Assembly: GCA_017436865.1 (NCBI GenBank)
Contig: JAFSCH010000112.1
Coordinates: 1-38,717 of the forward strand
From: Lachnospiraceae bacterium
GTDB taxonomy: Bacteria; Bacillota; Clostridia; Lachnospirales; Lachnospiraceae
DNA length: 38,717 nucleotides
Direction of reading: 5' to 3'
Both the position numbers and the translations under genes were made by a program. Below the pieces are notes generated by a model. That model made no database searches. It worked only from the letters and a program-made list of their open reading frames with translations, and was not told the DNA's origin. Below, in pieces: positions 1 to 38,717 of the stretch. Numbering within the stretch: the stretch's first letter is position 1; every line of letters begins with the position of its first letter.

Positions 1-1178
1 GTCTGGTAATGGCTATGGGACTTGGGTGTATGCTTACGGGTGGTATTGGAGACGCACTTGCTAGCATGCTGTTTGGAAAAGTAGGAGGAGGGAGCGAATT
101 AGGGATAATTTGTGAAGGTGTTGCGCAACTTTTTGCATATGGGTGTCAAGTATGCTTACGAATATTTGAGATATTGTGTGAATGGTCCATGGAACTTCCG
201 GGTGCAAGCTGGATTGTAGGAGAACCGGAGACTTGGAGAATCGTTATTTTTTATGTAGTTGTATTATCGCTATTTATAATACACAAAAATTGTAAATATA
301 CTTGGAAGAATAAGATATGTCTGCCTTTTCCTGTTAAGATGATGTGGATTTTAGTGGCAGTGGCATTGCTTACGCAGAAGACTTATGATGGATTAACGAT
401 TACGATGTTGGATGTGGGACAAGGTGACTGCATTTGGATAGAAACGGATACAGGACATCACTATTTAATTGATGGTGGTAGTACATCTGAGAAGAAGTTA
501 GGTGAATATACCCTTATTCCATTTTTAAAGCAGACAGGGACAGCGGAGATAGATGCTGTATTTCTGACACATTTAGATAAAGATCATACATCAGGAGTAT
601 TGGAATTGTTAGAGGGTGATAGTGGAATTAAGGTACATAAGATCGTGATTGCAAAAGCGGTGATTCGAGATGAGTCCTATGAGGAGTTGGTGGCTTTGTG
701 CAGGACTAAGCATGTTGCCATTATGTATGCTGAAGCAGGAGATGTTTTGAAGGATGATAAATTGCAGTTAGAAGTACTTCATCCTTCGGCGGATTATGTT
801 ACTGATTCCAGAAATGCTTATTCGTTAGTGATGAAGTTAGAATATGGTGGATTTCATGCGTTGTTTACTGGTGACGTAGAAGAAGATGGTGAGAATCTGG
901 TTGTAAATTCATTGCCTGAGAATTGGGAGTGTCATTTATATAAGGTGGCGCATCATGGTTCAAGGAATTCAAATACGCTAGCGCTATTAGAACAGATAAA
1001 GCCAAAGCTTGCGATTATTTCCTGTGAGGAAGATAACAGCTATGGGCATCCACATGAAGAGACGCTTGAAAGATTGTCAGAGGTAGGAAGTAAAGTGATG
1101 GTGACAAAGGATTGTGGAGCGATTATTGTGGAAGTAGACGAGAGGATTAAGGTAAAGAGGTGGATAGAAGGGGAGTGA
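1..1178 (+). CDS. comEC: ComEC/Rec2-type DNA uptake protein, C-terminal part (5' end outside window)
   Basis: The reading frame is open to the first base of the window, so this is the 3' part of a longer gene; the first in-frame ATG at 9 is not the true start. About 100 residues of the hydrophobic competence domain are followed by a metallo-beta-lactamase fold domain. Visible motifs are LDVGQGDC, LIDGGS, the metal-binding THLDKDH, FTGDV and VAHHGS, in the order typical of the ComEC C-terminal domain. ComEC forms the inner-membrane channel for single-stranded DNA in natural transformation. In many Clostridia comEC lies just upstream of holA, and holA is indeed found at 3935, separated here by repeats, a pseudogene, a Nudix gene and a HAD gene. 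The family call is strong; whether the cell is competent cannot be told from this sequence. Confidence 0.9.
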   Translation, partial: LVMAMGLGCMLTGGIGDALASMLFGKVGGGSELGIICEGVAQLFAYGCQVCLRIFEILCEWSMELPGASWIVGEPETWRIVIFYVVVLSLFIIHKNCKYTWKNKICLPFPVKMMWILVAVALLTQKTYDGLTITMLDVGQGDCIWIETDTGHHYLIDGGSTSEKKLGEYTLIPFLKQTGTAEIDAVFLTHLDKDHTSGVLELLEGDSGIKVHKIVIAKAVIRDESYEELVALCRTKHVAIMYAEAGDVLKDDKLQLEVLHPSADYVTDSRNAYSLVMKLEYGGFHALFTGDVEEDGENLVVNSLPENWECHLYKVAHHGSRNSNTLALLEQIKPKLAIISCEEDNSYGHPHEETLERLSEVGSKVMVTKDCGAIIVEVDERIKVKRWIEGE

Positions 1179-1215
1179 TGAAGGGGGAAGAGGAGAAATG
1201 TAATAGTTTTCGGTT

Positions 1216-1535
1216 GGAAGCGTAAAAAGTCAACGAAGGTGGGGGACAAAAGAAGAAAGTTCCCGACTGGAAGCAGAAAAACGCAATGTAGGTGGGGAAG
1301 GATGAGAATAAAAACCCGACTGGAAGCGTAAAAAGTCAACGAAGGTAGGGGAACAAAAGAAGAAAGTTCCCGACTGGAAGTGGAAAAACGCAATGTAGGT
1401 GGGGAAGGATGAGAATAAAAACCCGACTGGAAGCGTAAAAAGTCAACGAAGGTAGGGGAACAAAAGAAGAAAGTTCCCGACTGGAAGTGGAAAAACGCAA
1501 TGTAAGTGGGGATGGATAAGAATAAGCTTATGACT
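1216..1535. repeat. Three tandem ~107-bp repeats, each made of two diverged ~53-bp halves
   Basis: Units start at 1216, 1322 and 1429, each at the word GGAAGCGTAAAAAGTC. Inside each unit a second, diverged half starts at GGAAG(C/T)(A/G)GAAAAACGCAATG, so there are six half-units with a period near 53 bp. The junction of the halves can form a hairpin, GGGAAC...GTTCCC, around a purine-rich 11-nt loop; in the first unit the stem is GGGGAC...GTTCCC, which still pairs through a G-U wobble. This fills most of the 427-bp stretch between comEC and the next start codon. There is no variable spacer, so it is not a CRISPR array. The function is unknown. Confidence 0.85.
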
Positions 1536-1605
1536 AGAAATACAATAATGGTTGGAAATGAACTTTTATATGAAAGAAAAAAGGATAGATGAGAGGAAAA
1601 ACATT

Positions 1606-2330
1606 ATGAGAATGACAAAAATTATATTAGAAGAAAGAGAACAACTTGAACAAGTAATTGCTAGAGCAAAAGAGAGAATGGCAACAGCCCCAGAAGGTTT
1701 TTTACGCATAGCTAAAAAGGAAAAGGATATAGAGTATTATTATAAAGAAGCAGATTGCAATAGGAGAGGAAGCGCTAACGGCAAATACATAAAAAAGAAT
1801 GAAATAGACCTAGCCAGAAGAATTGCTCAAAGAGACTATGATGTGAAAATAGCAAAGAATGCAGAAAGAAGAATCAAAGCAATCGATTCCTTTCTGAAGG
1901 AGTATGAAGAGACAGATATAAAAGACATTTATGAAAAGATGAATCCGTATCGTAGAGAATTGATTACAACGAATATCATATCGGATGAAGAGTATATCAG
2001 ACAGTGGCAAGCGGTAGTATACAATGGAAAAGATTTTACCAATGATATGCAAGAAATAATCACAGAAAGAGGAGAAATAGTAAGGTCAAAATCTATCCTG
2101 ACTTCACAATTCTTAAAATGCCACAAAGAGAAGAAGTGTATTTGGAACACTTTGGATTAATGGATAATAGTGAGTATGTGGAGAGTGTGCTCTATAAGCT
2201 CACCACTTATGAAAGAAATGGCATTTATCCAGGAATAAATCTATTCTTCACACATGAAACGAGTAAAATGCCTTTGAATACTAGGGTGTTGGATGGCATG
2301 TTAAAAGAGTTGTTTTGTGAGAGGGAATAA
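1606..2330 (+). pseudogene. Remnant of a PD-(D/E)XK-like nuclease family gene, with deletion and frameshift
   Basis: The first part (1606-2160) encodes a charged, coiled-coil-rich N-terminus ending near ERGEIVRSKS. In the next frame the protein resumes at about 2094 as YPDFTIL, then EEVYLEHFGLMDN and a C-terminus ending at 2330. From memory of related Clostridial proteins, a segment of roughly 40 residues normally lies between RSKS and the YPDFT motif. It is missing here and the frame changes at the junction, so I read this as one gene broken by an internal deletion. PDFT followed by a (Y/W)xEHFG motif resembles the active-site region of restriction-like nucleases. The start at 1606 is favoured by GAGAGG nine bases upstream. 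Two short overlapping genes is the less likely alternative. Confidence 0.7.
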
Positions 2331-2417
2331 TGAAGAGGACTCATTAATCTATTGGAGTTACGAAAAAGTAGCATCTATACTTGGCGCTATTTTGTATAAA
2401 ACTAATTTGTATATGAT

Positions 2418-2446
2418 TTGAGTGTGGATTTTTGGCGTGGTATAAT
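2418..2446 (+). promoter_or_regulatory. Sigma-A type promoter upstream of the Nudix gene
   Basis: TTGAGT at 2418-2423 and a perfect TATAAT at 2441-2446 are separated by 17 bp. The promoter lies 66 bp upstream of the Nudix start codon and probably also serves the following HAD gene. Confidence 0.7.
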
Positions 2447-2511
2447 GCAAGAAAGGTAATAAGTTAGGATTTTATTATGAAAATAGGATATAAAAGGGAG
2501 GAGTATTTTCA

Positions 2512-2958
2512 ATGCGAAACAGAGGCGTAGCAGTTGTAACGAGAAATGGTGCTATTTTGCTAGAGAAGACATATTATGAGGGACGGTATTTCTATGCGCT
2601 TCCGGGTGGGGGAATAGAAGAAGGTGAAACACCACAAGAAACAGCACTTCGAGAATTAAAAGAAGAATGTGGGCTGGATGGAAAGATTGTTAAACCATTA
2701 AATGTAGTATATAAAAGGGACGGAAGTATCGAGTATGCATTTGAGATTGCAGTGAGTCAAGAACAAATAGTCATAGTAGGGAAAGATCCGGAGTTTTCAG
2801 AGGAGGAACAGATGATTAAAGATGTCTGTTGGTTGCAGCTTCATGAGATAAGTGAAAAAGACAGGGCTTTTTTGTGGGAGTATGGATTAATGGAAGTAGA
2901 AGAGTTCTGGGATGAGGTTTTGAGTTGGGGAGATGAAATCAGTTATCCTAAGAAGTAA
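2512..2958 (+). CDS. Nudix hydrolase
   Basis: The 148-aa protein contains a complete Nudix box: GGGIEEGE, then RELKEECGL (pattern GX5EX7REUXEEXGU) at about residues 37-59. This motif binds Mg2+ and cleaves nucleoside diphosphates linked to another group. The substrate cannot be read from the sequence; small Nudix proteins of this size often act on modified nucleotides or nucleotide sugars. The start is supported by GGGAGGAG about 8 bases upstream of ATG. A HAD phosphatase gene follows 42 bp downstream on the same strand, so the two are probably co-transcribed. Confidence 0.9.
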   Translation: MRNRGVAVVTRNGAILLEKTYYEGRYFYALPGGGIEEGETPQETALRELKEECGLDGKIVKPLNVVYKRDGSIEYAFEIAVSQEQIVIVGKDPEFSEEEQMIKDVCWLQLHEISEKDRAFLWEYGLMEVEEFWDEVLSWGDEISYPKK

Positions 2959-3000
2959 CTTTTTCTAAGAAAGAATTGAGCAAAAGAAAGAAGGAGCAAA

Positions 3001-3678
3001 ATGATACGAGCAGTAATCTTTGATATGTTTGAAACGTTAATTACACACTATCATAGTCCATTATATTTCGGCGCGCAGATGGCAGCAGATGCAGGAATTG
3101 CAGAAGAGAAATTTCAAGCCTTGTGGCGCCCGACGGAGTATGACCGTACCATTGGGAAACTGACTTTGGAAGAAGTAGTGGAAAGTATTTTAAGAGAAAA
3201 TCAATGCTATTCAGAAGAATTAGTAAATAAAATAGTAAAGAAACGTATCGAAACCAAGCAAGATTGCTTTCGACAATTGCATTCAGAAATCATTCCTATG
3301 CTTAAGAAGCTAAAAGAAAAAGGTATATTAATCGGTCTGATTAGTAATTGTTTTTCCGAAGAGGCAGAGGTAATCCGAAGAAGTGTATTGTTTCCATATT
3401 TTGATGCCGCTATTTTGTCGTATGAACAGGGAGTGCAGAAACCGGATGAAGAGATTTATAAAAGGTGTATGGCCAGTTTAGGGGTGGCACCAGAAGAATG
3501 TCTCTATATTGGAGATGGAGGAAGTAATGAGCTGGAAGCTGCGAGAACACTTGGCATGAAGGCACTTCAGGCGGTGTGGTACCTACAGGAAGGAACTTCG
3601 CAGCCGATGGGGAGAATGGAAGCATTTGAGCAACTAGAAAGTCCGAGGGATGTGCTTGAACACTTATTGGATAAATGA
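3001..3678 (+). CDS. HAD-superfamily hydrolase (haloacid dehalogenase/phosphatase type)
   Basis: The 225-aa protein has the HAD motifs in order: FDMFETL near the N-terminus (nucleophilic Asp), ISNC (motif II), the motif III region around KPDEEIY, and IGDGGSNEL (motif IV acidic residues). A helical cap sits between motifs I and II. Most members of this group remove phosphate from small metabolites; the substrate is unknown. The ribosome site AAGAAGGAG lies just before the ATG. It probably forms a two-gene unit with the Nudix hydrolase upstream. Confidence 0.88.
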   Translation: MIRAVIFDMFETLITHYHSPLYFGAQMAADAGIAEEKFQALWRPTEYDRTIGKLTLEEVVESILRENQCYSEELVNKIVKKRIETKQDCFRQLHSEIIPMLKKLKEKGILIGLISNCFSEEAEVIRRSVLFPYFDAAILSYEQGVQKPDEEIYKRCMASLGVAPEECLYIGDGGSNELEAARTLGMKALQAVWYLQEGTSQPMGRMEAFEQLESPRDVLEHLLDK

Positions 3679-3696
3679 TAGAAAAGCAGGAAAAAC

Positions 3697-3804
3697 ATGA
3701 ACTTATTGATGAAGAGTATTGCGTTAGGGAAGGAAGCGTATGGATTACCGGAAAAGGAAACAAATCAATGGATGAACTTCATTCGACAAATAAACCATAT
3801 ATAA
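3697..3804 (+). CDS. Possible 35-aa small ORF or gene fragment
   Basis: A short frame starts at an ATG preceded by CAGGAAAA and ends in TAA. It encodes a mixed-polarity peptide containing KEAYGLPEKETNQW. No family is recognised. It could be a small gene or the remains of a larger gene between the HAD gene and holA. Confidence 0.25.
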   Translation: MNLLMKSIALGKEAYGLPEKETNQWMNFIRQINHI

Positions 3805-3834
3805 AAAATCTCATTATATAAAATGAAAGAGGAA

Positions 3835-3863
3835 TTGCATCAAAAGTTAACCTAGCTTATAAT
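3835..3863 (+). promoter_or_regulatory. Sigma-A type promoter upstream of holA
   Basis: TTGCAT at 3835-3840 and TATAAT at 3858-3863 are spaced by 17 bp. It lies 71 bp upstream of the holA start codon in an otherwise AT-rich, apparently non-coding stretch. Confidence 0.65.
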
Positions 3864-3934
3864 TTAAAATGATATTAGAAAAGCCAGTAGTCTAATAATC
3901 TAAGAAATGATACAAGAAAGGGCAGGAATTTGAT

Positions 3935-4915
3935 TTGAAGCGAATTATTCAGGACATCAAGAGCCAACAATTTAGCAATGTGTATCTTCTTTATGGGGAA
4001 GAGGCATATTTAAGAAAGCAATATCGTGACAAGCTGAAAAGTGCATTGGTAGCAGCGGATGATTCTATGAACTTTACAGCCTTTGCAGGAAAGGATATTA
4101 ATGTAAATGAAGTCATTGATTTGGCAGGAACGTTACCATTTTTTGCGGAGCGAAGAGTGATTCTAGTAGAAAATAGTGGGTGGTTTAAGTCAGCGAATGA
4201 TAGAGTGGCAGAGCTTGTAAAAGATTTGCCGGATACTACATTTCTAATCTTTGTTGAGGAAGAGGTTGATAAACGTAATAAGCTCTTTAAGGCAATTGGA
4301 GCAAAAGGATATGCAGCATCCTTTGAAGTGCAGGATGAAGCGACGCTCAAAAAATGGATTATGGGATTGCTTAAAAAGGAAAATAAACTGATTACTGCCG
4401 ATGCATTGAACCTGTTGCTTGATAGAACAGGAACGGATATGGAGCAGATTGCAAAAGAGGTAGAGAAGTTAATCTGCTACAAATATTATGAAGAAGGCAT
4501 TACGCAAAAAGATGTAGAAGAGCTTTGTACCGTAAGAATTCAGAATAAGATATTTGATATGGTGGAAGCAGTTGCTGACAAAAAGCAGAAACAGGCACTT
4601 GATTTGTATTATGATTTACTTGCATTAAAAGAAGCACCAATGAAGATTTTAGCGTTGATTGCAAGACAGTTTAATCTGCTGTTACAGGTTCGAGAGATGA
4701 AAACAAAGGGATATGATGAAGCAACGATTGCACAGAAGACAGGATTAAATCCATATTTTCTCAAGAAAAAATATTTGCCACAGTCTTCCAGATTCAAGCT
4801 TGAACAACTGCAAAAGGCAGTACAAGCTTGTGTGCAGGCAGATGAGGATGTGAAAACAGGAAGAGTGACAGATTTATTAAGTGTCGAGTTGATAATTGTT
4901 AGCTTGTCTATGTAA
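3935..4915 (+). CDS. holA: DNA polymerase III subunit delta
   Basis: The 326-aa product matches the delta subunit in length and layout. It starts with a nucleotide-fold domain containing NVYLLYGEEAYLRKQ, followed by the helical lid with DRTGTDMEQIAKEVEKL and a C-terminal helical collar domain with LALIARQFNLLLQVR. Delta opens the beta sliding clamp as part of the clamp loader and is essential in bacteria. The start appears to be TTG at 3935, with AAGGGCAGG upstream, because no ATG is positioned to keep the conserved N-terminus. Its position downstream of comEC is the usual one in Firmicutes. Confidence 0.93.
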   Translation: MKRIIQDIKSQQFSNVYLLYGEEAYLRKQYRDKLKSALVAADDSMNFTAFAGKDINVNEVIDLAGTLPFFAERRVILVENSGWFKSANDRVAELVKDLPDTTFLIFVEEEVDKRNKLFKAIGAKGYAASFEVQDEATLKKWIMGLLKKENKLITADALNLLLDRTGTDMEQIAKEVEKLICYKYYEEGITQKDVEELCTVRIQNKIFDMVEAVADKKQKQALDLYYDLLALKEAPMKILALIARQFNLLLQVREMKTKGYDEATIAQKTGLNPYFLKKKYLPQSSRFKLEQLQKAVQACVQADEDVKTGRVTDLLSVELIIVSLSM

Positions 4916-4996
4916 AAGAGTGTAATCAGAAAAACTGAATGTGTGTGAGCGAAACACAATTAAAAGAAGAAAGTGAATAGAGAGGAAGTACAACAT

Positions 4997-5170
4997 ATGA
5001 TACCAAAGGACCCAGTAATGCTATTAAGCTTTATGAATTTAAAATTACGAGATTTTTATCCAAGTCTGGAAGATTTTTGCGAGGATACGGACGAAGATAT
5101 GCAAGCTATTATCGATAAGCTTGCAGGAATTGATTATCATTACGATAAAGAGAAGAATCAGTTTGTATAA
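4997..5170 (+). CDS. DUF4250 family small protein
   Basis: The 57-aa protein starts MIPKDPVMLLSF and ends IDYHYDKEKNQFV, as I recall for DUF4250 proteins of Clostridia. The start at 4997 is chosen over the upstream GTG at 4973 because AGAGGAAG sits about 10 bases before this ATG and family members begin with MxPKDP. The function is unknown. It is followed by a terminator shared with convergent agrB. Confidence 0.8.
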   Translation: MIPKDPVMLLSFMNLKLRDFYPSLEDFCEDTDEDMQAIIDKLAGIDYHYDKEKNQFV

Positions 5171-5182
5171 ATGAATAAAGAG

Positions 5183-5228
5183 AATTCCCGAAAGCGATTA
5201 GAAGTTGCGTTTTCGGGAATTTTTTTGT
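5183..5228. terminator. Bidirectional intrinsic terminator between the DUF4250 gene and agrB
   Basis: AATTCCCGAAAgCG at 5183-5196 pairs with CGTTTTCGGGAATT at 5209-5222. A run of T follows on the + strand, and an AT-rich flank lies on the other side. The stem overlaps the 3' end of agrB and separates convergent genes. Confidence 0.8.
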
Positions 5229-5785
5229 TTGCCGATAAAAGAGGTCAAGGCAACTAAGAGATATACAAGCGCCTCCAGAAACAAGTATTTTTTTAAATGG
5301 AAGAACCAGAATAAAAAAGCAAAAATAAAACCTAGTATTAAGGTAATATCCATTTTTTTCTGAAAGCAGATGTTTTCAGAAGCATCAACAGAGCGATTCG
5401 GATGATTGACTGGGCCGAGAGCTCTTAGAGCAAAAATACAAAGCAATATCAGTAAGAAAGATAAAATGGGAGCCAAAACATAATATTTTACAATTAATAA
5501 AGTCATAGCCAATGTCCCGCAAGAGAGAAGAAGGCAGGTAAAATATCGTTCCATATGAAGTCCGCCACCGTAAGAGCGAAGCGGAATGAAAAAGAGAAAG
5601 AAAAAAACACATTCTAATTTCATATCTAAAAATACAGCAATCAAGATACTGCATATTACATTTATGAAAAGTTCCAAAAAAGTTTCAAAACCATATTGAT
5701 ATATTTCATAGTCATCAGGCTCAATGAAGCCTTTCTGAGAGATATAATCCGTTAGTATAGTTGCTAGTTTCATATTTGTAATCAT
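5198..5785 (-). CDS. agrB: Accessory gene regulator B (AgrB-like cysteine endopeptidase)
   Basis: The 195-aa protein is mostly membrane segments. It carries the AgrB signature SYGGGLHMERYFTC, in which His and Cys are 7 residues apart and form the catalytic pair. AgrB processes the AgrD propeptide and helps export a cyclic autoinducing peptide. No agrD, agrC or agrA is evident in this window, so the gene is an orphan here. The first ATG (5785) is only one base from an AGAAAGG ribosome site; the ATG 12 bases further in (5773) has a spacing of about 13, so the start is uncertain. Some AgrB-like proteins process other peptides, so the substrate is open. Confidence 0.85.
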   Translation of the reverse strand: MITNMKLATILTDYISQKGFIEPDDYEIYQYGFETFLELFINVICSILIAVFLDMKLECVFFFLFFIPLRSYGGGLHMERYFTCLLLSCGTLAMTLLIVKYYVLAPILSFLLILLCIFALRALGPVNHPNRSVDASENICFQKKMDITLILGFIFAFLFWFFHLKKYLFLEALVYLLVALTSFIGKQKNSRKRNF

Positions 5786-5805
5786 ACCTTTCTAATATGT
5801 ACCAA

Positions 5806-5833
5806 ATAATAACATAAAATTAGAAAGAAACAA
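5806..5833 (-). promoter_or_regulatory. Candidate agrB promoter
   Basis: Read on the minus strand, TTGTTT and TATTAT are separated by 16 bp, upstream of the agrB start. The region is very AT-rich, so the match may be by chance. The rest of 5786-6058 is the divergent intergenic region between agrB and the injection-system cluster; no clear consensus promoter for the + strand genes was found in it. Confidence 0.35.
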
Positions 5834-6058
5834 ATAAGTAAAATATAAAATGTAAGAAATACGACTTATTGTGTTAGTTTTGTTTTCTTAAAAGAGGGAA
5901 TAAGTAAATGCAAAAACGCGTTAGATAATAAAATAATCAGAATAATTGCAAAAGTAATCCTAAAAATAGCGATTTGGCATAAAAAGACGTAAAGTGTTGT
6001 ACAATTGATTTTGCAATGAATAACGAGTTGATACAAAAAAGAGAGGGATTGGTATGTT

Positions 6059-7864
6059 ATGAATCATAAAAAAGGCATGAGATGTATGGTGTTTCTAATG
6101 AGTCTGTTTCTGCTTGTGTCATTCTGTTCTAATACATATGCGTTGGAACTGGAAAATAAAGATAAAGCAATTGTATTTGCACTTGATACTAGTGGAAGTA
6201 TGAAAACAAATGACCCAGACAGATTAGCCATTGACAGTATCATGCAGATGATATATACACTTACATCCGACTATAGAGTTGGTTTTATCGCTTATAATTC
6301 AGAGATCACCATGGATCAAATGCCGCTAGCGAATGAAAGACGTAATGAGATTATGAAAATGACAGAAGCAATCCAATATGCAGGCTATAGCAATGCAGGA
6401 GAGGGACTGAAAAAGGCAGTAGAATTTCTAAGTAATGATACTGCAGAAGAAAAGCATATTGTATTGTTGTCAGATGGAGAGATTTTGTTAAAAGAAGATG
6501 CTGATACGCAAGCTTCAAAAGAGCTATATCAGAATGCAATCCGTGATGCAGAGGAACGGGGAATTTTAATTCATGTAATTGGCCTTGGTGATGAAATGGA
6601 GGATATGAATAATGCCATATTCCAAGCTGGGGAGGATACAGGAGGAAGAACCTATTACACACCGCAGGCATTAGATATTCAGAATGCCGTAGATGCCATC
6701 TTAGAAGAAGAACTGGCGATTAAGCAGTCGACAATTGCCATGATAGATGCCAGTGGAGAGTTGGAAACAATATCTGCGGAGCTTCCGTATACCTATGCTG
6801 ACAAGGTAAGAATATTGCTAACCAGTACAGCACCGATTCAGAACCTGAATACTAATTTTCAGGCAGATAGTGCGAATCAGATAAACGGCGAAAGATATTC
6901 AATAATAGAAATGAATGAACCGTATGGCAAAAGGATTGATTTAAGCTTCCGAGGAACCAAGGATAATCGTGTACGTGTTACGGTAATACCGGAATATCGA
7001 GTGATTCCTAAGGTAGAGGTGACCTATAAGGATGAAGTTCCAACATCAGAAAACTCTCTTTTTTATAACAGAACAGCAGAGATTACTTATTCATTTTATG
7101 ACTTGGATAATCATGACATTCAATTATGGACGGATGATTATTTTGAACATAATAAGCTTGGTGTTACCATAGCGGAGCATTCAGAAGAGTTAACACTGAA
7201 TGAAGGAATACTACAGAAAAAAGTATCAGTTCTTAATACACAGACCGTAGAAACAAGTATAGACTATTCGAAGTTGCCGGTTAATGTGATCGGAATTAAT
7301 ACAGCAGACATAACGCTGGAGGAACCGCCATTATTGCCAATACCAGAGCCTGATCCTGAACCAGAGCCGCCGTATGCTCTGATTATAGCGGTAATCGTAA
7401 CTGCAGTGCTTTTGTTTGTGATTATCATTATTTTAATCATAAAAAGCAGGAAAAAACCACCGGTACAGGAAGAGGACAAGCCGGAACCAAGCTCCTATAG
7501 CTATGCCGGAAAGCTGAATATCTATATCACGCAGACACAGTCAGGATATGATATACCACCATTGTCGTTTAATCTGTTCCGGTTACCACCGGGTAAAGTA
7601 ATCTCCTTAAAGGAGATACTGGAGAACTGCAATGTGAGTGAAGAGTTTGCAGGTGCAGAAGCCATTTATTTCAAGTCAGGAGCCAATCACAATCTGGTCA
7701 TAACCAATAATTCTGATTGTACGGTTATGAAGAATCGTGAAATCATGATGAAAAAGAAAAGCTATCAGATTACGCCGGATTCTAAGGTAGATATTACCTT
7801 TGAAGATGAAATAAGCGAATTGATGTTTCAGTATAAAGAACTTAAGCCTTCTGAGATGTGGTAG
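6059..7864 (+). CDS. Membrane-anchored von Willebrand factor A (VWA) protein with FHA-like cytoplasmic tail
   Basis: The 601-aa protein begins with a signal peptide (basic start, hydrophobic core, cleavage near NTYALE). A VWA domain follows with an intact MIDAS motif DTSGSMKTND (Asp at about residue 43) and LLSDGE. A middle domain of about 200 residues and a proline/glutamate linker (PEPDPEPEPP) lead to one membrane helix at about 438-462. The last 110 residues have a beta-rich pattern (LVITNNSDCTVM, ITFEDEISEL) that could be a diverged FHA-like domain; this is inference. The VWA part would face outside the membrane and bind a protein partner through a metal ion. It is the first gene of the injection-like cluster. 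GAGAGGG lies 11 bases before the ATG. Confidence 0.85.
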   Translation: MNHKKGMRCMVFLMSLFLLVSFCSNTYALELENKDKAIVFALDTSGSMKTNDPDRLAIDSIMQMIYTLTSDYRVGFIAYNSEITMDQMPLANERRNEIMKMTEAIQYAGYSNAGEGLKKAVEFLSNDTAEEKHIVLLSDGEILLKEDADTQASKELYQNAIRDAEERGILIHVIGLGDEMEDMNNAIFQAGEDTGGRTYYTPQALDIQNAVDAILEEELAIKQSTIAMIDASGELETISAELPYTYADKVRILLTSTAPIQNLNTNFQADSANQINGERYSIIEMNEPYGKRIDLSFRGTKDNRVRVTVIPEYRVIPKVEVTYKDEVPTSENSLFYNRTAEITYSFYDLDNHDIQLWTDDYFEHNKLGVTIAEHSEELTLNEGILQKKVSVLNTQTVETSIDYSKLPVNVIGINTADITLEEPPLLPIPEPDPEPEPPYALIIAVIVTAVLLFVIIIILIIKSRKKPPVQEEDKPEPSSYSYAGKLNIYITQTQSGYDIPPLSFNLFRLPPGKVISLKEILENCNVSEEFAGAEAIYFKSGANHNLVITNNSDCTVMKNREIMMKKKSYQITPDSKVDITFEDEISELMFQYKELKPSEMW

Positions 7865-7914
7865 AAAGCATATTCAGAAAGGTAAAAAATAACACACAAA
7901 GGGAGTGGGAAAAG

Positions 7915-10104
7915 ATGGAAATAATCAACCAAACAAACAGGACGCTTCTGTTGGATGTCATTAATCCACAAATGCCAGACTTGCTTACCATGATAGGTGA
8001 TGTAAAGGGGATTGACAGTCTGGATGATGACAAGATGAAAGAAATTAATCAGTTCTTAGAGTGCCACAGCTATGAAGAGGTGGAACGCAAGTTCCAGCCG
8101 GTAGTATGGTCATTCTTTGACGCAAATTCTCAGTCGGTAAAGTATACGCTTGAGAAGCCGGAGAACATACCGGATTCTATGCTGACACCGATTAATATTA
8201 ATGAATTTGAGAATTTCCAGAAGGCAGTGCTGTCTGTTATGCAGTCCAGAAAAGCACAGGGACTACTCAACGTAGAGTTTGGGTTTGAGAAGATGCTGGA
8301 GATGATATCGCCGAAAAAGGTAATGGATGATATTAAGCAGGTGCGAAAGGAAATCCAGTATAACTATAAGAAATTTGCAGAATTAGAGGATGGAGATCCA
8401 CAGAAGCTGGATTTAGGAGATAAGCTGAATCTGCTGTTTGAGGATGCAAGCAAGAATTATAACAATATTATGGCAATGCTGCCTCTTGCAATCGAGGATA
8501 TTAAGACAAGATTGTTATTAGGCGGTGGAGAACAGGTTAATGATGGGCAGGATATTGTGCCTGGATATCTGTCTCTGGGCGATAACGGAGAATTAAAGGT
8601 ATTAGAGGCGCCAAAGGCAGATACAACAGCGTTGGTAACTCTGGATGATAATGTAAATACGGGATTGATGGAGGTAATCAAGGAGGATTATCAGGCGGTC
8701 AATGACCAACATAACGATTATGTGGAGAGTCTGGTTGTACGTACCTTCTGTCCATTGGCATCCACACAGCAGACAGCCATTGATGTAGAAACAGAGGTAG
8801 CCAATTATAACAGCTATTTGGAATTCTACCGGACATCGAAGGATAACTTTATTAAGGTCGTAAAGCCTTTGTTGGAAAAATTGCTTGGAATCAGAATGTT
8901 TTTTGACCAGTATAAGACCAAGAAAAAGGGCATGAAGCCGGCATTGCTGATTGCGAATGTTTCACCGGAAATGATTGCAAAGAGTTCTTATATGCCACGA
9001 TTGATTACTTATCTGAATACCACAAACGGCAAAAATAACTTCCATGATACCATCTGGTATGCTATTTACCCGAATGTTTCGTGGAGTCAGAATGTAACCA
9101 ATAAGATACAGAGAGAACGTTTCAAGGGTAATGTGAAGAAGGTCAGTACAGATGTATATAGCATGGAAGCACTTGCTACTCTTATGGATGTCTTTAAGGA
9201 GTATCGTGTAGAAACCTTCTTCTCATTTGAAAATCGTGAAGAAACCACCTTTAATGCATTGGCGGCAGAAGGCATTGATAAGGCAATCGAAAAGTGTAAG
9301 CCATTGATGGGTAAGCCATATAGCGAGTTCGCGATTCCGGTATTGCCGAACTTTACGGTGATTCCTAAGAATAAGTCAGGAGTCATTCTGGACAGCAGGA
9401 TGAAGGTATCTGAGAGCAAGGGGGCTGAATTATCAGATGCAAAAGAGGATATTATGCGGCTCTGGATAGAGGGTGTTTATATCAATGGAGCATATGTGGC
9501 AGCAGGCTTCCGTGCAGCTTGTCAGTGTCCGGAATTCTTAAAGGATCATTTTACGAAGGCAAAAGCACTAACAGACTTGGAGCTTCCGGGGGTTCGATTT
9601 GATATTGAAGCAGGTAATAATTCCTTAATGGCGTATACAACTATGCCAAAGGAAATCACAGGCTTTACCAATAGCATAAAGGCACAGATTAATCAGAAGA
9701 ATTTTGGCTGGATCTTTGCTTCCGAGAATGCTTCCCTGAATGGAGAAAATATTACCAATATTTCGGTTTATAAGGCAAGAAATCTTCTGTATGATTCAGA
9801 AAAATCTTCCTATGAACCGGTATATAAGACACAGGTAACAACCTATATCGAGAGAATTCTCAGATATGTAACAGGTGATTTCAAAGAGGATAATATTAAG
9901 AACTTCTTCTCGAATAATCCACAGAGCCAAAAGAGTAAATGGCTTGCAAAGAAGGAATGCGTCAATGCCATTATTACAGAGGGCGATAATCTTGATTACA
10001 CCATTGATGATGCAAATGGAGTCTGTGAATTAACGTTATCCTTTAATGGAAGTCCAAGAAATTTGGAGGTTCAAATCAATCGTTTGACTTCAAATATATC
10101 CTAA
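7915..10104 (+). CDS. Large contractile-sheath-like protein, possible TssB-TssC fusion
   Basis: The 729-aa protein starts at the ATG after GGGAGTGGG. Its first ~220 residues resemble TssB in pattern: MPDLLTMIGD, KFQPV, then LNVEFGFEKMLEMISPKKV, like the phrase in TssB in which hydrophobic residues precede DFSPxxV. A low-complexity linker follows. The remaining ~480 residues have the length and features of TssC: repeated motifs near NYNSYLEF, a glycine-rich core with IEGVYINGAYVAAGFRAA, and a C-terminal region RILRYVTGDF ending in an amphipathic strand (LEVQINRL). TssB and TssC normally form the contractile sheath around the tube as two proteins. Position directly before two tube-like genes supports the role. 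The assignment rests on pattern and context, not on an alignment. Confidence 0.6.
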   Translation: MEIINQTNRTLLLDVINPQMPDLLTMIGDVKGIDSLDDDKMKEINQFLECHSYEEVERKFQPVVWSFFDANSQSVKYTLEKPENIPDSMLTPININEFENFQKAVLSVMQSRKAQGLLNVEFGFEKMLEMISPKKVMDDIKQVRKEIQYNYKKFAELEDGDPQKLDLGDKLNLLFEDASKNYNNIMAMLPLAIEDIKTRLLLGGGEQVNDGQDIVPGYLSLGDNGELKVLEAPKADTTALVTLDDNVNTGLMEVIKEDYQAVNDQHNDYVESLVVRTFCPLASTQQTAIDVETEVANYNSYLEFYRTSKDNFIKVVKPLLEKLLGIRMFFDQYKTKKKGMKPALLIANVSPEMIAKSSYMPRLITYLNTTNGKNNFHDTIWYAIYPNVSWSQNVTNKIQRERFKGNVKKVSTDVYSMEALATLMDVFKEYRVETFFSFENREETTFNALAAEGIDKAIEKCKPLMGKPYSEFAIPVLPNFTVIPKNKSGVILDSRMKVSESKGAELSDAKEDIMRLWIEGVYINGAYVAAGFRAACQCPEFLKDHFTKAKALTDLELPGVRFDIEAGNNSLMAYTTMPKEITGFTNSIKAQINQKNFGWIFASENASLNGENITNISVYKARNLLYDSEKSSYEPVYKTQVTTYIERILRYVTGDFKEDNIKNFFSNNPQSQKSKWLAKKECVNAIITEGDNLDYTIDDANGVCELTLSFNGSPRNLEVQINRLTSNIS

Positions 10105-10136
10105 TCACACAAAGAAAATGAATGGAGGAAAAGAGT

Positions 10137-10562
10137 ATGGGTTTCAGATTGACAATTGATGGTTCTGGACCGGTAAATCTGAGTGAAAAGTGCATTACCA
10201 ATGTGAAGTTTCACTCTGAGATTCCGGCAGATTCAAATGCAAGGGCAACTGACAATGGTGCAGCCATTGAGATTTGGGGAAAAATGTTGTTTTCTCTAGG
10301 AGCCGAAGAGCAGGATTCTACAATTAACCTTGCAAAATGGAGTGTGGTACCAAGTGATTCAGCAGATTCCTACCGTAAGGTTCAGGTAGATGTTGTGGCA
10401 GCAGGACAGATTGTTCGTTCCTTTACGTTACCAAATGCCTTCGTGATGGCATATAGTGAGGAACAGGATGATGAAAGCGGTGTAGGAACCTTCTATCTGC
10501 ATGTAAAGCAGAAGAAGGACTTAACAAGTGCGACTGCTATTGAAGGCGGATTCAGCCAGTAA
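10137..10562 (+). CDS. Hcp/tail-tube-like protein, copy 1
   Basis: The 141-aa beta-rich protein is a close paralogue of the next gene. Both share the core VKFxxEIPxDSNAR, then EIxGK, a central WSxVPxD and a C-terminal GTFxxxxKQKKD. Size and beta content fit an Hcp (TssD) or phage tail-tube subunit, which stacks into hexameric rings inside the sheath. The start at 10137 has GGAGG 8 bases upstream; the upstream ATG at 10122 would overlap that ribosome site. Strong ribosome sites on both copies fit a high-level structural protein. Similar proteins may carry misleading database names, so structure-based searching would be more reliable than name transfer. Confidence 0.65.
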   Translation: MGFRLTIDGSGPVNLSEKCITNVKFHSEIPADSNARATDNGAAIEIWGKMLFSLGAEEQDSTINLAKWSVVPSDSADSYRKVQVDVVAAGQIVRSFTLPNAFVMAYSEEQDDESGVGTFYLHVKQKKDLTSATAIEGGFSQ

Positions 10563-10576
10563 AGGAGGGATAAGGT

Positions 10577-11005
10577 ATGTCATTAATTGTAAAAGTAGAT
10601 GGTCTGGATTCTTTTGAAGTTTCCAAGGAATGTGTACAGAAGGTAAAATTCCAAACAGAAATCCCTCAGGATTCCAATGCAAGAACAAAGGACGTAGGAT
10701 GCTCCTTGGAGATCACCGGTAAGATTCTGGTTGCCACAGATGGTGATCCATTTGACAGTACAAGACAGCTGGCACTGTGGTCTATGGTTCCCGCAGAGGA
10801 TGCGGCAGCTTACCGCCAGGTTACGGTAGAAATCGTAGAAGCAGGCTTAATTGAACGAAAGTATTCGTTCCCAAGAGCATTTGTTGTGGATTATAAGGAA
10901 GAGTATGGTAATACGGACGGAATCGGAACCTTCCGAATCTTAATCAAGCAGAAGAAGGATAAGCTGGATCTTGTATCTGTAGACGGCGGATATGCTGGTG
11001 CCTGA
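10577..11005 (+). CDS. Hcp/tail-tube-like protein, copy 2
   Basis: The 142-aa protein aligns along its whole length with copy 1, with roughly half the residues shared by eye. Conserved positions include KVKFQTEIPQDSNAR, a hydrophobic strand, WSMVPAEDAAAYRQV, the SFPRAF strand and IKQKKDKLD. AAAGGAGGG lies 8 bases before the ATG, the best ribosome site in this part. Two diverged copies in tandem suggest that one forms the tube and the other a cap, tip or alternative tube protein; which is which is unknown. A perfect hairpin directly follows the stop codon. Confidence 0.65.
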   Translation: MSLIVKVDGLDSFEVSKECVQKVKFQTEIPQDSNARTKDVGCSLEITGKILVATDGDPFDSTRQLALWSMVPAEDAAAYRQVTVEIVEAGLIERKYSFPRAFVVDYKEEYGNTDGIGTFRILIKQKKDKLDLVSVDGGYAGA

Positions 11006-11018
11006 TGTTATTTAGCCC

Positions 11019-11050
11019 GGAGGCACGTCTGTAGAGGACGTGCCTCCTTT
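11019..11050 (+). terminator. Perfect 11-bp hairpin after the tube genes, probably a partial terminator or mRNA stabiliser
   Basis: GGAGGCACGTC at 11019-11029 pairs perfectly with GACGTGCCTCC at 11037-11047 over a 7-nt loop. Only TTT follows, so termination is likely incomplete. Position after two tube genes and before the chaperone and regulatory genes suggests it keeps tube mRNA high relative to the downstream genes. Confidence 0.65.
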
Positions 11051-11125
11051 GAAATATCTTTATTCCGAAGATTTTACTCATTCCAAAGTGAGATTTTGGG
11101 AATGAAGATAACAGGAGGGGAGCAC

Positions 11126-11572
11126 ATGGAGAGACGAGAAGACTTATATAGGATTCTGGGAGTATCAGAAAAAGCAACGGAAAATGAAATAAAGCAGGCA
11201 TATCGTAAGCTTGCCAAAAAGTATCATCCTGATTCACATCCCGGAGATAAGGAATGTGAGAGAAGATTTCAGGAAATCAGCGAAGCCTATAGCGTATTAA
11301 GTGACTCGGAAAAAAGGAAGCAATATGACTCACAAAAGCAGGAAGAGTCAAGAGGACAAGCTGCCAATGCAAATTCAGGCAAAAAGCAGGAAACAGGAAA
11401 CTCGCAATATTCTAGTGTTGACTTTGAAAATGTATACAAATCGTTTGAACAATTCTTCGGATTTAATCCAGATTCAAAGGATATCACAAATGAAAAGAAA
11501 TTAAATCCAAAATCGGGAAATCCGCTGGATACAACAGATATGTTTGAACGGTTTATGGGAATAAAGAGGTAA
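11126..11572 (+). CDS. J-domain protein (short DnaJ-like co-chaperone)
   Basis: The 148-aa protein begins with a full J domain (residues about 5-70): [20 protein letters not shown], the HPD motif in KKYHPDSH, and [13 protein letters not shown]. It then becomes polar, without the zinc-finger or C-terminal substrate domains of full DnaJ. J proteins stimulate Hsp70 ATPases. An 871-aa Hsp70-like protein is encoded at 17595 in the same cluster, so it probably works with that partner rather than with general DnaK; this is inference. The start at 11126 has GGAGGGG 7 bases upstream. Confidence 0.88.
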
Positions 11573-11575
11573 GCT

Positions 11576-12124
11576 ATGGGGAAACAGATGGATAGGGTAA
11601 TAGACAGAATCATTGCGGTGCTGCTTCTCATTATGGCAGTGCTGATAGGAATTGCCGTAGGAATACAAAATGCATGGCGCTGGATTGTTATGATTGTCGC
11701 GATAGCAATCGCACATTGGCTGTGGTCATGCAGGAAGGAAAAAAGAAATGAGAATAGTATGACGGAAGAATTTCAGCCGCCAAAAGATACTGTGACAGAG
11801 CTGGTACTACTGGCAGAGGATAACACAAGGCTTGCAACATGGGGGCTATACGGGAAAAACGGTCTGGTAATAGGGCGTGATGTAGGGGAGAATCAGGTAT
11901 CTGTCAATCTGGAAGAAACGACCTATGCAAGTATGATAGATGTGGAGCATGCAGTACTCAATTACTCAGGAGATGCCTGGTATATCGAAGATATTTCCGA
12001 GAAAAACGGTATTAGTGTACAGAAAGCGGATGGAAGAAGGTACAAGCTGGCTTATGGAAAGCCTTGCAAAGTGGAATACGGTGATATTATCTATGTTGCA
12101 TTAACCCGTTTGCAGGTGCTTTAG
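11576..12124 (+). CDS. Membrane protein with cytoplasmic FHA domain
   Basis: The 182-aa protein has two adjacent membrane helices at about residues 10-50, then an FHA domain with VIGRD near the start and AVLNYSG, YIEDISEKNGISV in the core. FHA domains bind phosphothreonine. The gene starts 4 bases after the J-protein stop, so the two are translationally coupled. Together with the PP2C phosphatase downstream it suggests control by Thr phosphorylation, as in the Fha1/PpkA/PppA circuit of some T6SS. No kinase is visible in this window. Confidence 0.85.
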   Translation: MGKQMDRVIDRIIAVLLLIMAVLIGIAVGIQNAWRWIVMIVAIAIAHWLWSCRKEKRNENSMTEEFQPPKDTVTELVLLAEDNTRLATWGLYGKNGLVIGRDVGENQVSVNLEETTYASMIDVEHAVLNYSGDAWYIEDISEKNGISVQKADGRRYKLAYGKPCKVEYGDIIYVALTRLQVL

Positions 12125-12156
12125 AGATAACATAAAAATATAAGGATGGTGGGGAA

Positions 12157-12678
12157 ATGGCAGAATCAAATTTAATACGTTGTCAGAATGGACACATGTT
12201 CAGTAAGAAGAGATATGGTACAGTTTGTCCATATTGCAATATCGAAACGGCAACACCGGAAAAGAAGGAAGTACATAAAACAGAGATGGAGCTGGAAGAG
12301 GAATTATTCAGAGAGGATGTAAAGCCTGTATGTGGGTGGCTGGTCTGTATCTCAGGTCCACGTCAAGGGAAGGATTATAAAATTGTTCAGGGAAAGAATT
12401 TCATAGGTCGTGCAGATGATATGGATATACAGATTCTTGGTGATAATGAAATCTCAAGAAGGAATCATGCCATTATTGTATTTGACCCTAAGAAAAAAGA
12501 AACCGTTTTGTTACCGGGGGACTCGAATGGCTTGGTGTATTGGAATGATTGTGCTGTCTATACACCTACACCATTAAATTCCTATGACAAGATAGAGCTG
12601 GGAAAATCAACCTTTGCCTTTCTTCCGTTTTGTGGAAACCATTTTATGTGGGGAGAGAAGGAAAACAGCGAAGATTAA
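12157..12678 (+). CDS. Zinc-ribbon plus FHA domain protein
   Basis: The 173-aa protein begins with a likely zinc ribbon: RCQNGHMFSKKRYGTVCPYC, with Cys/His ligands spaced CxxGH...CPYC. The FHA domain from about residue 60 has IGRADDMDI, SRRNHAIIVFD and a SNGLVYWNDC region. It is soluble, with no membrane segments. It is a second phosphothreonine reader in the cluster and may recognise a different partner than the membrane FHA protein. GGTGGGGAA lies just before the ATG. Confidence 0.85.
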   Translation: MAESNLIRCQNGHMFSKKRYGTVCPYCNIETATPEKKEVHKTEMELEEELFREDVKPVCGWLVCISGPRQGKDYKIVQGKNFIGRADDMDIQILGDNEISRRNHAIIVFDPKKKETVLLPGDSNGLVYWNDCAVYTPTPLNSYDKIELGKSTFAFLPFCGNHFMWGEKENSED

Positions 12679-12698
12679 AAAATAGGATGGGGAGAAGA

Positions 12699-13547
12699 AT
12701 GATATCAGAGGTAGCTTATTATAGCAGCATTGTATTAGGTGGCATAATTGTAATCTTAGAGCTGATAAAAATACTATGTAGTTCTTCAGACAGACAGGTG
12801 AGAAAACAGCTGGATATAGGATCATGTATGACCATTGGAAGCAGAGAGGTACAGGAGGATCAGTTTAACTATCTGACAACGGAAGCAGGAGTTATGGCAG
12901 TACTGGCAGATGGTGCGGGCAAGACCTTTGGAGGAAGAATAGCAAGCAGGATTGCAGTTCAGACTTGTACAGAGATATTTGAGGACTATAATGCCTTCAA
13001 TAACCCGCAATATTTTTTCCGAAAGGCATTTCACTGTGCAAACAAAGAGATTTTGAAAGCAGTAGGAGATGAGAATCGAGGAACAGCAAGTGCCGGCTGT
13101 GTATTAATACGAAATAAATATCTGTATTATGCGGTTGTAGGGAATGTAAAGGTCTGTGTGTTTCGTGAAAATGCATTAGTACCGGTGTCAACCGGACATA
13201 CCATAGCAGTGCTTGCAGAGCAAAGATTTCAGGAAGGGAAAATAGCTCGTGAGGAGGCTTTAAGCCTGCTTGCAAACCACAGATTGTATAATTGTCTGGG
13301 GAAGGATGATTTTAAAGATATTGAATATTTTGATGCTCCAATCAGGCTTAAGAAAAATGATATTGTGGTTTTGATGAGTGATGGAGTATATGAGTTGTTA
13401 GGGTATAAGGAATTAGAAACTATATTGGGGAAAGAGCAGACTTGTCAACAGAAGGCATTTGAGATTATTGAGATGGTAAATCAAGATGCATCCAAACAGA
13501 AGGATAATGCCAGTATACTGTTAATAAGTGTGGGGACGGAGTTATAG
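12699..13547 (+). CDS. PP2C-family Ser/Thr protein phosphatase, membrane-anchored
   Basis: The 282-aa protein has one N-terminal membrane helix (IVLGGIIVILELIKIL), then a PP2C domain with SREVQEDQF, LADGAGKTFGG, NRGTASAGC, VGNVKVCVF, MSDGVYELL and KDNASILL. The Asp residues that bind the two metal ions (in QEDQ, ADGAG, MSDG and KDNAS) are present, so activity is expected. It probably removes phosphate from the target of the FHA proteins. The start at 12699 is chosen because GGGGAG is just upstream and earlier in-frame starts lie inside the FHA gene. Overlap with neighbouring genes shows tight coupling. Confidence 0.88.
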   Translation: MISEVAYYSSIVLGGIIVILELIKILCSSSDRQVRKQLDIGSCMTIGSREVQEDQFNYLTTEAGVMAVLADGAGKTFGGRIASRIAVQTCTEIFEDYNAFNNPQYFFRKAFHCANKEILKAVGDENRGTASAGCVLIRNKYLYYAVVGNVKVCVFRENALVPVSTGHTIAVLAEQRFQEGKIAREEALSLLANHRLYNCLGKDDFKDIEYFDAPIRLKKNDIVVLMSDGVYELLGYKELETILGKEQTCQQKAFEIIEMVNQDASKQKDNASILLISVGTEL

Positions 13548-13549
13548 GC

Positions 13550-15412
13550 ATGAGAAAGCAAAATTCAGAATTTTTGACAGCATTTACATCAGAGGCGAGT
13601 AAAGACATTAAGAACACCGATTATTTTGGATTTGTAGAATTGGATGATTATGCATGTTACGTTATTGCAGATGGAATAGATGACCAACTGGATGCAGTAA
13701 GTGCAAGACTGGCGGTGGAAGCGGTTGTTTCGACATTTTCAGAGGCACCGTCCATGAGCAGAAGGGCAATGAAGCGATGCCTATATGCAGCTAATAGAGC
13801 ACTTTTGGAAGCAAAGAGTAAAATGAAGCTGAAGGCATCCATAATCGTGGTACTTACTAATTATGCAAAAATGAGATATGGACAGGCTGGAAACATCCGA
13901 CTTCGCTTATATCGTGACGGTTTTTTGAAGGTACAGACAACAGACCAGTCATTAACCATGGATTTAGTCAGAGAAGAAAAAGTACCAAAGGATAAGGTGG
14001 CAGTTCATGAAGAACGAAATAATCTATATGCGTATTTGGGGCAGGAAAAAGATTTCAAGCCATATATATCCGGGAAAATAAAGCTGACCAATGCAGATGC
14101 CTTAGCTCTTTATACCAGAGATGTGTGGCAGCATATCGATGAGGGGGAAATAGGCGATGTATTTGCCGAGGCAGGCAATGAGCCAACTGAAACAGTAAAC
14201 TGTATCGAGGAATTGCTGTTATCCAGACAACCTAAAGATTTGAATAAATACACACTGGCAGTGGTGTTTATAAATAAAGTGTTTGTAGACCCAAACAGAA
14301 AGCGAAAGCTGAAAAGATTCCTGATGGCGTTGCTCCCAATTATGGTGATGGTAGTAACCATTAGTGTGGTTCTGTTTGTTCGCCATAAGAAGCAGGAGGA
14401 AAAAAGGGAAAAGCTGCAGACCTATTATACAGATACCATAGAGTACATACAGATGAACAATTATATCAGAGCGCAGGAGTGCTGTAAGGAGGCATGCAAT
14501 CTCGCAGAAGAGTTAAAAGATAAGAAGCGCACAGAGGAACTAGGGAATTATCAGAAGCTGATAGAAGCTGTCATGACAGCAGAAGATCAGCTCGACAAGG
14601 AAGAATATGTTGAGGCACAAAGCTCTTATCAGAATGCCGCAAAGCGTGCAAAATATGCAGACAATCTGGGAACAGAATATATTAATAACCGCTTGGAACA
14701 GACCGCTGATTATATATCGGTGTATGATTTTATCTATCTTGGAGATACTCTGGTGCTCAATCAGCAGTTCGAGGAAGCAGAGGAGATGTATCTGGAAGCG
14801 AAAACGCTTGCAACAAGAACGTATTTTGATGAAGGGCGGACAACAGCAATAGAGGCATTGGAAAAGCTGTACGAACAGCAGAAGGAACAGGCAGAAGCTG
14901 AAAATGAGGTAATGCAGGAGCAGTTGTCAAAGGAGCAGTCAGCGGCTAATTATATGACACAAGGGGATGGAGCTTATGCACAGGGGGATTATGAAAGCGC
15001 ACAGGTATTCTATACCTCTGCGATACAGACATACGAGGAATTAGGCGCAGAAGTACAAAAGAGTGCAGCAACAGATAAGTTGACCGTAGTTCAGAATAAG
15101 CTTTCCGAAAGGGAAGAAAAGCTGAGTGAGGCAGACGAGTATATGCAGCAGGCAGAAGAAATGCTCAATGCAGGAGATTATACGAGTGCAGAAAAGTATT
15201 ATCTTCTGGCAAAGGACATCTTTGCATCGGAAAAGTCTGAGGACAAGCTTGCTGAAGTGGAACGTAGGCTTGAGGTCGTGGACATTAAGGAAGGAGAGCT
15301 TGAAGAGATTATTGCTCAAATTCAGGAAAATCAACAGCTTGCACAGCTACAGCTTACGGTAGAACAGCTTATAAAAGTGCAGGAGGAGGCAATGCGAGCG
15401 AAAGAGGAATAG
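13550..15412 (+). CDS. Membrane pseudophosphatase (degenerate PP2C) with TPR/coiled-coil tail
   Basis: The 620-aa protein has a PP2C-like domain in residues 1-240. It keeps VIADGIDD, but the position of the usual SDG motif reads LYTRDVWQ and no DNAS motif is seen, so metal binding is probably lost. One membrane helix lies at about residues 253-275 (ALLPIMVMVVTISVVLF). The remaining 340 residues are helical repeats with TPR-like phrases (GDYESAQVFYTSAIQTYEEL, GDYTSAEKYYLLAKDIF) and long Glu/Gln-rich coiled coils. It likely senses or scaffolds across the membrane and pairs with the active phosphatase 2 bases upstream. Confidence 0.75.
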   Translation: MRKQNSEFLTAFTSEASKDIKNTDYFGFVELDDYACYVIADGIDDQLDAVSARLAVEAVVSTFSEAPSMSRRAMKRCLYAANRALLEAKSKMKLKASIIVVLTNYAKMRYGQAGNIRLRLYRDGFLKVQTTDQSLTMDLVREEKVPKDKVAVHEERNNLYAYLGQEKDFKPYISGKIKLTNADALALYTRDVWQHIDEGEIGDVFAEAGNEPTETVNCIEELLLSRQPKDLNKYTLAVVFINKVFVDPNRKRKLKRFLMALLPIMVMVVTISVVLFVRHKKQEEKREKLQTYYTDTIEYIQMNNYIRAQECCKEACNLAEELKDKKRTEELGNYQKLIEAVMTAEDQLDKEEYVEAQSSYQNAAKRAKYADNLGTEYINNRLEQTADYISVYDFIYLGDTLVLNQQFEEAEEMYLEAKTLATRTYFDEGRTTAIEALEKLYEQQKEQAEAENEVMQEQLSKEQSAANYMTQGDGAYAQGDYESAQVFYTSAIQTYEELGAEVQKSAATDKLTVVQNKLSEREEKLSEADEYMQQAEEMLNAGDYTSAEKYYLLAKDIFASEKSEDKLAEVERRLEVVDIKEGELEEIIAQIQENQQLAQLQLTVEQLIKVQEEAMRAKEE

Positions 15413-15414
15413 CT

Positions 15415-16713
15415 ATGGAGAAAAATACTGATTTTGATATTGAAGCATATATAGATAAGAGAATGATGGAGATTACAGAACTGGAAGAAAGAGTTCTGTA
15501 TAAGGAGATAGTAGGAAATCTGTTAAAGAAGCTGTTTCAATATAGTGAGAATGCTTATCAGGAGCTGGAAGCGCGGGTTTTGGGAGAAGAAAAAGCAAAA
15601 CAAAGTGATTATGCTATTTATTTGAGCATGACAGATATCGCACACTATGATGAAACGGATACCTTCATGTATCCCATGCTGGAAACGGATACGAAAAAGA
15701 AACCGATACCGTGTGAGGATATCTGTAAGGCGGCAAAGGAGAAACAGGAAATAAAGCTGTTTACGGTTTTTTTCAAGGCAAATGCATCTACACTGTATCG
15801 CCTCATACATGAGGAGCGCAGCTTTCAGGGTGTCATACGAACAGAAAAGAGAGAATACAAGGGGACATTCATAGTACGTCAGAATAAGGTATATCAGGAG
15901 ATGATAGAGAAGCTATATGATATCTTTGCCTTGAATTATCAGCCATGGACGACGGTGTGTGAAGCATATCTGATGAAGATGATGGATGTGTATCTGGTGT
16001 CAGCAGAGGATATGAAAAAAGAAGAAACCATACAGGATATACAGGTTGAGTTCGAGGAATATGCAGGAATGGTACATAATGACATGATACCTCTATGGAA
16101 TCTAAAACGATTAAAAGAAAAGACAAGTACCTATCCTGAGCCTGCCATTGATAAGATTAATTACGAGCATCAGATCTTTGCACATCGCTTAGAAAGCGGC
16201 TGTGAATATCTGGTCATGAATACAGATATTGAAATTACGAATATCAGAAGCCTGAATGGTGATTTATATATTACCTGTCCAATGGACAGACCACAGGAAT
16301 GGCACTTATATCAGGTAAATAAGGCAACAGGAAAGGAAAAATATCTATATCCGATTCTGTCTAATGGATATAAGGAGAGCTTTTCCGGCAGTATTACGGA
16401 AATGTATCGAAAAAGCATTAAGACAAAGGCTGAGATGGCACGATTAATCGAGGCGTTTCCAGCCGGTGGCGGACTGGAGTTTCAAGGCTATGAGCTTCAG
16501 GAGAGTGCGCCTGAGGGTTATGAAGAATACAATTACAATATGGACGGATTCATACAGGACGAGATACGTGTTGGAAGCGTACAGCAGGTGTTAATGCTGC
16601 ATTTTAGTCCTAAGAATCCGGAAGATTATCTGAATGAGGATATTATGAGCTTTCTGGTAACACAGGTGCAGAAGATTTTCCCGGAATATCTGTGCATCGG
16701 TAAGCTCGTATAA
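15415..16713 (+). CDS. Conserved cluster protein of unknown function (432 aa)
   Basis: I do not recognise a domain with certainty. The protein is acidic and soluble, without membrane helices. The N-terminal third is helical (EERVLYKEIVGNLLKKLFQY); the middle has a Phe/Lys-rich strand region (TVFFKANASTLYRL); the C-terminus is mixed, with LHFSPKNPEDYLNED and ending FPEYLCIGKLV. It starts 2 bases after the pseudophosphatase and is followed within 12 bases by another unknown protein, so it is probably a structural or assembly part of the system. A baseplate role is possible but only by context. Confidence 0.6.
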   Translation: MEKNTDFDIEAYIDKRMMEITELEERVLYKEIVGNLLKKLFQYSENAYQELEARVLGEEKAKQSDYAIYLSMTDIAHYDETDTFMYPMLETDTKKKPIPCEDICKAAKEKQEIKLFTVFFKANASTLYRLIHEERSFQGVIRTEKREYKGTFIVRQNKVYQEMIEKLYDIFALNYQPWTTVCEAYLMKMMDVYLVSAEDMKKEETIQDIQVEFEEYAGMVHNDMIPLWNLKRLKEKTSTYPEPAIDKINYEHQIFAHRLESGCEYLVMNTDIEITNIRSLNGDLYITCPMDRPQEWHLYQVNKATGKEKYLYPILSNGYKESFSGSITEMYRKSIKTKAEMARLIEAFPAGGGLEFQGYELQESAPEGYEEYNYNMDGFIQDEIRVGSVQQVLMLHFSPKNPEDYLNEDIMSFLVTQVQKIFPEYLCIGKLV

Positions 16714-16725
16714 GGAGGAAACAGT

Positions 16726-17418
16726 GTGAACTTTTTATGGGATATCGCATTGAAGGCACAACAGCAGGGAAAGAGAGAAGAGGAGCTGCTCTTTTGTCAG
16801 GCAAGAGAATATAGTCCCTTTTATGAACAGGCATTTTCCTATCTGAATGAAACAAAAGTAGAGGAAGCTGTGATCGAGCTGAATCTGCTCGTGCGTTTTG
16901 CAGAAATATTCCAGTATATTCTGGCTGAGGATAACAGGCAGTATCCGGAATTTGAGAAATACCTGATTGATGCGGCATTGCATATGATTCTGCATGCAGA
17001 TATTTATCATGGTGTTTCCAAACGTGATATTTATATACGAAAGCTGACACAGGAAATTGAGAATGGTACCTATTGGAAAAGGGCAGCAGAGGAATTCAAG
17101 CTGATTCCTTTTGAAAAGCGAAGCAGAATCGCAACACTGGTACTGAATCAGATACAGACAGGAGCTTCCGTTATGACTTTTCGACGGGCACTTCTTGTAA
17201 TGTTTCCGAATGCAGTGTTGTATCAGATTAAGGCAGATCGAAAAAAGCTTCTCTTGTACCTGAAAATGGATAAAAATATGACAGACGAAAGAATGCTGCA
17301 ATTGATAGAGGATATGTTTCTGCCAGTCAGCTATCATCTTCGTGTCTTTTGGAAGTATCATTTTGGAATTATCGGTGTAGATGACACGATGAAGATTGAT
17401 GAAATCGCAATTTATTGA
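16726..17418 (+). CDS. Conserved cluster protein of unknown function (230 aa)
   Basis: A 230-aa, helix-rich protein with no membrane segment or known motif that I can recognise. The start is GTG at 16726 with AAGGAGG 7 bases upstream. Its C-terminus reads HFGIIGVDDTMKIDEIAIY. The tight spacing to the previous gene and the next cluster gene support a role in the same complex. A structural comparison to T6SS baseplate proteins (TssF, TssG, TssE) would be the informative test. Confidence 0.6.
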   Translation: MNFLWDIALKAQQQGKREEELLFCQAREYSPFYEQAFSYLNETKVEEAVIELNLLVRFAEIFQYILAEDNRQYPEFEKYLIDAALHMILHADIYHGVSKRDIYIRKLTQEIENGTYWKRAAEEFKLIPFEKRSRIATLVLNQIQTGASVMTFRRALLVMFPNAVLYQIKADRKKLLLYLKMDKNMTDERMLQLIEDMFLPVSYHLRVFWKYHFGIIGVDDTMKIDEIAIY

Positions 17419-17487
17419 AGCAGAGTGGCTATTCAGGGCAGGTCGAAGCACTTGCTGCTGAGACCGTAAGAACATGATTCAAGAGAG

Positions 17488-17562
17488 CAAAAATCCCATT
17501 GCGAAGCAATTTAAGATGGATTTTTGCATCGTAATTATGAAGATACTGAATAATTACGATGC
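17488..17562 (+). promoter_or_regulatory. Pair of nested/adjacent RNA hairpins in the gap before the Hsp70-like gene
   Basis: The 176-bp gap contains two structures. CAAAAATCC (17488-17496) pairs with GGATTTTTG (17518-17526) around an inner ATTGC-GAA-GCAAT hairpin. Next to it, sharing one base, GCATCGTAATTAT (17526-17538) pairs perfectly with ATAATTACGATGC (17550-17562). No clear U-run follows. It could be an attenuator, a processing site or an RNA-binding site that sets the level of the downstream gene. Confidence 0.6.
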
Positions 17563-17594
17563 AGTATCAGAATATGTGAAAGGATGTTTACAGG

Positions 17595-20210
17595 ATGGAT
17601 AAATATACCTATACACTGAATCAGAAGAATAGAAAGGCTGAGAAGCTCCAATATTACACAAGGGAAGAACTGGAGCTTATGACAACGTTTCAGTTAAGAG
17701 ATATTTGCTGGAAGGAACAGATTATTAACGGCATACAGGCACCGCTTGATAAGGATGAGCTAATACGCCAGATTATGCGCTTTCGCGGAAGAAAAAATCA
17801 TCTGTTTATCAGGGAACATAGCGAAGCCGGAATTAAGCGTATTGAGGAGCTTTTGCAGGAAGCTGTCGTCCATGCCATGCCCCATAATATTAAGGGCTGT
17901 GCCAAGATTGTGACCTATGATAAGGTTGCGGTTACTTATTTTGACTGCTTTACGATTGGTTATCAGAGTGAGATTGCCAACACGAATGCATTACTTGTCA
18001 GTGGGAATAAGCTCTGTGCTATATTTCAACTGCAGCAGTTTGGAGAACAGACAGATTATCTGTATCTGACTAAGACCGCAGAAATGATATGTGAAGAATC
18101 ACCGATAAAAAGCTATCAGCTGTACTGTATGGACAGGGCGCAGTCAGAATGGCTTTACCGCCTGTATGAAACGGATTATGATACGATACCGGAGCATCTA
18201 AGCTTCTATATGGTTCCGGTTATGGACTTTCAGGTTAGAAAGCTTCTGGAAATCAATATGCCCCTTGCCATAGACTTCGGAACCACCAATACAACAGCCG
18301 GAACCTATCTGGATTCCGGTTATATCGAAAGGCTGGAGGGTGACCCGGTCAGGGAGACCTTGCAGGAAAATGAGGTAAATTATGTTACCTATTTGCCGGA
18401 AGAAGGAAGCAGGGAGCAAACTCCGATATTGCCATCGGTGGTCGCAGTGACTAAAATAGAAGATGGAAGGCCGTATTACACCTTTGGTCATCAGGCTAAT
18501 CGTCTGTTACATATGAGCTATATTGATGAAGGCTTCTGTGTATTTTACGACATCAAACGTTGGATTAGTGACCCGGAACGGGAAGAAGAGCTGGTAGATC
18601 AGAAGGGACACCGATGCTTTGTAAAGCGCAAGGATATCATTAAGGCTTTTTTAGAGTATGTGATTGACTGTGCAACACAGCGCTTTAAGTGTAGATTCCG
18701 ACGTATTCATATCTCAGCACCGGTAAAGCAGAAGAAGCTTTTTGTTCGATTATATAGAGACATTCTGCCGGAATATGAGATTGAGGAAGAGGATATGCTG
18801 GATGAAGGTGTTGCGGTACTGTACAACTCTATCTCAGAACTGATTACAGAGAATCGTTATCACAATAATGAGGAGTGGAAGGCTTTAATCATAGATTGTG
18901 GAGGCGGAACAACAGACCTGTCCTCATGCCGTTTTTCAATCAGCAATCAGAGAGTGGCATATAAGATTAACATAGCAACCGCATATGAAAATGGAGATAC
19001 TGATTTTGGCGGTAACAATCTGACATATCGTATCATGCAGCTATTGAAAATAGCATTGGTGAGACAATTAAGCATGGAAGAAGGGCTGATGCCGGAAGAA
19101 ATCATAGAGGATTTCGGAGAGGATATTTTTCGAAGAGTAGATACCGACGGTATAAAACAGGTGTATCAGCACTTAGATGAAGAATATGCCAGAGGAGAGA
19201 AGGTTCTTCCTACCAGATTCCGGGATTATGAGCATAGGAGTAACAGCGAATATTATGCCGTAAAGAATAACTTCTATTATCTATTTCATATTGCAGAGCA
19301 GATAAAAAAGGCATTTTACGGGAAAGGAGAAACACTGCGAATCGCAATATCCAGCGTTCCTATCAGGGAAACAGCAACCGTATGTCTATTGGCAGAACGC
19401 TTTAAGCTATCCGTTAAGGAGGAAAATCAATTCCATGTGTTAAAGGATATTCCGACGGTATATCTCAGTATTCGTATGCTGAATAAGCTGTTGAAGGCAG
19501 ATATCTATGGAATCGTAAAGCGTTTTATAGAAAGCTCCTATGAAAGTGGAGATTTGCAGGAATACTCCATCATGCGTCTTACCGGACAGTCCTGTAAGAT
19601 TGACCTGTTTCGAGAAGCTCTAAAGGAATTCATCCCGGGAAAAATCATAGAATCCTCGAAGCGGGAACGGGGACATATGGGAGATTATGAATTAAAGCTG
19701 ATGTGCCTGGATGGAGCGATTAAGTATATCAAGGATAAACGCTTCGGATATGCGGATGTTCGAATTATGAATGAACATGCAGCATTTCCATATATCATAA
19801 CAGCAATTACACATACCGGAGAGGAAAAGACATTAATTCAGGGATTAGGCAGACGGAGTACAAGAGGCTATATCTCAAGAAATATGGCAGACCTGACCTT
19901 GCAGTTATACTTAAAGGACACGAATCAGAATGTCCGGTACAAGTATAATTGTGCTGTGAATCCGAGTGATTTTGCGGTGGCAGAGGCAGAGGAAATCGTT
20001 GCGCAGTATAAGGGCGAGATCTTGCAGGATGATGTGGATGCAATCGTAAATAAGGAGCTTCGATTCTTCGTTCTGGCAGACGAGGAGAGATGGGGCTTTG
20101 TCGTGGTTCCGGTGTTGCGTAGGGATGAGCAGCTGATGCTTGGTGCAGAGCAGTTTTTCCTATTTGAGACAGACAGCTGGCTGACGAACTTCTTCGACGG
20201 AACCAAATAA
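17595..20210 (+). CDS. Hsp70/actin-fold ATPase with SAP-like N-terminus
   Basis: The 871-aa protein begins with about 220 residues unlike DnaK, including a short SAP-like helix pair (TTFQLRDICWKE...KDELIRQIMRFRG). An Hsp70-like nucleotide-binding domain then starts with phosphate-1 motif LAIDFGTTNTTAGTYL (from about residue 224) and contains the phosphate-2 motif IIDCGGGTTDLSS (about residue 432-444) and an adenosine-type motif near RIAISSVPIRETA. The last 250 residues are beta-rich and would bind substrate or partner. The J protein at 11126 would activate it. It may recycle or assemble sheath or load cargo, since no ClpV ATPase is present; this is inference. Confidence 0.8.
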   Translation: MDKYTYTLNQKNRKAEKLQYYTREELELMTTFQLRDICWKEQIINGIQAPLDKDELIRQIMRFRGRKNHLFIREHSEAGIKRIEELLQEAVVHAMPHNIKGCAKIVTYDKVAVTYFDCFTIGYQSEIANTNALLVSGNKLCAIFQLQQFGEQTDYLYLTKTAEMICEESPIKSYQLYCMDRAQSEWLYRLYETDYDTIPEHLSFYMVPVMDFQVRKLLEINMPLAIDFGTTNTTAGTYLDSGYIERLEGDPVRETLQENEVNYVTYLPEEGSREQTPILPSVVAVTKIEDGRPYYTFGHQANRLLHMSYIDEGFCVFYDIKRWISDPEREEELVDQKGHRCFVKRKDIIKAFLEYVIDCATQRFKCRFRRIHISAPVKQKKLFVRLYRDILPEYEIEEEDMLDEGVAVLYNSISELITENRYHNNEEWKALIIDCGGGTTDLSSCRFSISNQRVAYKINIATAYENGDTDFGGNNLTYRIMQLLKIALVRQLSMEEGLMPEEIIEDFGEDIFRRVDTDGIKQVYQHLDEEYARGEKVLPTRFRDYEHRSNSEYYAVKNNFYYLFHIAEQIKKAFYGKGETLRIAISSVPIRETATVCLLAERFKLSVKEENQFHVLKDIPTVYLSIRMLNKLLKADIYGIVKRFIESSYESGDLQEYSIMRLTGQSCKIDLFREALKEFIPGKIIESSKRERGHMGDYELKLMCLDGAIKYIKDKRFGYADVRIMNEHAAFPYIITAITHTGEEKTLIQGLGRRSTRGYISRNMADLTLQLYLKDTNQNVRYKYNCAVNPSDFAVAEAEEIVAQYKGEILQDDVDAIVNKELRFFVLADEERWGFVVVPVLRRDEQLMLGAEQFFLFETDSWLTNFFDGTK

Positions 20211-20230
20211 ACGGAAGATGAGGTGGAGAG

Positions 20231-21703
20231 ATGAAAGACGACGGAAAAAAATATGTTGTATATGGAATGAAAGCAAAATGCAGCGAAGGCTCCATGGAGA
20301 ACTATATCAGTACTGATGTCGGACATGGTGTGCTTTATCAGGGACAACCTCTATTAAATGCCAATGATCATACTCCACAGGTAAATCTGACACATTTTGG
20401 CGACTGTCATTCCAAGAAGATATATGAAGAAGCGAAGAAACAGGCGGATGAGAAATACAAGGCAGATGCCGATGATGGCTTCTTTGAAAAGGCAGGCAAG
20501 CTCCTTGCCAAGACCGTAACCAAGGCTGCAATATCCGTAAAGGAGAACTTCGGTGCCAATAAGTGTGAACTGGATACCCCCTTACCATGGATGTTCGTCA
20601 ATAAGGAGCACATGATAGATGGCGCTCCGGCACTGACCGTAGAGAGTCAGTGCGCCTGCCGTTATGGTGGGATTATTACAATCGTACCAGAGCCGGAGGA
20701 AGAGGTTACCATCGAAACCGAGGAAGTGGCTCTGGCAGAAAACATGGCAGAACCGGATGAGGTTGAGGTGAAGGAGCTGGAGAAGGAAGAGAACAAGGTG
20801 CGACTAAGTGCCGGAGTTGGGTGGTTATTAGAGACATGGCCAGAAGAGGTTTATGAAGAGGCAAAGAATAAAATGCTGCCAAAGACAGAGGAAGAGCAGA
20901 AAAAATATTATATAGAGAAGTATGTGAATGAGGAGACTTTGGGAAAAATTAATGGTCAATGGAAAAATAATATGAGTACATTTAAAGAAATATATGGTGA
21001 AGATGTTTTTGATAAGATGCAACAAAAAATGTATGAATATGGAATTACAGATGAGACAAGCATACTGATGTTTTTATCGACAATTGGAGCAGAAACAGGA
21101 TATGGAGTGAGAACGACAGAATATATATTATCAGATTATAAAGAATCATTATACGCTCTTGAAACAAGAGGTGCGGGATTACTACAAGTAACAGGAGAAG
21201 TACAATTAAATTTTTTAAAAAGTATGAAAGAAAGTGAATCTCTTGATGCTTCAGAGGTAGCGGAACTGAATCATTATATTGAATCATTTTATGAATATAC
21301 AAATGCAAAGAATAAGACTGCTTGTGGATGTAAAGAAAATGCAACAGAATTTATTGCAGTAAAGTATCCGATTGAGTCAGCGATGTGGTATTGGGGAAAG
21401 AATATACAACAGTGCGCAACGTTTGCAGAAGATAGTGATGAGCAAACAGATATGACAATAAATGATTTTATATTGAATTACAAAGACAGTAGTTTAAGTG
21501 AAAATCTTTTTTTGGCAGTACAATATGCGGTAAATAGTAGAAAAAGGTTTTATAAAGGTGATTTACAGAGAATCTGTGAGAGTGAAACAACGGTAATTAA
21601 AAATGATGAAGCAGATTCTGGGAAAAGAACCAGTCCATTACCAAATGGCTGGACTAAACGAATAGGAGATTGGAGAAATGCTGAACCATTGAGAGGTGAG
21701 TAA
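20231..21703 (+). CDS. PAAR-like (DUF4280) tip fused to a GH19/lysozyme-like peptidoglycan hydrolase effector
   Basis: The 490-aa protein has an N-terminal PAAR-like domain of the DUF4280 type (residues about 8-150): MKAKCSEG, HFGDCHSK, NKCELDTPLPW and SQCACRYGG with paired cysteines. An acidic linker (about 155-190) follows. From about residue 235 a second domain resembles GH19 chitinase/lysozyme: GAETGYG with candidate catalytic Glu288, TTEY with Glu297, then RGAGLLQVTG (313-322), like the RGxxQLTG motif of that family. Such enzymes cut glycan chains of cell-wall polymers. A PAAR tip on a spike delivering a wall hydrolase is a known T6SS arrangement. Base composition drops to AT-rich in the second domain, which suggests a swapped effector module. 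Confidence 0.75.
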   Translation: MKDDGKKYVVYGMKAKCSEGSMENYISTDVGHGVLYQGQPLLNANDHTPQVNLTHFGDCHSKKIYEEAKKQADEKYKADADDGFFEKAGKLLAKTVTKAAISVKENFGANKCELDTPLPWMFVNKEHMIDGAPALTVESQCACRYGGIITIVPEPEEEVTIETEEVALAENMAEPDEVEVKELEKEENKVRLSAGVGWLLETWPEEVYEEAKNKMLPKTEEEQKKYYIEKYVNEETLGKINGQWKNNMSTFKEIYGEDVFDKMQQKMYEYGITDETSILMFLSTIGAETGYGVRTTEYILSDYKESLYALETRGAGLLQVTGEVQLNFLKSMKESESLDASEVAELNHYIESFYEYTNAKNKTACGCKENATEFIAVKYPIESAMWYWGKNIQQCATFAEDSDEQTDMTINDFILNYKDSSLSENLFLAVQYAVNSRKRFYKGDLQRICESETTVIKNDEADSGKRTSPLPNGWTKRIGDWRNAEPLRGE

Positions 21704-21708
21704 TAACA

Positions 21709-23529
21709 ATGAAAAAGAGCATATGGTTTATCATAGATTTCATCAGTATTGTGATTATTGTGGCGGCATTGGGAAAGTGGATAATGAATTTGGATGATAA
21801 GCAAGTTGGGGCTTCTGAATCAGATAAGTTTACCAATGAATACAGCCTGACAGAGGAAGAGCTGAAACAGGTATATCAAGGGCTAAAGGTAGAGAATAAC
21901 GAGGAATGGATTACCTATGATTTCAATTCTGATGGTGTAAAAGAAGTAATTTTAAGAGATAGCAGGGGACAATCCGATGCTGAGAAGCGTATTCTTGCAA
22001 TTTTTGTGAAAACAGAAGAAGGATATAAACGAATTCTCTGGGATAGTGACTCAGGGGATAAGTACTATGCGTTCAATGATGGGTATTTTTTCCTGTGTCA
22101 GAAGTATCAGACGAACCGTTCCCTGTATGATGGATTTTTATATAACTGTTATGTGGAATATTCCTTTAATCAGGCCTGGGAATTGCAAAGTGGGCGGAAA
22201 ATAGAGGCTTTTTATATTCCTAACGTAGAGGAATGGAGAGACTCCGAAGAGTATTATATGATAGGTGCGCCAAGATATGAGCTGCAAAGGAAGTTGTACT
22301 ATCGCACAAGGCTTGGCATAGAGAAAGATGGGGAACATAGAACACTTACAGAACAGGAGTGGGATAACTTTTGCCAGGACATAACAGGAGCCAGTTTCCA
22401 GAGCATGGAACCAGAACGCTATGAGGAATATGAGCAAATAAAGCAGAGATTAAACACAGAGGAAATATTCGAAACATGTCTGAAGGAGTGGTATGTGGAT
22501 GAATGCCTGGGAACACAGGACACAGAAGCACCATATCTTGGTAAGGTATTGAACATGAACGCAGAAAATATCGAAGCTTTGGACAGTATAACAGAAGAGG
22601 GATATGAATTTGAAAGCTGGCAGGAGCTGGAGGAAGCATGTAATCCTCCGCTTGAAATATGTGAAGTATTAGATGCTCCTTTTTATGCAGCAAGAATTAA
22701 GCTAAAAGACATGGATGATGTGGTAGAGCTTATCATGGGTGCGAATCATTGGGCAGTATTGGCTGTAGGTGAAAACTTTTACAGATTGAGAAAACCGGTA
22801 AGAATATATCAGACTCATATGGATGTAGCAACTTTTGCAATGGACGAAATAGGACGGTCAGATTGTGATTCACTGGAATATGGGGATATAGAAGAATTTG
22901 GTGATGTAGGGTATTGGCCTGCTGAAATGGTCAGTTATCTTATAGAGGCACTTCGGACAGATACCTTAATCGAAAGGTTGCTGGATATACAGGCAGATTA
23001 CGAAATTGTGGAAGAAGAAAGAAAAATTCTTTCAAAGTCAAAAAGGGATAATGAGTTAGGCATTACAGTGTATGCGCCACAGTTTGCTAAGGATGATGTA
23101 TGGTATCGCTTATCGCTATCGGAATTCGGCGATGACATTGTAGTGTGCCATGAAATGGCAGAAGGGTATGTATACAATTACTATTTTATGAATGTTGAGG
23201 CGTTTGGAATCTATAGTGAGCCGGCATTTACTATGGGCGGACAGAAAAGGAATCATCCGTATTTTATAACGTGGGATGGAACAAATTATATCGTAATACC
23301 ATGCTGGAACAGAGCAGAGGATAGGATTATTGGAATGGCAGTATATGACTATTATCATTATATTAATGGCAGTGCGCTGAGCATTGGAATTAACAGCGAT
23401 GGAACACCTTACCTTTATGAGCAAGTATCATATCTTACAACGGGTACTGCAAGCTCTTATCATGCACAAAATTCAACAGGATCGCCCATGATATTTTTAG
23501 GAAAATCCATTACAGATGTGGAGAAATGA
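21709..23529 (+). CDS. Membrane-anchored modular protein, candidate immunity protein
   Basis: The 606-aa protein has one N-terminal hydrophobic helix (FIIDFISIVIIVAALG) and would face outward. An N-terminal domain includes DFNSDGVKEV, a calcium-loop-like phrase. A middle module (about 252-365) starts LKEWYVDECLG and contains YLGKVLNMN; it recurs in the 28004 gene. The C-terminal module (about 410-600), with DDVWYRLSLSEFGDDIVV and ending GINSDGTPYLY, recurs in the 23837 lipoprotein. It begins 5 bases after the effector stop. Its location directly after the hydrolase and its outward topology make it the best candidate to block that hydrolase. No known immunity family is recognised. Confidence 0.55.
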   Translation: MKKSIWFIIDFISIVIIVAALGKWIMNLDDKQVGASESDKFTNEYSLTEEELKQVYQGLKVENNEEWITYDFNSDGVKEVILRDSRGQSDAEKRILAIFVKTEEGYKRILWDSDSGDKYYAFNDGYFFLCQKYQTNRSLYDGFLYNCYVEYSFNQAWELQSGRKIEAFYIPNVEEWRDSEEYYMIGAPRYELQRKLYYRTRLGIEKDGEHRTLTEQEWDNFCQDITGASFQSMEPERYEEYEQIKQRLNTEEIFETCLKEWYVDECLGTQDTEAPYLGKVLNMNAENIEALDSITEEGYEFESWQELEEACNPPLEICEVLDAPFYAARIKLKDMDDVVELIMGANHWAVLAVGENFYRLRKPVRIYQTHMDVATFAMDEIGRSDCDSLEYGDIEEFGDVGYWPAEMVSYLIEALRTDTLIERLLDIQADYEIVEEERKILSKSKRDNELGITVYAPQFAKDDVWYRLSLSEFGDDIVVCHEMAEGYVYNYYFMNVEAFGIYSEPAFTMGGQKRNHPYFITWDGTNYIVIPCWNRAEDRIIGMAVYDYYHYINGSALSIGINSDGTPYLYEQVSYLTTGTASSYHAQNSTGSPMIFLGKSITDVEK

Positions 23530-23783
23530 AAGAGCAGGATATAAATATGAGAAAAGTTAATGAAATGTTTTATGATTTTCATGATGTCAGAATTGTGCAA
23601 CTATGGTTTCAAGAAATAGATAATAAAATAGTTATGTTTTGCGTAAGTCATATTTCTGATTATAACTATGCATTGAATGTGATATTGCTGGAAGGAAATA
23701 ACGCAACACAAATTAGAACCGATATCTTTGCACCACAGAGAAAGTTTGAGATAACGGAGGGACATGTTTTTTCGAGTATGTAG
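23526..23783 (+). CDS. Small unknown protein ending in a duplicated tail
   Basis: An 85-aa protein that overlaps the previous stop in an ATGA arrangement. No family is recognised. The stop and last residues (HVFSSM) lie inside a 640-bp repeat whose other copy also ends the 25805 gene. This suggests that the gene was cut and given a new end by recombination, so it may be a fragment rather than a complete gene. A later ATG at 23547 is possible. Confidence 0.45.
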   Translation: MKEQDINMRKVNEMFYDFHDVRIVQLWFQEIDNKIVMFCVSHISDYNYALNVILLEGNNATQIRTDIFAPQRKFEITEGHVFSSM

Positions 23784-24400
23784 ATTAATGAGAGATAAGG
23801 CGTTAGTGTTATATCACGAAGAGAGGTTTTTGAAGTATGTTCACAGTACATAGAGAAAAGAAAATGTATATATTTTGTTTAATATTAGTGGTAAGTATGA
23901 CTTTTTTTCTAGTTGGTTGTTCACATTTGTTTAAGGAAGAACCACAGTATATTTCCTATGTAATAGAGAACATGGGAGAGGCAGAAAAGTTTTTCCAAGC
24001 AGAACAAATGAAATTAGGTATTCGAGAGGAAGATGAAACAACTTATTTGGAGATTACGACAGCACTTGATGAGATATATCTTTATCGTGATAGTAGTTAT
24101 TTTGACAGATTATACAAGATTGAGAAAGAGGTTAGTTATGAAAACAGGGGAAAAATAGAAGAAGGACAGTTATTCATGGTAATATTAGATGATGAGCTGG
24201 CAGACATATGGATAGATGAAGACGATGGAGTAACAAGTTTAACGTATTACCTTCCTGATTTTGATAAGATTGTATCTCGTTGGGGAGATACGATGTATGC
24301 GCAAACGATTGTTGAATTATATATTTCACCTCAAGAAATGACAGAGTTATATGAGACAGGACAGGAGATAGAGCAAACGATTATAGAATTTTATGAGCAA
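23761..24400 (+). repeat. Direct repeat, copy A (640 bp)
   Basis: This stretch is nearly identical to 27111-27749. It begins in the end of the small 23526 gene (GACATGTTTTTTCGAGTATG) and ends at residue 188 of the lipoprotein gene. By eye there are only scattered substitutions and one single-base length difference. Confidence 0.9.
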
Positions 24401-25729
24401 CATGTTGAGGAGAAAGAAGGAAAAAAGGAAAATAACGATATTCCGGAATATTTAAGAACAATTGACAGTCCAATTATTCATATTGTTGAAAGGGAGGAAT
24501 ACTCTGAAATACCTAAGCAACTGGAAATACAATTGAAAAATGTATTGTTGGAAAATAGTTTTGATGAATTCATTTCAGAACACGAAGTGAACTATAGGAT
24601 ATTAGAAAAAGAAGAGATAAATCAGTTTGTAGAAATGGACGAAAGTGGTAAGTTGAAGGACTATAATGAACGATTTGCAGTTCAGGCGGATGTTTGGCTA
24701 TTGATAGAAGAGAATTCAGCAGTTGTTATCAGGCATCCTTTAGGAAATGGGGAGTATGTATATTATGAATATATATATGCGAATGAAAAGGAAGAGCTTC
24801 CCTATGTAATGAGAGCACTGGGGAAGAATGGAGAATTTTTTTATATTCGATGGAATGAAGAGATTTATCTGATTACACCCAAGAAACAAGAGGATAAACT
24901 TATAGGAGTAGCAACCTATTGTATGCATGGGAAAAGCGAATATGGGTGGTTATTATATCAAGAAAAAGCAACAGATACCTATGTTGTAACAAAATATTTT
25001 GAATATACATCGAAAGAGGCATCTGAAAGTCTGAGTAGCTGGCCAATGTTGGATACAAGAACAAGTAAGTATAAGTATATTAGTGATAATTACTGGAGTA
25101 GAGTAGATGGTTCAAACATGTATTATGCAAAAAGCCATGATAGAGAACAACCTCAGAAGTTAATTGACTATTGCGTAGAGGCACTTCAAAATGGGGACTT
25201 GATAGAACAATTAGAGAGTATAGAGGCAGAGTACGAAATAATAGGAGATGAAGAGAAACGAGTTCTTATAGAAGTAGAGCATGAGCTTGGACTTTCTATA
25301 TATTCCGAAGGGTTTGATGAAGATGATATATGGTATAAGGTATCTTTGTCAGAAGAGGGAGATGATATAGTTGTAACTCATCAGGAGAAGAATGGTATAG
25401 TGATTAATCTTTATTTTTGGAATAATGAGGAATCGGGTTGTTATAATGATACTCCAGTTTGTACTGGTGGACAGAAAAAAAGTAATCCATATTTTATTGA
25501 GTGGGACAATAAGAATTATCTTGCAATGCCTTTCTGGAATGAGGAAAAGGATGAGTTGATAGGAGTATTGATTTATCGGTTTTCGGGTGAAAGTGATGGA
25601 GTAGTAATTGGAATTGGCGTAAATAGTGATAATACAATTAATATATCTGTTGAGGACTTTTTTCCGGTAAAAAAAACAATTAATCTGCCAGAGGATGCAA
25701 GACAGTACCCTACAGTAGTGGAATATTAG
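23837..25729 (+). CDS. Modular lipoprotein, candidate immunity protein
   Basis: The 630-aa protein has a signal peptide with lipobox LVGC (Cys28), so it should be anchored outside the membrane. Residues 30-188 form an acidic domain duplicated in the pseudogene at 27187. A module at about 224-375 (EIPKQLEIQL...NVLLENSFDEF, IRHPLGNGEYVYYE, ATYCMHGKSEYGW) recurs in the 25805 lipoprotein. The C-terminal module at about 440-620 (DDIWYKVSLSEEGDDIVV) matches the end of the 21709 protein. This mix of shared modules suggests a shuffled family. An extracellular lipoprotein is the expected form of protection against a peptidoglycan-cutting effector; this is inference. Confidence 0.6.
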   Translation: MFTVHREKKMYIFCLILVVSMTFFLVGCSHLFKEEPQYISYVIENMGEAEKFFQAEQMKLGIREEDETTYLEITTALDEIYLYRDSSYFDRLYKIEKEVSYENRGKIEEGQLFMVILDDELADIWIDEDDGVTSLTYYLPDFDKIVSRWGDTMYAQTIVELYISPQEMTELYETGQEIEQTIIEFYEQHVEEKEGKKENNDIPEYLRTIDSPIIHIVEREEYSEIPKQLEIQLKNVLLENSFDEFISEHEVNYRILEKEEINQFVEMDESGKLKDYNERFAVQADVWLLIEENSAVVIRHPLGNGEYVYYEYIYANEKEELPYVMRALGKNGEFFYIRWNEEIYLITPKKQEDKLIGVATYCMHGKSEYGWLLYQEKATDTYVVTKYFEYTSKEASESLSSWPMLDTRTSKYKYISDNYWSRVDGSNMYYAKSHDREQPQKLIDYCVEALQNGDLIEQLESIEAEYEIIGDEEKRVLIEVEHELGLSIYSEGFDEDDIWYKVSLSEEGDDIVVTHQEKNGIVINLYFWNNEESGCYNDTPVCTGGQKKSNPYFIEWDNKNYLAMPFWNEEKDELIGVLIYRFSGESDGVVIGIGVNSDNTINISVEDFFPVKKTINLPEDARQYPTVVEY

Positions 25730-25783
25730 TGCGATTTTTTTATGCTTAATCTTATGAATAATTCAAGAAGCAGGTCAGAATGG

Positions 25784-25907
25784 CAAAGAGAGGAATTTTA
25801 AAGTATGTTCACAGTACATAGAAAAAAGAAAAAGTATATATTTTGTTTGATGTTAGTGGCAAGTTTTACTTTCCTCTTATTCGGTTGCGCAAACTTTTCA
25901 CAAATAG
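25784..25907 (+). repeat. Repeated leader module, copy 1 (ribosome site plus lipoprotein signal peptide)
   Basis: About 124 bp, from CAAAGAGAGGAATTTT through the signal peptide, is almost identical to 28605-28728. The encoded starts are MFTVHRKKKKY in both, with the same lipobox. The similarity stops soon after the lipobox Cys, as expected for a swappable leader. Confidence 0.85.
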
Positions 25908-27133
25908 ATAACGATGAAAAAAACAAGGAATCTTTTGATACTGCGACAGAAGAAATATTCCAAGGTATACCCATTGACTTTATAGAAGAACGGTGTAGCG
26001 AAATACCGAAAAATATGGAAACGGAATTGGAAAGTGTTTTGTTAGAAAATCGCCTAGATGAATTTGTATCAAAATATAATGCAGAGTATAAAGTATTGTC
26101 GGAGAAAGAGATAGAACAGCAGATAGAAAATGATGATAGCGGGTTATTAATAAGTTATTGTGAACGTAATACCAATGAAAATGATATGTGGTTTATGTTT
26201 GAAGGATATCCGTTTATTATTATTCGGCATCCATTAGAAAGTGGAGAATATGTTTATTATGAATTTTTGCCAGAGGGATATTTGGAGGATTTTGCATATG
26301 TAATGAGGGCATTAGGAAAATGTGAAGAATATTTCTTTATCGAATGGGAAGGAATCGTATATCTAATTACAACTACGAAGCAAGAGGGGGAACGAATAGG
26401 AATAGCAACCTACTGTATGCACGGAAAATATTTATATGGATGGGCATTATATCAGGAAAGAATATCAGAGGATGAGATTGGAACGAGATATTTTAGTTAT
26501 TTGCCTCTAGGGGACAAACACTCTACCATGAAGTGGCCGGAATTAGAAATCTTGAAGGAAGAAAAACAAGAACTTACAAGTAATCCAATAGACACGTTTA
26601 TGTATAGTGAGTGGGTTGTTATTGAATATCTTGGCTGTCAGGTGGCGGAATTTGGAACAGTAATAAGTGACGAGGATAAAAAGGAGGCTGTTTTATTAGT
26701 AAATGGTCATTTTTTTAAAGTAGAAAAGGCATATAGAAATACTTTTGAAAGTTTAAGAATTAATTTTATAGAAGACAGTAGAAGCTTTGAAATGCCGGAA
26801 ACGTTGGAAAAAGAACTGGAAAAAGTACTGTTACAGAATAGCTTAGATGAATTTACAACAGTATATAATGCAAAACATAAGGAATTAACAAAGATAGAGA
26901 TTCAGCAATGTATAGCTGATGATAGTAGTGGAAAATTACAGGACTATGCAGAGCGTATAGCGAAAGAAGATGACAGATGGTATTCTTATTTCAAAGTCGA
27001 TATGATGAATACAGGGATTCCTGTTTATTTTAGTAAATACAATCTGATTCCATATACTTCACGTGATAAATGGACTATCCGTGCACAATTTTATCTTCGA
27101 GATGAGGAAAGACATGTTTTTTCGAGTATGTAG
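25805..27133 (+). CDS. Modular lipoprotein with internal module repeat, candidate immunity protein
   Basis: The 442-aa protein has a lipobox LFGC (Cys28). A module at about 65-217 (EIPKNMETELESVLLENRL, IRHPLESGEYVYYE, ATYCMHGKYLYGW) matches the middle of the 23837 lipoprotein. A shortened form of the EWxVxEYLG module lies at about 262-315 and a second partial copy of the first module at about 330-410 (EMPETLEKELEKVLLQNSL). The end HVFSSM is created by a 640-bp repeat, so the original C-terminus has been replaced. The patchwork suggests recombination among neighbouring genes. Confidence 0.55.
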   Translation: MFTVHRKKKKYIFCLMLVASFTFLLFGCANFSQIDNDEKNKESFDTATEEIFQGIPIDFIEERCSEIPKNMETELESVLLENRLDEFVSKYNAEYKVLSEKEIEQQIENDDSGLLISYCERNTNENDMWFMFEGYPFIIIRHPLESGEYVYYEFLPEGYLEDFAYVMRALGKCEEYFFIEWEGIVYLITTTKQEGERIGIATYCMHGKYLYGWALYQERISEDEIGTRYFSYLPLGDKHSTMKWPELEILKEEKQELTSNPIDTFMYSEWVVIEYLGCQVAEFGTVISDEDKKEAVLLVNGHFFKVEKAYRNTFESLRINFIEDSRSFEMPETLEKELEKVLLQNSLDEFTTVYNAKHKELTKIEIQQCIADDSSGKLQDYAERIAKEDDRWYSYFKVDMMNTGIPVYFSKYNLIPYTSRDKWTIRAQFYLRDEERHVFSSM

Positions 27134-27749
27134 ATTAATGAGAGATAAGGCGTTAGTGTTATATCACGAAGAGAGGTTTTTGAAGTATGTTCACAATACA
27201 TAGAGAAAAGAAAATGTATATATTTTGTTTAATATTAGTGGTAAGTATGACTTTTTTCTAGTTGGTTGTTCACATTTGTTTAAGGAAGAACCACAGTATG
27301 TTTCCTATGTAATAGAGAACATGGGAGAGGCAGAAAAGTTTTTCCAGGCAGAACAAATGAAATTAGGTATTCGAGAGGAAGATGAAACAACTTATTTGGA
27401 GATTACAACAGCACTTGATGAGATATATCTTTATCGTGATAGTAGTTATTTTGACAGATTATACAAGATTGAGAAAGAGGTTAGTTATGAAAACAGGGGA
27501 AAAATAGAAGAAGGACAGTTATTCATGGTAATATTGGACGATGAGTTGGCAGATATATGGATAGATGAAGAAGATGGAGTAACAAGTTTAACGTATTACC
27601 TTCCTGATTTTGATAAGATTGTATCTCGTTGGGGAGATACGATGTATGCGCAAACGATTGTTGAGTTATATATTTCACCTCAAGAAATGACAGAGTTATA
27701 TGAGACAGGACAGGAGATAGAGCAAAAGATTATAGAATTTTATGAGCAA
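27111..27749 (+). repeat. Direct repeat, copy B (639 bp)
   Basis: Near-identical to 23761-24400 and one base shorter because of a missing T. The offset between copies is 3350 bp before and 3349 bp after that base. It begins in the end of the 25805 gene and stops abruptly, joined to an unrelated gene tail. Confidence 0.9.
27187..27749 (+). pseudogene. Frameshifted, truncated copy of the 23837 lipoprotein gene
   Basis: The original start at 27187 gives MFTIHREKKMYIFCLILVVS, then MTFF and a stop at 27259-27261. The cause is six T at 27252-27257 where the intact copy has seven. Without the deletion the frame would continue through the duplicated domain. The 3' part is also lost, because the similarity ends at 27749. 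The apparent ORF that starts at a TTG at 27225 lacks a proper start and signal peptide. Confidence 0.85.
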
Positions 27750-27988
27750 ATAGAGGTAGCGGTCTTGTAAATCGTGAGGCAGACTCCAATGGACTTCGTA
27801 GCTCATTAGCAATACTGATTGTTGCAATAGCAGAAAATGATGATGAGAGAATAAGAAGTGTTCTGATGGAAGAAATATATAATCTTGACGGAGAAAAATT
27901 AGATGGTCTGGTACTGAGAAGAATGGATGAATATGAAATGCTAAGGTTTGGTGATTACGAGCGAGATTATACGCAACCTAAGAAGTAA
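27750..27988 (+). pseudogene. Orphan 3' end of an unrecognised gene
   Basis: An open frame without a start codon encodes about 77 residues, including SSLAILIVAIAENDDERIRS, and ends TQPKK followed by TAA at 27986. It begins exactly where the duplicated segment ends. It looks like the tail of a gene whose front was replaced by the duplication. No family is recognised. Confidence 0.6.
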
Positions 27989-28003
27989 TATGTGAGGTGT
28001 AAA

Positions 28004-28594
28004 ATGAGAAAAAAGTACAAGGTAATAATAGGCAGTTTGAGTGGTATCATATTTGTAGTAGTAATGATATTAGTTCAAATATTTCAGAGTAGTCTGAGAT
28101 ATGAAGAACTGGATATGGATAGGATAAGAGAAATGAGAGGGGATGAGCTCGTAGAAATTTTTAAAGGTGAATGGAGAGTAGATGAATATTTGGACTGGCA
28201 GGTTGCATGTACAGGAGAAATAATTGATGAAGAATACTATCGGAATATGGAATTACATGTCAAAGAAGTTGAAGAACAATATCTTGGTAAGGTGTTATCT
28301 GTTAATGAAGATAGTATCGAATATTTTGCTTCAAGAAATGATAGCAGATATGTATATGAAACATGGAGTTATTTGTTTGTTGCATATAGGCAGCCACTTG
28401 CGGTAGCTGAGGTATTACAAGAACCATATGTTGGTGCATATATTAAAATAAAAGATGTTGATGATTCTTTTGATATTATAATAGATGAAAATAGAAATGC
28501 AGTGATAGAGATAAGAGGTGTCTTTTTTAAAGCAACATGTACTGCAAAATCAACAGGAAAATCAACAGAAAAATCTGAAATTATTGAGTATTAG
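28004..28594 (+). CDS. Single-module membrane-anchored protein, candidate immunity protein
   Basis: The 196-aa protein has an N-terminal hydrophobic helix and then one module (about 30-175) with WRVDEYLDWQVACTGEI, QYLGKVLSVNEDSIEYF and YIKIKDVDDSF. The same order of motifs occurs in the middle of the 21709 protein and in short form in the 25805 lipoprotein. The ATG at 28004 is preferred to the GTG at 27992 because GTGAGGTG serves as ribosome site for the ATG. This may represent the ancestral free-standing form of the module. Confidence 0.6.
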   Translation: MRKKYKVIIGSLSGIIFVVVMILVQIFQSSLRYEELDMDRIREMRGDELVEIFKGEWRVDEYLDWQVACTGEIIDEEYYRNMELHVKEVEEQYLGKVLSVNEDSIEYFASRNDSRYVYETWSYLFVAYRQPLAVAEVLQEPYVGAYIKIKDVDDSFDIIIDENRNAVIEIRGVFFKATCTAKSTGKSTEKSEIIEY

Positions 28595-28604
28595 AGATAT
28601 GCGA

Positions 28605-28728
28605 CAAAGAGAGGAATTTTGAAATATGTTCACAGTACATAGAAAAAAGAAAAAGTATATGTTTTGTTTAATGTTAGTGGCAAGTTTTACTTTCCTCTTA
28701 TTCGGTTGCGCTAGTTTTTCACAGACGG
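28605..28728 (+). repeat. Repeated leader module, copy 2
   Basis: Second copy of the 124-bp ribosome site and signal-peptide segment, offset by 2821 bp from the copy at 25784. Few substitutions are seen. Confidence 0.85.
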
Positions 28729-29651
28729 AAGGTTCACAATATGTTGCTGATGCGCTAGAGAATGTGGACAAGACAGAAGATGCAGACATACATAGTAGAG
28801 AAATAGAACATTATGAGGATTTTTTGCGAGGAGAAGAATGTGCCTATGATGAAGGGTGGATGTTTGACATTGACCACGTTGTAAAGGGATCCGGATGTAC
28901 AAATGAAGGTGGAATATCAAAATATGCTTATTATGATTCAGATAAAGATGGGCAGTTAGAGTTGCATGTTCAGTCTTCGTATTTTTATTATATTTTGCAA
29001 TATAGAAATAATAGGTTGGAATTATTGAAAGCACTAGATATTGAAACAGGCTCAGATAAAATAGAATGGACAATAATACCAGAAGAAAAAGGAACAGAGA
29101 ATGTAGAAAATGACAATGATGCAATGGAACATTACGAAGCATTTTTAATGGGAAAAGAATGTGCTTATGATGGAGAAGAAACTTTTGACATTATCAGCTT
29201 TATTAGACCAACAAAGGAACCAGATAAGCACTATGCAACGCGATATACATATTTTGATTCAGATGAAGATGGACAGAGCGAATTACATATTCGGTCAGTG
29301 CGTCGTTATGAGATTATCACATATAGAAATGGTAGATTAGAGGTTTGGAAAACGCTGACAAGAGATTATGAATTATTGAATAATGGAGCGTTCTTGTGTA
29401 CAACTGCAATTAGTGCACCTGTAGTGTGGTGTTATACATACGTTGAATTAGATAATGAGGGAAATGAAATAGTAGAAGTAGGATTTTCTACATGTAATAC
29501 AAATCAAAATGAAGTATGTGATGATGAAGATGAGTATAGCTTTGAAGGTCAGGAAGTTACGATGAATGAATGGAATGAGCTCACGCAAGAATATTTTGAA
29601 ATCGGAACAGATGAAATAGAGTGGGTAACATTATTTGCGGAAACAGATTAG
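28626..29651 (+). CDS. Lipoprotein with two tandem DxDxDG-type domains
   Basis: The 341-aa protein has a lipobox LFGC (Cys28) encoded by the shared leader. Two tandem domains follow, each with HYExF(L)xGxECAYD, then a DSDKDGQLELH or DSDEDGQSELH loop like calcium-binding repeats, and a YRNxRLE motif. This type differs from the other modules in the island except for the shared leader and a weak similarity to the first domain of the 21709 protein. A role as an immunity protein is inferred only from position. Confidence 0.6.
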   Translation: MFTVHRKKKKYMFCLMLVASFTFLLFGCASFSQTEGSQYVADALENVDKTEDADIHSREIEHYEDFLRGEECAYDEGWMFDIDHVVKGSGCTNEGGISKYAYYDSDKDGQLELHVQSSYFYYILQYRNNRLELLKALDIETGSDKIEWTIIPEEKGTENVENDNDAMEHYEAFLMGKECAYDGEETFDIISFIRPTKEPDKHYATRYTYFDSDEDGQSELHIRSVRRYEIITYRNGRLEVWKTLTRDYELLNNGAFLCTTAISAPVVWCYTYVELDNEGNEIVEVGFSTCNTNQNEVCDDEDEYSFEGQEVTMNEWNELTQEYFEIGTDEIEWVTLFAETD

Positions 29652-29670
29652 TAGAGAAAGGAACAACACT

Positions 29671-30444
29671 ATGATTCAGTTAGTACCATTAATCAGTGAG
29701 GGGCACATACTAACCCGCCCCATTCTACAGGCATGGTCAGACCATGTGTTTTTGGTAGATGAGTATCTATATAAGGGATATGCAGATGGAATCCTTGCAG
29801 GCTGTGAATTGACGACCACAGAAGATACCATCGTACTGAATGAAGGACTGATGTTCTTCGAGAATCAGGTATTTCTGTTCAAGGAGCCAATGATGGTAAA
29901 GTATGAGCCGACCAATACAACGATGGTATTAAAGGTATGCTTTTCGAATGAAATGCGGGATGCCAGCTATCGTTACCGCGAGGTTGATTTGGTACTTTCC
30001 GAGCAGCTGACCTTGCAGAAGGGAGAACTGGAGCTATGTCGTTTCAAATTGCAGGAGGGAGCAAGGCTACGCTACCTGTATCAGGACTTTGAGGACAGAA
30101 ACACAGAATATGACACCTTGAATACCATACATACGCCATATACAGCAAAGGGAAGAAGTACGTTATCACCGGATATTACCAGAGGCTTTGCAAGAGAAAT
30201 GCTCGAACAGGAGAATATCTGTGACTTCGATGCTCTGTTCTGTTTACAGATATTGGCAGCAGACAAGCCGATAACGAAGGACGCATTGGTAAGCTACATA
30301 GAGCATAGAGAGAAGAAAAAACTCGAAGATACGTCCAATCTTCGAATATACTGCGAACTGTTACGAGTTCTGCAAAGAGAAAAAGGCATCCTAAAGCAGG
30401 AGGAAGTACAGAAAAAGAAGCAATGGAAGATTAAGGTTGATTGA
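29671..30444 (+). CDS. Conserved protein, possible baseplate component (257 aa)
   Basis: A soluble 257-aa protein starting at the ATG at 29671 with AAAGGA upstream. Its first 120 residues are beta-rich with HILTRPILQAWSDH, GYADGILAGCEL and GLMFFENQVFLFKEP, a pattern like tail or baseplate proteins that form a small beta barrel. The C-terminus is helical. The return to higher GC at this gene marks the end of the AT-rich island. The baseplate call is an inference from context and pattern, not a firm family match. Confidence 0.5.
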   Translation: MIQLVPLISEGHILTRPILQAWSDHVFLVDEYLYKGYADGILAGCELTTTEDTIVLNEGLMFFENQVFLFKEPMMVKYEPTNTTMVLKVCFSNEMRDASYRYREVDLVLSEQLTLQKGELELCRFKLQEGARLRYLYQDFEDRNTEYDTLNTIHTPYTAKGRSTLSPDITRGFAREMLEQENICDFDALFCLQILAADKPITKDALVSYIEHREKKKLEDTSNLRIYCELLRVLQREKGILKQEEVQKKKQWKIKVD

Positions 30445-30467
30445 TACGTAAGGTAAGGGAGAAGGCT

Positions 30468-31103
30468 ATGGGAAATGTAGATGAAGAAATCTTGAAGCAG
30501 CGAGAGGCAATGGAAGAGTTTGAAAGACAACGCTTTTCCAAGGAAACAATCGAAAAGGAAAAGCAGCAATCCATCTTTGATTCCGAGATAGAAATCAATA
30601 AGATACCTGTTAGATTTGCAGAGAGAAAGCTAATTGAAGATAAAATCAGCATATGGATGCCGGAGGACTTTGAGGCACTTTCGCAGGAAACGATAGATGC
30701 CATATATCTGCTGGGGAATAAGCCGGATATGGTCTTTGGCAACAGCTATCTTACCTTTTCAGTGGGCTTTCATTATACCGAGCATAAGGTTCCGAATGAA
30801 TATATGGGAGACTTCCTGAAAATCACAAAACTGATTTTAGAGAAGTCAGGACCAAAGGTAAAGATTATGGCAGAGAAGGTAAGACAGACAGGAAGACATA
30901 CCGTGTCCTGGCTGGAGCTGATATCTCATTCGGTTACGGATACCGTATACAACTATATGTTTTTTTCATCATTAGAGGACAGAGTGTTAATAGGCTTTAT
31001 CAACTTTAATATCAAGTATCAGGAAAGATACAGACCAATCGCAGAGGAAATGATACAGTCATTTCGTTTCCCGGATGATGAGAAGGAAAGCGGGGATGAG
31101 TAA
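30468..31103 (+). CDS. DcrB/Eag-like protein, possible Rhs/VgrG effector chaperone
   Basis: The 211-aa protein has a charged helix (about 1-45) and then a domain of about 150 residues with ISIWMPEDF, FGNSYLTFSVGF and a final IAEEMIQSFRF. This order resembles the DcrB/PsbP fold used by Eag chaperones, which hold the membrane helices of Rhs and other effectors before loading. It sits directly before the first VgrG-like gene (its TAA overlaps that gene's ATG) and upstream of the Rhs effector, which has a hydrophobic segment. The similarity is by pattern only. Confidence 0.5.
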   Translation: MGNVDEEILKQREAMEEFERQRFSKETIEKEKQQSIFDSEIEINKIPVRFAERKLIEDKISIWMPEDFEALSQETIDAIYLLGNKPDMVFGNSYLTFSVGFHYTEHKVPNEYMGDFLKITKLILEKSGPKVKIMAEKVRQTGRHTVSWLELISHSVTDTVYNYMFFSSLEDRVLIGFINFNIKYQERYRPIAEEMIQSFRFPDDEKESGDE

Positions 31104-32503
31104 TGGAAGTAATCTCTTATGAAAATATCAAAATCAGTGGTTTTCCGTTTCAAAAGCTGTTAACCCTACACATCATACATAATCCAAATGAACATGGATT
31201 CGCAGAGATAGAGGGGGAAATTGACCCGGAGCAGGCGCAGGGTATCGTGCAGCGTGCGGATGAGAAGATGGAAGTAGTCATTACAACGACAGCAGAGGGA
31301 CAGCCGCAAAAGCTGTTCTGCGGCTGTGTAAAGAGTCTGTCCATGCAGCAGGAGAATGCCTATAGCAGAATCAATCTACAGCTCTATACCACCAGCAGAC
31401 GTACCGATATCACGAAGGAAAACAGAACCTTTCAAAATACATCTAAGACCTATGGACAGATTATTTCTGAGGATATTTCCGCAAATGCAGACCTGCATAT
31501 GATGGTATCGGATAAGGCAATCGGACAGCTTATTATGAAATATAACGAAACAGATTGGGAATTCACGAAACGTATGGCATCACAACTGAAAGCACCGCTT
31601 GTGGCGGATATTTATTCTGCCAGAGCGCAGCTTTACATAGGACTACCGCCAGCAAGCAGAACCATTACGGCAGAAAGCGGTTCCTACTCCTATGGAAGTG
31701 ATGTATCAGCCTACGCACAAAATGCAGATGCCATGGTAGAGGACTTTGCAGGAGAACAGGTGGAGCTGGAGCAGTATGCATATATCGGAGATCAGATTTC
31801 CTTAAATGGCAAGAATAAGTTCATTAAGAGCGTATACGCCTATCTGGAGGATGGCATTATGCATATCCGATACGGCTTGCTGGCTGCGACGGCAATGGCA
31901 GCAGGCGGAAGCATGGCAGGAATTGCAGTACCCATGACAGAGAGCAAGGCATCCGGAAAAATGATGAAGGGTATCGTTCAGGCAATTGATAAGGATAAGG
32001 TACAGGTGCATTTAACAGATATTGATAAGGGATATGATAGTGGCGGAAACTGGTGGTTTCCTTTTTCAACAGCATATTCCTCCAGTGATGGAAGTGGCTG
32101 GTATTGTATGCCGGAAGAGGGAGATGAGGTGCGTGTATTTTTCCCTTCCGGTAAGGAAGGAGAGGCATTTGCGGCAAGCTCCGTATGCATGAATCCGCCA
32201 AGCAATCCGAAGCATAAGAGCTGGAAGGCTCCCGGAGGAAAGGAAATCCTTCTGACAGACGAAGGCATGTACATTATCGGAAAATCAGGCAAAATATACA
32301 TCAATCTTACCGATGAAAAAGGAATTGAGATACATTCAGATAAGGATATCTCGATTACATCGGATTCTAAGATTAGCGTAACCTCAGCAGATGAGGTACA
32401 TATCGTTGCGGAAAATGAGATTATGATTGGAACCGCAGAGGCATATATTGACCTTACCAAGAATACGGCAACACTGGCGGCAAGTGAGGTTCTGATTAAC
32501 TAA
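31103..32503 (+). CDS. vgrG: VgrG-like spike protein without effector domain
   Basis: The 466-aa protein follows the VgrG/gpD-gp5 plan. An N-terminal gp27-like part contains FQKLLTLHI and ETDWEFTKRMASQLKAP. From about residue 282 an OB-fold reads KMMKGIVQAIDKDKVQVHL and continues with WYCMPEEGDEVRVFFPSG, the typical exit of this domain. The last 80 residues form short beta repeats (KIYINLTDEKGIEIHS, DISITSDSKISVTS), like the three-sided spike. No extra domain follows. VgrG trimers cap the tube and carry PAAR tips. The ATG overlaps the stop codon of the gene before it. Confidence 0.85.
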   Translation: MEVISYENIKISGFPFQKLLTLHIIHNPNEHGFAEIEGEIDPEQAQGIVQRADEKMEVVITTTAEGQPQKLFCGCVKSLSMQQENAYSRINLQLYTTSRRTDITKENRTFQNTSKTYGQIISEDISANADLHMMVSDKAIGQLIMKYNETDWEFTKRMASQLKAPLVADIYSARAQLYIGLPPASRTITAESGSYSYGSDVSAYAQNADAMVEDFAGEQVELEQYAYIGDQISLNGKNKFIKSVYAYLEDGIMHIRYGLLAATAMAAGGSMAGIAVPMTESKASGKMMKGIVQAIDKDKVQVHLTDIDKGYDSGGNWWFPFSTAYSSSDGSGWYCMPEEGDEVRVFFPSGKEGEAFAASSVCMNPPSNPKHKSWKAPGGKEILLTDEGMYIIGKSGKIYINLTDEKGIEIHSDKDISITSDSKISVTSADEVHIVAENEIMIGTAEAYIDLTKNTATLAASEVLIN

Positions 32504-32515
32504 GAGGGGATACTT

Positions 32516-33538
32516 ATGGCAGAAACATACATTCAGATGTTTCAGGAGAAAATCTATCCTGAGGTCTTTTTGAAAATAGCAGAGGAAACGATAGAGCGGT
32601 TTGTAGAAAGAGAAGAACAGATTCTGGAGGAATGGAAAAAGGGAATAAAACAGTACATGGAACAGCTGGTGTCAATACAGAAAATGACACAGGACACTTC
32701 TGTTTCCGAGATAAATATATCATTCCTATATACCTCTCTATATGACGAAAAGCCTGTGTTCAGAATTGACAGCTATTGCGAAGGCGGGAGAGTAATGCAG
32801 GAAAGTATGCTGACAGCATATTTGCCGGCAGACTGGCTTGTTGCAGGAATGGACAAATTAGAGCAAATGCTTACCGAGCGGGCTGCAAGGGAAAGCATGA
32901 GAAGATATGTACGTGCGGCGGAGATAGAAACCTTAAAGCTTCGGGCAGTGAGAAGTCTTGTATACTATTTTGCATTACGTTTTAAGTATCTGATACAGGA
33001 TATGATTGATTTTAAATGCCTTGCACAGATTCAAAAATCTGACAGCTTTGTCATTCAGATAGGAGAATACATGGACTGGCAGAAGACTATCTATGCCATT
33101 TTTCCAGAGGTGGATATCTTCAACTGTGATAAGAAGACTGACCTTAGATTCCGAAACTTCCCGGCAATCTATTACAAGAATAAGCGGTTTGAAGGACTGA
33201 ACCTGACACAGGCAAGATTTCAGGACTGTACCTTTATGGAAAGCACGATTGAGAACTGTGTGATGAATGACTGCCTGTTTGAGAATTGTATCTTTGAGCA
33301 TGTGAAGCTTACCGATACCAAGATGTCAGGATGTCTGTTTCAGAACTGTACCTTCCGACAGGTGGATTTTGAAAATGACAGCTTCTATCAGGGAATGGAA
33401 CAGAGCACCGAGCCGGAATATTTTGAACCGGCAGAATTCTTCCGCTGCTCCTTCACGGACAGTAATTTCAGGGAATGCAGCCTGTCGCAGTGTATTATAA
33501 CGGATTGTGAAGGGCTTACCTCAGAAGAGGAGGTGTAA
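32516..33538 (+). CDS. Pentapeptide-like repeat protein of the cluster
   Basis: The 340-aa protein has a helical N-terminal 180 residues with no known motif. From about residue 225 it has a repeat every 5 residues with Cys/Phe inside (ARFQDCTFMESTIENCVMND, LFENCIFEHV, LFQNCTFRQVDFEN). Pentapeptide repeats form right-handed beta helices that bind proteins. The Cys-rich version is notable. It follows the VgrG gene by 12 bases, so it may bind the spike or a cargo protein. Confidence 0.7.
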   Translation: MAETYIQMFQEKIYPEVFLKIAEETIERFVEREEQILEEWKKGIKQYMEQLVSIQKMTQDTSVSEINISFLYTSLYDEKPVFRIDSYCEGGRVMQESMLTAYLPADWLVAGMDKLEQMLTERAARESMRRYVRAAEIETLKLRAVRSLVYYFALRFKYLIQDMIDFKCLAQIQKSDSFVIQIGEYMDWQKTIYAIFPEVDIFNCDKKTDLRFRNFPAIYYKNKRFEGLNLTQARFQDCTFMESTIENCVMNDCLFENCIFEHVKLTDTKMSGCLFQNCTFRQVDFENDSFYQGMEQSTEPEYFEPAEFFRCSFTDSNFRECSLSQCIITDCEGLTSEEEV

Positions 33539-33543
33539 AAGGG

Positions 33544-34071
33544 ATGGAATACTTTGAAATGACACAAAGCAAAAAGGTAGAAAATCCCATACAGCTTATG
33601 GGATTGGATTCACAGTTGTATACCTATGCCATGACAGAGAAAGACTTTGAAGCGTTAGAAAAGCTAAAGGTGGCTTATTTTAGTGGGCGTGAATATGAGG
33701 AAATCTGTGACATACTGCTCCAGCCGACCTATCTGATATCAGATGAACTGAAAAAACTCCTCGAGCTATATGAGAGAAAGACCCTGTTCAAGGGTGTGCA
33801 GATCTTTCCGACTGCGAAGGAGAGTAAGCAATATCCTATCTACTGGGTGCCTCAGTTCCCGGTACTTGATTGCATTCATAACAGCACCGTTAAGGGGGAT
33901 AATGGAATGCTGCAGAAGCTGGTATTAGATTCAAGGAAGATAGGCAACAGGCAGATATTCCGATTACCCGGATTTCTGGAATATAAGGTAATCGTATCCA
34001 TGCCCGTAGCAGAGAGTATTTTGCGAAGAAGATTCTATGGCGTTGGGTTTGAGAAGGTAGAGGTGAGATAG
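33544..34071 (+). CDS. Unknown small soluble protein (175 aa)
   Basis: The product has no membrane segment and no clear motif. A region with KGVQIFPT, PIYWVPQFPVLDCIH and the end KVIVSMPVAESILRRR could be compared with polymorphic-toxin immunity proteins of the Imm11 type, but the resemblance is weak. It is coupled with the next gene, since the next ATG follows the stop at once. Confidence 0.45.
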   Translation: MEYFEMTQSKKVENPIQLMGLDSQLYTYAMTEKDFEALEKLKVAYFSGREYEEICDILLQPTYLISDELKKLLELYERKTLFKGVQIFPTAKESKQYPIYWVPQFPVLDCIHNSTVKGDNGMLQKLVLDSRKIGNRQIFRLPGFLEYKVIVSMPVAESILRRRFYGVGFEKVEVR

Positions 34072-34797
34072 ATGGTAAAAAAGATAGTAGAGGGTTTTAT
34101 AGTAATAGTCAGCCTCATTGTTGCATTTTTTGTATATAAGGGGATAAACCCGGAACAATTTATTAAGCCGGATGACACACCTGTCATGTTGGGAGAGATT
34201 GATATCACGTCACAGACGTGCTACACAGGAAAGGCAGCAGGAAGTGATATTCCAAGACTGACAAGCAGTGAGGAACTAGAAGAACTGGTGGGGACAAGCT
34301 ATGTTACCGCACAGACAAGTGAGGTCATTTCCACAGGAGTCTATGGTATAAAGCCTTGGGTTGACCCATATGAGATTACGAAGGTGCGTAACGCAAAGGG
34401 AAGAATGGTAAGCAGCGGACGAAGAGCACCGGATGCAACAGATAACGCAGTACAGGCAGTGGAATATTATCAGGAATATTTTCTGATTAAGCTGCCCGAT
34501 GAGAGCTATATCTTGGCGCAGTTTGGCGATACCTGTAGAGAGAAGATAGAGAACGGAGAAAACATTACACTGCCAATCGGATTGAGAAAGGCAAACACAG
34601 ACACAGCAAGAAAATACTTAAAAGACATATGTGACAGCTATCAGGCAGATAATACATACACATTATATATGATTGATGATGAATGGCAGGAAGAGCATGA
34701 ATTTACCTTTATGCTCATGAAGTTAGGAATAGCAGCAGTTGTATTTATAGTACTCGCAGTAGGAGCACTTACTATATTTTATAAGGTCAGTGACTAG
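34072..34797 (+). CDS. Bitopic membrane protein of unknown function (241 aa)
   Basis: Two membrane helices (about 7-24 and 215-236) flank an outward domain of about 190 residues. No family is recognised. The protein could be an anchor or envelope part for the system, or a protective protein for the Rhs effector encoded next. The start follows the previous stop codon directly. Confidence 0.5.
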   Translation: MVKKIVEGFIVIVSLIVAFFVYKGINPEQFIKPDDTPVMLGEIDITSQTCYTGKAAGSDIPRLTSSEELEELVGTSYVTAQTSEVISTGVYGIKPWVDPYEITKVRNAKGRMVSSGRRAPDATDNAVQAVEYYQEYFLIKLPDESYILAQFGDTCREKIENGENITLPIGLRKANTDTARKYLKDICDSYQADNTYTLYMIDDEWQEEHEFTFMLMKLGIAAVVFIVLAVGALTIFYKVSD

Positions 34798-34820
34798 AGC
34801 GGTAGTATGGAGGTGTGTTT

Positions 34821-37800
34821 ATGGCATCAAATAAGGAACAAATGGATCTTGGACAGTTGATATTACAGTCAGATATGGAAGCACTCTATATCAAAAATGT
34901 TCAGATAGAAGAAGAGTCCAATGAGCATGGAACGATGGTAATTCGTTTTCTTTCAGGCAAAAAGCTACAGTCAGCAGATGTATTACGCCATCAGGGTAGT
35001 AAGCTTCGACTGGTAACGACAGATGGCGAAACGGTATTTGCCGGCGAATGCGTAAACATCAATCTGATAAAAGAAAACGAATATGCAGAGATAGAAGTAG
35101 TTGCCAGAACCACATCCATTCAGACCGACAAGCAGGAAAAGACCAACACCTTTCAGGGAGTGGGAAAGACATTAAACAGCATTTTGGCTGTTGGTATCGG
35201 GAAAAGTGCGCTCATTCAGCTGGATCGTGATGTGACAATCGATGAAATGCTGTCACAGGAAAAGGAAACAGACTGGAGCTTTGGACGCAGGATTGCGAAT
35301 CAGTATCAGAAGCAGTTCTTCGTAAACAGCAAAGCAACAGGCTGTCAGATACATATCGGAGAAGTGCCTTTTCAAAAGAAAGAAGTAGGAACGATTCTGC
35401 ACAAAGCAGTGAGCAGAGATATTGATAAGGTAAGAAGCATGCAGGGCAATAAGTGCCCGGGCAATAACAGTCCGGCTGCTTCTGTATTCGAATATGAAGA
35501 AACGACACTGACCATCAGTGATCTTACGATAGGTGTCGGATACGCCATAGAGTATCAAGGAAGAACGCAGATAGTTACAAGAAGCCGTATCACCTGTGTA
35601 CAAGGTGTTCTGCAAAATGAGATAACCATTGTCCATGAGGAAGGCTTAAAGCCGTCTGTCAATCAGTCCATGGGAAGCATGAACCGTTCCAGTATTCTGA
35701 CAGGTACAGTTCTGGAAGTGGATGGAACCAATGTGAAGGTGGATTTCCATTCACCAAATGATGAACCACGGTGGATACCTTATGCCCATGCAGTCAGCAA
35801 TTATCTCTATTCCATGCCGGATGAGGGTGACACCGTATTTGTCTATTATGAAACAGGTGCCAGTGATAAAATCGTGTGCCTTGGAAGTAAGCATGTGAAG
35901 GAAAGCCCTGACTTTGCAAACTATCAGGAAAAGATGTTCACAGCCAATAACCGTATGATTAAGTTCGGTGATAAGTCCGTAAACCTCATTGGTAACAGAA
36001 GTGAATTAGATGGCTATGATGATAAACAGGCAAAGATTATTTTCAACGATGAAACAGGAATCGAGATTCAGAGCACCAATGATATTTTGGTGGAAACCAC
36101 AGATGGCGGACAGATTTCCTTTCAGGCAGTAAAGGAAGACTTCCCGGGAATGGACGAGCTGCGTCAAAAATTTGAGCGCATGTATGGCGAGGGAAACGAT
36201 AAGTACGAGGCTGACGGCGGTAAGGCTGATTTCGATGCCATGGCATATCTGCAAGGCAAGGAATGGGACAGGCTAAAGCAGAATATTAAGGATAACTTAA
36301 TGGCACCATTGCAAATCGTGGGAACTCTGCAGGAGCTTGCAGGAAGAATTGGCGGTTCAGATGAGACGGAGACAGAAGCTATGGAAGAGGCAGCACCGGA
36401 ATATACAGATGGTGTCATTGATATCTTTGCACTCAACAATCTGGTCTTAGAGGTAGGAACCACGACCATCAGCATCTCAAACGGTATCATACAGATCAAG
36501 ACAGGAACCTATATGCAGCTTGGCACAGACCGTTCCGTTACCTATGAGCATCTGGAGGATGCCAATTATACATGGCGTGACATGGCGCTTGATGTAGCGC
36601 AGCTTGCGCTTGATATTGTCGGTGCATTGCCGATTCCGGGTGTATCGACCGTAGCGAATCTTGCTAATGCAGGAATCTCACTGGCAAGAGGGGATTATGT
36701 TGGAGCTGCGATTTCGGCAGGAACAGCAGCGTTGTCACTGATACCGGGAGCTAATACTGCGGTAGCAGCCGGAAAAGCAGCAGTGACAGCAGCAACAAAA
36801 GCATCTAAAGTTGTAAAAGCAGTAAGTGCCGTTGCTAAGGCGGTAAAGGCATTAAAAACAGGAGCAGAAAGCGTAAACATGCTCCTTACCACTGGAATGG
36901 CAGTATATGATGTTGGAAAAGCGGTTGCAGACGGCTCCTTTGATTGGAATGACCCGGATTGCAGACAGGATGTGTTTAGTATTCTGCAGGGAGCACATTC
37001 CACAGGACAAATGGCATCAAGCAGAAAGAAAAAAGGCGATGGAGTAGATGCCGATAGTAATGATACCCATAAAATAAAAGATACGGAAAAGGATACCAAT
37101 AATCCTGCTGAAACAAATAAGCCGAAGCTGAATGAGAATTCCGATAACAGATGTAAGAATGGTGAGCCGATTGATATGGTCACAGGCAGTTACCTTGTGG
37201 AACAGTGTGATTTCATCATTAATGATGTGGTAGGAATCTTTGCAGTGGAACGTACCTATGAGTCATTGCTTTCCAAGAAGGATTCACCGATTGGACGAGG
37301 CTGGACCTTAAGCCTGTTCAGTAGGGCTTACATCTATGATGACAGAGTCGAAGTAGTTCTGCCCGATAACCATACAGAAACCTTCTTAAAAACTGCCCAA
37401 GGTTTCCGAAACCGTCGTGGTGGTACGAAGCGAATGACTCTGCATATGCAGGAGAATGGTTACCTTCTGACCGAAGCAAGGACAGGTATGACCAGATTTT
37501 ATGATGCAGATGGCAGGCTCCTTGTAATTACAGATGAGAATGGCAATAAGACCATATATCATTATATTGGAGATACCCTGCAAAGGATTTCCTTTGCCAG
37601 CGGTCAGTTTCTGGATTTCTTATGGGAAGATAATAAGATTATCTCCATGGAGGACTGTCTTGGTCGTAAAGTGGTCTACCATTACGAAGGTGACTTCCTG
37701 ACAGCGGTTGAGATGGTGACCGGTGGTATGGAAGCCTATGCGTATGATGCGGAAGGACACATCACGGACATCACAAATGCCAATGGTGAGACGTATGTAC

Positions 37801-38717
37801 ATAATGAGTATGATGCAAGCGGACGTGTGACCTTGCAGACCTTGTCAAATGGACAGGAATACATCCTGCTCTATGCGGATGATGACAGAACGAATACCTA
37901 TCTGGTTCCAGTCAATGGTAAGGAAATCAGATACATTTACAATAAGGACAGACAGCTTATCCGAACAGAGTATCAGGACGGTACCTGTGAGGAGACTGCA
38001 TATGACTGCTGGGAGAACCGAATCTGGGAAAAAGACCGCAATGGAAATGAAACACATCGTATCTATGATGAATACGGTCATCTTCTGGAAGAGAAGAAGC
38101 CAGATGGTCTTGTGATAACCTATCAATATGACCCGCAGGGAAACTGCATCCATATGGCAGATAACGCCGGACGTGAGAGCTGGTATGAGTATGACAGGAA
38201 CGGAAACCTGATTAAGGAAACAGAGCAGATGGATGCGTTTACACAGCGTGAGATATTCTATGAGTATGACAAGCATGGACGTGTGACTGCCTTTATCGAT
38301 TCGAATGGAAACAGGGAGTCTTTCCACTACAAGCATAAGTTCTGGAAATATACGACCTTTATCACTGCCGGAGGAACCCACTATGAGCATGGTCTTGACC
38401 GTGCCGGAAGACGTGTGACCACGAAGGATTCTGATGGCATTTCCAGCTATGCCTACAATAACTTCGATTTCCTCTGCATGGAGACAGACCCGCTTGGCAA
38501 TACGACCAAGTATCTCTATGACCGTGTACTGGATATGACAGGCGTGGTACAGCCCAAGCACTTCCAGCCGGCATCCAATGATGAGAAACGTGAGACTTAT
38601 ACCTATGATGCCCTGCATAACCGTCTTTCGAGGACGGATGCAGAAGGTGCCGTATTTGCCATGCTCAGAGATGGCGAAGGAAATATCATAAAGGAAATCA
38701 ATCCGAATGCCTATGAC
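34821..38717 (+). CDS. VgrG-like spike fused to a transmembrane segment and Rhs core (3' end outside window)
   Basis: The frame is open for 1299 codons to the window edge. An N-terminal gp27-like domain includes LRLVTTDGETVFAGE and KETDWSFGRRIANQY. An OB-fold begins at about residue 290 (ILTGTVLEVDGTNVKVDF). An Ala/Gly/Leu-rich hydrophobic segment at about 587-640 resembles effector transmembrane helices. From about residue 780 a DUF6531-like entry motif NGEPIDMVTGSYLVEQ leads into YD repeats typical of Rhs (YDADGRLL, DENGNKTIYHY). Rhs shells enclose a variable C-terminal toxin that is not in view. This is likely a second, large effector of the system. GGAGG lies about 10 bases before the ATG. 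Confidence 0.85.
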   Translation, partial: MASNKEQMDLGQLILQSDMEALYIKNVQIEEESNEHGTMVIRFLSGKKLQSADVLRHQGSKLRLVTTDGETVFAGECVNINLIKENEYAEIEVVARTTSIQTDKQEKTNTFQGVGKTLNSILAVGIGKSALIQLDRDVTIDEMLSQEKETDWSFGRRIANQYQKQFFVNSKATGCQIHIGEVPFQKKEVGTILHKAVSRDIDKVRSMQGNKCPGNNSPAASVFEYEETTLTISDLTIGVGYAIEYQGRTQIVTRSRITCVQGVLQNEITIVHEEGLKPSVNQSMGSMNRSSILTGTVLEVDGTNVKVDFHSPNDEPRWIPYAHAVSNYLYSMPDEGDTVFVYYETGASDKIVCLGSKHVKESPDFANYQEKMFTANNRMIKFGDKSVNLIGNRSELDGYDDKQAKIIFNDETGIEIQSTNDILVETTDGGQISFQAVKEDFPGMDELRQKFERMYGEGNDKYEADGGKADFDAMAYLQGKEWDRLKQNIKDNLMAPLQIVGTLQELAGRIGGSDETETEAMEEAAPEYTDGVIDIFALNNLVLEVGTTTISISNGIIQIKTGTYMQLGTDRSVTYEHLEDANYTWRDMALDVAQLALDIVGALPIPGVSTVANLANAGISLARGDYVGAAISAGTAALSLIPGANTAVAAGKAAVTAATKASKVVKAVSAVAKAVKALKTGAESVNMLLTTGMAVYDVGKAVADGSFDWNDPDCRQDVFSILQGAHSTGQMASSRKKKGDGVDADSNDTHKIKDTEKDTNNPAETNKPKLNENSDNRCKNGEPIDMVTGSYLVEQCDFIINDVVGIFAVERTYESLLSKKDSPIGRGWTLSLFSRAYIYDDRVEVVLPDNHTETFLKTAQGFRNRRGGTKRMTLHMQENGYLLTEARTGMTRFYDADGRLLVITDENGNKTIYHYIGDTLQRISFASGQFLDFLWEDNKIISMEDCLGRKVVYHYEGDFLTAVEMVTGGMEAYAYDAEGHITDITNANGETYVHNEYDASGRVTLQTLSNGQEYILLYADDDRTNTYLVPVNGKEIRYIYNKDRQLIRTEYQDGTCEETAYDCWENRIWEKDRNGNETHRIYDEYGHLLEEKKPDGLVITYQYDPQGNCIHMADNAGRESWYEYDRNGNLIKETEQMDAFTQREIFYEYDKHGRVTAFIDSNGNRESFHYKHKFWKYTTFITAGGTHYEHGLDRAGRRVTTKDSDGISSYAYNNFDFLCMETDPLGNTTKYLYDRVLDMTGVVQPKHFQPASNDEKRETYTYDALHNRLSRTDAEGAVFAMLRDGEGNIIKEINPNAYD

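What the first reader, a model, noticed from the sequence alone, without database searches (positions are those of the whole stretch)
6059..38717. T6SS/contractile injection-like cluster in a Gram-positive type genome
Sheath-like, tube-like, VgrG-like, PAAR-like and Rhs proteins lie in one co-directional cluster, beside J-domain, Hsp70-like, FHA, PP2C and VWA proteins. No TssJLM membrane complex or ClpV is seen. T6SS is best known in Gram-negative bacteria, so this could be a separate branch with its own regulators and ATPase.
Basis: partly seen in the sequence, partly recalled or inferred. Interest (0 to 1): 0.92.

Follow-up and report, generated by a model that had tools for sequence, protein, structure and literature searches.

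The report
Gram-positive contractile-like protein injector
A bacterium of a mainly Gram-positive phylum carries a conserved gene cluster that looks like a spring-loaded protein injector related to the type VI secretion system but built from mostly unrecognised parts, which may be the machine that others had guessed must exist in such bacteria.

Summary
The cluster (6059-38717, all + strand, cut by the contig end) is real. A scan of species genomes found 374 stretches encoding a relative of the 7915 protein; most of the best 80 keep the order VWA, 7915 protein, two tubes, J-domain, FHA, FHA, PP2C. No credible relative turned up in viral, phage or plasmid collections.

Supported by sequence: tubes of the Bacteroidota T6SS TssD family, VgrG-like spike, DUF4280 PAAR-like tip, VgrG-Rhs fusion, and a DcrB/DUF1795-like protein. 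The 729-aa "sheath" is not proven: its first ~150 residues resemble TssB weakly (curated TssB profile negative); the rest matches nothing.

In 26 positive genomes TssM and TssF are absent and no ClpV passes its cut-off. Sheath candidate, tube, VgrG, Imm11-like, Hsp70-like ATPase and two unknowns occur in 11 of 11 extended clusters.

Best reading: a membrane-docked contractile injector, T6SS-like in mode, probably nearest T6SSiii, with its own baseplate, ATPase and regulators. Two papers speculated about such a system; ten searches of an open-access library (no preprints) showed no description of it. New variant of a known kind, high interest.

The parts
6059..7864 (+). VWA protein: N-terminal signal-like segment, VWA domain, a second hydrophobic segment, C-terminal domain; candidate sensor or anchor
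   Evidence: Pfam VWA 2e-14; hydrophobic windows at 6 and 435; same-strand in 69 of 70 loci with enough upstream sequence, but only 5 of 11 extended clusters
7915..10104 (+). candidate sheath, 729 aa, possibly a TssB-TssC-like single chain
   Evidence: N-terminal ~150 aa resemble TssB weakly; rest no match; curated TssB negative; lies directly before the tubes
10137..10562 (+). tube protein A, TssD/Hcp family
   Evidence: hhalign of family vs Bacteroidota TssD: prob 91.4, E 9e-7; shuffles 0 of 100; Pfam TssD in 22 of 53 members
10577..11005 (+). tube protein B, TssD/Hcp family
   Evidence: same family as tube A, 43% identical
11126..11572 (+). J-domain protein with HPD motif
   Evidence: Pfam DnaJ 6e-29; HPD in 71 of 71 loci that have the gene; 7 of 11 extended clusters
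11576..12124 (+). FHA protein with an N-terminal hydrophobic segment
   Evidence: Pfam FHA 7e-7
12157..12678 (+). FHA protein with N-terminal four-cysteine segment (seen by eye)
   Evidence: Pfam FHA 5e-6, Yop-YscD_cpl 6e-8
12690..13547 (+). PP2C phosphatase, probably active, N-terminal hydrophobic segment
   Evidence: Pfam PP2C_2 2e-10; of 52 relatives, ADGxG-type 42, SDG-type 47, DN-type 46, but my ED-type pattern only 17
13550..15412 (+). PP2C-like domain, probably inactive, then a hydrophobic segment at ~254 and a TPR-like part
   Evidence: PP2C_2 0.003 and TPR 6e-6, both below cut-off; of 57 relatives DN-type 0, SDG-type 5, ADGxD 27
15415..16713 (+). conserved protein g15415, baseplate candidate
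   Evidence: 8 of 11 extended clusters; no credible match in Pfam, PDB or to TssE/F/G/K/N
16726..17418 (+). core protein g16726, baseplate candidate; present also in compact clusters
   Evidence: 11 of 11 extended clusters; no credible match
17595..20210 (+). Hsp70/actin-like ATPase candidate, 871 aa, core
   Evidence: 11 of 11 extended clusters; phosphate motifs; no Pfam or PDB hit
20231..21703 (+). DUF4280 PAAR-like tip with variable C-terminal domain (endolysin-like by one weak match): probable effector
   Evidence: Pfam DUF4280 2e-18; PHROG endolysin 9e-4 over 200-303; C-terminal part alone no Pfam or PDB match, shared with one other fetched locus
21709..29651 (+). six ORFs, largely mosaic paralogues, several with lipoprotein-type leaders: candidate immunity array
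   Evidence: paralogy
29671..30444 (+). core protein g29635, baseplate or tip-hub candidate
   Evidence: 11 of 11 extended clusters; alignment A6; no credible match
30468..31103 (+). DcrB/DUF1795-like protein, candidate effector chaperone (Eag-like)
   Evidence: profile A7 vs PDB: DcrB 5e-4, DUF1795 protein 6e-4; 8 of 11 extended clusters
31103..32503 (+). VgrG-like spike
   Evidence: Phage_base_V over cut-off, GPD and DUF2345 below; TIGR01646 6e-8, below cut-off; All3320 in PDB 2e-5; family profile vs reference VgrG 2e-28
32516..33538 (+). pentapeptide-repeat protein
   Evidence: Pfam 7e-14
33544..34071 (+). Imm11-family protein, core of the clusters
   Evidence: Pfam Imm11 2e-6; 11 of 11 extended clusters
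34072..34797 (+). protein with two hydrophobic segments
34815..38717 (+). VgrG-like N-terminus fused to Rhs repeats, cut off by the contig end: probable delivered effector
   Evidence: 24% identical to the 31103 VgrG over 442 columns, E 1e-18, and VgrG family profile over 20-434; DUF6531 and RHS

Best explanation
The cluster encodes a contractile injection system that works like a type VI secretion system: a TssD tube tipped by VgrG and a DUF4280 PAAR-like protein, surrounded by a one-chain sheath (the 729-aa protein), built in the cytoplasm against a membrane platform made by some of the proteins with hydrophobic segments (VWA, FHA1, PP2C, PP2C-TPR), and fired outward carrying VgrG-Rhs and DUF4280-fused toxins loaded by a DcrB-like chaperone. 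Phosphorylation read by FHA and reversed by PP2C sets when it fires. The Hsp70-like ATPase, with the J-protein where present, assembles or recycles the sheath in place of ClpV. Supported by sequence: tube, spike, tip, effector fusion, and the presence of the regulators. Inferred: sheath identity (weak sequence support), membrane docking, firing control, ATPase role.
For: Tube: 94-row family profile vs 6 Bacteroidota TssD, prob 91.4, E 9e-7 over 113 columns; 0 of 100 column shuffles reach the score (43.5 vs max 21.4); TssD profile on 2734 ORFs: the top 100 are all tubes, the first ORF that is neither tube nor sheath candidate is rank 125 at E 0.84; reverse test on 714 reference ORFs, top 7 all TssD; curated TssD in 26 genomes at E up to 10: 19 match, 18 of these with a match within 1.2 kb of the sheath gene. 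VgrG: best reference matches are VgrG, E 2e-28. Tip: DUF4280 2e-18. Chaperone: DcrB 5e-4. Sheath: one TssB is top in 714 reference ORFs (E 0.05, next ORF 1.6); with 7 TssB, 84 of the top 100 of 2734 ORFs are this family, with collinear segments; larger TssB profile 0 of 100 shuffles. Order mostly conserved. Three compact clusters keep sheath, one tube, VgrG, Imm11-like, g16726, Hsp70-like and g29635. Kinase genes lie beside the cluster in two genomes. No credible relative in viral contigs, phages or plasmids.
Against: Residues after ~200 of the sheath candidate match no sheath; curated TssB matches the sheath gene in 0 of 26 genomes, with 4 weak places elsewhere; 51 members hit no sheath family. 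The TssB resemblance is uneven: only one TssB ranks first, the next is 12th; with 13 proteobacterial TssB another ORF ranks first (E 0.05 against 0.12) and 3 of 100 shuffles reach the score; adding Bacteroidota TssB lowers the best ORF match to E 0.16. Curated TssD finds nothing in the window's own genome and in 6 others. No baseplate protein recognised. J-protein missing in 4 of 11 extended clusters, FHA and PP2C in 3, VWA in 6, so these are not obligatory. Hsp70-like identity rests on motifs and weak matches. No structure, expression or secretion data.
Confidence: 0.7

Rival explanations
1. An extracellular contractile injection system or tailocin: phage-tail-like particles assembled in the cytoplasm and released by lysis.
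For: The Streptomyces CIS, in a monoderm, is cytoplasmic rather than membrane-built (PMC12237407, abstract read); no TssM found.
Against: The tube family fits TssD (22 of 53 members) better than the phage gp19 family (1 of 53, E 0.08); effectors ride as VgrG-Rhs and DUF4280 fusions; several proteins with hydrophobic segments; no lysis, tape-measure, tail-fibre or AAA+ gene recognised among the window proteins scanned, apart from the weak endolysin match inside the DUF4280 protein; no credible relative in phage or viral collections.
Confidence: 0.17
2. A tube-and-spike export system without contraction: the 7915 protein is a scaffold or chaperone of the tube, not a sheath.
For: The residues after ~200 match no sheath; curated TssB/TssC negative; an unusual Hsp70-like protein is core.
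Against: Position right before the tubes, size close to TssB plus TssC combined, TssB-like N-terminus; TssD, VgrG and PAAR-like parts are otherwise known only from contractile machines (recalled).
Confidence: 0.1
3. A polymorphic-toxin island with decayed or co-opted phage parts that no longer makes a machine.
For: Variable effectors and paralogous candidate immunity genes fill much of the locus; one relative has a split sheath gene (L037).
Against: The sheath candidate is 57-88% identical to the window's across the 80 kept loci and is one uninterrupted ORF of 700-760 aa in 79 of them; gene order is mostly kept.
Confidence: 0.03

Closest known systems
T6SSiii (Bacteroidota type VI secretion, TssD tube)
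   Same: Tube family TssD; VgrG best matches the Bacteroidota VgrG (E 2e-28); Rhs-type cargo; no TssM found here (the lack of TssJLM in T6SSiii is recalled)
   Different: No signal to its TssC; one ~730-aa chain instead of TssB plus TssC; no ClpV above cut-off, no TssF; adds Hsp70-like and, in most, FHA, PP2C, J-protein genes
Proteobacterial T6SS with the PpkA-PppA-Fha switch (switch recalled)
   Same: FHA and PP2C proteins, with a Ser/Thr kinase beside the cluster in two relatives; weak N-terminal TssB resemblance
   Different: TssC in 0 of 101 phylum genomes; TssM, TssF not found and no ClpV over cut-off in 26; no signal of the tube to Hcp
Streptomyces cytoplasmic CIS and eCIS/PVC
   Same: CIS in a monoderm; a membrane adaptor is needed (CisA, PMC12237407, abstract read)
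   Different: Tube and effector style here are T6SS-like; no eCIS genes recognised; many proteins with hydrophobic segments
Haloarchaeal T6SS (PMC11566945, passages read)
   Same: Membrane-docked contractile system outside Gram-negatives
   Different: That paper places its Cis11 nearest to Bacillota CIS clusters; whether any of those is this cluster was not tested here

Membership tests
Type VI secretion system (i/ii) | TssC/VipB large sheath protein | tested here: not met
   PF05943 in 0 of 101 phylum genomes, own included; hhalign of C-terminal part no signal
Type VI secretion system (i/ii) | TssB/VipA small sheath protein | tested here: inconclusive
   custom TssB profiles weakly positive; curated PF05591 0 of 26 at the sheath gene
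Type VI secretion system (all) | Hcp/TssD tube | tested here: met
   TssD type only, no signal to proteobacterial Hcp; curated TssD negative in the own genome
Type VI secretion system (all) | VgrG spike | tested here: met
   NCBIfam vgr_GE below its cut-off
Type VI secretion system (all) | PAAR or PAAR-like tip | tested here: met
   DUF4280 2e-18; PF05488 absent
Type VI secretion system (i/ii/iii) | ClpV/TssH ATPase | tested here: not met
   TIGR03345: 0 of 26 genomes over the cut-off; sub-cut-off matches in 25 of 26, read here as housekeeping Clp proteins
Type VI secretion system (i/ii) | TssM membrane complex | tested here: not met
   PF06761: 0 of 26 genomes
Type VI secretion system (i/ii) | TssJ and TssL | not tested
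   no genome-wide search made
Type VI secretion system (all) | TssF baseplate protein | tested here: not met
   PF05947 0 of 26
Type VI secretion system (all) | TssE, TssG, TssK baseplate proteins | tested here: inconclusive
   three conserved unknowns show no clear signal to TssE/G/K; not searched genome-wide
T6SSiii | TssD tube with DUF5458-type TssC | tested here: inconclusive
   TssD met; TssC of this type no signal
eCIS / PVC | phage-type gp19 tube and AAA+ (CDC48-like) ATPase | tested here: not met
   1 of 53 tube members hits gp19 (E 0.08) vs 22 TssD; no AAA+ match among the 20 window proteins
Contractile phage tail or prophage | relatives in phages | tested here: not met
   0 in IMG/VR; two matches at E 4 and 9 in 50,697 phage records, read as chance
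Contractile machine | sheath fold and contraction | not testable with these tools
   structure prediction switched off

The most novel reading that the evidence does not exclude
A distinct branch of contractile secretion systems spread through the mainly Gram-positive phylum Bacillota: single-chain TssB-TssC-type sheath, TssD tube, own baseplate, no TssJLM, and an Hsp70-family ATPase (usually with a J-protein) doing the job ClpV does elsewhere, under FHA/PP2C/kinase control; that is, the 'unknown phage-like translocation system' of Gram-positives.
Probability: 0.4. Interest if true: 0.95.

Novelty: new variant of a known kind. Interest (0 to 1): 0.85.

Why it matters
T6SS is described as a Gram-negative machine. 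[quoted passage not shown] passages read). This cluster supplies a candidate for the rest of that machine, the tube and probably the sheath, in Lachnospiraceae and in named strains such as Lachnotalea glycerini DSM 28816, Lacrimispora xylanisolvens DSM 3808 and Pelosinus fermentans JBW45. It makes the question testable by imaging and knock-outs, raises how such a device crosses a thick cell wall, and could place an Hsp70-type motor in a contractile system.

Tried and rejected
The three conserved unknowns were compared with TssE/F/G/K/N, Pfam and PDB without a credible match; A5 gave one marginal score against a single Bacteroidota TssG sequence (0 of 25 shuffles) but hhalign probability 0.8, so I did not claim it. 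PDB weak matches of the sheath profile to a viral NS1 (E 0.02) and of A5 to an ion channel (0.05) were treated as chance. The TssE profile also ranked sheath ORFs high (E 0.8 and up), a warning that weak ranks in a family of 109 related ORFs are not independent. Classic PAAR search of the genome: none. An early idea that the DUF4280 C-terminal lysin is a conserved wall-breaching part was dropped: only one other fetched locus shares it. In one search three queries (21709, 23837, 34072) found nothing and reused the previous profile, so those labels there mean DUF4280, DUF4280 and Imm11. Searches dropped ORFs overlapped by longer ones and so hid real genes (tubes, J-proteins); the unfiltered recount is and replaces those counts. 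Some of its profiles were built with ORFs of six of the eleven genomes. In one search the low counts for Hsp70-like (14 of 57), g15415 (36 of 57) and g16726 (34 of 57) come from loci cut at about 10 kb and inserted effector genes. tubeA/tubeB and PP2C/PP2C-TPR profiles cross-hit, so their separate counts are not independent; two tubes were found in 68 of 69 loci and one in the other.
Full report
Setting. The window is one whole contig (G000:C149) of a genome of 169 contigs. Before the cluster lie a ComEC-like end (3-1178) and the DNA polymerase III delta subunit (3935-4915), then AgrB on the minus strand (5198-5785). From 6059 to the contig end every likely gene is on +.

The observation. The named domains were confirmed with tools (Hsp70-like only by motifs and weak matches), except that the sheath and tube candidates of the window have no meaningful single-sequence Pfam match. 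The VgrG-Rhs gene at 34815 is cut by the contig end.

Conservation. The 7915 protein has relatives in 10 of 150 genomes of the family, 7 of 291 of a class sample and 13 of 398 of a phylum sample, the own genome counted each time; a profile with more distant members finds the same 13 of 398. A scan of 84,980 species genomes found 374 encoding stretches, of which the best 80 were kept and seen: 72 Clostridia, 3 Negativicutes, 1 Bacilli, 1 Erysipelotrichia and 3 unassigned. None was found in 2.9 million viral contigs, none credible in 50,697 phage records, none in 72,556 plasmids. Where a locus was long enough, same-strand neighbours were: VWA 69 of 70, tube A 77 of 78, tube B 75 of 76, DnaJ 67 of 72, FHA1 60 of 69, FHA2 57 of 69, PP2C 56 of 65, PP2C-TPR 54 of 59. 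I then read extended stretches of 11 other genomes that I chose. The unfiltered recount gives: sheath candidate, tube, VgrG, Imm11-like, g16726, Hsp70-like and g29635 in 11 of 11; DUF4280 in 10 of 11; FHA1, FHA2, PP2C, PP2C-TPR, g15415 and the DcrB-like gene in 8 of 11; DnaJ and (weakly) the pentapeptide protein in 7 of 11; VWA in 5 of 11, once on the other strand. Six have two tubes beside the sheath, five have one. Three (G068, G679, G805; sheath 25-27% identical to the window's) are compact and lack VWA, DnaJ, both FHA, both PP2C, g15415 and the DcrB-like gene; a 419-440-aa gene without detected similarity stands at the place of g15415. In G805 the Hsp70-like and g29635 genes lie 13-17 kb from the sheath. 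The 11-of-11 set suggests the minimal machine.

The tube. This is the firmest result. Pfam TssD (PF17642) matched 22 of 53 family members, best E 0.001, against 1 for phage gp19. A profile of 94 tubes against 6 Bacteroidota TssD gave probability 91.4 and E 9e-7 over 113 columns; none of 100 column shuffles came near. The TssD profile run on 2734 ORFs of the fetched loci has only tubes in its top 100, and the first ORF that is neither tube nor sheath candidate is rank 125 at E 0.84. In reverse, the tube profile on 714 reference ORFs put seven TssD first. The curated TssD profile run on 26 sheath-positive genomes matched 19 at E up to 10, and in 18 of these a match lies within 1.2 kb of the sheath gene (not in G503); one match passes the curated cut-off, on another contig of G235; the own genome gave none. 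Proteobacterial Hcp gave no signal (31 of 100 shuffles reach it), and in the PDB only Hcp1 appears, at E 1.1.

Spike, tip, cargo. The 31103 protein is VgrG-like; its best PDB match is All3320 (2e-5), which I recall as the spike of a cyanobacterial CIS. Its family profile best matches Bacteroidota VgrG (2e-28), then proteobacterial VgrG (4e-9, 5e-6). The 34815 protein begins with a VgrG-like region (24% identity to the 31103 protein, E 1e-18) and continues into RHS repeats. The DUF4280 protein carries an extra 290 residues with a weak endolysin match and no Pfam or PDB match of their own. DUF4280 ORFs of other loci range from about 108 to 1715 residues. AHH nuclease domains appear clearly in a VgrG-like protein of G541 (1e-19) and below the cut-off in the DUF4280 proteins of G068 and G679: a polymorphic-effector pattern. 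The small gene before VgrG belongs to the DcrB/DUF1795 group by profile; DUF1795 proteins are effector chaperones (Eag) in T6SS (recalled). Six ORFs between 21709 and 29651 are largely mosaic paralogues, several with lipoprotein-type leaders, as expected of an immunity array.

The sheath candidate. Position, size and co-conservation fit a sheath. By sequence, the first 200 columns are TssB-like at the edge of detection. With 7 proteobacterial TssB, 84 of the top 100 of 2734 ORFs are this family, best E 0.03, in two collinear segments. In reverse, one TssB is first among 714 ORFs with E 0.05, the next ORF at 1.6, but the next TssB is only 12th. With 13 proteobacterial and 4 Bacteroidota TssB the profile alignment covers 26-145 against 54-134, E 0.006, 0 of 100 shuffles; the same profile by HMMER ranks ten sheath ORFs first, best E 0.16. 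With the 13 alone 3 of 100 shuffles reach the score and an unrelated ORF ranks first. Against it: the curated TssB profile finds 0 of 26 at this gene, no sheath family matches any of 51 members, and the part after column 200 has no signal to TssC, T4 gp18 or Mu L. Sheath proteins diverge strongly in sequence (recalled), so this does not exclude a sheath, but identity is not shown.

What is missing. TssM 0 of 26 and TssF 0 of 26 (the control rings in E. coli); ClpV 0 of 26 over its cut-off, sub-cut-off Clp matches in 25. TssC 0 of 101 phylum genomes. TssJ and TssL were not searched.

Regulation and energy. The J-protein keeps HPD in 71 of 71 loci that have it; the Hsp70-like proteins have the second phosphate motif in 14 of 14 and the first in 11 of 14 complete copies. 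PP2C motifs: ADGxG-type 42, SDG-type 47, DN-type 46, ED-type 17 of 52; in the PP2C-TPR protein SDG-type 5 and DN-type 0 of 57, so the first is probably active and the second probably not. Protein kinase genes adjoin the cluster in G541 and G763, and the window's genome has four kinase matches on other contigs. LytTR response regulators stand near the VWA gene in G391 and G111, and AgrB beside the window's cluster, hinting at density control.

How it most likely works. Tube, spike and effectors assemble under a sheath on a membrane platform; phospho-signalling releases contraction; the Hsp70-like ATPase supports assembly or reuse. Tube, spike, tip and effector fusion rest on sequence; the rest is inference. 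My estimates, unchanged by the recount: tube-spike injection system 0.93; 7915 is the sheath 0.8; membrane-docked rather than released 0.7; Hsp70-like ATPase in place of ClpV 0.4.

Literature. Lays et al. [quoted passage not shown] PMC8651086 (passages) found GPD-type genes beside its DUF4280 subtype in Firmicutes with no conserved eCIS or T6SS genes around and speculated on an unknown phage-like system. Zhang et al. 2012 (PMC3482391, passages) list firmicutes among T6SS carriers in a table without, in the passages I saw, describing such a cluster. Ten library searches listed no paper whose title or abstract describes this machine; preprints and most subscription papers are not held.

Noticed in passing
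window 5198-5785 (-): AgrB (Pfam 5e-34) directly upstream and divergent; LytTR response regulators near the VWA gene in G391 and G111, with a GHKL-type histidine kinase about 40 kb off in G111, suggest quorum control of the cluster.
   Followed up: partly
window 33544-34071: An Imm11-family protein is in 11 of 11 extended clusters, beside unlike effectors, so it may be an adaptor rather than an immunity protein.
   Followed up: partly
window 21709-29651: Mosaic array of paralogous ORFs with lipoprotein-type leaders; 27225-27770 is 98% identical over 166 residues to part of 23837-25729: recent duplication.
   Followed up: partly
L090:18566-19291; G235 contigs C35, C69, C73, C122, C143: Longer ORFs with a tube/TssD-like part (241 aa in Selenomonas; open frames of 324-375 aa in G235): possible cargo-carrying tubes.
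   Followed up: no
G805:C1:765577-767646 (L145): A canonical Hsp70 domain fused to a VWA domain near a compact cluster, beside further Hsp70-like genes: VWA and Hsp70 parts recur together.
   Followed up: no
L037:2076-4276: Sheath gene split into two ORFs in one Roseburia bin contig; the same bin has a second, separate sheath-bearing contig (L014).
   Followed up: no
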